Assembly: GCF_009389715.1 (NCBI RefSeq)
Contig: NC_052401.1
Location: 1,166,843 to 1,230,842 of the forward strand
Direction of reading: 5' to 3'
Length of the DNA stretch: 64,000 nt
From: Phoenix dactylifera
Taxonomy: Eukaryota > Streptophyta > Magnoliopsida > Arecales > Arecaceae
The first letter of the stretch is position 1; every line of letters starts with the position of its first letter. This document shows positions 1 to 64,000 of this stretch, piece after piece. The position numbers were made by a program, and so were the translations under genes. A model generated the notes under the pieces. It was not told the origin of the DNA and made no database searches. It saw only the letters and a list, made by a program, of their open reading frames with translations.

Positions 1-535
1 AACACTCAAAAAGATTTGGAAACACAATTATGTCCCATAATTCTTCAAGGAACACGACATAAAGAAATATTATTCATTTGGGTCATCCTAGTTTGTCACC
101 TTCTCGGATGGAAAGCAGCTTCAAATATTTTCTCATGGTTTCCATTCACATCTTCCAAAGTTCAACCCTCCTTTCTCCGGAACCACTATGTGCATCACAT
201 GAACACTACCTCTGGCCTATGCTACACATCAGAATCATCTCAAATGGTTTTACCTCACTTTGTTCTCAACATGTTCTCTTAAGCACCCTCTAGTGCCATC
301 ATCTCCAAATCAATCCTTCATAGTCTTACTGCTACCTCTACCCGCATCATCTAATCTAGTCTCCTTATACTGTCTTCTTGTTGCCTGATATTAAAATCGA
401 ATCGTGCATATACAAAGTAGATGAACAAACTGACTCACAGAATCCTGAATTTCCTCTTTAACGATGTAAAATGGATCTTGAGGTGGCATCATTTTGTCGC
501 ATTGACCAACAAAAATTGTGAAATCTCAGTGCTTC
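1..535. other. Left flank outside the duplication, no gene recognised
   Basis: Unique AT-rich DNA before the duplicated unit. The open frames at 16-293 are short, overlap in two frames and show no domain I recognise. They may be decayed transposon sequence. Confidence 0.4.
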
Positions 536-1565
536 AAGGTACAATATTCTGCAATCATGAGACAACACATATATAAATCAGCATATGAACTAAAAGTATC
601 CATAATTAATTTAGATCCAAGACAAGAGAAGTACATCCAGTATAAGACCAATCATACTTTGTAGCAACGTTCAAATAAACCCCACCAATGTAATTGGAAA
701 TAGGAGTGGCACCGGACTTATTCATATAAAGAAACCATAAAGACCGGATCCAGGCCGTTTTGAGTACAGTGAAAGAGAATGATGGAATTTTTAAGGAAAA
801 ATATGGCAAAAAATGTAATTGGGAATAATGTGCGTGGGATTTGGATTTGGAGAACGGAGAGGCATGGGTGGATAAGGGATCTTGAATTGGGAATGCGGTA
901 CCGGCGCGATTGGGGTGTGGCGGCGGACTTGGGGGCGGTGCGGCGAGAATGGGAGCGGCGGCGAAGGGGATGCGCGACCGGCGGCGAAGGGGATGCGCGA
1001 CCGGCGGCTGGAGCGAGGAAGAGGGTGGCGAAGGAATGAAGGGAGAGAGGGAAGGAGAGAGAGAGCGGCGAAGGAATGAAGGGAGAGATGGAAGAAGAGA
1101 GAGAAAGAGGGGGATAAGGGCGGTACCTGGAGCGAATCGCCGGAGCTCGCCCTCGGTTCGGCGCCGGCGGCCGGACGCGAGGAAGAGGGTGGGGAGGGAG
1201 AGACGGAGCACAGGGTGGGTGGGCGCGGGATAATACTAATCGGGAAGCACTAGAGGAGGAAAAAAGCGGGCCCGGACCGTGATGGAGCAGGTCCAGTACG
1301 AGTTCTAAAGAGAAACTATTACTGGCACGTGTGTGAATCAAATGAATCACGAGCAACTCCAGACACATCCAATCTATTATTTATCAAAAAATACTCAACT
1401 TAGTAATGAAGATGAAAAGTCTAATTCTAAAATCAAACCAAATGAACTAACAAATTAACTTACCATAATAATGCAAAAGGAGATGTAATACGAAACAAAA
1501 CTTAAAAAATATATTTTCATATACTACATCCATCACATAGATCCTCATGCATCACATCTTGGAAA
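536..1565. other. No gene supported; purine-rich GC segment
   Basis: The first 190 bases are shared with 20043-20240. The stretch at about 880-1230 is GC-rich and purine-rich (GGCG, GAGAGGGA motifs) and opens several overlapping frames on both strands with low-complexity Arg/Ser/Pro products. It resembles the first-exon or UTR zone of a plant gene, but no domain is recognisable. It is absent from copy 2. Confidence 0.4.
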
Positions 1566-2054
1566 TAGGGGTGGCACTTTATGACGCAACTTACAAACAA
1601 TCTATCTCAAATAGGTTTAGGTTTGCCATGAATATGTTTGGATCATAAACAAGTCAACCTACCTAGTTTCTTAATTAAATGTTTAGATCTTAGAGTTGTT
1701 TAATCTATTTTGACCTATTTAATAATTATATCGGATCAATACCTAACCTATTTAATCTGTTTAAGCCATATTTAACCTATTTAAAATCTATTTAACATGT
1801 TCTGTCGTGTTTAACTCAATCTGCTTAATCTATTTAACCTATTTAAATCTATTTGATCTGTTAAAAACTTACTTAACTTGTTTAACCCGTTTAATCTGAT
1901 TAGACTTATTTCATAAATGAGTTAGGTTGGACTAGCAGTTTAATAAATAGATCGGATTCAGATTTGAAGTTTTGACCTATTTAATAAATATGTAGGTCTG
2001 GGTTGATAAATTTTTGACCAATGTGAATCCAACTTAACTGGATTGCCATCCCTA
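1566..2054. mobile_element. hAT-type MITE with 8-bp target duplication
   Basis: The element starts TAGGGGTGGCA and ends TGCCATCCCTA, an 11-bp imperfect terminal inverted repeat. It is flanked by cttggaaa (1558-1565) and cttggaga (2055-2062), an 8-bp target duplication with one mismatch. Eight-base target duplications are the hAT signature. The 489-bp interior is AT-rich, full of repeated attTAACCTATTTAA-like words, and has no coding capacity. It lies in the part of copy 1 that copy 2 lacks. Confidence 0.8.
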
Positions 2055-2062
2055 CTTGGAGA

Positions 2063-2989
2063 TGCTTGTTTGCGTATTTTGTAAAGCAAACCATAGTCTT
2101 ATAGTGCCAAAATCTATTTATTTGATTATTTTAATTTAAGAGAAGAGGGTGAGTGTGGAAAACAAAATGAAAGGCCAGCTAACTTTGAAATTTTTCTCGA
2201 AAAAGTGAACAAAAATCATATGGGACAGGCACCAAAGAAAAAAATATAGGCGGGCTTCCTGTTTTGTACCCATCTTAAAGAGAAAATCCAAAAGTCATAG
2301 ACTCCTACTAATAGAGTCGTCAGTCTCGTGATTAAAAAAAATTAAAAAAAAATAAAATTGCAGTACATACTATATGGCCAAGTAATATACACCAAGCAAA
2401 TTAGTCATTTAGCAAGCCAATACACACATATAGACAAATTAATACATAGTTTCTAGAATATAGCATTCACTAGTATATAGTACACGGTCAGATGATATAC
2501 ACTTAGCAAATTAGTCATCTAACAACATAATACTAGGAGTACAAATAGGTCGGGTCGGATCATAAGTGATCCCAATCCAATCTGGTTTCTTGTTCGGGTC
2601 CTAATTTTGGACCCAGACCCAACCCAATAGAAGATCGGGTCAGGTCCACCGCTACAATTTTTGACCCAACGGATTTTTGACCCACCGCTCCAGCGTCACT
2701 TATAAAGACCGGGATGCATCTAAGTGTTGCCCATTCTATTAGGGATCCAAACTCTGGATTTTTTCTGGAAGAGTATTTGAGACTGAAGTTCTTGGAAGAT
2801 ATCACCTCTTAAGAGAATAAACAAGCATAGGGATAAGTCTGAGCTACCACTCAATTCTGCATGCTCCATCATTTATTTAGATAGGAAAAATGCAAGGATT
2901 CGTAGTTATAGAATATCCATTGCTAAGCCATTGATTTTTTACGAGTCCCAGACTGGGCGTCGAGTATGAGCCTCGCACTGATTTGGTGT
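2063..2989. other. Non-coding stretch, no gene seen
   Basis: AT-rich DNA with a segment at about 2540-2700 rich in GGGTC/GACCC words that can pair internally, as in short plant foldback repeats. No open frame with recognisable content was found. Confidence 0.4.
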
Positions 2990-3416
2990 CATGTTCCGGT
3001 TCCCGCGGCCACCGAGGGATCAACTCGAGAGAGCGAACGTACTGAAGGGGCATAGGGGAGCGGTGCTGGCCATCCAATTCGACAGGTGCATCCACTGCTG
3101 CCTGAGCTCCGGCAAGTACTGCACCACAACCCCATCCACCACAATCCTTATCAAGCCCTGCAAATCCCACAGCCGCGAAGCCTGCGACGTCCGTAAGCAT
3201 ATCATATTATTCCTCTTCCATTATGACCTTTCCTATGTTTAACCATGACCTAGTAAATTTCTCTTTTATAACTACCAAAATATAGATAAATTTGTATTAT
3301 ATATCCTAACACAGGATAAGGCAAAGCTATGCTCGTACAGCAGAGATCGGCGGGTATTCTTTTGTGCTATCACGACTGGCCGCATCATCAAAAAATTCCA
3401 TAGTCATGAAAGCGAG
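2990..3416 (+). pseudogene. WDR83: WDR83/MORG1 5' exons, decayed
   Basis: WDR83 (MORG1) is a small WD40 scaffold of MAPK and spliceosomal complexes. A GC-rich exon at about 2991-3192 encodes LERANVLKGHRGAVLAIQF, the first WD blade of this family. It then loses the family sequence: the expected CGKDRTIRLWNPH is scrambled by indels, and only fragments such as ILIKPCKSHSREACDV remain. After a GTAAG intron, the next exon (3315-3416, 102 nt) encodes DKAKLCS...RVFF...TGRIIKKFHSHESE, the second blade with its conserved Trp replaced by Cys. No downstream WDR83 exon follows on this strand; the sequence runs into palindrome-arm DNA. It is a non-functional fragment. The family assignment is from remembered conservation and is strong. 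Confidence 0.8.
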
Positions 3417-6231
3417 GTTAGGTTTCTACTTTTTCTTCTTATTTTGTGAATTATACTATTTTTTCTTTCCAAAACTCGACTTAGGATATGTGAGAGATAA
3501 ATACGTCATCCTAATTGATCTCATTTCATATATATTCTCCTTCGACATGGCATGGCAAAAGATTTTGTATATCTGATTAGTGCACACACAAACAGCTCGA
3601 ACGATTTTGCGTTATTATAACATATGTCTAGGATATTAGAAATCTGGTCCACAAATATTAGACATATCGTACTAGATTTTCTATATTCGTGGTCTCTAGA
3701 AGTTCTTGCATTTAGATCTAGTTAAGAGCTATTTAATCTAAGTTTCATATAATCATTTTCCAATATGAGTTATTATACAATCATAGCATATATAAAATTA
3801 TGAAAGATAGAAAATATAAAGATAAAGGAGAAAGAATTAAATTTAACATGGGATATATTTAATAGAGCTGAAAATATCACATCACTAACAAAAAGACAAC
3901 ACTAACACTATATATAACCTTGGAATCGATCAAAGATATGGCAAAGAGTAAAAAATGTGGCACAGAACATACTAAGATTTGTACAAAATGTGCGCTAGCA
4001 ATTGAAGGAGAAGAGGATTAAAATTCAATTTGTTTTTCTTTTTATTATTTTAGTAAGCTATAGCTTACCCAAGAATGTCACCAATTTATGAAAAAATAGT
4101 TAAATTACATTGTAGAACATCTTATCTAAATTAAATGCTTCATAATAACCTCCATTTTGGGTCAAAATACCTTGATTTGTGGTCACAATGTAAATAAAGT
4201 CTACTAGAAAAATATTATTGTCAAATTTTTAATTTGGCCACCCACGACTGAATTAAAGTCAACAATAGCATAATAATATTAAAGCATAAAGAATTCAAAT
4301 TCAAGAAAATGTCACAATATTGAGTTGTGAAAATAAAATCAGATTTATCACTTCAATGAAAAAATGAAAGCAAGTTCCAATAGTGACATAGGCAAAGCAT
4401 CAAATTAAATAATTCGGAGACATAAAAAGTCTTATAGAAAATGAAAACAATTATAAAACCCCCAAAGAAAATTAACACGACTAGACAACCATGCTATGTT
4501 CCAAAAAAATATCAAAGTATTTTAAGTAATATCAAGTGAGCTAAGCAAGATGCATGCAATAGATCTCACCAATCAAGTGCCAAATTTCCATGCATATACA
4601 TTAGACAATTCAAACTCGCTCTAAGAATCCACAAGAAGCTCTCCGTTGTTTTAAATATAGAAAGCATCCTCAATAGCCTTGGATTATGTTCAGGTTCAAC
4701 TTTATCTAATTGTTTTGAGTTCTCCAGCAAGAAAAGTTCAAAGTATAAGGGTCTATCTACCACCACATTGTTCCACCAAGGCAAAAGCATGTACACTTGG
4801 AGCCATTTTCTCCAGAAACTGCACTAGGCAACACATCCTTAAGTCATTATTTATATAAACTGACCATTTAGTTGATAGCTGGACCCACTTGGCCTTGTTT
4901 CATTTGGACAAGAATTAACTAAATCTGACACATTAAGATATATAAAAGTTAATTGAGCTGAAACCAACTTTAATTTATCAAATAATAAACACTTCTTTTC
5001 TCTTAACTTTCTACTCTGTGCTTTTGTTATTCTCTGTGACATCTGCAGGGTGAGACCCTTTAGCATTATTTCATTATGTCAATGAAATAGGTGGTTTGCC
5101 ACAGTTTCTCTAATAGATATTAACAAATAATAAAATTCAAGGTCTATGGACCCTTGAATAAAATAAAAACTCATCTCTGATGTCAAGTACACTAGTCCTA
5201 CCAATAAATTCCACAACTGCTAACAATTTACTTCTGATTTTTTTTTTAATATAAGTGAATTTGAATAAAGAATTAGGGAAAAGTTCTTCCTTCTTCTTTG
5301 AAAGGAGTAAGAGGTTATTTTCCAACACTTGTTCTTGGAACTCATCAAGAACTGCCAATGGCACCTTACATAACCCATCGGTCTCAACTAAGGAAGCCAT
5401 TTAAATTGGTCAAAAATATTGACTGTGTTTTGTAATATGTTATCATGGATGACTAAATTTTTCAATAAAGAAGGCTTTTGTTAACGAGGGAATGCGAATA
5501 CTATTGATTTTCATGTTAATCATGATATGACTATGTTATCTTTCTGATAGATTTTTTTATTGTTGATATGCTAAAGAAAATTTTAAGTATTTCATGAATA
5601 GGGTGAGTTGATCATTGGTTAAATATGATCTAAATTTTTAAAAATCAAATAAGTCAAGTGTTAATTGTTCCCTCTTTATGAGTTAAAAATTTAAGCTAAA
5701 TTTAAATCCTTGTGGCATATTGAATCATGGTATCAGTACTTTGCCTTCTCGGACTTGCTCTTATGAATTGAGGCCAATAATTTTTAAAATAGACCATTGG
5801 TGTCTAATGACCATCATTACATGTTTATTTTGTGAATCACATTTTTAGCCATATAAAAATTTGATTCTAATAAGGTTGGTCTTTATCTTTTGTGGATAAG
5901 CACTCTACCATAATAACTGTATTGGATCTATTTTGTTTCAAGTTCTATCCCAAATATAATTAATTTTAGTCGATCTTGTTGTGAATTGATCCCAATCCGA
6001 TATGGAGTGAACCTACATCAATCTTAGATTTTAGTTAGACACTTATCTAGTACTAATCTTGCATATTTATATAAAATTTTTGATAATTGATCTAAAGTTA
6101 TCTATCACACTGATTTTGATCAAGGAGAATGAGATCTTGGATTTATGTTACTCAATGGGCTGAGCATCTCTAAATTGGAAGGCTTAGATTCTTCAAATTT
6201 TAAGGACGAAATTTTTTTAAGGAGGGGAGAA
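3118..6231. repeat. Left arm of the 8-kb palindrome, copy 1
   Basis: This arm is repeated in inverse orientation at 8081-11196. Homology begins inside the decayed WDR83 exon 2 (gcaccacaacccca), runs through exon 3 and about 2.8 kb of AT-rich DNA, and ends at a PPT-like ggaggggaga next to the core. Readable pairs include 5700-5840 with the complement of 8470-8620, and 4560-4800 with the complement of 9520-9770. The arms differ by scattered substitutions and small indels. The innermost 50 bases resemble the 3' end of a Ty3/gypsy pol gene followed by its polypurine tract. That is an inference from typical plant elements. Confidence 0.88.
5290..5400 (-). pseudogene. Unidentified 37-codon exon, copy 1 left arm
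   Basis: The frame begins ATG and reads MASLVETDGLCKVPLAVLDE, then QEQVLENNLLLLSKKK. It is one of four versions of the same exon, one per palindrome arm. The GTAAAT donor seen in the best version (26033-26143) is lost here. I do not recognise the parent gene. Confidence 0.5.
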
Positions 6232-8080
6232 TGTAAGACCAGGCCCGAAATGGTGAAGATCAAAGATAGACAAATTTAGGTGGGGTTGAAGTAATGGGCC
6301 GGTCTATCGTTCGGGTATCGAGGCAGTGCAAGCCGTCCACCCAGGGATCAACTTGGATCTGAGCAAAAAGGAAGCTAGGACTTTGAACTAAGATCCCTAG
6401 GTCTGGTCTAATTCTGATCACGGACCCGATCAGAGTGGTTCGGGTCGACCATTAGGAGAATTAGAAAGGTCTAAATCTACTCAATTAAGGAGAGTCGGGG
6501 GCTAGTTTTGTTTTTTCTCTTAACCCAAAATGGGGATGAACACGGTCCAAAATGAAGGGACTCGACCCACAATGGATGAACAGGGCTCAAAAGGAATGAA
6601 CACGGCCCACAATGGATGAACGTGGCTCAAAATGAATGGACTCAACCCACAATAGATAAACATGGCCTAAAATGAATGGACACGACCCAAAATGAACTTG
6701 GTCCACAATGGATGAACATGGCCCAAAATGAATAGACTCAGCCCACAATAAATGAACTGGACCCAAAATGAATGGACACTGCCCAAAATGAACATGACCC
6801 ACAATAGATGAGCAGGGCCAAAAATGAATGAATCCGGTCCGAATGATCACAGCCCATAATGGATGAAGAGAACCCAAAATGTATAGACTCATCCCATAAT
6901 GGATACGACCTAACAGGATGAACAAGGCCCGATCTCGGCTCACAATGGATATAGCCCAACAAAATGAATAGAGCCCGAACTCGGCCCATAATGGACACGA
7001 ACCAACGGGGTGAACAGGGCCTGAACTTGGCCCACAGTGGACACGACCCAACAGGATGAACATAGCCTGAACTCAGCCCACAATGGAGAGGCCCAATAAG
7101 ATGAATATGGCCTAAACTCAGCCCACAATGGACACAATCCAACAGGATGAACAGGGCCCGAACTCAGCCAATAATGGACACGACCCAACATGGTGAACAA
7201 GGCCCGAACTCGGCCCACGATGGAGACGGCCCAAAAGAGTTCTTCATCTCGATGAACTCAGAAACAAGGAGGAAGGAGAAAGAGAAGGAAGAGGGATGAG
7301 GGAAGAGAGGAGAGGATCCGGTGGTGACCGGGTTGGGCGACTGACAACAATAGCGGCCGACGGCTGCTGCGGCGACCGGCGAGAAGAGGAAAATAGGGGG
7401 CGTCCTCAGTTTGGGGTCGAGATAGAGGAAGGAGGCTCAAATTATCTAGGAACAGAAGATCAAGGGGAAGGGGAGCTCATCGGTGTGTCGCCGAAGGGGA
7501 GGGTTCTCGGGCGAGGGTAGCTGGTCCGACGGGCTAGCAGCAGCAGCGCTAGTGCTCCCAATGAAAAAATGAGCAGCAATACTTGGGTCAAAAAAATAGA
7601 GCAGCAGAATAGGAGGGTTTTTAAGGGGTGGCGCTCGGCCAGGGCGGCACGCCGACTATCGGAGGAGGAGGGAGGAGAATGCTTGGCGGTGGATCAACCA
7701 TAGGGGGATGGGATTTTATAGGAGGGTTTCCAAATGGGATCGGTTCATTCACCACCACGATTCTCACAGCGGTTGAGTGGGATCGGCGGCTGTTCATGCG
7801 GTCGCGGGACTATCGCAGATCCTGCCCCCATTACGCTCGAGGAAGGTGGAGAAGAGGATCGCGATCACAATCTTCTATTCTTCTTCTTCTATCCAAATTG
7901 GACTGAAGTCGGTTGGGCCTGCCGACTTCAGTCCAATATGGCCCATTCCGAACTTGGTCTTACATTCTCCCCTCCTTTCTTCGCAGTCCTCTATTCTGCT
8001 TCTTCTATCCAAATTGGACTAAAGTCGGTTGGGCCTGCCGACTTCAGTCTAATATGGCCCATTTCGGATCTGGTTTTATA
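6232..8080. mobile_element. LTR-like palindrome core, copy 1
   Basis: The core starts TGTAAGACCAGGCCCGAAATGG right after a polypurine stretch. At 7961-7964 it reaches GGTCTTACA, the inverse of its start, followed by ttctcccctcc, the inverse of the polypurine stretch. A tandem duplicate of about 116 bp then repeats this end to 8080. TG...CA ends, an adjacent polypurine tract and a TGTAAGACC start are typical of plant Ty3/gypsy LTRs, so it may be a solo LTR of about 1.73 kb. It is odd that the polypurine tract occurs on both sides, facing inward. The interior holds a tandem array (6530-7235) and a GC-rich stretch at 7258-7530 with no convincing gene. Confidence 0.6.
6530..7235. repeat. Degenerate tandem array, 40-46-bp units
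   Basis: Imperfect units of the form cccacaatggatgaac, then ggcccaaaatgaatggac, grade into longer units with cacgacccaacaggatgaac and gggcccgaactc. About 16 units are visible. On the minus strand the units read as repeated GRVHCGPSSGPVHPVG-like peptides because the array is periodic. The matching array in copy 2 lies at 23690-24375 with different unit order and variants. Confidence 0.85.
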
Positions 8081-11000
8081 TTCTCTCCTCCTTAAAAAAA
8101 TTGTGCTCTCGATATTTGAAGAATCTAGGCCTTGCAATTTAAGGATTCTTAGCCCATTTAGTAACAAAAATCCAAGATCTCATTTTCCTTGATCAAAATC
8201 AGTGTGATAGATAGCTTTGGATCAATTATCAAAAATTTCATATAAACTAGCAAGATTAGCACTAGATAAGTGTCTAACTAAAATCTAACATTGATGCAGG
8301 GTCACTCCAAATTGGATTGGGATCAATTCACAATAAGCTCGACTAAAATTAATTATATTTGGGATAGAACTTGAAATAAAATTGATCCAATACAATTATC
8401 ATGGTAGAGTGCTGATCCATAAAAGATAATGACCAACCTTATTAGAATCAAATCTTTATATGGCTAGAAATGTGATTCACAAATGAACATGTAATAATGG
8501 TCATTAGACACCAATGGTCTATTTCAAAAATGATTGGCCTCAATTCACAAGAGCAAGTCCGAGAACACAAAGTATTGATACCATGATTCAATATATCATA
8601 ATGATTTAAATTTAGCTTAAATTTATAAATCATAAAGAGGGAACAATTAACACATGACTTATTTGGTTTCTAAAAAATTTAGATCAAATTTAACCAATGA
8701 TCAACTCACCCTAGTCATGAAATGCTCAAAAATTTTTTTAGCATATCAACAATAGAAAAATCTATCAGAAAGATAACATAGTCATATCATGATTAACCTA
8801 AAAATCAACAAGATCCACATTTCCTTATTAACAAAAGTCTTCTTTATTGAAAAATCTAGTCTTCGATCATAACATATTACAAAACACAGTCAATATTTTT
8901 GACCAGTTTAAATAACTTCTTTAACTGAGACCGATGGGTTTCGTAAGATGTCGTCAGCAGTTCTTGATGAGTTCCAAGAACAAGTGTTGGAAATGACCTC
9001 TTGCTCCTTTCAAAGGAAAAGATAGAATTTTTCTCTACTTCTCTATGCAAATTCACTCATATTCAAAAAAAAAAAGAACAATCAGAAGTAAATTGTTAGC
9101 AAATATGAAATTTATTGGTAGGACTAGTGTGCTTGACATCAGGGATGAGTTTTCTTTTTATTTAAGTGTCTATGGATCTTGAATTTTAATATTTGTTAAT
9201 TTCTATTGGAGAAACTGTGGTAACCTATCTATTTCAGTGACATAATGAAATAATGCTGAAGGGTCTCGCCCGCAGATGTCAAAGAGAATAACAAAAGCAT
9301 AGAGTAGAAAGTTAAAAGAAAAAAAAGTGTTTATTATCTGATAAATTAAAGTTGGCTTCAGCTCAATTAACTTTTATATATCTTAATGTGTCAGATTTAG
9401 TTGATTCCTATCCAAATAAAACAAGGTCAAGTGGGTCCAGCTATCAACTAGATGGTCAGTTTATATAAATAATGACTTAGGGATGTGTTGCATAGTGTAG
9501 TTTCTGAAGGGAATGGCTCTAAGTGCGCATGCTTTTGCCTTGGTGGACAATGTGGTGATAGATAGACCCTTACACTTTGAGCTTTTCTTGCTGGGGAGTT
9601 AAAGCAATTAGATAAAGCTGAGCTTAAACACAATCCAAGGCTATTAAGGATGTTTTCTATTTTTAAAACAACGGAGAACTTCTTGTGGATTCTCAGAGTG
9701 AGTTTGAATTGTTTAATGTATATGCAAGGAAACTTAGCACTTGATTGGCGAGATCTATTGCATGCATCTTACTTAGTTCACTTGATATTACTTACAATAC
9801 TTGATATTTTTCTGGAACATAGTATGGTTGTCTAGTTGTGTTAATTTTCTTGAGGGTTTTATGATTGTTTCCATTTTCTATAGAACTTTTTATATCTCCA
9901 AATTATTTAATTTGCTGCTTTGCTTGCATCACTATTGAAATTTGCTTCTATTTTTTCAGTGAAGTGATAAATCTGATTTTGTTTTCACAACTCAATATTC
10001 TGACATTTTTCTAAACTTGAATTCTTTATGCTTTAATATTATTATTCTATTGTTGACTTTAGTTCAGTTGTGGGTGGCCAAATTAAAAATTTGACAATAA
10101 TAATTTTTTGGTAGAATTTAGATTTACATTGTGACCACAAAACAACGTATTTTGACCCAAAATGGAGGTTACAGTAAAGCATTTAATTTTAATAACCATG
10201 TTCTATAATGTACTTTAACTATTTTTTCATAAATTGATGGTATTCTCGGGTAAGCTATAGCTTACTAGTATAATAATAAAAAACAAACTGAATTTCAATC
10301 CTTTTCTCCTCCATTTGCTACTTGCGCGCACATTTTGTATGAATCTTAGTATGTTTTGTGCGAGCTTTTTTACTCTTTGTCATATCTTTAATCGATTCCA
10401 AGGTTATATATAGTGTTACTGTTGTCTTTTTGTTGGTGATGTGATATTTTCAGCTCCATTTAAATATATCCTATGTTAAAATTAATTCTTTCTCCTTTAT
10501 CTTCATATTTTCTGTTTTTCATAATTCTGTATATGCTGTGATTGTATAATAATTCATATTGGAAAAATGATTATATGAAACTCAAATTAAATAGCTCTTA
10601 ACTAGATCTAAGTGCAAGAACTTCTAAAGACCATGAATATAGAAAACCTAGTATAGGATGTCCAATATTTGTGGACCAGATTTCTAATATCCTAGACATC
10701 TGTTATAATAATGCAAAATCGTTTGAGCTATGTATGTGTGCACTATCGAATATACATAATCTTTTGCCATGCCATGTTAAAGGAGAATATATATAAAATG
10801 AGATCAATCAAGATGATGTATTTATCTCTCACATATGCTAAGTCGAGTTCTGAAAAGAAAAAAATAGTATAAGAAGAAAAAGTAGAAACCTAACCTCGCT
10901 ATCATGACTACGGAATTTTCTCAGGACGCGGCCAGTCGTGACATCTCAAATGAACACCTGCTGATCTCCACTGCATGAGCATAGCTTCGCCTTATCCTAC

Positions 11001-11196
11001 GTTAGGATATATAATACAAATTTATCTATATTCTGATAGTTATGAAAGAGAAATTTACTAGATCTTGGTTAAACATAGAAAAGGTGATAATGGAAGAGGA
11101 ACAGTATGATAGGATATAAACGTCGCAGGCATTGGGGCTGTGGGATTTGCAGGACTTGATAAGGACTTGTGGTGGGTGGGGTTGTGGTGCACCCTC
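8081..11196. repeat. Right arm of the 8-kb palindrome, copy 1
   Basis: Inverse copy of 3118-6231. It starts at the core with ttctctcctccttaaaaaaattg, the complement of the polypurine tract, and ends in the WDR83 exon 2 remnant (gttgtggtgcaccctc). Beyond 11196 homology to the left arm stops. It also matches 25190-28328 in the same orientation. It contains a decayed version of the 37-codon exon near 8930-9032 with ATG changed to ATA. Confidence 0.88.
10895..11196 (-). pseudogene. WDR83: WDR83 exon 2-3 fragment, inverted
   Basis: The 102-nt exon at 10895-10996 has intact AG and GT borders and encodes DKAKLCSCSGDQQVFI, a stop, then DVTTGRVLRKFRSHDSE. The TGA replaces the conserved Trp codon of the WD blade. 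The exon 2 remnant follows at about 11109-11196 (caagtcctgcaaatcccaca on the minus strand). This is the mirror image of 3118-3416. It is separated from the next WDR83 block (11832-12660) and in the wrong order relative to it, so no functional mRNA can form. Confidence 0.8.
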
Positions 11197-11199
11197 CCA

Positions 11200-11831
11200 A
11201 ACTGAAACTAAAGCAAACAATCAAAAGGCTTAATGGACAAACTCATGAATTTTAGGATTTGAACAAATCTCAAGAAGGTGCACGGCTGGAGTTCTCACCA
11301 CTGCGTAAGGCCACCTAGCCAGAATCCCACATGAAGTTAATGATGAGACTGGCTCCATTGCGTGTGCGCGTTTGGACACCTAAAATTACATGCCTCAAAT
11401 GGCAGTCAGTAAATTATGCATAACTCAACACCTGAAAGACTTAAACAAAGAAGATAGATGCATGTGTCAGAATTTATATTACAAGAATAAGAAAATCCCA
11501 GAAACTTCATAGTTGATTTATGTTGCCATGCATACCAAGGCTGTGCCTTAAGCTAAATATTAGCATCTTCATAAGAAGGGCCCAGTACTTCAAGTTGTCT
11601 TATGCTGCCATGCATACAAAGACTGCATGTTTGAAGCTAAAATATTAGCATCTTCATAAGAAGGTCATTGAACGATGGAGGACAGCTGGGTAAGAAATAA
11701 AGAAGCCTGGTATAGATTGCTAGGCATAAAAACGGGAATAACGTCTTTATATAAACTACATGTCTTACCACTACTAAATATCTAAACATCAATTTCAAAA
11801 TAATCAAAATGAAGTATGGAAGAAAAATTAC
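11200..11831. other. Non-coding stretch between WDR83 blocks
   Basis: No gene seen. The sequence atattagcatcttcataaga occurs twice (about 11557 and 11640), a short direct duplication of about 80 bp that includes tgccatgcatac. The last WDR83 exon would be expected here on the minus strand but I could not find it. Copy 2 has the same stretch at 28330-28968. Confidence 0.4.
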
Positions 11832-12660
11832 CACGGAGGCATGTGCTCGGAATCTCGAAACCACAGATGCATCTACTAAATCCCAACAGAAAATAAACCC
11901 ATCCTCAGACCCACCAGGAACATGTGCATCAGTGTTGGCCAGGTAGCAATCCATCTTGTAAGACTATGAAAAAGAAATTCACAGTAAACAGCAGTATCAC
12001 ACCACTGCGAAAGCAGCATAAACCTTAACAGCACCGGGCAACTGAAAAGAGAGAGAAGGGGCGCTGGAGGGAGGGGGTGGATGGAAAGTAAACACTGAAG
12101 TAACAAGATCAGTGGATGACATGACAACAAAATAAACTACAGAACGTGTCTGTCAAACCTTGCAGGTATGCCCCTTGTATTCTTGCAAAAGTTCCCCGGT
12201 GGACCTAATAATAGAAGCAAATCATAAATAAGCATGTATGAGATATATCTCAATTTTCTAGGAGATAGTGAAGGATATTACCTGTCCAGCAGACGTAGGG
12301 TAGAATCCAAGCAACTTGGTAAGACACAGTTATCATCATTCGATAATGAGACACAGTTCACAGACTGCCCCAAGTTGTCAACAAGTTCTCTAGTACATGG
12401 AATTGAAAGAAACCTTTAGAACAACATCCAAAGTGAAATAAACTTTATACTGGATAAACAGCCTTTTTTAAACAGAAATATATCTTATTGTAGTAGTGGG
12501 GCTTGACCATACTCACCTACCCAATCCGAATGTCAAATGTGCGAATGGTCCCATCAACGCTTACAGCAATAATTTCAGTTTTTGTCAAACAGAGAGACAT
12601 TACACTGTCTTGACTCTTGAAATGGCAGTCCCAAACGATCCTACCATTTTGGCATTCCGA
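11832..12660 (-). pseudogene. WDR83: WDR83 internal exons (blades 3-6), incomplete
   Basis: Four exons read in order on the minus strand. About 12640-12521 encodes WDC, a deletion, then DSVMSLCLTKTEIIAVSVDG and TIRTFDIRIG. Exon 12389-12282 (108 nt) encodes VDNLGQSVNCVSLSNDDNC and SCLDSTLRLLDR. Exon 12204-12159 encodes STGELLQEYKGHTCK. Exon 11963-11832 (132 nt) encodes TDAHVPGGSEDGFIFCWDL and VDASVVSRFRAHASV. Splice borders are GT-AG here. The first exon has lost the STEPIQIIDTF-like piece of the blade. The 5' exons lie on the wrong side and the final exon was not found, so this is a rearranged pseudogene block. Copy 2 keeps the last three exons at 28969-29455. Confidence 0.85.
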
Positions 12661-12740
12661 ACGTCTCGCAACGTTAGAGACTTTTCGCTTTCCCAAACTC
12701 TTCCTCTCCGACTCCAATTACCAACACTACTCCTCCCATC

Positions 12741-12750
12741 TATAAATATG
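12741..12750 (+). promoter_or_regulatory. TATA box of the EC1 pseudogene
   Basis: tataaatatg lies 83 bases before the EC1 start codon, in a pyrimidine-rich GC-poor context, well placed for a core promoter. The pseudogene was therefore duplicated or moved as genomic DNA rather than as a retro-copy. Confidence 0.55.
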
Positions 12751-12832
12751 CCCTGCCACAACCTTCCTTACCCTCACACCATCATGTATGCCGCTCCCTT
12801 TGCTTGAAAAAGCTTTTAGGAGATCCACAAAC

Positions 12833-13276
12833 ATGTCGCCCGTTCAAAAGCTTGCCCTCTCATTCGTGATCGCATGCCTCATTGGGCTTGCTAATGCCCG
12901 CGAGCTCTCCTCCATGGAACCTGCCATTAGCCCTCTCGAGGCCCGGATTGCCTCCAACGAGGGCTAGTGGACTGCTGGAACGCACTGCTGGAGCTGAAAT
13001 CATGCACCGGCGAGATCTTGCTCTTCTTCATGAACGGCGAGTCGTACCTGGGAGTCGACTGCTGCCGCGCCATCCAAGTCATCACCCGCCAGTGCTGGAC
13101 CACGATGCTCCAGTCCCTCGGCTTCACTCCCTAGGAGGGCGACATTCTCAGAGGATACTGCGATGCCGAGGCCGCTCCTCCTCCTTTCGCCGTTGTGTCA
13201 CTGCATCCCCACTCCACGTCGTCTCCCTCTGTGGCCGAAGCCGCACTCGCGTTTGCCGGTCCGGCGGCGGCCTAGC
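12833..13276 (+). pseudogene. EC1: Egg-cell-secreted protein EC1, frameshifted
   Basis: EC1 proteins are small Cys-rich proteins (prolamin-like domain) secreted by the egg cell that activate sperm at double fertilisation. The ATG at 12833 opens a signal peptide (KLALSFVIACLIGLANA) and REL...EARIASNEG, then stops at TAG 12965 because of a small indel. Shifting frame restores LVDCWNALLELKSCTGEILL, FFMNGESYLGVDCCRAI, ITRQCWTTMLQSLGFTP and EGDILRGYCDAEAAPPP, with the six Cys of the family. A second in-frame TAG sits at 13132, just before EGDILRGYC. The frame ends at TAG 13276 after an Ala/Pro-rich tail. Two independent lesions make it a pseudogene. It lies only in copy 1; a partial inverted relative is at 20276-20457. 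Confidence 0.88.
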
Positions 13277-14095
13277 GCTTCACTGGGCTTCCGTTTCCAC
13301 GAGCGATGGGGAGGGTCCTTCGATATCAGTCATGCTTCTTTGTTTACTCTCATCATGTCCTGATGTTAAAAAGTTCTGCATTGTCTACTGTTGTCATGGC
13401 TTCAATAATTTAATAAGATCGTCCTATTTCTCATTAAAGTCTTTTGGAGGTTGATAACACGATTAGCGTCATAGCTTGGGCTTGCTGCATCATATTTTAC
13501 TAAAGCTTGTATATTTCTGCTGCTTTGAGGATATTCTTCTTATTCATGCAATTGAAGGACAATATGGAGTAATTTACTACATCAGGAATGGATGAAAAGA
13601 ATTTATACGCTAGCAAGAAGGATAAAAAACAAGCTAAGAAGGAATGTTATTGGTACCATGAGTCAACTTAATCAAGTAATGCAACTGATGTGTTTAATTG
13701 CATAAGTCATGATCAGCAGTGAAAAGTTAATTTGGAAATAAGGCTACTGTTTACATAGAAGGTTGATTATGCAGTTCAGATTTCCTTAAATCAACTTCTT
13801 GTCAATGTAAGTTCTCTAACAAAATAGCAAGGATGACATTGCAAGCATCCAAAATATTATGTTATTCGGACCACAATTTCAGGGTTGAACATTCAACTAA
13901 CTGGAGTTAGCATGTAGAGACAAGTGTGTTATAGAATTTCCATATTGAAATGTTATATTCACATTTTTTTCCCTTGCTTCTCACCAGTTTCTTTTTTGCT
14001 TCTACTTCTACAGGAAGAATAGAAGTGACAGGGGATATGCAAAATTTAAGAAAAATTAATAACTGACAGCAGTCGCCTAAATATTTTAGGTCAGG
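13277..14095. other. EC1 3' flank, no gene seen
   Basis: AT-rich DNA, probably the decayed 3' UTR of EC1 followed by intergenic or intronic DNA of the MSL fragment. The frames at 13163-13454 are continuations of the EC1 exon in wrong frames. Confidence 0.4.
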
Positions 14096-14930
14096 AAAGT
14101 ATTAATTCTTATTCTTACCCTATTATCCTTTCCCTCATTATAGCGAGTTTCTCCACCGGAGTTGCAACATGAACACAGAAGTCAATTGCATCCCCCATTC
14201 TGGGCTTCGATAGAAATTGCCAATGTATTTGGTAGCCAGTACACTGTTCGGATAAATTATCTTCTGGTTGTCATACCTCAGAAAAATTGTTGTCAATATA
14301 TTCATCTCCTCAACAATCATCTGAAAATTAGAAAAATTAATTCCAGTAACTCATGTATAAGAATTGAAACAAAGCCACCAGACCCGTTTGGTTCCTTTTA
14401 CCTGGACACAATCCACTTCACAACGATCACCCACATCAAAGGGGTGGGTGCATCACAAACAAGAAAATGATAGCTTCAAAGACTGTCTTCAAAGTGTTAC
14501 CAAAAACAAATACCGCCAATAAAACCTGAGAACTAATGAGATAAAAGAAATGGGTGATTTCAAGGCCCAGAGAGCAAATATGATGATGCCCACAATTATG
14601 TTTGCCATTTGGTGGAGTTTGTTCACTGCAGTTTTTGTCATTCAGTGTCAAAGAAAGGGCTCTGCGTTCTCCGAATGCATTAATCTGCAGTCCAGGCAAC
14701 AAAATGTTACACCATCTGTGCCAAGTCTTAAGAATATTTAACACACTGAGATCTTGTGAAGCGCAATAGCAAGATATCATTACCACCCAATTCTTGAGAG
14801 ACTTCCTGCTAACCCTTTGTTTTTCTTGAGCTCCTTCAAAAAAGCTCATTGTCTTCTGAGCTTCATCTTCCCTCATGAATCGCATAAGGTCCTCCAAATA
14901 GATATACCTGAAAATTACACCTCAACCATG
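14096..14930 (-). pseudogene. MSL: MscS-like (MSL) mechanosensitive channel fragment
   Basis: Three exon remnants of a plasma-membrane MSL4-10-type channel read on the minus strand. The first, near 14923-14785, encodes YIYLEDLMRFMREDEAQKT and SRKSLKNWV. The second, near 14700-14403, encodes ERRALSLTLNDK, then a membrane helix in a shifted frame (ANIIVGIIIFALW), then LLAVFVFGNTLKTVFEAIIF and LFVMHP. The third, near 14320-14096, encodes MIVEEMNILTTIFLRYDNQK and IIYPNSVLATKYIGNFYRSP. Frameshifts occur after the LTLNDK motif, inside MHP-FDVGD and after YRSP, and the N-terminal two thirds is missing. It is a pseudogene fragment, present only in copy 1. Confidence 0.85.
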
Positions 14931-15209
14931 TTATTGATGAATTAACAGATGACTGCCGGATAAGACAAGGAACAAACTAAAATTTGGAAAGATACTAGCA
15001 AACTTTCTACCTGTGCTTCCTGAAAAACATTTACATTACATTTTCTTCCATGTGTAAAATTTTAGGAACCATATGAGGAACTTACAAGAATTTAACCCGT
15101 GGCTTCTTTCGACTTGACTCCATGATCGAACCGAATCCGGGTTAACAGCAAGCCTGATAGATGTTGTCCATGAGGAAAAGGGGAAAAAAAACTGACCTAA
15201 AGATTGGCA

Positions 15210-16240
15210 TCTCATCGATCAAAAGGCGTCATCGCTGGCATGCGGACGCGGGCGTGGACGGCCACGGTAGTTAACGAAGAGGCGGGACCCTTCCTCCCCC
15301 ACGGACGGCGATCCATGAGCTCAGGCTTGGTTCCAAGAAACCCCGTCGCCATCGGAAACGCCGTCACCTGGATCCCTTTCGGCGGACTCCCTTCAGGAGA
15401 CACGATCCCCGTAGGACTCGCCACAGGAGAACTCATCGTCGTCCCTTCTGGGGGATACCCTCCCAGATGCATGATCTCCCCGGTAATCGGAGCCTCGATC
15501 GCCGAAGATATCCCTCTGGGCGCGACTCCGGGCTCCATTGGCGGCTAAATTCCGTCCAGATTGGACGGGGGAACCACCGCCGGAAACGTGGATCTCGATC
15601 CCGGATCGGCGCCTCCGGCAACATTGGGAAGAGCTTCGCTATCGGAGACGGCGCCGGAGCTGGCGTATCCGGCGGATCAGGGACGGGTACGGAAGGAGAT
15701 GGAGATCGGGCGGTCTTGGGGGAGGAACGGGTCTGCCAGAGGCCTTGTGGCGGTGGAGGGCGAGGACGACGTTCCAGACGACGGCGATGGCGAAGTCGGC
15801 GATCGGGGGCTGGCGGTGGCGGGCGAGATGTCGCGGTGGGGAACGACGGTGGGGAGGGAGGTAGGGCGGGAAGCGGGAGGCGGCGGAGGGCGGACGTCGG
15901 CGGCGGCGGAGGGCGACGTGGTCGCGGAGAGAGCGGACGTCGGCGGCGGCGGAGGCGCAAAGAGGACAAAGTCGGTGGGGGCGAATAGGGTGTGGGAGGA
16001 GTTGAGGCGGAGGAGGTCAAAACGAAGGTCGGAGGCGGCGATGGCGTCGCCAAAGAACTGGTAACCGCGCGACCGGAGGGCGGAGATGGTGGCGTCGAGC
16101 TCTCGATCGGAGATTCAGTCCCCCCGGCGGGCGAATAGCGAGAGGAGCAGTACGGCGAGGAGGAGCGGGTGGTTTGTGGTCGCCGTTGGTGAGGGAGAGC
16201 GGGAGGAGAGAGAGGAGAGGAGAGTTCTTGATTTCTGGGA
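15210..16240 (-). pseudogene. Fasciclin-like gene remnant, copy 1
   Basis: On the minus strand a signal-peptide-like stretch (NHPLLLAVLLLSLFARRGD) is followed directly by TGA (16117-16115), then in the same frame ISDRELDATISALRSRGY, QFFGDAIAASDLRFDLLRLN and SSHTLFAPTDFVLFA. The last part matches the H1 motif of a FAS1 (fasciclin) domain, as in fasciclin-like cell-wall proteins. Downstream DNA is very GC-rich with simple GGCGGC repeats, and no single frame carries the domain on. A TATA-like ttataaac lies upstream near 16256-16263, but no in-frame ATG precedes the signal peptide. The same stop occurs in copy 2, so it is older than the duplication. The family call is moderate. Confidence 0.5.
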
Positions 16241-16263
16241 GAAACAGGGATGCCGAGTTTATA

Positions 16264-17393
16264 AGGAGTAATTTCTTGGTGCAGATACGGGGTATTTGCG
16301 GAATTGCCATTGAGCCGTTGGCGGGAATGAGGCTCTGTTTTAAATCTTTGATATAGGGCCCGTGGGCCAAGTCTGGGCCAGCGGCTTCCATTGCACCACG
16401 GACGACGGCTTCCATTGCACTATGGACGAGAGCTGGTGCTCCTCAGTATTTAGTCTCAATGGTTGAGACATTGAATCGAAGTTTCACATGCCTCTTTCCT
16501 ACTAGCCTTCTAAGATCCTAATTAATGTTTATGTGTAGTTAAATCACCTGCCACCATTTAATTCATTGATCAATGGCGAATGATCGAAATGATCGAACAG
16601 ATGCTGTGCCCTTCATTTTCCGTTCTGTTGATTAGTGAGAATCACCTGAATCTCAATAGTGATTCGACCGGATAGAAACACAAATGGTGTGGATCCAAAT
16701 CCCATAATTACAAGAGTTAATCATTTTTTCTTTGCTTCGCAGTCTTCGATATTGATATTGATTTTTACATGAACCCTTCATTTTTTTTTTGGCGGGCGCG
16801 CAGGGGGTGGCGGGGGGGCACGGTGGGCCTTAAGTTGGAATATGAAATGATCACGGCATGCATCGCTTGTGGTTGGCAAGCCTGGCCCAAGAACTTTCGA
16901 AAAGCATCCCCAAAGAACCTAAATGATGCCATCCGGCAACGAGTTTACTTAGTCAGTTGACCAGACTGGCTCTAAATTCAATCTCTGGCTCAATGTCAAA
17001 AACACTAATTAGAATTATTAGTCCAGTCCACGAGAGACGGGACTGGAACCGGGCCCATTCTCGACAGGTATAAAAGTGGTGGTTTGATCGTTGAACCAAA
17101 AGGTCAAAATTAACAAGCCCTATTTATCATGGCGAGAAAAATACAAGGGCAATAAAACATAAAATATGCCTTTTAAAAGAACTTCGCATGAATATTTTGG
17201 ATCTATACTGTATCAAACTCATGAAAATATTCATCCGCAGGCACCCCCTTCAAAATTTCATCCTAAGGCGAGGGAAGATTATCCTCTTGCCGCTTCTGCC
17301 AAGTGCTTTCCGTAGGATAACCTCGCGAAACATGTTAACAACACAAGCAGTGCCAGATGCCAATGTGAACGAAATAAGCTCTTCGTCTTAACC
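16264..17393. other. Non-coding stretch, no gene seen
   Basis: Collinear with 30780-31854 of copy 2. It lies upstream of the fasciclin-like remnant and downstream of the MAK16 fragment. A G-rich insertion at about 16778-16835 is absent from copy 2. Confidence 0.4.
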
Positions 17394-17826
17394 TCACATA
17401 TGTGTCTTTTGTCTATCATCCACATCTTCACACGTTCAATCTGTCACCAATAAAGAATTGTTAGTCTATGTGTGAAGCAAATAAGGCCACTATTTTTCTG
17501 TGGTGGGTGCACCTACACTATCTTGATTCAGCTTCTTCCTCAACGCTGGGTTGTAGCCCCTCCATTTCAAGGACATTATTATATGCCTCAACGGGATAGT
17601 TGTATGTCACCATAAACACCTTTCTTGAGCCGTTCCAACAATTCATTCTCGATACTCTGGAAAAAAAAATCAAGAAATATTAACAGCGATGCAGCAAACA
17701 TGATCGCAAACTGAGTTACAGGAGGCTGTAAGGGGAAACCTTATCCAGAACTTCAGCCTTTTCCTCACTCCTAGCCTCTCTTTTCTTCTCTTTTCTAGGC
17801 ACTGTCATTATCTTCTCCCAACAAAC
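17394..17826 (-). pseudogene. MAK16: MAK16 3' fragment left by the duplication
   Basis: Three exon remnants match the intact gene at 31855-39113. Exon 9 (17394-17440) is 47 nt instead of 48, a frameshift. Exons 7 and 8 and the end of exon 6 are gone, because 1.44 kb is missing between about 17532 and 17533. Exon 6 remains at about 17533-17656 ([16 protein letters not shown]). Exon 5 remains at about 17740-17815 but lacks 10 nt, and its acceptor has changed from TATAG to TGTTG. Exons 1-4 lie beyond the duplication edge. The fragment cannot make MAK16. Confidence 0.9.
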
Positions 17827-20042
17827 AAAAAGAAACTACCAACAATGTTAGTATTTAAGGGGAAAAAGAAGTTGCACCAGAAGAGTAACACTGCATAATC
17901 ACATTGTACAAACAATTAAAACTAAATAATAAGAATTCTGGTGATTGTCACAACTGACAAACTTAAGCTACATACCAATATACCACCTACAGCACTACTA
18001 CTATAAAATAATAAAGATGACCTGACAAATCTTTTCAGCAGCATATTTTATGTCATGGATTCACAGTGATCTGTGATGAGAAAAAAAGTGCTGCTGGCAA
18101 GAAATAAAGGTAGACATCAAACCAGAGTTTTTCTGGCAATAATATGGAGATGATGTAGGCCTCAGATCGCGATTGCTTAAAATTTTCCCTCAACCAAGAG
18201 TTTCAGGATCTGTCATCCAGGGTTCCTTCGAATAAGTTGGGTTGACAAAGCTTTTATCTCAAGTTCATATAATGTGATCACTAATTCTTTCGAGAATGTT
18301 TGACATGCAGGAATCTTGTGTTGAAATTCATGGGGAAAAGAAAGAGATTTTATGTAAGGTGGAAAAGTGGAAGCTTATGATGGACTAAACATTGTTATTA
18401 TTGATCACGAGCTTCCCATCTTGAAATTTTTGCTGATTACTCAAAATTTCACATGTTCCTCCAGACGTTTGATATGAAATAGGAAATCTGTGTTTGTTGA
18501 ATTTTATATCCAATGGCACAAGATGGCATAGCAGGTTGCAGGTTAAAAGCCTCAAAATGCTAAGTAAGTTATGTGATGGATTAGGCCAGTTACATTGGAC
18601 TCATGTATCATGCTTCTAGGATACGTATTTTCCTCATAACCGAGGGGCCTGAAGTCGAGCGCAGTTGGAAGTGGGTACTTCTAACTGTTTGTTTTTATGT
18701 AACAAGCCCGAACACTAAAATATAAGTTTCCCATCCACCCAAAAAGGCAAAAGTTTTTTTTTTGTTGTTTGAGAAAGAGAGGGGGGAGTGGATAAGCAAA
18801 AATTTAATGCAAATTTAATGCTCTCCCACTCGCTCCGTCCTTTGAAATGAACCATTTAAGTGAATAATATACTGACCATTACTGTATATAATCTAACGAT
18901 GTATGTGGGAAAAATTGCGCATCCTATGCACCAATTTCGTGCAAAAGAAACAGCTGAAGTGGCAATAACTTGACTTCAGTACAGTGAAACAAGCATCTGA
19001 TTAGAACCCAAGTTCAGACATGTCAGACACTTACAAGCAAACAAATGTGCCCCTAGAGTATCTCAGCATCATTTCGGACATGGCATTCATGCCTTTTGTG
19101 AGCACAACTTTTCTGTAAAGTGTTTGAAATCACCATGAGTTTTCAAATGAAAGGTATTTCAACTACAAAATGGGAAGCACAAACTCATGTTTAAAGAAGT
19201 GCATCGTACTGATTCAGAATGATATCATGACCAGATAGTTCACGCCCAAGGCATCCACTTCAAGAAGAGAGTATGGGTCATCTTTTCGTTCAAATGCATG
19301 AAATTGAATTGATTATGATAAAACATGGTCAAGGAAGGTGCAATGCAAGAAGTTCAAGATGAAGACCGCTTAATCAGGTATTTGTTGAAGACTGAAGACA
19401 GGAGAACAAAGATTTGGGTTGAATATTGATAGATGAGGAGAAAAGAATGAAGGGGTATTTGAAGGGCACTAATTTGAGAACAGTATATGAATTCTGAAAA
19501 TGCCTAAATTATCACAAAAGAAGCCAGAAATCTGATACGCGAACTATAGATTGAATATTAGCACTACTTAGAGATCAAAGTGGTTTAAAAGATATGTCTA
19601 TGCATGACTCCAGGAAAAAATGGAAAGACGGTAATGAGAAAGAACATATAGTTGAGCATGCTGATGAGCAAGGAGTTGCGAAAGATAAAGAACACTTCAT
19701 CAAAATCAAAACTGGGAAGCAAACAATCTGTGGAGATCGGAAAGTAGGGCAATTTTCTATACCATGGAAGCATATCATAGGATCATAAACTTTTTCTCTT
19801 AGAGATATTGCCTGGAATAAACTTCAACAGAGACCAATATAGTTGGGCCATTCTTCATATCTTGGTCTAGAAGGGAAGACAATCTTGTAATGCAAGTACA
19901 TATACATAGAACATGGTGCTAACAAGTTTATGTTAAGATCCCATATCCAAACCCTATATTGAAAAAGAAATCGATGAAGAAATGAAGAATGGTCTATGTC
20001 AAAAAACCGTATGTACAATACACTGCTCACAGATGCACATAT
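17827..20042. other. Duplicate of MAK16 intron 4, no gene
   Basis: Collinear with 33740-36009, which is MAK16 intron 4 in copy 2. It includes a 64-codon frame at 19594-19788 (plus) that is also open in copy 2 at 35558-35752. I see no recognised domain. Confidence 0.6.
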
Positions 20043-20275
20043 AAGGTAAAATATTCTGCAATGATAAGACAACACATATATAAATCAGCATATGAACTAA
20101 AGTATCCATAATTAATTTAGATCCAAGACAAGACAAGTACATCAGTATAAGCCCAATCAAACTTTGTAGCAACGCTCAAGTAAACCCCACCAATGTAATT
20201 GGAAATAGGAGTGGCACCGGACTTATTCACATAAAGAAGCGGACTTGGGGATCCCAGGTACTTGGAGTCCCAGGC

Positions 20276-20457
20276 ACGACTCCCAGGTATGTCTCGCCGC
20301 TCATGAAGAAGAGCAAGATCTCGTTGGTGCATGATTTCAGGTCCCGCAGTGCATTCCAGCAGTCAACTAGCCCCCCGTTGGAGGTGATCCGGGCCTCGAA
20401 AGGGCTAATGGCGGGTTCCACGGAGGAGAGCTCGCGGGCATTGGCAAGCCCAACGAA
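20276..20457 (-). pseudogene. EC1: EC1 fragment fused to a WDR83 exon
   Basis: On the minus strand this encodes VGLANARELSSVEPAISPFE, ARITSNGGLVDCWNALRDLK and SCTNEILLFFMSGETYLGV, then diverges (VPGTPST). It lacks both the frameshift of the copy-1 EC1 and most of the mature domain. Its 5' end abuts, head to head, the WDR83 exon at 20456-20548 on the other strand, near caacgaagctatg. It has no start codon and no C-terminal half, so it is a fragment. Confidence 0.85.
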
Positions 20458-20548
20458 GCTATGCTCGTGCAGTGGAGATCGGCAGGTGTTCTTTTGGGAT
20501 ATCTCAACTGGCTGCCTCATTAGAAAATTCCGTAGTCATGATAGCAAG
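20456..20548 (+). pseudogene. WDR83: WDR83 exon 3, truncated at its 5' side
   Basis: Encodes KLCSCSGDRQVFFWDISTG and CLIRKFRSHDSK with the WD blade Trp intact, followed by a GTTAGG donor. The acceptor and first codons are replaced by the EC1 fragment. It forms the outer end of the left palindrome arm in copy 2. Confidence 0.8.
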
Positions 20549-22419
20549 GTTAGGTTTCTACTTTTTCTTCTTATTTTGTGAATTATACTATTTTTTCTTT
20601 CCAGGACTTAAGATATGTGAGAGATAAATGCATCATCCTGATTGATCTCATTTCACATATATTCTCCTTCAACATGGCATGGCACAAGATTATGTATATT
20701 CGATTAGTGCACACACAAACAGCTAAAATGGTTTTGCGTTATTATAACAGATGTCTAGGATATTAGAAATCTGGTCCACAAATGTTAGATATCCTATACT
20801 AGATTTTCTATATTCATGGTCTCTAGAAGTTCTTGCACTTAGATCTAGTTAAGAGCTATTTAATCTAAGTTTCATAAAATCATTTTCCAATATGAGTTAT
20901 TATACAATCACAGCATATACAGAATTATAAAAGACAGAAAATATGAAGTTAAAGGAGAAAGAATTAAATTTAACAAGGGGTATATTTAAATGGCGCTGAA
21001 TTTATGACATCACCAACAAAAAGGCAACAATAAAACTATATATAACCTTGGAATCGATCAAAAATATGGCAAAGAGTAAAGAAGGTGGCACAGAACATAC
21101 TAAGATTCGTACAAAATGTATGCTAGCAATTGGAGGAGAAGAGGATTGAAATTTAGTTTGTTTTCCTTTTTTTATTCAAGTAAGCAATAGCTTACCCAAG
21201 AATGCCACTAATTTATGAAAAACTAGTTAAAGTACACTGTAGAACATGGTTATCTAAATTAAATGCTTCATGGTAACCTCCATTCTGGGTCAAAATATCT
21301 TGATTTGTAGTCACAATGTAAACCTAAAGTCTGCCAAAAATGTTATTGTCAAATTTTAAATTTGGTCACCCACGACTGAACTAAAATCAACAATAGAATA
21401 ATAATATTAAAGCATAAAGAATTCAAGTTTAGGAAACCGTCACAATATTGAGTTGTGAAAGCAAAATCAGATTTATCACTTCACTGGAAAAATGGAAGCA
21501 AGTTCCAATAGTGACATAGGCAAAGCAGCAAATTAAATAATTCGGAAATATAAAAAGTTCTACAAAAAATAGAAACAACGATAAAATCCCCAAGGAAAAT
21601 TAACACAACTAGACAACCATGCTATGTTCCATAAAAATATCAAGTGTTTTAAGCAATATCAATTGAGCTAAGTAAGATGCATGCAATAGATCTCGCCAAT
21701 CAAGTGCCAAGTTTTCGTGCATATACATCAGACAATTCAAACTAACTCTGAGAATCTACAAGAAGCTCTCCGTTGTTTTAAAAATAGAAAGCATCCTCAA
21801 TAGCCTTGGACTGTGTTCAGGTTCAGCTTGATCCAATTACTTGAACTCTCCAGGAAGAAAAGTTCAAAGTGTAACGGTCTATCTACCACCACATTGTTCC
21901 ACCGAGGCAAAAGCATACGCACTTGGAGCCATTCCTTCCAAAAACTGCACTATGCAACACATCCCTAAGTCATTATTTATATAAACTGACCATCTAGTTA
22001 ATAACTGGACTCACTTGGCCTTGTTTCATTTAGACAAGAATCAGCTAAATCTGACACATTAAGATATATAAAAGTTAATTGAGCCGAAGCCAACTTCAAT
22101 TTAGCAAATAATAAACACTTCTTTTCTCTTAACTTTCTACTCTATGCTTTTGTTATTCTCTCTGACATCTGAAGGGTAAGACCCTTCAGCATCATTTTAT
22201 TATGTCAATGAAATAGATGGCTTACCACAATTTCTCCAATAGAAATTAACAAATAATGAAATTCAAGGTCTATGGACACTTGAATAAAATGAAAACTCAT
22301 CCCTGATATCAAGCACACCAGTCCTACCAATAAATTCCACAATTGCTAACAATTTACTTCTATTTTTTTTTTTTTTGAATATGAGTGAATTTGAATAGAG
22401 AAGTAGGAAAAATTTGTAC

Positions 22420-22530
22420 CTTTTTCTTTAAAAGGAGCAAGAAGTCATTTTCTAAAACTTGTTCTCGAAACTCATCAAGAACTGCCAACGGCACGTTACG
22501 AAACCCATTGGTCTCAACTAAGGAAGCCAT
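22420..22530 (-). pseudogene. Unidentified 37-codon exon, copy 2 left arm
   Basis: Open from ATG (MASLVETNGFRNVPLAVLDE, then FREQVLENDFLLLLKKK) to a GTACAA donor. It corresponds to 26033-26143 on the opposite arm. The parent gene is not recognised. Confidence 0.5.
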
Positions 22531-23370
22531 TTAAACTGGTAAAAAACGTTGACTGTGTTTTCTAATATGTTATGATGGAAGACTAGATTTTTCAATAAAG
22601 AAGGCTTTTCTTAATAAGGGAATGTGAATATTGCTGATTCTCAAGTTAATTATGATACGACCATGTTATCTTTCAGATAGATTTTTCTATTGTTGATATG
22701 TTAAAGAAAATTTTGAGTATTTCATGATTAGGGTGAGTTGATCATTGGTTAAATATGATCTAATTTTTTAAGAAACCAAATAAGTCATGTGTTAATTGTT
22801 CCCTCTTTATGATTTATAAATTTAAACTAAATTTAAATCTTTGTGGCATATTAAATCATGGTATCAATACTTTGCCTTATCGGACTTGCTCTTGTGAATT
22901 GTGCCCAATCATTTTCGAAATAGACCATTGGTGTTTAATGACCGTCATTACATGTTCATTTTGTGAATCACATTTCCAGCCATATAAAGATTTGATACTA
23001 ATAAGGTTGGTCATTATCTTTCGTGGATCAGCACTCTACTAGAATAATTGTATTAGATCCATTGTATTGGATCAATTTTATTTCAAGTTCTATCCCAAAT
23101 ACAATTGATTTAGTCGATCTTGTTGTGAATTGATCCCAATCCGATCTAGAGTGAACTTGCATCATTCTTAGATTTTAGCTAAACACTTATCTAGTGCTAA
23201 TCTTGCTAGTTTATATGAAATTTTTCATAATCGATCCAAAGTTATCTATCGCACTGATTTTGATCGAGGAGAATGAGATCTTAGATTTATGTTAATGGGT
23301 CGAGCATCTCTAAATTGAAGGCCTAGGTTCTTCAAATTTCGAGGACGAAGTTTTCTTATGGAGGGGAGAA

Positions 23371-25189
23371 TGTAAGACCGGATCCGAAATGGTGTAGATC
23401 AAAGATGGTCAAATCTAGGTGGGGTTGAAGCAATGGGCCAATTTACCGTCCGGATATCGAGGCAGTACAGGTCGTCCACCTAGAGATCAACTTGGATCTG
23501 AGCAAAAAGAAAGCCAGGACTTTAAACTAAGATCCATAGGTCCAGCTTAGAGAGAGAATCTCGGTCCAATTCTTGCTTTGATCATGATCACAGGCCCGGT
23601 TTGAGTGCGGCCCAACCATTAGGAGAAAGGTCTACATCTACTCGATTAAAGAAAGTCAAGGGCTAGTTTTGTTTTTCCTTTTAGCCTAAAACGGGGATGA
23701 ACACAGTCCAAATGAATGAACTCGGCCCACAGTGGATGGATAGGGCCCAAAATGAATGAACACATTTCAAAATGGATGAATGGGGCCCAAAATAAATGGA
23801 CTCGGCCCACAATGGATAAATAGGGCCCAAATAAATAGACACGACCCAAAATAAACACGGCCCACAATGGATGAACAGGGCCCAAAATAACTAGACTCAG
23901 CCCACAATAGATGAACAGGGCCCAAAATGAATGGACATGGCCCATAATAGATGAGCAGGGTCAAAAATGAATGAACTTGGCCCAAATAATCATGGCCTAT
24001 AATAGATGAACAGGGCCTAAAATGAATAGACTCGTCCGACAATAGATACAACCTAACAGAATGAACAGGATCCGAACTCGGCCCACAATGGACACGGCCT
24101 AACATAATGAACAGGGTGCAAACTCAGCCCATAATGGACACGGCCCAACATGGTGAACAGGGGCCGAACTCAGCCCAAAATGGATACAGCCCAATAGGAT
24201 GAACAGGGCCTGAACATGGCCCACAATGGATACGTTCCAATAGGATAAACAGGGCCCGAGCTCGGCCCAAAATAGACATGGCCCAACACAATAAACAGGG
24301 CTTGAACTCGGCCCACAATGGATACGACCCAACATGGTGAACAGGGCCCAAACTCGACCTACGATGGACACGGCCCACAAGAGTTCTTTATCCTGATAAA
24401 CTCAAAAAGGAGGAAAGGGAAAGAGAAAGAAGAGGGAAGAGGGAAGAGAGGAAAGGATCCGATGGCGGCCGAGCTGGGCGGCTGACGGCAGTAGTGGCCG
24501 ACGGCTACTGTGGCGACCGACAAGAAGAGGAAAACCGAGGGCGTCCTCGGTTTGGGGCCGGGACAGAAAAAGGAGGCTCGGATTATCTAGCAATAGAAGA
24601 ACAAGGAGAAGGGGAGTTCACTGGTGAGTTGCTGGAGGGGATGGTTCTCGGACAAGGGTAGCTAGTCCGACAGGCTAGCGGCGGCGGCGGCGCTTCCGAC
24701 AAAAAAATGAGTAATGGAACAAGAGGGTTTTCAAGGCATGGCGCTTATTGGCCATCGAAGGGAGAAGGAGGGAGGAAAGGGAGGAGAACGCTCGACGGTG
24801 GATCAACCGTAGGGGGGCAGAATTTTATAGGAGGGTTTCCAAACTGGGTCGACTCATTCACTACCACAATTATCACAACGGTTGAGCAAGATCGGCGATT
24901 GTTCAGGCTGTCATGGGGCTGCCACGGAACCTACCCCTGTTACGCCCGAGGAAGGTGAAACAGAGGATCGTAATCGCAATCCTCTGTTCTGCTTCTTCTA
25001 TCCAAATTGGACTGAAGTTGATTGGGCCTATCGACTTTAGTCCAATATGGCCCATTTTGGCCCTGGTCTTACATTCTCTCCTCCTTTCTTCATGATCCTC
25101 TATTGTGCTTCTTCTATCCAAATTGGATTAAAGTAGGTTGGGCCTGCCGACTTCAGTCCAATATGGCCCATTTTGGGACTGGTCTTATA
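23371..25189. mobile_element. LTR-like palindrome core, copy 2
   Basis: Counterpart of 6232-8080. It begins TGTAAGACCGGATCCGAAATGG after ggaggggagaa. It ends in two tandem units of about 110 bp, each closing with ggtctta(c/t)a and then pyrimidines. It holds the tandem array at 23690-24375 and the GC-rich stretch at 24405-24700. If it is an LTR, it belongs to the same Ty3/gypsy-like family as the copy-1 core. Confidence 0.6.
23690..24375. repeat. Degenerate tandem array, copy 2
   Basis: About 16 units of the ggcccacaatggatgaacag / gggcccaaaatgaatgga type, then longer units with acacggcccaacatggtgaac. The unit order is rearranged relative to 6530-7235. Confidence 0.85.
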
Positions 25190-26032
25190 TTCTTCCCTCT
25201 TTAAAAAAATTGTCCTCAAGATTTAAAGAATCTAGACCTTCCAATTTAGAGATGCTTAGCCCATTGAGAAACATAAATCCAAGATCTTATTCTTCTCGAT
25301 CAAAATCAGTGTGATAGATAACTTTGAATCAATTATCAAAAATTTCATATAAACTAGCAAGATTGGCACTAGATAAGTGTCTAACTAAAATCTAAGATTG
25401 ATGCAGGTTCACTCTAGATCGGATTGGGATCAATTCACAACAAGATCGACTAAATTAATAATATTTGGGATAGAACTTGAAATAAAATTGATCCAATACA
25501 ATGGATCTAATACAATTATTAGGGTAGCGTGCTGATCCATGAAAGATAATGACCAACCTTATTAGTATCAAATCTTTATATGGCTGGAAATATGATTCAC
25601 AAAATGAACATGTAATGATGGTCATTAAACACCAATGGTCTATTTCAAAAATGATTGACCTCAGTTCACAAGAGCAAGTCCGATAAGGCAAAGTATTGAT
25701 ACCATGATTCAATATGCCACAAAGATTTAAATTTAACTTAAATTTATAAATCATAAAGAGGGAAAAATTAACACAAGACTTATTTGGTTTCTTAAAAATT
25801 TAGATCATATTTAACCAATGATCAAATCACCCTAATCATGACATACTCAAAATTTTCTTTAGCATATCAATAATAGAAAAATCTATCTAAAAGATAACAT
25901 AGTCGTATCATGATTAACCTGAGAATCAACGGTATTCACAGTCCCTTATTAACAAAAGCCTTCTTTATTGAAAAATCTAATCTTTCATCACAACATATTA
26001 CAAAACACAGTCAATTTTTTTTACCGGTTTAA

Positions 26033-26143
26033 ATGGCTTCCTTAGTTGAAGCCGATGGGTTTCGTAACGTGCCATTGGCAGTTCTTGATGAGTTCCGAGA
26101 ACAAGTGTTGGAAAATGACCTCTTGCTCCTTTCAAAGGAAAAG
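26033..26143 (+). pseudogene. Unidentified 37-codon first exon, best copy
   Basis: ATG at 26033, open for exactly 37 codons (MASLVEADGFRNVPLAVLDE, FREQVLENDLLLLSKEK), followed by a clean GTAAAT donor. A further conserved stretch lies about 600 bases downstream at 26700-26950, with frames such as KQLDKAEPKHSPRLLRMLSV and LNCLMYMHGNLAFDWRDLL, and is also present in all four arms. This looks like exons of a host gene captured in the palindrome. I do not recognise the gene and no complete frame can be assembled. Confidence 0.45.
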
Positions 26144-28027
26144 GTAAATTTTTTTCCTACTTCTCTATTCAAATTCACTCATATTCAAAAAAAAAAGAAC
26201 AATCAGAAGTAAATTGTTAGCAATTGTGGAATTTATTAGTAGGATTGGTGTCCTTGACATCAAGGATGAGTTTTCATTTTATTCAGGTGTCTGTAGACCT
26301 TGATTTCATTATTTGTTAATTTCTATTGGAGAAACTGTGGTAAGCCACCTAGGTCATTGAAATAATGAAATGATGCTAAAGGGTCTCACCTTGCAAATGT
26401 CAGGGAGAATAACAAAAGCATAGAGTAGAAAGTTAAGAGAAAAGAAGTGTTTATTATTTGCTAAATTAAAGTTGGCTTCAGCTTGATTAACTTTTATATA
26501 TCTTAATGTGTTAGATTTAATTGATTCATGTCCAAAGGAAGCAAGGCCAAGTGGGTCCAACTATCAACTAAATGGTCAGTTTATATAAATAATGACTTAG
26601 TGATGTCTTGAATAGTGCAGTTTCTGGAGAGAATGGCTCCAAGTGCATATGCTTTTGCTTTGGTGGAACAATGTGGTGGTAGATAGACCCTTACATTTTG
26701 AACTTTTCTTGTTGGGGAGTTCAAGCAATTGGATAAAGCTGAACCTAAACACAGTCCAAGGCTGTTGAGGATGCTTTCTGTTTTTAAAACAACGGAGAGC
26801 TTCTTGTGGATTCTCAGAGTGAGTTTGAATTGTCTGATGTATATGCATGGAAACTTGGCATTTGATTGGCGAGATCTATTGCATGCATCTTACTTAGCTC
26901 ACTTGATATTACTTAAAATACTTGATATTTTTCTGGAACATAGCATGGTAATCTAGTTGTATTAATTTTCCTTGAGGGTTTTATTATTGTTTCCATTTTC
27001 TGTAGAACATTTTATGCCTCTGAATTATTTAATTTGTTGCTTTGCCTGCGTCACTATTAAAACTTGCTTACATTTTTCCACTAAAGTGATAAATCTGATT
27101 TTGTTTTCACAACTCAATATTCTAAATGTTTTCCTAAACTTGACTTCTTTATGCTTTAATATTATTATTCTATTGTTGACTTTAGTTCAGTCGTGGGCGG
27201 CCAAATTAAAAATTTGACAATAACATTTTTCTGGCAAACTTTAGGTTTACATTGTGACCACAAATTAAAGTCTTTTGACCCAGAATGGAGGTACTGTGAA
27301 GCATTTAATTTAGATAACCATGCTCTACAATGTACTTTAACTATATTTTCATAAATCGGTGGCATTCTTGGGTAAGCTATAGCTTACTAGAATAATAAAA
27401 AAGAAAACAAACTAAATTTCAATCCTCTTGTCCTCCAATTGCTACTTGCGCACATTTTGTACGAATCTTAGTATGCTCTGTGCCATCTTCTTTACTCATT
27501 ACCATATCTTTAATCGATTCTGAGGTTATATATAGTGTAAATGTTGCCTTTTTGTTGGTGGTGCGATATTTTCAGCTCCATTTAAATATATCCCATATTA
27601 AATTTAATTCTTTCTCCTTTATTTTCATATTTCTTGTCTTTCATAATTTTGTATATGACGTGATTGTATAATAACTCATATTGGAAAATGATTATATGAA
27701 ACTCAGATTAAATAGCTCTTAACTAGATCTAAGTGCAAGAACTTCTAGAGACCACGAATATAGAAAACCTAGTGTAGGATGTTTAATATTTGTGAACCAG
27801 ATTTCTAATATCCTAGACATTTGTTATACTAACGCAAAACTATTTGAGCTATTTGTTTGTGCACTAATCGGATATACATAATCTTTTGCTATGCTATGTT
27901 GAAGGAGAATATATATGAAATAAGATCAATTAAGATGATGTATTTATTTCTCACATATGCTAAGTCGAGTTCTAGAAAGAAAAAATAGTATAATTTACAA
28001 AGTTAGAAGAAAAAGTAGAAATCTAAC

Positions 28028-28328
28028 TTCGCTATCATGACCACGGAATTTCCTGATGACACGCCCAATCATGACATCCCAAAAGAACACCTGTCGATTT
28101 CCAATGCACGAGCATAGCTTCGCCTTATCCTGCATTAAGATATATAATACAAAGTTATCTATATTCTAATAGTTATGGAAGAAAAATTTACTAGCTCTCG
28201 ATTAAATATAGAAAAGGTGATAATGGAAGAGGAACAGTATGATAGGATATAAATGTCAAAGGCTTCGCGGCTGTGGGATTTGCAGGACTTGATAAGGACT
28301 TGTGGTGGGTGGGGTTGTGGCGCACCGT
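28028..28328 (-). pseudogene. WDR83: WDR83 exon 2-3 fragment, copy 2
   Basis: The 102-nt exon at 28028-28129 encodes DKAKLCSCIGNRQVFFWDV and GRVIRKFRGHDSE with intact AG and GT borders and no stop, unlike its copy-1 partner. The exon 2 remnant at about 28250-28328 is decayed in the same way as at 11109-11196. Confidence 0.8.
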
Positions 28329-28968
28329 CTCAAACTGAAACTAAAGCAACCAATCAAAAGGCTTAATGGACAAACTCATGAATTTTAGGATTTGAACAAA
28401 TCTCAAGAAGGTGCACGGCTGGAGTTCTCACCACTGTGCAAGGACACCTTACCAGAGGCATCCCACAAGAAGTTAATGATGAGACTGGCTCCATTGAGTG
28501 TATGCGTTCGGACACCTGAAATTACATGCCTCAAATGGCAGTCAGTAAATTATGCATTACTCAACACCTGAAAGACTTAAACAAAGAAGATAGATGCATG
28601 TGTCAGAATTTATATTACAAGAATAAGAAAATCCCAGAAACTTCATAGTTGATTTATTTAGTCATGCATACCAAGACTGTGCCTTAAGCTAAATATTAGC
28701 ATCTTCATAAGAAGGGCCCAGTACTTCAAGTTGTCTTATGTTGCCATGCATACAAAGACTGCATGTTTTAAGCTAAAATATTAGCATCTTCATAAGAAGG
28801 TCATTGAATGATGGAGGACAGCTGTGTAAGAAATAAAGAAGCCTGGTATAGATTGCTAGGCATAAAAACGTGAATAACGTCTTTATATAAATTACATGCC
28901 TTACCACTACTAAATATCTAAACATCAATTTCAAAATAATCAAAATGAAGTGAAGGAAGAAAAATTAC

Positions 28969-29455
28969 CACGGAGGCATGTGCTCGGAATCTCGAAACCA
29001 CAGATGCATCTACTAAATCCCAAAAGAAAATAAACCCATCATCAAACCCACCAGCAACATGTGCATCAGTGTTGGTCGGGCAGCAATTCATCTTGTAAGA
29101 CTATGAAAAAGAAATTCACAGTAAACAGCAGTATCACACCACTGCGAAAGCAACGTAAACTTTAACAGCAGGGATCACGGGATAACATGACAACAAAATA
29201 AACTACAGAACGTGTCTGTCAAACCTTGCAGGTATGCCCCTTGTATTCTTGCAAAAGTTCCCCCGGGGACCTAACAATAGAAGCAAATCATAAATAAGCA
29301 TGTATGAGATATATCTCAATTTTCTAGGAGATAGTGAAGGATATTATATGTCCAGCAGACGTAGGGTAGAGTCCAAGCAACTTGCTAAGACACAGTTATT
29401 ATCGTTCCATAATGAGACACAGTTCACAGACTGCCCCAAGTTGTCAACAAGTTCT
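28969..29455 (-). pseudogene. WDR83: WDR83 internal exons, copy 2
   Basis: Three exons match 11832-12389. Exon 29455-29348 ends ...SRRRLDSTL-like, but its donor has changed from CAGGTAATA to CATATAATA, so it cannot splice. Exon 29270-29225 encodes the GELLQEYKGHTCK piece. Exon 29100-28969 (132 nt) encodes NTDAHVAGGFDDGFIFFWDL and VDASVVSRFRAHASV. The exon corresponding to 12521-12640 was lost with the 2.6-kb block. Confidence 0.85.
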
Positions 29456-29654
29456 CTAGTACATGGAATTGAAAGAAACCTTTAGAACAACATCCAAAGT
29501 GAAATAAACTTTATACCGGATAAACAGCCTTCTTTTAAACAGAAATATATCTACTTGACTCCATGATCGAACCAAATCCGGGTTAACAGCAAGCCTGGTA
29601 GATGTTGTCCATGAGGAAAAGGGGGAAAAAAACTGACCTAAAGATTGGCATCTG

Positions 29655-30745
29655 ATCGATCATAAGGCGTCATCGCTGGCATGCGGACGCGGGCGTGGGC
29701 GGCCACGGTAGTTAGCGAAGAGGCGGGACCCTTCCTCCCCCAACGGACGGCGATCCATGAGCTCAGGCTTGGTTCCAAGAAACCCCATCGCCATCGGAAA
29801 CGCCGTCACCTGGATCCCTTTCAGCGGACTCCCTTCAGGAGACACGATCCCCGTAGGACTCGCCGCAGGAGAATTCATCGTCGTCCCTTCTGGGGGATAC
29901 CCTCCCAGATGCATGATCTCCCCGGTAATCGGAGCCTCGATCGCCGAAGATATCCCTCTGGGCGCGACTCCGGGCTCCATTGGCAGCTGGATTCCGTCCA
30001 GATAGGACGGGGAAACCACCGCCGGAAACGTGGATCTCGATCCCGGATCGGCGCCTCCGGCAACATTGGGAAGAGCTCCGCGATCGGAGACGGCGCCGAA
30101 GCTGGCGTATCAGGCGGATCGGCGGACGGGTACCGAGGGAGATGGAGATCGGGCGGTCTTGGGGGAGGAACGGGTCTGCCAGAGGCCTTGTGGCGGTGGA
30201 GGGCGAGGACGACGTTCCAGACGTCGGCGATGGCGAAGTCGGCGATCCGGGGCTGGCGGTGGCGGGCGAGGGCGGATGTCGCGGTGGGGAACGACGGTGG
30301 GGAGGGAGGTAGGGCGGGAAGAGGGAGGCGTCGGAGGGCGACGTGGTCGCGGAGAGGGCGGACGTCGGCGGCGGCGGAGGGCGACGTGGTCGCGGAGAGG
30401 GCGGACGTCGGCGGCGGCGGAGGGCGACGTGCTCGCGGAGAGAGCGGAAGTCGGCGGCGGCGGAGGCGCAAAGAGGACAAAGTCGGTGGGGGCGAATAGG
30501 GTGTGGGAGGAGTTGAGACGGAGGAGGTCAAAACGAAGGTCGGACGCGGCGATGGCGTCGCCAAAGAACTGGTAACCGCGAGGCCGGAGGGCGGAGATGG
30601 TGGCGTCGAGCTCTCGATCGGAGATTCAGTCCCCCCGGCGGGGGAATAGCGAGAGGAGCAGGACGGCGAGGAGGAGCGGGTGGTTCGTGGTCGCCGTTGG
30701 TGAGGGAGAGTGGGAGGAGAGAGAGGAGAGGGGAGTTCTTGAGTT
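29655..30745 (-). pseudogene. Fasciclin-like gene remnant, copy 2
   Basis: Same organisation as 15210-16240: signal-like NHPLLLAVLLLSLFPRRGD, TGA at 30628-30626, then the frame leading to HTLFAPTDFVLFA. The downstream GC-rich part has gained a 43-bp tandem expansion. A TATA-like tatataaac lies near 30768-30779. One long frame on the opposite strand (29681-30499) is a by-product of GC content. Confidence 0.5.
30333..30461. repeat. 43-bp minisatellite, three units
   Basis: Units start with ggagggcgacgtg at 30333, 30376 and 30419. The matching site in copy 1 (about 15890-15960) has fewer units. The 43-bp period is not a multiple of three. Confidence 0.85.
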
Positions 30746-30779
30746 CTGGGAGAAACATGGATGCCGAGTTTATATGGGG

Positions 30780-31854
30780 TAATTTCTTGGGTGCAGATAC
30801 GGGGTATTTGCGGAATTGCCATTGAGCCGTCGGCGGGAACGAGGCTCAGTTTAAATCTTTGGAATGGGTCCGTGGCCCATGTCTAGGCCAGTGCCCAGCG
30901 GCTTCAATTGCACCAGGGACGAGAGCTGGTGCTCCTCAGTATTTAGTCTCATACGGTTGAGACATTGAATCGAAGTTTACATGCCTCTTTCCTACTAGCC
31001 TTCTAAGATCCTAATTAATGTTTATGTGTAGTTAAATCACCTGCCACCATTTATTCATCGATCAATGGCGAATGATCGAAATGATCCAACAGATGATGTG
31101 CCCTTCATTTTCCGTTGTTCTGTTGATTAGCGAGAATCACCTGAATCTCAATAGTGATTCGACCGGATAGAAACACAAATGGTGTGGATCCAACTCCTAT
31201 AATTACAAGAGTTAATCATCTTTTCTTTGCTTCGTAGTCTTCAATATTGATATTGATTTTTACATGGAAGGGGAGCTTGAGTTGGAATATGAAATGATCA
31301 CGGCGTGCATCTCTTGTGGTTGGCAAGCCTGGCCCAAGAACTTTCAAAAAGCATCCCCAAAGAACCTAAATGATGACATCCAGCAACAAGCTTACTCAGT
31401 CAGTTGACCAGAAAATGTACATCGTAAACCTCTAAATTCAATCTCTGGCTCTATGTCAAAAACACTAATTAGAATTATCAGTCCAGTCCACGAGAGACTG
31501 GACTGGACCCGGGCCCATTCTCGACAGGTATAAAGGTGGTGGTTTGATCGTTGAACCAAAAGGTCAAAATTAACAAGCCCTATTTATCATGGCGAGAAAA
31601 ATACAAAGGCAATAAAACATAAAATATGCCTTTTAAAAGAACTTCGCATGAATATTTTGGATCCATACTGTATCAACCTCATGAAAATATTCATCCGCAA
31701 GCACCCCCTTCAAAATTTCATCTCTAAGGCGAGGGAAGATTATCCTCTTGCCGCTTCTGCCAAGTGCTTTCCGTAGGATAACCTCGGGAAACATGTTAAC
31801 AACACAAGCAGTGCCAGATGCCAATGTGAATGAAATAAGCACTTCATCTTAACC
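30780..31854. other. MAK16 3' flank, no separate gene
   Basis: Downstream of the MAK16 stop codon, so it includes its 3' UTR. A 69-codon frame at 31842-31633 (minus) runs on from just after the MAK16 stop on the same strand. Its copy-1 counterpart is frameshifted and no domain is recognised. Confidence 0.45.
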
Positions 31855-34800
31855 TCACATATGTGTCTTTTGTCTATCATCCACATCTTCATCACGTTCA
31901 ACCTGTCACCAATAAAGAATTGTTAGTCTATGCGTGAAGCAAACAAGGCCACTATTTTTCTATGGTGGGTGCAAGTACACTATCTTGATTCAGCTTCAGC
32001 GTTTAAAATCGTGCAAACCAGAGGGATTTAAAAAAAAAAAAGAAGATTTATACACATTTAGGACTTCACGTAGCAAAAATCGAGTCACATAATCAGAAAA
32101 CTAATGAGTGCTCAACATTTACTATTAAAAAAATCCAGCCAAAGAACTTCAAGATCCTAATAGTTTTCAATGAAAACCTACTTCCCTCTCCTACTGGTGA
32201 CAGCTGAGTTCAAATCCTGCACCGTGCGGAAATGAACAGTACCACTAAAAATAGCAGGTTAACATGAGTGCATCAAGATAAGTATAGGGAAAATGAACGA
32301 GATATTGAGTCCACAAGGCCATGTGGAAAGAAGGCAAGAAGGTTTTGGAAAGAAGGCTAGACGTTTAATAAACCAATTAGGAACTGTGAAAGAAGAATTC
32401 ACAAACAGAAGAAAGATCGGAGGGAGGCAAGAGGGGTATGGTTAAAAAGAAGTCCAAAGAGATACCTGAGCAGTTTTATTTCATCATATTTTTTCAATTC
32501 TTCATTCATAGAGATCAGTAATTTAAGCAATTTCTAGAATATTGCTGTTTACTCATCGTACTTCCCTTTCAAGTGAATCCAAACAGAAACATACAGCCCT
32601 TTTAAGTTGATCTTGACTTAGATCCTTAATAAATCGGGTCTAGTTCAAAAATTTCTCTCTTGTTTATAAGGTATGATTTTCTAAATGATACAAATACAGG
32701 TAAGATGATAGGAATTCCATGTTACCTCAATAAGTACCCTCCCCTTTCTTTTCACCTTTGTTCCTGAATCAGACCCAGATCCTCTTCGCATTTTCTTTGC
32801 AACCTGCTGATCAGATGGATCCATCTCTTCCTCGTCCTCGTGCATGTCATCTGAGTGAGCAAAAGACATTACTTACACAAACATACAGATAAAGATGAAC
32901 TAGATTGAGACGACGGCAATGTAGCAAGGTTAGTTGAGTGATAGAGTTATTCAACTTTTCATTTTTTAAACTTTTCCTGATGGCGATTTTAAGTTTTGGA
33001 AATCGGTAGGCCATTTAACTTAACGTCATTTATATTTTCACTTCCTTTTATTGATAATTTATTCTGAGCTCTCAGACTCTTAGTAACCATGCCAACAATT
33101 GGCAGCATAACTTTGTATTTTGAATGTGAAGACGACCAGTTCTTGCAGCTTAGCAGTGGTGGAAATTCCCTAAACAGGAGTAGTAATGAAAATTGCGTTT
33201 CATAAATTTAATACTATATTATAAATAATCTGAATTTTCTTTACCATAACCATCTTCATTCAATGACTCGTCCTTTACAAATCCACCAAAGTCTTCAATG
33301 TCCTCTTCCTCTTCAAGTACATCATAGCCTTCAACATACTCCACTTCAGGTTCCTGGTAGCTCCAAAACATGCATACAAGTCATGGGTACTGAAAAGAAT
33401 AAGTCGCAAAATAGAATAGACTATCCAAGACCATACTTCATCTTCTTCTTCAATGCTGGGCTGTAGCCCCTCCATTTCAAGGACATTATTATATGCCTCG
33501 ACAGGATAGTTGTATATGTCACCATAAACACCTTTCTTTAGCCGTTCCAACAATTCATTCTCAATACTCTGGAAAGAAAATCAAGAAATGTTAACAGCTG
33601 ATGCAGCAAACATGATGGCAAACTAAGTTACAGGAGGCTGTAGGGGGAAACCTTATCCAGAACTGCCGCCTTTTCAGCCTTTTCCTCCCTCCTAGCCTCT
33701 CTTTTCTTCTCTTTTCTAGGCACTGTCATTATCTTCTCCCTATAAATGAAAAGAAACTAGCAACAATTTTAAGTATTTAAGGGGAAAAAGAAGTTGCACC
33801 AGAAGAGTAACATTGCATAATCACATTGTACAAACAATTAAAACTAAATAATAAGAATTCTGGTGATTGTCACAACTGACAAACTTAAGCTACATACCAA
33901 TATACCACCTACAGCACTACTACTATAAAATTATAAAGATGACCCGACAAATCTTTTCAGCAGCATATTTTATGTCATGGATTCACAGTGATCTGTGATG
34001 AGAAGAAAAGTGCTGTTGGCAAGAAATAAAGGTAGACATCAAACCAGAGTTTTTCTGGCAATAATATGGAGATGATGTAGGCCTCAGATCGCAATTGCTT
34101 AAAATTTTCCCTCAACCAAGAGTTTCAGGATCTGTCATCCAGCGTTCCTTCGAATAAGATGGGTTGACAAAGGTTTTATCTCAAGTTCATATAATGTGAT
34201 CACGTATTCTTTCGAGCAAGTTTGACATGAAGGAATCTTGTGTTGAAATTCATGGGGAAAAGAAAGAGATTTTATGTAAGGTGGAAAAGTGGAAGCTTAT
34301 GATGGACTAAACATTGTTATTCCACATCACGAGTTTTCCATCTTGAAATTTTTGCTGATTACTCAAAATTTCACATGTTCCTCCAGACGTTTGATATGAA
34401 ATAGGAGATCTGTGTTTGTTGAATTTTATATCCAATGGCACAATATGGCATAGCAGGTTGCAGGTTAAGAGCCTCAAAATGCTAAGTAGGTTGATGTTGA
34501 TGAAGACAAGTAGTTATGTGATGGATTAGGCCAGTTGCATTGGACTCATGTATCATGCTTCTAGGATATGTATTTTCTTCATAACCGAGGGGCCTGAAGT
34601 CAAGCTCAGTTGGAAGTGGGTACTTCCAACTGTTTGTTTTAATGTAACCAAGCCCAAACTCTGGAATATAAGTTACCCATCCACCCAAAAAGGCAAAAGT
34701 TTTCTTTTTTTTGAGAGAGCGAGTGGATAAGCAAAAATTAATGCTACTTTAATGCTCTCCCACTCACTCCATCCTTAGAAATGAACCATTTAAGTGAATA

Positions 34801-37800
34801 ATATACTGATCATTCCTGTAAATAATCTAATAATGCATGTGGGAAAAATGGCACTTCCTATGCACCAATTTCGTGCAAAAGAAACAGCTGAGTGGAAATA
34901 ACTTGATTTCAGTACAGTGAAACAAACATCAGATTAGAACTCAAGTTCCGAACCCAAGTTCAGACATGTCTGACACTTACAAGCAAACAAATGTGCCCCT
35001 AGAGTATCTCAGCATCATTTCGGACATGGCATTCATACCTTTTGTGAGTACAGCTTTTCAGTAAAGTGCTTGAAATCACCATGAGTTTTCAAATGAAAGG
35101 TATTTCAACTACAAAATGGGAAGCACAAACTCCATGTTTAAAGAAGCGCATCGTACTGACTCAGAATGATATCATAACCAGATAGTTCATGCCCAAGGTA
35201 TCAACTTCAAGAAGAAAGTATGAGTCATCTTTTCTTTCAAATGCATGAAATTGAATTGATTATGATAAAACATGGTCAAGGAAGGTGGAATGCAAGAAGT
35301 TCAAGATGAAGACTGCTTAATCAGGTATTTGTTGAAGAATGAAGACAGGAGAACAAAGATTTGGTTGAATATTGATAGATGAGGAGAAAAGAATGAAAAG
35401 GTATTTGATGGGCTTGCTAGTACAAAAACTGGTAGACTAGAGAACAGTATATGAATTCTGAAAATGCCTAAATTATCACAAAAGAAGCCAGAAATCTGAT
35501 ACTCGAACTATAGATTGAATACTACCACTACTTTGAGATCAAAGTGGTGTAAAAGATATGTCTATGCATGACTCCAGGAAAAAATGGAAAGACAATAATG
35601 AGAAAGAACATGTAGTTGAGCATGCTGATGAGCAAGGAGTTACGAAAGATAAAGCACACTTCATCAAAATCAAAACTGGGAAGCAAACAAACAGTGGAGA
35701 TCAGAAAGTATGGCAATTTTCTATACCATGGAAGCATGTCATAGGATCATAAACTTTTTCTCTTAGAGATATTGCCTGGAAATAACTTCAACAGAGACCA
35801 ATATAGTTGGGCCATCCTTCATATCTTGGTTAAGAAGGGAAGACAACATTTTAATGCAAGCACATATACAAAGAACATGGTGCCAACAAGTTTACATTAA
35901 GAACCCATATCCAAACCCTATATTGACAAAGATTTTGATGAAGAAATGAAGAATGGTCTATGTCAGACACCCGTATGTACAATACACTGCTCACAGATGC
36001 ACATATAAGACTCGCATGTGAAATCTATATTGATGAATATATTTATAAGATGCCCAAATTCATAGAATAAAATAGATTACAAATGGATAACACACTGAAC
36101 ATTAATTAACATTCTACAAGAAGGAAAAAAAGAGCATAAATGATCTTAGACAATATGGGTGAATAAGGATTTGCTGTACCGTTGTTCCATTATAAGAAAA
36201 GTTTATATCCATCTTCTTATAGGAAATAAATAATAAAGTTTCTGCTTAGAACGTGGAATAATCATTACAACAATTATGTGATAGTTCCAATGTTATAAAT
36301 TCAATCCCCAACACATACCAAAGAAGCAAGGGAAAACAATTACATGAATAATATATCTCCACATGGTAAATTCTACCTAAACCTACTGAACTTGCAACTT
36401 TCAGAAGCTGAAGAGAGGATCTGTATCAGAAATTCATACCTCACTTTCAACTGGAGCTTCCTCATACGGATCCGATATTGAGTCATTTTGGTGAGACGTT
36501 GCTTGATTTTATGCACAAGTAACTTCGGCCAATATTCCTGCAAAAACAAAAACAGGTCATGTTACTGAGTAACTTCAAATATTAATCTAAAGCCTAAATA
36601 TCTTATCAGAACTATTAGTGATTTAGTACAGCATACCAGGTGTTTGTCAATAGTTTCTAGTGCTTTCTCATAATTTCTGGGCAGTTTAACTTTTTCCCAC
36701 AATTCATTTGGCTTATGAGCCCTTTCAATAGTTTTCATGTATAAGTAAAAAACCCCTGCACAAGGCACCAAGTCAGGATGTAATGGAACAATCATATGTG
36801 TGGTAGTGCTAAATGAGAATTGTCATATTCACTCTGTAACCAATCAACAGTAGCACACAATAAAGCCACTTTTTAATCATAGTAAATAGTTCTTATCTAA
36901 TTTATTCTGGCACTGGAATCTGAATTTTCTTCCAAATAAGGCTGCATCCTTTGACAATAAAAAGCTTTTAAATCTTCCCCAACAACTCCCATTTTTTGTG
37001 GGCCTCCCTTCCTCCTCCCTGACCCTTTCATGTATCTTAATTTTCTCTCCTTCCTAAGACCTCCTCTGGTTTTTATTGCAGGTGACAAAGCTTCTGATAA
37101 GGTTATATGGCTCTTAAAAGCCAAAAGTTACTCATAGTTGTTGTAATTTTCATTTTCCTAATTTCAGCAGAGTAATAGTTGACAAATATCAACAAAACCA
37201 TGCATGTCTTGGCATGTTCAGGCAACCCATAAGAGGAAATCTATGGAGGCTCAAGCAAGCTAATAAAAGGATTGAGAGCATCACATATAAATGATAAATG
37301 AGCTCACGGATCCCAACAACTGGGATGCAAACTGGAGAATAGAAACAAAAATGTGTACAGATCATGAAACAGATTTTGCTTAGATGTCCTGATATGCTAG
37401 TGCCAGACATATAGACATTTGCGTATCTTTCAAAATACGTTTAAGTTCATAAAGGACATCAGAAATATGCCTTTTCCAGTACAAAAATGTGAAATGGTTA
37501 CAGCTTTCTAATTTTAAATACATATAAAAACTAAAGTAGGAAATTATATAATTTAATTATGATATTCTTTTCCAAGAAAAACATTAAATCATGGCAATAA
37601 GCTTGAGGACCAGTCATCTGGGATAAATGTGGGATATTAACTCTAGACTTGTCCAAGTTATTAACTATATCTAGGTCAGTTTGGATCAAGGTTTGGTTAG
37701 AGGTGTCATTAGCATTTCAAATCAATGGCTGGAGTTCACTTCATCGAGATTCTCATTAGCTTTCCTTTTACAATTTTAATTATAACTTAAGTTTATAAGT

Positions 37801-39113
37801 TTGAGGACAATCACAGAAAAATAGAATTCAATATTATTCTCCAATATGCAATTTGTTGTTGTGCTTTACTTCTTCCCAACTATTCTTCTATTTCTAGTAT
37901 AATGTATCTTACCTTTGCTGCAGTTTCAAACTCATCGTAATGGAAATGATCCCCTCATAGGAGATTGTCTAATAAACCAAATACATCTAAAATATCTTTT
38001 GAAACATAAAATTTGACAATACTCCAAAGCATTGAGGAGTAAGCTCCCATATAGACCTTTTGCCCTCGAGTTTATTCCTATTCATTTTGATTTCCCATGA
38101 AAAGAGCATGACTCATTACCCTATCTCAAGAGAAAACCTCTACTAAAAAGCTTTATTTGCAGCCATGATGTTCTTAACCTTTGACCCACCAATTCTAAGC
38201 CAAACTCTAATGAATGGTTTCAAACTTTTTAAATGATTACACACTGCTACTTCATGCTAAAAACAAGAAATTGCTTAATCAGCCAATCTCTGAGGACATT
38301 TCACAATAAAACGCTCCGTTCGTTGATGTAATTTCCATCGGTAACAAAATCTCTATTTTTACTGCAATTAACTCTTTGAATTAAGTCGCATCAATAATGT
38401 GGCAATGCTTTTGCATTTCCCACAAGACTGACATTCTTCCTGCCTTCTAGCGGTGCTTTTTCAAAAGGATTTGACAGGTCTAAGGAGAGGAGGAATGAGG
38501 TGGTTCAAGTTGAAATTGATATAAACCAGTGTCAAAAAACAAGTCTTCGTAAAAATTCATAAATCTGAACTTGTTGAAGCGAAAGGTTATCAGCTCTTCC
38601 AGGTTTTTATATGATATGAGCATCAAAATCTTTCTTGTGTGTGCACATGATTGAGTGGCAGCAAAACCAAGCTAGAGTCATTAGTGCAAGACAAAATATC
38701 CCGTAGAATTAAAAGAAGACATATTAACGAATAACAAAGACAGGATACAGTAAAGCGGAAATTAAAAGCCAGGGAGGTGGAGTTGGAGACCATCGTGATC
38801 GCGAATAGTGGCATAACGGCTGTTGGCAAGGGGACACGAGCTTCGATTGCAGATGCCTGTAACGTTGTATGGATTTCTACAGAAATTCCCAGTAGTGATT
38901 CTACACGACATCAAAGTGTTAAAGATCTGTGAAAAAACTAGGGAAAAAAAAAAGATTGACAAAAGACTAACACTAATAGTTCCTCCATTGAAAAGAAGAA
39001 AAACAATTCGGAGAGAAAGGGGGAGGAGTAGAAGGAGATGGAGATGATTACTTGGCCATGAAGCTGCAGTGGTTGTGCCTGATTACTTGCCATATCACCT
39101 CGTCGTTTTGCAT
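31855..39113 (-). CDS. MAK16: MAK16, 60S ribosome-biogenesis factor
   Basis: MAK16 is a nucleolar factor for maturation of 60S pre-ribosomes. Nine exons join in frame on the minus strand: 39113-39052, 38900-38791, 36755-36637, 36537-36440, 33739-33652, 33568-33437, 33353-33245, 32850-32726 and 31902-31855. The total is 891 nt, 296 aa, close to the yeast and human lengths of about 300. The N-terminus reads [20 protein letters not shown], then the Cys-rich [20 protein letters not shown], then [20 protein letters not shown] and [15 protein letters not shown] (L28e-like domain). A basic stretch ([31 protein letters not shown]) precedes [20 protein letters not shown] and an acidic tail. Introns are GT-AG; the donor after exon 2 (GTCTCC) is weak. 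The duplication edge lies in intron 4, and the gene itself seems intact. Confidence 0.95.
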
Positions 39114-40432
39114 CTCTGGAGCTCGATTTCGATTTCTCTAGGGTTTAAACCCAAGTAGAGAGAACTAGAATCAAGAAATTGAGGTTTTAACAAGATTTCT
39201 AATCCTTTTTATTGGAATCCTCTCCTCGTTAGGGTTTCAGGTGGTAGGGGCTTTGGCGTCTGGTTTACAGAGGGGAAGCGGAGAAGCGGTGGTGCGGCGG
39301 CGAGCGAGTCCTTATTTCACCGAGAGCTGGAGAATCGCCTCGGACCGGCGTGAACCCGCCCTAAAAAAATACGGGGCGGCTCAAAATCTGCGGACCTGAC
39401 GAAGTTCGGGTCAACCCGAATCCGGCACGGTTATAAGCTCGGGGGATTCGGGTTGGACTCCGGAGCCCTAACGGGTCAGTGTGTTTGAGTGGAATCCTAG
39501 AGAGATGGCATAAGTGCACGCTTTGGATATTCGGTTGCATGGAAAATTATTCACTTGATCACTTTGGAGGAGCAAAAACAAGGAGTTTGTGAGTAAATTT
39601 CATTTAATGCTTAGACTCCTTCCGAGTGAAGTATGCAATTCGCAAGCTTAGACATTTTTGATGAATATGTTTAGAGGCCTCTCTCACAAGTTACTTTATC
39701 TTGTATTTAAGTTTAGTAACATCTCATCTAGATAATATCCAAGTGAAATTAAGAAAATCTCTTATTTGATATTTAGTACTATAATATTAAATTTTTATTT
39801 TGGTTTACATAAGTTTTTTCGAAAGCATGAATTGGATTATCTACATATTTATCTATCTACTTGTCTCATACTATATATACACTGTGGACATGGCCAATCG
39901 TTGAGTAGGGTTTTGACATGGACCCTCTCACCTGCATCTTGTGACAGAAAATTTAAGGGAAATCAAAAAACTCACCCAAAGTAAAACATGTGTATGATAC
40001 AAAGATAAAAATAAGGAGGGCATTTTCCATCAAGAGAGAGAAAGGAAGGATGATATGACTCAGGGTAAAAAATCAAACTAAATCTCAAACCCTCGTAATT
40101 TAAAAAATAGAATAAAACATTTACAAAAAGTCTTATGTAGAATAAATCTTTTTTTATTTATAAAAAATTATAGAGCTCTCAGGTATTAGAGTTTTAAAGA
40201 GGGAAAAAATACAGGACTCGTGACATACCAATACCCTCTCGTAAAAATTATCACTATTTCCAATTATCCTCTTTCTCTTTCTTCCATCTACCTGATCAGA
40301 TTCATCCATTTTTATGCATGTGCAAAGAACATATAAGATCTAGTATGTATAATGAGAACCATTGGCATGACTCTATTGAGGGACGATACTTTTTTGTCCT
40401 TGCTTTCCTTTATTGTATATTAGAACATCTTC
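39114..40432. other. Upstream region of MAK16, no gene seen
   Basis: Contains the probable MAK16 promoter and 5' UTR. The interval 39300-39480 is GC-rich with gggtcaacccgaatcc-like inverted words. The rest is AT-rich with no supported coding sequence. Confidence 0.4.
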
Positions 40433-41930
40433 TTTTTTTTTTTTTGGTATAACGCCGGCCATAAGATCAAAAAGAATAAAAGAATACGAAGATGATGGAA
40501 CCAAGGATAAGCTATCCCAAGTAAAACTCCTAGAGTGATAAGCTGCGAAAAATGCCACCCAGTCAGCCGCACTATTAGCCTCTCTATAGGCATGAGTGGC
40601 CCGGTGGAAGGAGCACTCGCCCAAAAATCGGCGGATATCATGAATCAATCACAACCAGCCAGCATCACTGCCCGGATCCCAGATCCAATCAATCACTGTG
40701 GCCGAATCTCTTTCAAGGATAATGCGATCCACCCCTAACACACGCCTCGCAAAAGAGATGCCCTCCCACGCTGCTCTGGCATCTGTCCCGATCACCATCT
40801 GCTCGAATATCCGACACCCCCCGGCTGCCACCAATCTGCCCTCCTGATCTTTGATGACGAACCTTGCACCCCTGCTGCCCCAATCTCGCTAACACCGTTG
40901 TCGAAGTCCACCTTGAGAAAGCCAGAGATTGGGGGCTCTCGGGATATGGATATGGTCCTGGGCGCTATAAGAGTGGAATGAGAGCCTCAGATTCTCCAAG
41001 CCAACCCAAGGGACGACGCAGTAGCAATGCCAAGGACCTCCATCGTATGGGCAAGAGCTCGATCCAACACCAGCCTCGGATGCGCGCCTCTGTCCTCAAA
41101 CACTAGGGCATTCCTGTCCAACCAACAGTGATAAGCCAAATAAACTGCCCTCGTCCCCTGCTCCACGCTATCTGGCCTCCGGGAGGAGACCCTCAGGAAA
41201 GCCAGAAAATCCTTTGTCCGCGTCCCCTCCGTGTCAGACCGGAGGAAGCTGCTGCGCACTCCCAAATCTAAACCGTACGTAGACATCCAAAAATAACGTA
41301 GAAGATGGACTCCTCCTCCTCCGAGCAGGTCCCACACTTCGGGAGAAATATCAACCCTATGCTCGAATAGTACTCCTCTAGTCGGCAGGCATCCCCGAGC
41401 CACTTTCCACACAAACAAGGCCACCCGAAGGTGAGCACACATCCACCAAATCTATCCCGCCTCAAATTGCCGAGTCGACTCCCTCCTAATTAGCACCAAT
41501 AATTCTCTGGTCCTCACCTCCAGCCTACCCGTCCGGCCCCATACCCTCCTATCCTCCACAACACCTGTCATTAGCAGCATTGCCAAAACTTGCTTGGCCA
41601 CCTGCTCACCAAAGATCCGTCGAACCAGAGCCTCGTCCCAGCATCGCTCACCTGGAAGAATCAGGTCGCCTACAGTGCAGCCCTCCAGCTCTCTGGAGTC
41701 GAGCATGGTAGGCCACCTACAGAAAGGCAGATCAGCCACCCAGCAGTCCTCCAAGACATTCACCGCTCGTTCATCGTCGATCTTCCATCTAATTTCTAAA
41801 AACACCACAGTAGCACGGGAGCATATCTCCCTCCATATGTGAGAGCTATGCCTCCCCACCCAGAATGCTGCCGGATCCGATGGGTTTCCGTACTTTGCTC
41901 TCATTAAGGAACCTCTCTACTTCACTTAGA
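40433..41930 (-). mobile_element. 5'-truncated LINE with poly(A) tail
   Basis: Minus-strand remains of a plant L1-type LINE 3' half. From the 5' side they encode a region with VNVLEDCWVADLPFCRWPT (41904-41452), then a zinc-finger-RVT-like piece (CGTCSEEEESIFYVIFGC and HLRVALFVWKVARGCLPTRG, 41465-40987, in two frames), then RNase H pieces (DARAAWEGISFARRVLGVDR, ILERDSATVIDWIWDPGSDA, and REANSAADWVAFFAAYHS, 40834-40450). It ends in a T13 run at 40433-40445, the poly(A) tail on the minus strand. Frameshifts split the ORF, and the endonuclease and RT core are missing. It is dead. The 5' edge and target duplication are unclear. Confidence 0.88.
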
Positions 41931-42182
41931 GGCAAAGCCATGTTGCTATCCCTCTTTATCACTTATATAACTTCGATTAATTGTTAAATGATGGCACATA
42001 AAAAGATCTCAAAAAAAATGGTATTTCAATTCTTATAACTTTTTTTTTGCATATCTATTCATAAGAGTATTTCAATTATTTTAGTTTTAAATTATTTATT
42101 TTTTAATAATATTAGATGGTATAGATAAGTATTAAAAAAATAATATATAAATAAATAATAATTTTATAGAGACATTCATGCA

Positions 42183-42186
<4 letters not shown>

Positions 42187-42228
<42 letters not shown>
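42187..42228. repeat. (TA)n microsatellite
   Basis: About 21 uninterrupted TA units, 370 bases upstream of the thioredoxin start codon. Confidence 0.95.
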
Positions 42229-42230
<2 letters not shown>

Positions 42231-42598
42231 CAGTTTACCGGCGCCTTTTTTTTTATATAACACTAGATGCTGCACCAATATCACAAGCCAGCTCTCGTGG
42301 CAAACACGTACCTCAGTCAGGGACATTTCAGCCCCTATATCAGCCTGATCAAATGATAACAGACCGTCGATTCTCTCCACACAACGGAAATCCAACAGCA
42401 TGACGAGGGTAATATCGTCATATAAGTAAATACCGATGCGTGCCTTCTGGGTTCACAGTGACGTGCTGGGGGCGATCGACAAAAACCCGGAACACGCGAC
42501 ATCGGCCCCTCGTTCTCTTCGCTAATAAAATCCACCCCCCTCTTCCGCAATCTTCGGGGAGCTTGACGAGAAAGAAGAAAAATTAGAAACCCTAGAAA

Positions 42599-45391
42599 AT
42601 GGTGGTCTGCTCCACCGCGGTGGCCGTGCCATCGTCGTGCAATCTCGGCCGTTCGATCTCCCTTGAACCCTCCAAGCTCTCCTCCTCGAGATGGCTGCAG
42701 TTGACGCCTCTCCGCCGCCTTCCGACGAGGAGCCGGAAGCTGTCGGCGGTTCCTCAGCGCGGAATAATTCCCCAGGTGATGGATTGCCTTATCTTAATTC
42801 TTTTCTTGGGTTTGGTTCGAGTTTTTTTATTCTAAAGTATGAGAATCTTATTGATCTAACCGAAGTGGAATCATCCCTGGTTTTAATTGCCTCCATTTGC
42901 GCTATACTGTTGGTGATTAGGACATACTTAGTATCTACAATCTGATTTACAGTGTAGATTAGAAGAAGAATAGAAGAAGATTGGGGATGGGTTGCGTACC
43001 TAGACTTAAAAAATTATTGTTCTAATTGAGAGTTAGCTAGTGTTCTACCATTTACTTTCCTATCCATGGCCAGTCGAGTTTTGACAAGAAAGCTAATTAC
43101 TCTAATAGCCCATTAATATAAATTAACATTTTAGCTAAACAAATAGCTTCTTGAGTATGAACCAATCCAAAATCTCTCTCGTGCATTAATTTTTTGGGAA
43201 GTTTGTATATGTATATTTTTAAAATCAAATATATGGTGGATGAAATATTCTTGGAACATATCATCCTTCCACCCTTACAATGTTAATCTTCTCTACTTTG
43301 TGCATAAAATGGCTTCACCTATTATTCCAGCTTTATCTGGTCAGTGGAATTTTCCTGAGAACAGAACCTTAAATTTCCACCAAGATTAGTAAATCATCAT
43401 CATTTTTTGACAATGACGTTCATGGAAGATAACAAGCACTTTTCTGTTCTTGATTTGTTAGTAGTCTTAACTCTCCACTGCTAAAAGTGTCTGATGTAGG
43501 CGGGGAATTTACTATAGGCATTCAATTCTTTCTGTTAGTTCAGCTTAAAACACATGACTTGGGTTTGATGCCCCCCTCTCTCTCATCATGCCTTCAATTG
43601 TATGCTGTACTGCTGATTCTAAAAGATATGACTACGCTCTGATCTATTTTGTTGTAATAAAATAAAATTTCTTTGATTCTTCTTCTGTAGGTTGAAGCAA
43701 AGAAGCAAACATTTTCTTCATTTGATGAATTGTTAGAAAAGTCTGATAAGCCTGTGTTGGTTGATTTTTATGCAACCTGGTAAGCAGTTATTTATTCAAG
43801 TGAATTACCTGTATTCACACCATGATTGATAATCATCTCTCCCTGGTTTGTTATGATATTTTCATTGCTTTTGCTCTGATAAGTTCTTCAAACTTCTTTT
43901 GTTATCATTGGGGGCTTGAGCTCCTCTAAGAAGAGAAATGGAAAGGAAGTAATGCTGATATCTACAGCTTCTAATGCTAAGCAAAATGACATCAATCCGT
44001 GGATCTTTTTTTTGACTTCAAATTTGTGTCTCTTTGTCATTTTTTATACCTCCTTCCCAAGGTGGGCAATGAAGATGTCGATGTCTTTTTTTTTTCTTTT
44101 AAAAAGAAGAAAAGAATTGGAAAAGGGCTTGTGCTTAATAAAATCTATCTCGTTCGTCTCTCAATCAATTAGGTATTCGATAAAGAAGAAGAGTTTCCGT
44201 GCTCGGCTATCTTTTGTTAGTTTAAGGAGTTAGAGTTCCAATATTTTAGAGAGCTGGCCTTTCCAGTGGGTCTTATCGTTTATTCACAAGTTCTTCTTTA
44301 GGACATGACTATAAATTTTAAAACATTTTATTTTATGTATCCTTTATACACCCCATAGGTCTGGAAATAAGCTCAGGATGGCCCGAAGCCCATCGGGGTC
44401 GGATCGGGCTTCAGGCTAAGCCCAAAGAGTTCAAACTGGGTTTGGGCTTAAATGTAGAGCCCATTTATTTTTCGAACCGGGCTCGGGTTCGTCATTGGCC
44501 TAGCCCGAGCCTGAACAAGGCCCAAAACAAAGCCCAAATTTAGGCCCGAATCAATTTGTTCTTGTATGTTGTTATTTAGAGAGAATAATGAGAAAGTAAA
44601 GGACAAATTAAAATAGGTTTAGCGGAGAATAAGGTATTATATCATTTACTTGTATTATAATTTATAGAAAAGAGCTTAATTATCCACTAGCTCATTATTT
44701 TGTGAAGCAATATTATGAAATATGAAACTTCAATCGGGTTCGGGCCGGACCTATTTTTGGCCTAAATGGGTAAAGTTGGGCTGGGCTCGGGCTTGGATTA
44801 TTCAAAAAAAAATTGGGCCTAAGCCTGGCCCGAAGCCCAAAAAAAGTGGGGTGGGTTCGGGTAGGGGCATAGCCCGACCTGGCCCGGTCTACTACTTCCT
44901 GCCTTAACACCCCATGGTACCATAAAGTGTCTGAATTCTACTTTTACATTCCTTTGTTTTTTTTCGGGAGCAGATACCATGTTTTTGTTTGCAGGTGTGG
45001 CCCATGCAAATTCATGGTTCCTATTCTTGAACAAGTGGGTGAACAACTAAAAGACAAAATCCAAGTGGTCAAAATTGACACAGAGCAGTACACAAGCATT
45101 GCGAATCAGTACAAAATTGAAGCACTGCCTACATTCATCATTTTCAGGGATGGGAAGCCCTGTGATCGCTTCGTAAGATAGAACTGAATCATAGCCCCAC
45201 CAAATTATTTGAATCACAGCCCTAACTAATAATCTCATTTCTGATTGAGTTATATTTTTAATCATCTATATGATCCTACCTTGACTATGCTTATTTTGCT
45301 GGCTATCTCTATGGTTCATATTCAGGAAGGAGCAATGCCTGCTCATGCGCTCATCCACCGCATTGAGAGTGTTCTTGCAGTCCCCCAATAA
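42599..45391 (+). CDS. TRXY: Chloroplast thioredoxin, y-type
   Basis: Thioredoxin y is a stromal disulfide reductase that serves peroxiredoxin Q and other antioxidant targets and is reduced through the ferredoxin system. Four exons: 42599-42775, 43691-43779, 44995-45172 and 45326-45391, together 169 aa with GT-AG introns. Exon 1 encodes a Ser/Arg-rich transit peptide (MVVCSTAVAVPSSCNLGRSI, ending RGIIPQ). Exon 2 encodes VEAKKQTFSSFDELLEKSDK and PVLVDFYATW. The active site W-C-G-P-C is split across intron 2 after the first two bases of the Trp codon. Exon 3 continues KFMVPILEQVGEQLKDKIQV, VKIDTEQYTSIANQYKIEAL and PTFIIFRDGKPCDRF with the cis-Pro. Exon 4 ends RIESVLAVPQ. The VEAKKQTFSSFDELL and KDKIQVVKIDTE wording matches the y class. 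A 3' UTR intron at about 45400-45587 is plausible. The gene appears intact. Confidence 0.95.
44366..44905. repeat. GGGCTCGGGC/GGCCCGAAGCCC repeat in TRXY intron 2
   Basis: Two blocks (44380-44550 and 44735-44895) rich in gcccgaagccc, gggctcgggc and cccgagcc words in roughly mirrored order around an AT-rich centre. This is the style of a plant hAT-like foldback MITE. Clear ends and target duplication could not be fixed by eye. Confidence 0.5.
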
Positions 45392-46673
45392 CATACATGG
45401 TAAGCTTTTCAATATCGAGATGATGGAATGTCTTTTACGGTGACTAGTTTATTATTTAGTTTTTGTTTGATAAATTAATTTGTTCTTGAAAATACATGTA
45501 TCAACTTATTCTTATTGTGTTTGCTTTGTCTAACTTGATTGCTTCATTTTGATCTACTGATGGCTGCTCCTTTTCATTGTTGAGCAGGCATAAAGTATGA
45601 ACTGGATGGGTGTTCTATAAACATGTCTGAGGAGGTGAGGTGTTGGAATGCAGGATGATTCCTCCAAGAGAAAAACCATATGACAAAAGCATATAGTCCT
45701 TTCTTTTCAACTTTGTATCACATATAATACTTTACCATTGATTTTGTCTGAAGTTTCCTTGTCTGCTATACTGGCCTCACCATATTAATTAAATCGTGAG
45801 ACTGAAATGCCATGTAAATGTTAAATTCTGTTTGTTCTGAATGTGCGAGAATAGCTGTACTGGGAATATGTTAAATGAAGGGAGCAGTTTCAAGGATCTA
45901 TTATGACGAGGGCCCTAACAGTTGGCTCATGGAGCTATTTGGAGAGGATTTATTAACTCATGGAGAGGATTTCAGATTCCCCATTTATTGGCAGTCTTGC
46001 ATACTCCTTTTCTTATGTTTCTATTTGTTTGTGTAAAAAGGGTCACCGGCGTATGTAATCTGGCACTTCGAGGTGGAAAATGGGGGAATTTTTCCTCTTG
46101 ATTGGGGATCACAAACTATCTCCCCAATGCATGGGTAGGTACTTGACCTTTTCTTCCTTTTCTTCTTATTATTATTCTGATTGTGTTAACTCCCATGGTG
46201 AAGATATGCTCAGTTGGCGGAGGCAACTTTTCACTTGACATGGTCTAAACTTGGTGATCAGCCTTGTTGGTTCTTTTTTTTTTTAACCTTTTGCTTGGTG
46301 AGTGGGTGTTGCTTTAGTGTAGGATGATAAAGTCTCTCTCCATTGCTTTTTATAATACCGTATGAACTGTTTCACTTGCAGTGAGCTTTACTGTCTTAAC
46401 AATGTTAGAAAGAGGTAGAAAGTGCTAGCTTGTCAAGATAACTGGACCAGGAGACCTGCTTGCGAATTCTGCCTTCCATGAGGGAGAAACATACTTGTCT
46501 CGAATGCTACACATGGCTCCCAGCACTTGATTGAAATAGCGACTCAACATCTCCATGGATCTTACAAATTCAATAACTACGACTCTATTCTTGATAATAT
46601 CGCCTACGATGTCCAGTAGACACATGAATAGTGTCATTTAATAGTCTACCCTCTCTGGGCATTTGCTTCCTCC
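45392..46673. other. TRXY 3' UTR and intergenic DNA
   Basis: The first 250 bases probably form the thioredoxin 3' UTR. The remainder shows no supported gene. A minus-strand frame at 46425-46637 (70 codons) has no recognisable content. Confidence 0.4.
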
Positions 46674-46953
46674 TATAAGAAAATATAAAATATATAAATA
46701 AATCTATCTCATCCTATAAGCTTAAGCTTTTAGGAAAATTGGTGATTTCAACTTGGTATCAGAGCAGAGGTTCTGAGTTAGAACTCTATCTCCGCACTCT
46801 TTAATTCCATTATTAAAAATTTGACATGTTGGACTCGCCCATTAAAGAAAAGTCCGGCTCACATATAAGGGAAGTGTAAGAAAATATAAAATATATAAAT
46901 AAATCTATCTCATTCTATGAGCTTAAGTTTTTAGAAAAAGTGGTGATTTCAAC
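46674..46953 (+). mobile_element. TRIM miniature retrotransposon 1
   Basis: Two 79-bp direct repeats (46674-46752 and 46875-46953: t(a/g)taagaaaatataaaat... gtgatttcaac) flank 122 bp. The primer-binding site tggtatcagagc, complementary to initiator Met tRNA, lies at 46754-46765. There is no coding capacity. Short LTRs plus PBS and a total length of 280 bp define a TRIM. The first LTR has lost its TG start (TA). A clean target duplication is not visible. Confidence 0.85.
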
Positions 46954-47411
46954 TTCCCCTCCCCCGTTAATGATCCTATACATGTGTGCTTTTCGGTGAA
47001 GGTAGTTGGAACAAGGTAGAGCCTGTTCAAATTTGATGGCAATTTGATGATGTTTTAGTTGACTTTCACCCATCTCAAATTCGACCTCAAATTCTTGCGG
47101 CTTTTATATTAAACTGCCCTCTTGGTGGTGGTCCCATGCCTTCTTTATCGGTACTCATCACAAAAGTTTACAGGACTGTAACACTTGGGCGAGTAACCAT
47201 CTGGTACCGCCAGGAGGTTACCTCTTGTATTGCTCAGCCTCTCTCCAATTATGAATTATGATCGCCTACAGTTTACAAAACTAATCAAAATTTTTGACAG
47301 AACCAAAATGTATTTCATCGATGAACCGATCGTTCGATCTAATCCAATATTACGAAACTTAGCACAACCTTTAGCCGTAATCAGTTGAGGAAAAAAATCA
47401 CTTTTCAAAAT
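46954..47411. other. Intergenic, nothing recognised
   Basis: No feature supported. The next element starts at 47412. Confidence 0.4.
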
Positions 47412-48045
47412 TGATGCAGAACAACTACAGGAAGAAGAGGAGGGGGAAGAAGAAAATAAGAAGGCTAATTTTCATTCATCATTCATCAAAAACCCTAAAC
47501 ATGAGGATGGATCCATATATATATAGGGTCACAAAATAACAAATACATCCCTACAAATAAAATAATTCTAAAAAGGCCCTAAAATGACAATATGCAAATA
47601 AACCCAAATGACAATATGCAAACAAACCCAACCAACATAAAATAAATCAATCTAAAATAAAATCAGGTTGGCTGAATCGGCTGGGACCCGCTGAGCTGGC
47701 TGGCTCTGATACCAAGCTGATGCAGGACAACTGCAGGAAGGAGAGAAAAGGGGGAAGAAGAGGAGGGGGAGAAGAAGACAAGGAGGTTAATTATCATTCA
47801 TCATTCATCAAAAATCCTAAACATGAGGATGAACCCATATATATAGGATCACAAAATAACAAATAAACCCCTACAAATAAAACAATTCCAAAAATGCCCT
47901 AAAATGGATGACAATATGCAAACAAACCCAACCAATATAAAATAAATCCAACTAAAATAAATCAACCTAAAATAAAATTAGGCTGGCTGAATCGGCTGGG
48001 GCCCACTGAGCTGGCTGGATCCTGTGGCGACCGGCTGATGTGGCA
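47412..48045 (-). mobile_element. Collapsed LTR-PBS-LTR retroelement remnant
   Basis: Read on the minus strand, a complete-looking LTR (48045 to 47718) starts TGCCACATCAGCC, has a tatatatatgggttc TATA zone and ends CTGCATCA. After GCT comes the initiator-Met PBS tggtatcagagc (47714-47703). Directly behind it a second, partial LTR (about 47700 to 47412) starts inside the LTR sequence (ccagccagctcag). Internal coding DNA and the first 30 bases of the second LTR are gone. LTR divergence is visible, so it is older than the 54326 element. Confidence 0.75.
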
Positions 48046-49785
48046 CTGGTATCCATACCAAAGATGTCATTTGTTCTTAGTTGTTTTGTTAAGGCATCCT
48101 TGCTGACAAAACGAAAGAACGTATGCACTGCTTTCCAAGGTCTAGCTTCAAATGTTGGTTAGAGGCAGGATGTTGGAAGATGGCAGATGACTCGTTTCTG
48201 GATCTCTAGTTGATAAGGTCAAACAGGAGAGATAAGTAAATGAAAACCAGGAAAACCTTACGTCCATATGTATCTCGGAATTAACAGCTAGGTTGTTTGT
48301 TATCGTATGAACGTGTGGAAACTAACAAACGCGCTTACATTGTGCGAGATGCACTAAGAAGTATTTCTATCTTTAGCATCAATAGCTTCGAAATAAAAAC
48401 TTTAAAAAATATGAAATATGATGGCACGATGTTTATCTCCTCAAAGTCCAACTTCCTGTGCTAGTTTAGATCTATGTGGTTATTCATTTATCCGGGGACG
48501 GCTAGAACCTATAACCATGTGAGCTCAGGCCTCAAGGAAGGAACACCCAAGACAAAGACAAATTGCTAAATAAATGCCTCCTTCTTTGTAACTAGCCGAA
48601 GGGTTCATTCGCCAACTTCTTCTCACGTCGTAGCCGAAGGTTCCTTGTAACAATAGCGTGACATCTTTGACTACGACTACAGAAAGCTGGCACACCCGCA
48701 CGACAACGGCAACTTCCGGCCCGCCACCCACCTAACCCGCGTTCACATCACCTGTACTCGTACGTCCTTGAAAACACCCTATGCAAACTTCCGCATAACA
48801 CTTACTCCGCGGATGATTTGATCCTATGAACAGAAAGGAAGCTATGATTGGAAATAATACTGGGTCACCACGACCCACTATCCACGCAATTACTTCCGAC
48901 GACGCAATTCGTACATCGGCACCGTCCAATCTTGTCCATGACCCCTATGATGCTGCTGATAAAGTGGTATATCGATCGAACGGCTTGGATTGATCGATAA
49001 TGACTGGTGGGATGTCTTAAGAAATGGTGGAGCCCTTTACGACCAAGGATACCAGTGGATATTCCGGGGATTATCCTTGTCCGCACTGCCCTTGAATACC
49101 ATATCCCAACTACCGAATTAAGTGAGGGCCGCGCCGGCTCATCATCTCAGTTTGCCCCGCACCGGAGGCTTTAATCCCGAACATTATACGGGGCCAATAT
49201 TCATAATGCCAGTATTAATGGTGAGATTTTGTCCATAAAAACTCAGCTTATGTGGAGTTATTCCGCTCACCATATGAATATTGGTACGAATGATAGGAGT
49301 TTTTACTCAATTACCATTAAGTTTATAGCTTAATATATAATTAAAAGCTTCTATTTTTTATAATTTATTATATTATATTGTATTTCAAAAATAGTTAGGA
49401 AAGAAAAAAAAAAATTATGTCCCACGTAATACATGGGCTATGTTTTAGTTGTAACAAAGATAATGCTTCATTATACCTTTCATCTTTCAGGGCACGGTCA
49501 GCATTCTCACGGCTGAAAGCCTGAAACGGTTCACCAGGCCAGAAGGGTCAAAAACGGGGTTCCCGCTGCGGTCAAGCAAAGGACGCGCTCAAGCGAAGCT
49601 TCCCTTATTATTTTTATTTGCAACATAGAAGATTAGTCCGGTTAACTTAACAACAAAGTAACTAATTTTTATATCAAAACTCAAGGGCGAACCAGATCCG
49701 TGAACTCAGCAAATCAAGACCGTCCATCCGGTCCGGTCGCAGCAGCGGGTCGTCGCATCCGGCCCGGTTTCATCCCCTCCCCTCC
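48046..49785. other. Intergenic, upstream of ASR
   Basis: No gene supported. It holds a nested stem-loop at 49194-49284 and an ABRE-like ccacgta at 49422-49428 about 360 bases upstream of the ASR TATA box. Confidence 0.4.
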
Positions 49786-49794
49786 GATATATAC
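49786..49794 (+). promoter_or_regulatory. TATA box of the ASR gene
   Basis: gatatatac within a C-rich context, 63-71 bases upstream of the ATG at 49857. This fits a 5' UTR of about 35-40 nt. Confidence 0.65.
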
Positions 49795-49856
49795 CCCCTC
49801 GCTCCGCTCTGCTTCCCTCGTTAAACCCAGGATCATATCAAAGTCATCAATCACCG

Positions 49857-51615
49857 ATGTCGGAGGAGAAGCACCACCACCACCACCACCACCACCACCA
49901 CAAGGAAGAGGAGAACCCCGTGGTGTACTCGGAGACTGCCTACTCCGGCGGCAGCGGCTATGGCGACGGCGGGTACTCCGCCCCCAGCGGCTATGGCGAC
50001 GGCGGGTACGCCGCCCCCAGAGGCTATGGCGACGGCGGGTACTCCGCCAGCAGAGGCTATGGCGACGGCGGGTACTCCGGCGGCAGCGGCTATGGCGACG
50101 GCGGGTACTCCGCCGGCAGAGGCTATGGCGACGGCGGGTACTCCGCCGGCAGAGGCTATGGCGACGGCGGGTACACCGCCGGCTACGCCCAGACGACGGA
50201 GGTAGTCACGGAGACAAACGCAGGGGAGTATGAGAAGTACAAGAAGGAAGAGAAGCACCACAAAAACATGGAGCATCTCGGCGAGATGGGAGCCGTCGCC
50301 GCCGGCGCCTTCGCTCTGGTATTGTTTATCTCATCTCCCACCTTAGCTTGTTTCCGCGGAACACCGCACCGTTCTTCTTCTTCTTCTTCTCCTCCCTGTC
50401 TCGTGTGGCGTCTAGACTGTGATCCACTCCGTGCGTGACACGTACGCCCATGATCCGTGGGATCCACCAAAGAAAAACAATACACGTTGATCCGCTAAGC
50501 GGCTGTGGCGTAGCTCCATGACCTGTCGAGGCCAAAATTGGCCGGGGTTTCTAGTATAACAAACATGATTATTTGTTATACTAGAAACTAGTAGATACTA
50601 ACAATAGAAAATAATATATATTTTTTTTGGTAATGACTTTTTTAAGAATAAATAATCATATTTGACACAAGTAAGAAATTCTAGATTAAAAGGATGTTTG
50701 GTTCGTTATCAAAATCAAAATAGATTGGAATAGAAATCGGAATCGTTATATTTCTCAATGTGTTAGATTCATAAATGAATTTAGAATCGGAATTGAAATA
50801 GAATTTGGATACTAGAAAAGAATAAGGATTGAGTTTTGGAGGATTGGAACATTCTCATTTTTTTCTGGAATCGAAATGAGAATAAGAATCCTCCCAACGA
50901 AACAGCTCAAATAAAAATCACACAATCCAATTTCTATTTTAAAGTCAACTTCCTCCAACAAAATATGCCCTAAATATAGTCCTTTGCCCATGTTACTGCC
51001 AAAATACATAGAGTTAATGTTAAATGCAAGTTATGATTGTGAGCCTGTGGCCTCTCCAACTATTTATACTATACCATTATTTTAAACCATAATTATTGTA
51101 ACCATTTTTTTTAAAAAAAATATGATTATAACCATATTTTTACGCTTAAATGAGATTGACGAAGAAATCTGATGATGACTAGCAAGACCATTTTGCGTGC
51201 ACGACTGTCTCATATCATCCTGTCTTCGCTTTGAGATACGTGCGAACAGAAGAATTAACGGAAGAGCGAGGCATCTGGATTTTAATAAAATTAGAAATCT
51301 GCTGCTGGCGTTCACTTCATATATACCAAATTTTAGAGTTTAATTGATGATTAAACTATAAGATTTTTTCTTTAACGTAACAATGCGATGTTGTGTTCTG
51401 ATTTCAATTTTTTTACGACTGTAATCTTCTAGTATGAGAAGCATGAGGCCAAGAAACATCCGGAGCATGCACACAGGCACAGGATAGAGGAGGAGATCGC
51501 TGCAGCCGTGGCGGTGGGCAGCGGAGGCTACGCTTTTCATGAACACCATGAGAAGAAGGAAGCCAAGAAGGAGGCCGAGGAATCTAATGGGAAGAAGCAT
51601 CATCACTTCTTCTAG
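49857..51615 (+). CDS. ASR: ASR protein with Gly-Tyr repeat insert
   Basis: Abscisic acid-, stress- and ripening-induced (ABA/WDS) proteins are small hydrophilic proteins that bind zinc and DNA and act as chaperones or regulators under drought and ripening. Two exons: 49857-50318 (154 codons) and 51433-51615, with a 1114-nt intron at the usual ASR position (GAFAL|YEKHE). The total is 214 aa. Residues 6-15 are ten His; residues 29-105 are seven 11-residue units ending GYGDGG. The ABA/WDS domain follows: [71 protein letters not shown], ending KKHHHFF. The domain is complete. Most ASR proteins have about 100-150 residues, so the repeat insert explains the extra length. Confidence 0.95.
49941..50171 (+). 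repeat. 33-bp coding repeat, seven units
   Basis: Seven in-frame 33-bp units (tactccg...ggctatggcgacggcggg) encode 11-residue repeats Y-S/A-x-x-S/R-GYGDGG. Units differ mainly at codons 3-5, and the GYGDGG codons are nearly invariant. This suggests recent expansion by unequal exchange. Confidence 0.95.
50690..50980. repeat. Possible MITE in the ASR intron
   Basis: aggatgtttggttcg near 50691 and the complement-like tcctccaacaaaatatgccct near 50952-50972 could be decayed inverted ends around AT-rich DNA with internal aatcggaat / attctcatt mirror words. Ends and target duplication are uncertain. Confidence 0.3.
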
Positions 51616-52809
51616 AGAGGATATGGAGCCTTAATTTGTTTCTATCTCCATGTTATAATATATATGTATCATGGCATGGGATTGAGATCGCATGTCTTTT
51701 GGATGATGTGTTTTATATTGACACCTAAAATAAGTGTGTGCTGGCTTTTTTTTTTCCTTGTGATGTAATAATGGGTATATGTACTAGTAAAATACCCCCG
51801 AAAATAATGGTTTCAAAGCTACTATTTGATTTTTTGGTACAAATATTATTACTTTGTTTCAATTACTACTAGTTGATTTTATTGGTTAATAATTAGATGA
51901 GTCATTTTGCATTGTTTCCTTCAGATGTATCCATCCAACAGAAGAGTAAGGCCAAGCTTGTCATATCATTACAGACCCAAAGTTCATCCTAATTTTTCCT
52001 CTTTTTCTTTCCCTGCATTGGGCAGTCATGATAGCCACTGCCAAACCAGAAGAGAAATCTTTATCTGTCACGGTATAAATTTTAGGAAGTTTGGTGGCTT
52101 AATTGTTATCTGTATCCTCTCTAATTCTATGCATGGCAGTGCACATAGCTGCTCTCTAACCGAGCTACCAAACATAGAGCTCATGTTTAAGTCTCCATGA
52201 CTTCCATGTACGCGCCCCAAACTACGCTTTCATGTGAGACGAAGAAGAAACAGGAGAATCAATTTTTCCTTATTAGAAGCTGATCTTATTATATGGGGTT
52301 GGGCATTTCACTAGTTTCATTTTGGTACTAGGGTATTTTAGTTCTATTTGTATTTTATACAGCCTTGAAGGCTTATATTGGATGCAAGTGCTCTAGAGAA
52401 AGGCAGGCACAGTTGAAGCTTCTCAAAGGCAGTTAATTAGGTTGCCGGGCAGCAGTTGAACAAACATCACCGTTTCTTAACAAAACCTCGATTCCTTCAC
52501 CTACTTGAATTCTGGAGAAAGCGACTTTACCCTCTTTTTCCAGATTGCCGGCAATTGTTGTATTCTCTATTCTCATTTAAGATTTCTCGTCTATATAGCA
52601 AAGCTAACAGTGCAGCCGACTGAATGACATTGTACATATACAGCCGATCACGTAGGATTAACATTATGAAATTCTAAGATACATCCCTCTTGTTCCATTA
52701 TTATGTGTTTTGTTTGCTGATTCAATGCACTCATGCTCGTTTGACTTGATTTATCCATTTTAACAATAAAAAAAACTCTCACCCTCTATGTCATTTAAAT
52801 GATACAAAG
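51616..52809. other. ASR 3' UTR and intergenic DNA
   Basis: The first 150-200 bases are likely ASR 3' UTR. No further gene is supported. Confidence 0.4.
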
Positions 52810-53092
52810 TGTTAGAAAATATAAAATATATAAACAAATCTACCTCATCCTATAAGCTTAAGTTTTTGGGACAAGTGGGGATTTTAATATGGTATCAGAG
52901 CAGAGGTCCTGAATTCGAACCTTGTCTCCGCACTCTTTAACCCCATTATTAAAAAATTTTTACATGCTGGGCTCACCCATCAAGAAAAGTCCGGCCCACA
53001 TGTGAGGAGGACTGTTATAAAATATAAAATATATAAATAAATCTATCTTATCCTACAAGCTTAAGCTTTTAAGGAAAATGGTGATTTTAACA
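52810..53092 (+). mobile_element. TRIM miniature retrotransposon 2
   Basis: Same family as 46674-46953. LTR1 is 52810-52889 and LTR2 53013-53092 (80 bp each, tgttagaaaatataaaat ... gattttaaca, TG...CA). PBS tggtatcagagc is at 52890-52901, directly behind LTR1. The internal 123 bp contains ggtcctgaattcgaacc and ends in the polypurine-like gtgaggaggac before LTR2. No open frame. Target duplication not clear. Confidence 0.88.
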
Positions 53093-54320
53093 AACTCTCG
53101 CTTAAACTCTCGCTCTCTATGTTTGGATGTGTTGCTGAGTTGGATGCCATTTGAAGGATGCAAAGGAGATGAGATAGTCCCACGCAAGACAGAAATCCAA
53201 GGAACCTCGCGTTCAGGATATCTCTCACTAAAAATATTTCTTCTATCTTGGATACGTGGATCAGGTCAATCAAGATAAGGTCCTTCTGCGCGGAGAACTC
53301 CACTACGTAGAGTGGAGTGGCAGGCTTTTCATGTGCTTAATTTCTTTGCAACACGAAAGGTTTCCCATCCTCCTATCTAATGCATCTGTGCATGCTTAAT
53401 TCTCTATCTTTTTCCTCGTCTCTCTCTGGCAGTCCAAGCCTCTCTAGATTCTTGATTGCGTGTGGTCTTTTATTTGTTTGTTTTTGGCCCTTCTTTATTC
53501 ATCCACTTCATCGTTTTCCCCCTTTTTCCCAAGGATTGGAGAGCAAATTATTCATGTACAGATGATGATGATGATGATGACGACTCTTGAACTCTTAACT
53601 TGGTGCTTGAACACTATATCTGGGGCTCACCCAAATAGGGTCCATATAATGTCTTCTTTGGTTGGACACATGAAAAAAAATATAATATCCGAGTTTTGTT
53701 AGCAGTTCTCCTTTAAATTTTAATTGGTAACATTATCTAATTAATTCAGACACCTCACCTTTTATTTTCCTGAAGACTAGCCCAACAGGCATGTAGACAC
53801 CATGCACCAGGTTACTATATGAATAAGTCTGAAGAAACTGCTCTAATAAATAAAACTTACCATGGAATTATACAATCATCAGAACTGGTGTGACTGGGGT
53901 CTAGAGGACCAAAATAAGTTCACAAAAAAAGGTGGGGAAGAGAGAGAGAAGTTTACTAGCACCAGATTACTGGATCAAGGAGAGCTCCATAGCAAGGGTA
54001 AAACTGCTCACTTGGGATAGTTGCCAAGTTCACAGAGAGAGAGAGAGAGAGAGAGGTTAATTTCCTATCGCATTCTGAGAGACACATGGTAGTCTCTTTT
54101 TTTTTTTTTTCTTGATGAAAAGAGAGAGAGTTTTCCAACATAGTAAGTCTTTTTGTTCGCTAGATGACTTCTCACATTTGATCCTGAACTGGAGAGGATT
54201 GTGACTTATGCTTGGATTAGGTTGCATGTCGGCATCTAAAATAAATTAAATCTTTCAAAACTTTAGCTTCACTCTTTCAAACAAAAAAAATTATTTTTCA
54301 TTGCGCAAAACTTCCGGACC
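53093..54320. other. Intergenic, nothing coding recognised
   Basis: Contains a short (GAT)n run near 53563-53580 and an (AG)n run at about 54033-54055. No supported gene. Confidence 0.4.
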
Positions 54321-54325
54321 TTACC
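54321..54325. repeat. Target-site duplication, left copy (ttacc)
   Basis: ttacc precedes the TG of the 5' LTR and is repeated as ttacc at 58774-58778 after the CA of the 3' LTR. A 5-bp duplication is normal for Ty3/gypsy integration. Confidence 0.92.
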
Positions 54326-54750
54326 TGATGGGGACATCAGAGCCCTTCATCCAGATGATCCTGAGCCCCCGGATTGAGCCAGACTCGTTTATTTGCATAT
54401 TTATTTTATTATTTTATTTTTGGGCTTATTTGCATTCTAGGGTTTATTTGTGGTTTATTTTATTTCTGGGCTTATTTGCATTTTAGGGCTTATTTGTGTT
54501 ATTTGTGGGTTCATTAGGATTTATTTCTGTGTAAGGGGGGTTTATGCAAGTTGTGTATTTGGGCCCTATATATAGGGAACTATTTTCATGATTAGGGTTG
54601 AATGAATGATTAAGAATTTCTTTTCCCCCAGATCTTATTCTTCCTCCTCCTCCTCCCCTTCTCTTCTTCCTGTGTCTCTAGAACCTCTTCTTCCTTCTTC
54701 CTCTCTTGTTCTTCCTTCTCCTCCTCTTTTTCCGCATTTGTGCGGCATCA
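54326..54750 (+). repeat. 5' LTR
   Basis: TGATGGGGACATCAG ... GTGCGGCATCA, TG...CA ends. A TATA-like ctatatataggg lies near 54567, and a pyrimidine-rich CTTCTT/CCTCCT tract fills the last 120 bases. Confidence 0.95.
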
Positions 54751-54753
54751 ACT

Positions 54754-54765
54754 TGGTATCAGAGC
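54754..54765 (+). other. Primer-binding site, initiator Met tRNA
   Basis: tggtatcagagc, three bases after the 5' LTR, complementary to the 3' end of initiator tRNA-Met. Confidence 0.93.
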
Positions 54766-56795
54766 AAGAGGCTTTGCCCCTGCTGCCAAAGCCACGGTCC
54801 CGTGTTTCCTCTTTTCCTTTCTCTCTCGGTTTTCACCAGCCCCCTTCCCCTCTGTCGGTTTTCACCAGAGAGAAAAAAAAAAAAAAAAAGAGGACAAAGG
54901 GGACAAAGGGATCAACCCTGATTCACCGAGCTTCTCTCGGTTCCTCTCCTTCCCTCTGTCAGCTTCACACACACACAAAAAAAAAAAAAAAAGGGGAAGA
55001 CCCCTGTTCGTCGGCCCCGTCCCGCCGGCCGCCAAGCCCGCGGCCACCACTCCCACGCTCCACCGCCGCTGCATCACGCCACCGCCAGGCCGAGCGCCGC
55101 CCCCTCCGAAGTGTCGCCGTGCGCCCCGAGCACTCCGCCACCATCGGGCACCCTGTTGCCGCCCGCGGAAGCCTGAGACCGGCCGCCTGCATCGTGTCCG
55201 CAGAGGGGACCGCCGCCGTGGAGTCCCACGGTTGGTCGCCGTCGGTCGCCGCAAGCCCGCAGCCACTGCCGCGATCTCCGCCCCGCCTCGCAGCCAACGC
55301 CACGAAATCCGGCGCATCCCCAACGAATCCGTCGGAGATTGAAGACGGCCAGCGTAGCGGGTAAGATTCAAACCCGATAACCCGGATCCTAACGGATCCG
55401 AGTTAAAAAAAAAAAAAAAAGAGGAGTACGCACGTGACCGCACGTGCCCAAAAAAAAAAGAAAAAAAAAAGAGAAAAAAAAAGAAAAGGGAAAAAAAAAA
55501 AACCCTACCTCTGTTCATCTTCTCCCTCGGGTCGTCCGCCGTCGCCGCCGCCCGTGACGCGCCGCTCCACCCAAGTCGCCGCAGCGATCGCCCCTCCGGC
55601 CTCGCCACCCGAGTCCGGCCGCCGTGCCGCCAGAGCCCGAGCCGCCGTCCGCCTTCTGTCGCCGCCGAGGCCTCCGCCGCGTCCGCCGGTGCCGCCCCGC
55701 CCCGAACTCCCCGCCGAGCTGCACCGTCTGCGCCTCCGCGACCGCCTACGCCGACGTTCCAGTCGACGCCACCATCCCGTCGGGGCCCGAGCCGACGCCG
55801 CCGGCCTCCTCGTACATCCCCTCCCATTTCCCTCACCACCGGTCGACTCCACAGGCCGCACGCCGCCCTCCTTCCGCCGCCCTCTTTTCCTCACGGCCCG
55901 ACTGTCCACCTTCTCCACCGCTCACCACCGCACCCCTCCACCGCTCACCACCGCCTCCGCACCCACAGCTCGCCGCTCTCCCTTTCCCCTCATCTTTTTT
56001 TTTTTTTTTATTTGGCCACTGCAACTCACCCGAGCACCTCTCCATCGACCCCCAGACAGGCTCCTTTTGGGCCGGGCCACCCACTGCCTCCTCACAGGCC
56101 CAAACCAGCAGGCCATCACTACAGAGGCCTGGTCCCATCTCACAACTTCAGCAGGTCTACTCTCCTCCATTTTACAAGCCCAGCAGACTAGCCAAGGTGC
56201 TGTGATCAGATCCAAATAGAAGCCAATTTAAGCCAATTGAAAAGGTCCATCAGCTGCAACCAAGCAACGATCGTCGCCCCAGCCCACGAGCACACATTCT
56301 GGTCGCCTACTTCGCGACAGGTAATAAGGTTTCCGCTTTTCTTGGGCTTGTTCATTTAATTATGTTCTAGTTCTCTTGCATGATAGCCATATACTTAAAA
56401 ATTTATATTGTTGTCAAAATTCAGAACATAGAACCCCTACTTTCAAACCCATCCTATTTGCCTTGTTAAAATCTAAATATTAAATTAGCACACCCTAACA
56501 ACTGGATGCTTCTCAACATTCTTCGATCAGATTGATTTAGGATCAGAACAACTGTACTACTTGATTGCAATCTAATTTCTTAAATTGAATAATCTTAATC
56601 CTTAATTCTGAATAACTAAAGTAAAAATCAGCAACATTTAAATTTTAAGTTATTATTGTGAGGACTTGCTGATTTCTGAAATCATAATAGATTGCATTAG
56701 TAGGTTGTCCTGCATCAAATTTGATCTTGCATCATATTTATTAGGGTTTCATTAGTGACACTGCATTTCACATCTTCACCCAGTGTCATCATTGC
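54766..56795 (+). other. Long retroelement leader with A-tracts
   Basis: About 2 kb between PBS and ORF. GC-rich CCGCCG-type stretches are interrupted by A17 (54873-54889), A16 (54977-54992), A16 (55405-55420), an A-rich run at about 55450-55502 and T14 near 55996-56009. cggttttcaccag occurs twice within 50 bases (about 54827 and 54856). Overlapping long frames on both strands are compositional. A gtaataag near 56321 could be a splice donor of a leader intron (inference). Confidence 0.6.
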
Positions 56796-58400
56796 ATGCC
56801 AACCTGTAGTGATATGGAGTACTATTTCAATCAACCTAAAACCCCTGTAGCTACCATGGATTCCGACATTTTGAGGTCTGTCTTAGAACAGATCGTTGCC
56901 ATACGGGCTGGATACAAAGAATTCAGACAAGAGATCCGTGAGCTCGTGCAACATTCTAGGACCCCTAAATCGCCAACCCCTGTTACAGCCCAACCTAAAA
57001 TCGGTTTGGTCGCACCACCTGTAGTCCTTCCCCACTCTCCTAGGCACCAAACCCAATACTCTAGGTGTCAACAATTCGGCCACATAGCGCCCCAATGTTC
57101 CACTAAAACCTACTCGATTACTGAACCAGAAGTTAGGAACCAAGAGGCCGAATATGTCGAAGAAGTCTATGAACCAAATATAGAAGACTATGAAGAAGAC
57201 TTTGAAGACGAACCTACAGAATTAGACTTTGTCCAAAATGATTCCCAAAGGGAGACTAGTGATCTAAGTACAACCAAGCCACTTCACATCACAACTGTGG
57301 AAGAGGTAGTGACAGATATTGAGAGCCAATCATCTGAATTGGCACTTGTAGCTAAAGTTACCCATGCGGAGTCCAACCTTGAACATTCCCCGGTAGTAGT
57401 TTCCCTTCTAGAGGAGTTTCATGATGCACTCCCTGATGATCTTCCGGATGCACTTTCTCCAATGCATGATATCCAACGCGCAATCGATCTAGTTCCCGGA
57501 GCATCTCTGCCCAACCTTCTACATCATAGGCTCAGACCGAATGCATATGCTAGGACCTGGAATTTAATGTTACCGACAGTTGAATTTGCATGTAATAGTT
57601 CGGTTAACAAGTCCATAGGTATGAGTCCATTCGAAGTAGTGCATGATTACAAACTTAGGCAACCCATAGACCTGTTTTTCATGTCTCAAAAGTATAGAGT
57701 CTTTGAGTCTGGACAATCAATTGTATCACATCCACATTCATTGCATCGAGAAATCAGCAATTGTAGTCACTTTAATAACTTAAAATATAAATTCTTTGCT
57801 GATTTACACAGACGTTATAATGAGTTAAGTGAAAGAGATTACATCATGATAAGAATTAGGTTTGAACGACTTTCTTCGGAAACGTTTAAGAAATTGCAAA
57901 TTTGTAGTGCAGAACAGTTCAAAATCTTAAAGAAAACCAGTTCGAATGCATATGTTGTGGATCTTCCTGATGACTATGGGATTAGTGCGACATTTAATAT
58001 TGAAGATTTAGTCCCATACAAAAAGATAATATTCCTGCCTTCTGATCCCTTTATTGATATACCTGCCTATGTTGGATACCCTGCCCTATTACCTGCTGTT
58101 GAGCCACCACCTCCCAAATTTCATGCACGCAGAGAACAAATAGAACATATATTGGATGAGCAGGTTATTTCAAGCAGGAACGGTGGTTACCAACGTTACC
58201 TTGTTCGGTGGAAAGGTCGACCAAAGTCTGATGTGACGTGGATTTTCAAAGCACAGTTGCAGCGCATTGACCCCGATCTTCTGGAGCAGTACGACAGCCG
58301 GCCAGACCTGTACTCGACGGGGTCGAGTTTTTCTCACCCGGGAGGAGTTGATGGGGACATCAGAGCCCTTCATCCAGATGATCCTGAGCCCCCGGATTGA
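56796..58400 (+). CDS. Fused gag-pol remnant with chromodomain, 534 aa
   Basis: Single open frame of a defective Ty3/gypsy element. Residues 1-80 are the C-terminal part of gag. Residues 88-101 are a CCHC zinc knuckle (YSRCQQFGHIAPQC) whose first Cys is Tyr. An acidic linker leads to a scrap of the RT N-terminus at 204-247 (LLEEFHDALPDDLPDALSPM, DIQRAIDLVPGASLPNL). The frame then jumps to the integrase C-terminal part (RTWNLMLPTVEFACNSSVNK, SIGMSPFEVVHDYKLRQPID, about 252-410). A chromodomain lies at about 446-500 (IEHILDEQVISSRNGGYQRY, LVRWKGRPKSDVTWI). No protease, RT or integrase catalytic core remains. The last 17 codons lie inside the 3' LTR. It is odd that so large a deletion kept the frame. 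It is more likely inert than functional. Confidence 0.9.
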   Translation: MPTCSDMEYYFNQPKTPVATMDSDILRSVLEQIVAIRAGYKEFRQEIRELVQHSRTPKSPTPVTAQPKIGLVAPPVVLPHSPRHQTQYSRCQQFGHIAPQCSTKTYSITEPEVRNQEAEYVEEVYEPNIEDYEEDFEDEPTELDFVQNDSQRETSDLSTTKPLHITTVEEVVTDIESQSSELALVAKVTHAESNLEHSPVVVSLLEEFHDALPDDLPDALSPMHDIQRAIDLVPGASLPNLLHHRLRPNAYARTWNLMLPTVEFACNSSVNKSIGMSPFEVVHDYKLRQPIDLFFMSQKYRVFESGQSIVSHPHSLHREISNCSHFNNLKYKFFADLHRRYNELSERDYIMIRIRFERLSSETFKKLQICSAEQFKILKKTSSNAYVVDLPDDYGISATFNIEDLVPYKKIIFLPSDPFIDIPAYVGYPALLPAVEPPPPKFHARREQIEHILDEQVISSRNGGYQRYLVRWKGRPKSDVTWIFKAQLQRIDPDLLEQYDSRPDLYSTGSSFSHPGGVDGDIRALHPDDPEPPD

Positions 58401-58773
58401 GCCAGACTCGTTTATTTGCATATTTATTTTATTATTTTATTTTTGGGCTTATTTGCATTCTAGGGTTTATTTGTGGTTTATTTTATTTCTGGGCTTATTT
58501 GCATTTTAGGGCTTATTTGTGTTATTTGTGGGTTCATTAGGATTTATTTCTGTGTAAGGGGGGTTTATGCAAGTTGTGTATTTGGGCCCTATATATAGGG
58601 AACTATTTTCATGATTAGGGTTGAATGAATGATTAAGAATTTCTTTTCCCCCAGATCTTATTCTTCCTCCTCCTCCTCCCCTTCTCTTCTTCCTGTGTCT
58701 CTAGAACCTCTTCTTCCTTCTTCCTCTCTTGTTCTTCCTTCTCCTCCTCTTTTTCCGCATTTGTGCGGCATCA
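58349..58773 (+). repeat. 3' LTR
   Basis: 425 bp, read as identical to 54326-54750. The stop codon of the internal ORF (TGA at 58398) falls within it. Confidence 0.95.
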
Positions 58774-58778
58774 TTACC
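58774..58778. repeat. Target-site duplication, right copy (ttacc)
   Basis: Matches 54321-54325. Confidence 0.92.
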
Positions 58779-60677
58779 TAATGCCAACGTAACTCAGAAG
58801 TTTCACTCCAAGAAAGTAAAAAGAGTAAGAAAATTCTTGAACCAATTTAATGCTTTGACATTGCTCCTTTACACTTGACATTGTAAAGCATGCCACTTGA
58901 TACAGCAATCGAAAAGTCCAACACCATCTGAATTGAGATTTCATATTCAACAAAATCAGGCAAATTGCGACCTGTTCTAGTAGTCACATCTCTTTGCTTA
59001 CCAATCAGGAGTTCTTGTCTCAAGTTTTGAGTCTTGGATTTTATATCTACAAGTATTCGGATCAATGTATGGGTAATGTGGATGGGTCTCCTTTCCATTC
59101 TCTAAAGTTTAGGGGAAAAGAAGTTTTTCTTTGGACCACTCTTGGAAGCCAAAAAAACCATTCATAAATCATGGTCTCAATAATTAGTACTTAAATGGTT
59201 AGGAATAAGTATTAAAGTTCCATGGGCCCCGTGAGGAGGTCTCATAGGGGAAGCATAAATTATAATTCTGAGCTTTATTTTGTCGGATAAGTACCGTGTG
59301 TCTTGCATGTAAGAAATAAGAAAGTTTTTGGATACATATCATTTATCAAAGCTTTTGGTGGGCCAGAGAGCACTTTCTGACCCTCCAAAGATATTTTTAG
59401 ATGAAATAGCGGTGTTTTAAAATGAGAAGTTGTTTTAGTTTTACCAAAGAACTGAAATCGTCTACTTAGGAGAAACTCCAATATGGAGCTTTTTCGGAAA
59501 AGTATTTTTAGCACAGATCGGAAAGTTGTTTTAGAATTATAATTTTTTTAGACCAAAATATCCATGATAAAATTATATAATTATAGGAAGTGTTCCTTTA
59601 TATCGTAATGCACTAAGAAAGAAATCTGCAGAGTCCCAACAAACAAAAAACCCTAATTAGCTTTGGATTTCTCCCTTGCCACGTGATCAAGATATTATTT
59701 CTTTTCTCCATTTATTTATTCATTATTTTCAACAAGAAAAGTTTTGATCAAGTCATGTATAAATTGTTATAACTGATTTGTCAGGACTTTATTGGTAATT
59801 TCCTTCCAGTGTCCACGAGTTGGGCAGGTGAAGCCATGCATTTTCAACTCTAATCATAATGTAAATTACACATCTAATGTGAATCTAAGATTCTACACAA
59901 CAAACTACTTGGGTGTCATAAAATTGGCTCATGAAGCTTTACCTTGGGTAAAAGGAAATGATTAATCTGCACCAAAAGGCTGCAAGTTGGATCCTCAATA
60001 CCCGACTAAAAAATCCGTTTAGAGCACTTGAATGCAAGACACGCATGGTGAAGATAATAATGACATGATTAGCGAATGTATGATATAAATTAAACAACAA
60101 TTTCTTATAGGAGAACTTTTCATTGATGTTCAATATAACAATGTCACATCTATCTAAAGAATACCAAGAACATTTTATCTCCATAGTTCTCTTTTATCTA
60201 CTTGTATTATATTGTATGTTATGGAAATAAAGAGCTTTTCGTCAATCTCCTAAGATCCTGCATGCCTAGCATCACTTAAAATGCTGATAATTAATGGGCT
60301 AATGGAACCACTCATCTTTCAGGATGCGGATTCTGTGCATCGACAAGATCTATTCCAATATCTATAGCTTCCCTCTTAAAGCAAGCTAATTGTATTGGAA
60401 GAATGTCCTTTTGTAACAGATAACAATGCCGTATGATATCTACTTGTTATATAGCAGGCATCTGATAATCATTTACCCAATGCATCCTCTTTTTTCGATC
60501 ATTTATCCAATAAAGTTATTTGGATAGCCAAATAAAAAGCATCATCATGCAAACCAAGTTGCAGCATCATAGATTCTCAACAAATTTTAGTTTATATAAT
60601 CTAAGGTGTTTCCAATTCTACTTATTTAAGTGTATAATGTATCACCTACAAATAGTTAAGCACTTGTAGCAGCCTTA
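58779..60677. other. Intergenic; decayed MITE relative near 59360-59525
   Basis: No gene supported. The stretch at about 59360-59525 (gagcactttctgaccctcc, gatatttttagatgaaata, ctccaatatggagcttttt) is a decayed relative of the MITE that begins at 60678. Confidence 0.45.
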
Positions 60678-61423
60678 GGCCATGTTTGGAGGAGCTTTTA
60701 GAGGGCCAAAAAGTACTTTCTGACCCTCTAAAAGCATTTTTAGATAAAATAAGAATGTTTGGTAAAAATTTTGAGCAGCTGTTTTAGCTTTTTCAGAAAG
60801 TTAAAAACAACTTTTCGAAAAAAACTCCATTTTGGAGCTTTTCGAAAAAGTACTTTTAGGCTCGGTTGGAAAGCTGTTTGTTTGACCAAAATATCCATTG
60901 TGTAATTGTCCCTTTAATAATTATTTAACTAATTTTATCACTACCTAGAAAATTTGTTATATTATAAAAAATTAATATATGCTAGTAATTATAATATTTT
61001 ATACTTTTATTATTGTATTATACTATGAATATAATATTATATTACACTATATCATAATACATTAATATGTTATATTAAATAATTTAATATTATATTAAAT
61101 TATTATGTTATAATATACAATATTATATTACTATATTACAATAATATATATTACATTATAGTAATATTATACTATATCATAATTTATATATTAATATATA
61201 TTATATTTTATTATACTTTGTTGTATAATACTATGCAATATTTTTTATAGTCATTTTGTCATACTAAAAGTACTTTCTTAATTTGTTTCCAAATACATAT
61301 TAAAGTAACACAATATTATAGAAATATAGTTATCAAACAGTAAATAGTTTTTTTATAAAAGCTCTACTTCTAAAAGCTCAACTTTCAAATACTCTACTAC
61401 CAACTATTCTTCCAACCAAGGCC
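60678..61423. mobile_element. Tourist-like MITE
   Basis: Ends GGCCATGTTTGGA and TCCAACCAAGGCC are imperfect inverted repeats. The flanks are TTA (60675-60677) and TCA (61424-61426), close to the TWA duplication of PIF/Harbinger elements. The sub-terminal region has self-complementary aaaagctcc/ggagctttt words, and the 400-bp centre is almost pure A+T. Non-coding. Confidence 0.65.
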
Positions 61424-61528
61424 TCATTCATTGTATCCAAGGGAGGGGAGAGTTGTTTCCCAATTCAACCACAACCATAAGCATACAAACAAAACAAGGT
61501 GCTACCCAATTCCCGGTTCAACCTCTAG

Positions 61529-61999
61529 GGGCTCGTTTGGTTCGCAGAAAAAGGAGGGGGGAAAGTGTGGTCAACGGAAAAGTAATGAAATGCCTCTTGT
61601 TTCGTTGGAGTTTTCAAAGGAGAGAGATGGGAAAGTTGTATTCCCATGGAAATATGATTCCCACATTTCATGGGAAAGTCTTTCCCATGAGAAACATGGG
61701 AAAGTTACTTTCCCATGAGGCGGAAATCACTTCTTTTTTATTTTTTCCCAAAAAGACCCTTCAGCATTAAAGAAACATTAAAGAGGCATTAAAGACCTAA
61801 TTTTTATTAAGGGAATAATAGGAATTATACATAATTTTCCTAGGAAAGTGGATGGTCAACCAAACATAAGCACTTTGGAAATTTGTCACTTTCCCATGGT
61901 TAACCAAACATGCCAAAAGTACTTTCCTAGATATCCTCTTCCTAGGAATCTGATTCCCATCCTAGGAGGGAAAATACTTCCCGCGAACCAAACGAGCCC
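61529..61999. mobile_element. MITE with perfect 17-bp inverted ends
   Basis: gggctcgtttggttcgc at 61529-61545 and its exact complement gcgaaccaaacgagccc at 61983-61999, flanked by TAG on both sides (61526-61528 and 62000-62002). The 3-bp duplication fits PIF/Harbinger. The interior is rich in cccatgggaaag hairpin words and has no real ORF. The perfect ends suggest recent activity. Confidence 0.8.
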
Positions 62000-62002
62000 T
62001 AG

Positions 62003-63999
62003 ATGTTTTACGCATGCAAATAGATGCGGCAATTGGCCACGGGCCCACGAGTTTTTTTTCTTGGTCCACGAAGACCATAAGAAAGGAGCAGCCAATTCGC
62101 CGGAAAACCACGCGGAAAATCGGGATCACCGTCGTAAGATCACGCGGATCAAAGGATCTCGACCGTTCAATCAGTGGGTTCATTAAGAGCGCAGTAAATT
62201 AGGCTCCGCCGTGGCCCGTGGGCTCGGATCCGGTCAAAGAAGGCGCGTGGGAGTCAAAGCTGGAAACCGAGGCCGGATAAGCTCCGGCATCGAAAACGAC
62301 CCCTCATCTCCGGCACGATTAATTAACGGTTCCGGTTGCATCTTTCGCGGGAAAGAATGATTGATCTTGTTTCGCGACGTAGTCCGTTAGATTATATTCG
62401 GCACAGATCTCAAAACAATTTGAGCTCTCCAGTTATAAATCTGTTTTCCCTGATCACCACCGCTCGCCATTGGAAACGTTTCGTAGATGCAATCGACCGT
62501 TGGTTATGCCCACGCCGGTCGCGTGAGTGTGCTGCAACAATTCTGTGGTCCTGGGCAGGTGCGCGAGACCACGTGCTTGGGGTTTGTAAACTCTGCTCTT
62601 GTCTTGACACGTTGATACCGTGCTCTCGAGCCTCAACAGCACTTTTCGGCCAGGTCGCGCATAACACGTCATTTCCTTATAACACCCTCATCAAAACTGT
62701 TATTAGTTACTATAACAGTTATAACCGCTTTTGCTTATATAAATACGCTTGTTGCTGGAAGTTGAACCAGGAGATGACCGCGGACCGAGAAGAAGGAGCT
62801 CCGACTGGTGGTGCGGCAGCTGACGGCTATCTTCGGTGGACCTGCAAGAAGCCTATGGTCGGAGGTTCCGACACAGGCCCTCTGATGCTTAAGTTAGAGA
62901 GAAATTTTTTTATGAAGAGAAGTAATGTAGCAATGTATTTTTGCCAGGGAGAAAGCCGAGAAACTTTTCTTTTGTGGAGGAGGAAGCCCCCTAATTGCGA
63001 TTGCGCATATTTCGGATTAAATAGATTACCTTTGATGGCATGGGCGTTCAAATTAGCTAGCAATTGGTTGAGATGGTAGGAATTCAAATTTTAATAGCTG
63101 TGGTGACAGAGACTGCGGAATTTGATCCCAAATATAGAGGATTTGATGCTCTCTTTTTTATGTGGGCGTTCCGCACTCGGCCTTCTGAGGTCGACCTTCG
63201 GAGCTCGATCTTCTGAGCTCGGCCTTCTAAGCTCATGCCTTCTGAGCTCGGCCTTCTGAGGTCAAACTTATTGTCGGATTTGGGTGTTTTAACCATATGT
63301 GTTGGTGATTCATTTTTACTCCCCAACAGCGCTGATTTTATAATAAAAAACAATGGGTAATAATGAAAATATAACGATATTATCTTTTTAAAAAAAAGAT
63401 AAAATAGTATGTTTTCTGGCTGTAAGATCATTGGTTATTCCCATGCTGGTCACGTGACGGGGGGTGCACTGTGTTGCAGTAATTCCTTTCGGTAGGTCAT
63501 TTTCATGTGACTGGTACTCGCAAGGTGCCTTTACGCAAGGCCTTAAATGACCCGCTATCCCGTTGTAACGCCTCAACCGAAGCTTGTACTGATTATTACA
63601 ATATTTATAGTTGTCATTATTTATGTAAAAATATATTTTTATATATTTATTAATATTAAAATGGTTGCTGAAATAATGGATATTATTAAAAAATAATGGC
63701 ATTATTTTTTCTTCATGTTTTATCAAATAAAATAATTTAGTACAATCACCTTTTGAAAAGATACAAAAATAAATTCAAAAATTATTTTATTTAAAATAAA
63801 GTATAGATTAGAAAAAGACTGTTATTAATATTATAAGCATCCATTATAATAAAAATAATGAAAGACATTACTTATCATATTCTTCTATATTATTTATCTC
63901 AATAATATAACTAATGACTGTGAGCCATCCTTTGCCGGCCATTTATCATGCATGCTTTCCTATTACTCTGCGAACAATCCGATCTACTTGTCTGTAGCA
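62003..63999. other. Possible decayed LTR sequences, no gene
   Basis: 62498-62760 and 63430-63630 are weakly similar in direct orientation (ttggttat.cccac/tg.cggtc.cgtga, then tgttattagttac/tgattattacaa, then a TATA-like tatataaata). A 14-bp tandem repeat lies between them. The 247-codon frame at 62336-63079 has no recognisable domain. Ageing LTRs of an unknown element are possible (low-confidence inference). Confidence 0.3.
63177..63261. repeat. 14-bp tandem repeat, six units
   Basis: Units of the form tcggccttctgagc with 1-3 changes each; the fifth unit is 15 bp. Confidence 0.85.
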
Positions 64000-64000
64000 T

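Follow-up and report, generated by a model that had tools for sequence, protein, structure and literature searches.

The question raised by a 64,000-nucleotide stretch of the Phoenix dactylifera genome (NC_052401.1, positions 1,166,843 to 1,230,842; hereafter the window) is whether two palindromes with WDR83-like exons in their arms form an undescribed regulatory locus whose hairpin RNA silences the parental WDR83, as the original prediction had it, or record another history. Self-BLAST of the window confirmed two palindromes with arms of about 3 kb around a core of about 1.8 kb. The arms of palindrome A (3120-6253 against 11191-8059, inverted) share 88.5% identity and those of palindrome B (20454-23392 against 28122-25168, inverted) share 89.9%, and the unmatched centres measure 1805 nt in A (6254-8058) and 1775 nt in B (23393-25167). 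The four arms are as follows.

3120-6253, plus strand: left arm of A, with, from outside to inside, a partial WDR83-like exon 1, an intron, exon 2, about 2.8 kb of further sequence, and a polypurine tract with an LTR-like start
8059-11191, minus strand: right arm of A, the self-BLAST partner of 3120-6253
20454-23392, plus strand: left arm of B, beginning at the WDR83-like exon 2
25168-28324, minus strand: right arm of B, with a paired part (25168-28122) and an overhang (28123-28324) that has no partner in B

A second repeat search, covering palindrome A, recovered these same arms as 16 blocks that were 83-92% complementary, and a chance origin of the arms is excluded because the collinear match spans 3 kb. 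Palindrome B had been drawn as inverted arms reaching 28328; the inverted arms are real, but the paired part stops at 28122, and 28123-28324 (exon 1/intron 1) is unpartnered because the left arm of B begins at exon 2. Similarly, WDR83 exons had been placed at the outer end of every arm, whereas part of exon 1 together with exon 2 is present in three of the four arms and the left arm of B has exon 2 only, the place of exon 1 being taken there by a different gene fragment (about 20277-20453). The exons in the arms of A (splice borders by eye) and the later WDR83-like exons outside both palindromes are:

exon 1 part to about 3195 and exon 2 at about 3320-3417, plus strand: left arm of A
exon 2 at about 10880-10989 and exon 1 part at about 11111-11191, minus strand: right arm of A
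12633-12520, 12379-12281, 12206-12168 and 11960-11814, minus strand: later exons outside A, within 11814-12633
29445-29350 and 29097-28966, minus strand: later exons outside B, within 28966-29445

The approximately 2.8 kb of the left arm of A inward of exon 2 is without recognised coding. Both palindromes, along with MAK16 sequence, lie inside a larger tandem duplication whose outer ends, by self-BLAST, are 536-733/20043-20238 and 17527-20045/33437-36009.

The polypurine stretch predicted at the inner arm ends was found: AAGGAGGGGAGAA adjoins TGTAAGACC, with inverted copies at both sides of the core, and it reads as a retrotransposon polypurine tract. The core has TG...CA ends and a polypurine tract outside, as an LTR does, with the tract inverted on both sides. 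Its features are:

6232-7964, no strand assigned: LTR-like core of A, with ends TGTAAGACC...GGTCTTACA
23371-25073, no strand assigned: LTR-like core of B, with ends identical to those of A
6219-6240, plus strand: 22-mer of polypurine tract and LTR start in A, exact match
7956-7977, minus strand: exact inverse of this 22-mer, a candidate fold-back point of the inverted duplication
7865-8093, no strand assigned: 113/116-bp tandem duplication at the right core end, common to B (24974-25202)

B holds the 22-mer at 23358 and 25065 with 1 mismatch, and additional inverted copies with 3 mismatches are located at 8072 and 25181. Degenerate 20/40/46-bp tandem arrays occupy about 6534-7234 inside the core of A. 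Self-BLAST at E up to 1e-10 gave no second core copy inside either palindrome, and inspection by eye gave no primer-binding site or target-site duplication of the core, which is followed by the inverted polypurine tract; a tRNA-Met primer-binding site near 5728 was dropped as a partial match alone, judged by eye. Pfam gave nothing credible on two core ORFs (best ECR1_N, E 0.16), none of 4227 Rfam families reached its gathering score, and no tRNA genes were found.

Since the palindrome was duplicated along with ordinary flanks, which act as an internal control, past methylation should be readable here from sequence alone. Between A and B, the arms differ by 453 transitions (ts) and 176 transversions (tv) over 5994 positions, the core by 264 and 68 over 1788, and the flanks, a comparison set that includes exons, by 173 and 133 over 6235. 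Relative to the flanks, transitions were 2.7-fold higher in the arms and 5-fold higher in the core (ts per site, arms vs flanks, P = 5e-34), and transversions per site were 1.4-fold higher in the arms (0.029 vs 0.021, P = 0.005), so that ts:tv in the arms was 2.57 and differed from that of the flanks (P = 4e-6). All three cytosine contexts were affected, with changes at 80/156 CG, 74/212 CHG and 298/1678 CHH sites in the arms vs 51/431, 25/446 and 94/1786 in the flanks. In the duplicated MAK16 segment the rise was mainly at CG (20/65; CHG 8/147, CHH 50/719). When singletons of the four arms were polarised and summed, 248 were G>A/C>T vs 95 A>G/T>C. The excess was constant over the 3 kb of arm (r = 6e-5, P = 0.998). 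The core, the would-be unpaired loop of a hairpin, was lower than the arms at CG (65/181) and no lower at CHG (71/175) and CHH (127/630); this match in CHG/CHH rate counts against a hairpin reading, as does the presence of C>T-type singletons in the partnerless exon 1/intron 1 overhang of B (8 in 199 columns, vs 6 in the left and 2 in the right arm of A).

At the outer edge of the right arm of A, the one outer edge testable, change-point analysis placed one further feature:

11074-11152, no strand assigned: end of the transition excess

For all C sites the change point was 11134 and for non-CG sites it was 11078 (support 11074-11104), with 0/300 permutations as strong in either case; CG sites alone showed no significant change (40/300), and for transversions 59/300 permutations were as strong. 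The non-CG change point falls short of the palindrome edge by 87-117 bp, and the non-CG excess is down to background within about 120 bp of that edge. In the outermost 322 bp of this arm, where the exon 1 part, intron 1 and exon 2 lie, 25 transitions were counted, vs 8 in the adjoining 329 bp beyond the edge (P = 0.002); transversions numbered 11 vs 7 (P = 0.35). A change point inside the palindrome edge, the absence of a significant change at CG sites alone, and transversions that are also somewhat raised in the arms are further observations against a hairpin reading. Compared in this way, the copies show a C-to-T pressure in all three contexts, CG, CHG and CHH, which in its non-CG part stops near the palindrome edge; the footprint resembles that expected of long-lasting cytosine methylation in all contexts, as judged from mutations, and it fits methylation by self-directed siRNA.

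We propose that a broken WDR83 copy (exons 1-2 and the following intron), with a retrotransposon polypurine tract and an LTR at its end, was duplicated in inverted orientation about this LTR. Fold-back copying primed from the LTR's inverted ends is the most likely route, as suggested by the exact 22-nt inverted repeat that bounds the core. Later, the palindrome and neighbouring WDR83/MAK16 pieces would have been duplicated in tandem while the arms were still nearly identical, as the site patterns indicate, and both palindromes have since decayed with no visible constraint. Transcription of the inverted repeats may have given hairpin RNA that was diced to siRNA and directed dense methylation in cis, like that of PAI1-PAI4 in Arabidopsis, and this methylation would wear away the very hairpin. 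We give this whole history, from LTR-centred inversion through tandem duplication to hairpin-siRNA self-silencing in cis, about an even chance.

Hairpin-siRNA self-silencing is favoured, with transposon-type heterochromatin around the LTR as a strong rival. According to the latter, to which we assign roughly one chance in three, the arms and core became methylated on account of their LTR-retrotransposon content, through spreading and self-sustaining methylation of the CMT/MET1 type, and the inversion plays no part. The LTR-like core with its polypurine tract, the CHG and CHH rates of the core and the hypermutated unpaired overhang of B all agree with it. The ts:tv of the arms is also close to that in wheat, where in-silico work of the same logic reported 2.8 in TEs vs 1.9 in introns/UTRs with equal transversions (PMC2996936). 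That report likewise describes a CG/CHG/CHH transition excess without transversion excess, although for TEs in general, whereas here one palindrome pair with an edge is concerned. Moreover, the footprint is also seen outside the palindromes: in two further repeat pairs of the window ts:tv is similar, at 26:9 and 23:9 (about 250 columns each), and the CHH rates are above those of the arms (28/79 and 20/81). The LTR pair 54326-54750/58349-58773 is identical (0 differences) and therefore uninformative as a control. Against transposon-type heterochromatin, the excess stays level with distance from the LTR across 3 kb, takes in the gene sequence of intron 1 and exon 2, and drops off at 11074-11152 rather than where exon 2 meets intron 2, near 10880. 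No credible Pfam match was found in 6 of 71 stop-free arm pieces (at least 45 aa, picked by eye; the best, DUF6762 at E 0.092, fell short of its cut-off), a weak test that does not establish the absence of TE coding.

A live regulator, in which hairpin siRNAs silence the working WDR83 in trans under selection, is improbable. The arms do hold WDR83-like exon 1-2 sequence, and long pairing stretches persist: counted from the arm alignment with G-U included, 93-94% of ungapped positions pair in both hairpins, with 45-52 uninterrupted helices of at least 21 nt per hairpin and strand. This long inverted repeat of gene sequence could fold as a hairpin transcript, and to that extent the predicted read-through hairpin RNA stands, in imperfect form; its WDR83 content is another matter, as the exons make up only ~100-190 nt of ~3 kb per arm (about 6%, splice borders by eye) and are damaged, with a stop in exon 2 of the right arm of A. 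The four arms have near-equal numbers of singletons (108-123 each) in a star-like pattern, and appear to have drifted largely independently. Partial inverted ARR17 duplicates in poplar are reported to act in this manner (PMC9636151), but for the palindromes here the proposed control of live WDR83 is unsupported and lies outside the best explanation.

It is still less likely that the arms are merely older than the flanks or are an assembly artefact. Their identity of about 90% lies below the 94-97% of the flanks, but greater age is rejected because transversions differ little, only 1.4-fold against 2.7-fold for transitions, and each arm has its own changes, unlike an assembly duplication. A transposon with giant terminal inverted repeats and captured WDR83 exons, suggested by long inverted arms with gene fragments at their ends, is least probable and was rejected, as no target-site duplication was seen by eye at the outer ends and A and B share one tandem duplication instead of being separate insertions, while the B arms end at unequal places and the 6/71 pieces tested held no transposase.

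The locus is not of an undescribed kind, as comparable loci have been reported (PMC2708354, PMC3203196, PMC13213937, PMC9636151). Arabidopsis PAI1-PAI4 is likewise a natural inverted gene repeat, with non-CG methylation described as coextensive with shared sequence identity and partly maintained by dicer-dependent small RNAs; the PAI repeat is expressed and directs methylation to unlinked copies of the gene, whereas the palindromes here are broken copies with an LTR-like loop whose methylation is deduced from mutations alone (PMC3203196). The VIM4-VIM2 gene palindrome of Arabidopsis Cvi is reported to produce siRNA and transcripts with a stem-loop, and to bring about methylation in cis at non-CG sites, but its stem is near-perfect and acts in trans, while the palindromes here are about 10% diverged and without a known target (PMC13213937). 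Rice inverted pseudogene pairs share the inverted pieces and loop, and in the example reported the stem gave hairpin small RNAs with none detected from the parent gene; that stem is 185 nt, against about 3 kb here, where the evidence is genomic sequence (PMC2708354). The poplar ARR17 duplicates are also partial inverted gene copies in a repeat-rich region, there in sex regions, but with 24-nt siRNAs and parent-gene methylation reported (PMC9636151). A further Arabidopsis inverted duplication is reported with 24-nt RNAs (PMC350667). WDR83 was absent among the matches listed for plant inverted repeats and siRNA, and a literature search joining inverted repeats, RNA-directed DNA methylation, deamination and hairpin found none, although the footprint may still be published.

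The palindrome pair is likely a decayed example of an already known type of self-silencing repeat. More tentatively, and with roughly one chance in three, it may be a sequence-readable fossil of inverted-repeat-directed methylation in all contexts that lasted millions of years, was bounded near the repeat edge, and was self-limiting because deamination erodes the directing hairpin. If the footprint tracks the inverted repeat and not the LTR, old hairpin-siRNA loci could be found and dated without RNA data, and such loci would ruin their own pairing; if this is general, the history of siRNA hairpins would be readable from the genome itself.

Self-BLAST of the window confirmed, with small corrections, the predicted pair of palindromes with inverted arms of about 3 kb around a core of about 1.8 kb:

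3120-6253 and 8059-11191, arms of palindrome A (A-left, A-right), centre of 1805 nt
20454-23392 and 25168-28122, arms of palindrome B (B-left, B-right), centre of 1775 nt

The arms of each palindrome were 88-90% identical, separate repeat finding on A alone gave arms in agreement with these, and inspection of the outer palindrome ends by eye showed no target-site duplication. The polypurine stretch predicted at the inner arm ends was present, directly before TGTAAGACC, which on the + strand occurred in the 64-kb window only at the two core starts, while GGTCTTACA occurred only at the two core ends. In A, the joint 22-mer formed an exact inverted repeat (6219-6240 and 7956-7977). From the sequence, rather than a database match, we take the core to be a plant LTR and the polypurine stretch its tract. 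Since a single LTR-like core has this tract, inverted, on each side, the inversion would be explained most simply by copying that began at the LTR's inverted end and ran back over the same arm.

Both palindromes belong to a larger tandem duplication, in which 536-733 matches 20043-20238 (self-BLAST) and 17527-20045 matches 33437-36009, MAK16 sequence. The MAK16 exons (33228-38902, minus strand) match residues 22-255 of the human protein, whose first residues were not found there, and the 3' part of the gene is duplicated at 17524-20045. Both tandem copies share the palindrome and a 113-bp core duplication; therefore, the palindrome formed before the tandem duplication. The four arms are almost star-like: among 2878 aligned columns, 2319 were invariant, 465 were singletons (108-123 per arm), 27 had more than two bases and 67 were two-to-two sites (33 A versus B, 20 left versus right, 14 cross). 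Thus, the arms were nearly identical at duplication and drifted later, perhaps with slight exchange within palindromes, to judge from their sequences. Uncorrected divergence was 306/6235 in the flanks (aligned duplicate sequence outside the palindromes) and 629/5994 in the arms, which at the wheat rates quoted in PMC2996936 (5.5e-9 for introns, 1.6e-8 for TEs) corresponds to ~4.5 and ~3.3 million years, respectively, borrowed rates that give the scale only.

The window also contains the following, of which the ABA/WDS and chromodomain matches point to a plant source:

44873-45181, thioredoxin-domain exon
49704-50438, ASR-type (ABA/WDS) gene in which a 33-bp tandem repeat encodes a YGDGGY-rich stretch; a histidine run is also encoded
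54326-58773, LTR element, a recent insertion since its 425-bp repeats are 100% identical
56745-58400, chromodomain ORF of this element

When the tandem copies were compared, the mutational footprint was unusually readable. Transversions per site were 0.0213 in flanks, 0.0294 in arms and 0.0380 in the core, and transitions 0.0277, 0.0756 and 0.1477, with the transition excess at cytosines of all contexts (arms versus flanks: CG 0.51 versus 0.12, CHG 0.35 versus 0.056, CHH 0.178 versus 0.053). In the MAK16 duplicate, transitions were raised mainly at CG, the pattern expected of gene-body methylation. C>T singletons, polarised by the four-arm majority, fell at 20/43 CG, 23/72 CHG and 171/719 CHH positions. 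Further from the core, the transition excess was no lower, but it stopped at the right edge of A/B (palindrome end, 11191); at no other edge does aligned sequence continue beyond the palindrome. With all C sites the change point fell at 11134 (support 11074-11152), and with non-CG sites at 11078 (support 11074-11104), with 0/300 permutations as strong in either case; at this edge neither transversions (59/300) nor CG sites alone (40/300) changed significantly. Footprint logic of this in-silico kind was already published for wheat TEs (PMC2996936).

The footprint fits inverted-repeat silencing in cis of the PAI1-PAI4 or VIM4-VIM2 type, a reading to which we give an even chance. According to PMC3203196, methylation of the Arabidopsis PAI1-PAI4 inverted repeat is coextensive with the shared sequence, and its non-CG part is partly kept by dicer-dependent small RNAs; PMC13213937 describes siRNA and non-CG methylation in cis at the VIM4-VIM2 palindrome. 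Several observations speak against this reading: CHG and CHH rates in the core, the loop of the hairpin, are as high as those of the arms; the 200-bp overhang that lacks a partner in B is also affected; the non-CG stop point lies ~90-120 bp inside the palindrome edge; and two unrelated repeat pairs in the window have similar transition:transversion ratios and higher CHH rates. Heterochromatin around the LTR is therefore a serious, if somewhat less likely, rival as the cause. These short pairs (46678-46953/52814-53091 and 47430-47703/47753-48018, ~85% alike), with high ratios and high CHH transition rates, served as controls.

The original prediction placed WDR83 exons at the outer ends of all arms; in the four-arm alignment this held for a WDR83-like exon 2, while exon 1 was partial in A-left, A-right and B-right and wanting in B-left. 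Its place in B-left is taken by a presumably egg-cell-secreted-protein-like fragment, which matches the Prolamin-like Pfam family weakly and below its cut-off. Two copies of this fragment, 89% identical and in opposite orientation, lie at 20277-20464 (fused to WDR83 exon 2 and bearing the match) and 12872-13057, where the ORF had no Prolamin-like Pfam match. B-left exon 2 matched PDB chain 9s2f_WD (WD repeat domain-containing protein 83, E 1.6e-11) only in seventh place, after designed WD proteins and PAF-acetylhydrolase beta chains, so the name is owed mainly to tblastn with human WDR83, which located exons 1-2 in the arms and more WDR83-like exons on the minus strand directly outside each palindrome. 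The WDR83-like exons are damaged. One of them (12633-12520) lies in ~2.6 kb found in duplicate A only (12486-15108), the counterpart of which duplicate B may have lost.

The proposal that the palindromes silence the parental WDR83 in trans found no support. With G-U counted, the hairpins would still pair at 93-94% of ungapped positions and form 45-52 helices of at least 21 nt; therefore, siRNA production from them would be physically possible. Most probably, the palindromes are an inverted-repeat silencing locus, of an already known kind, that has decayed.
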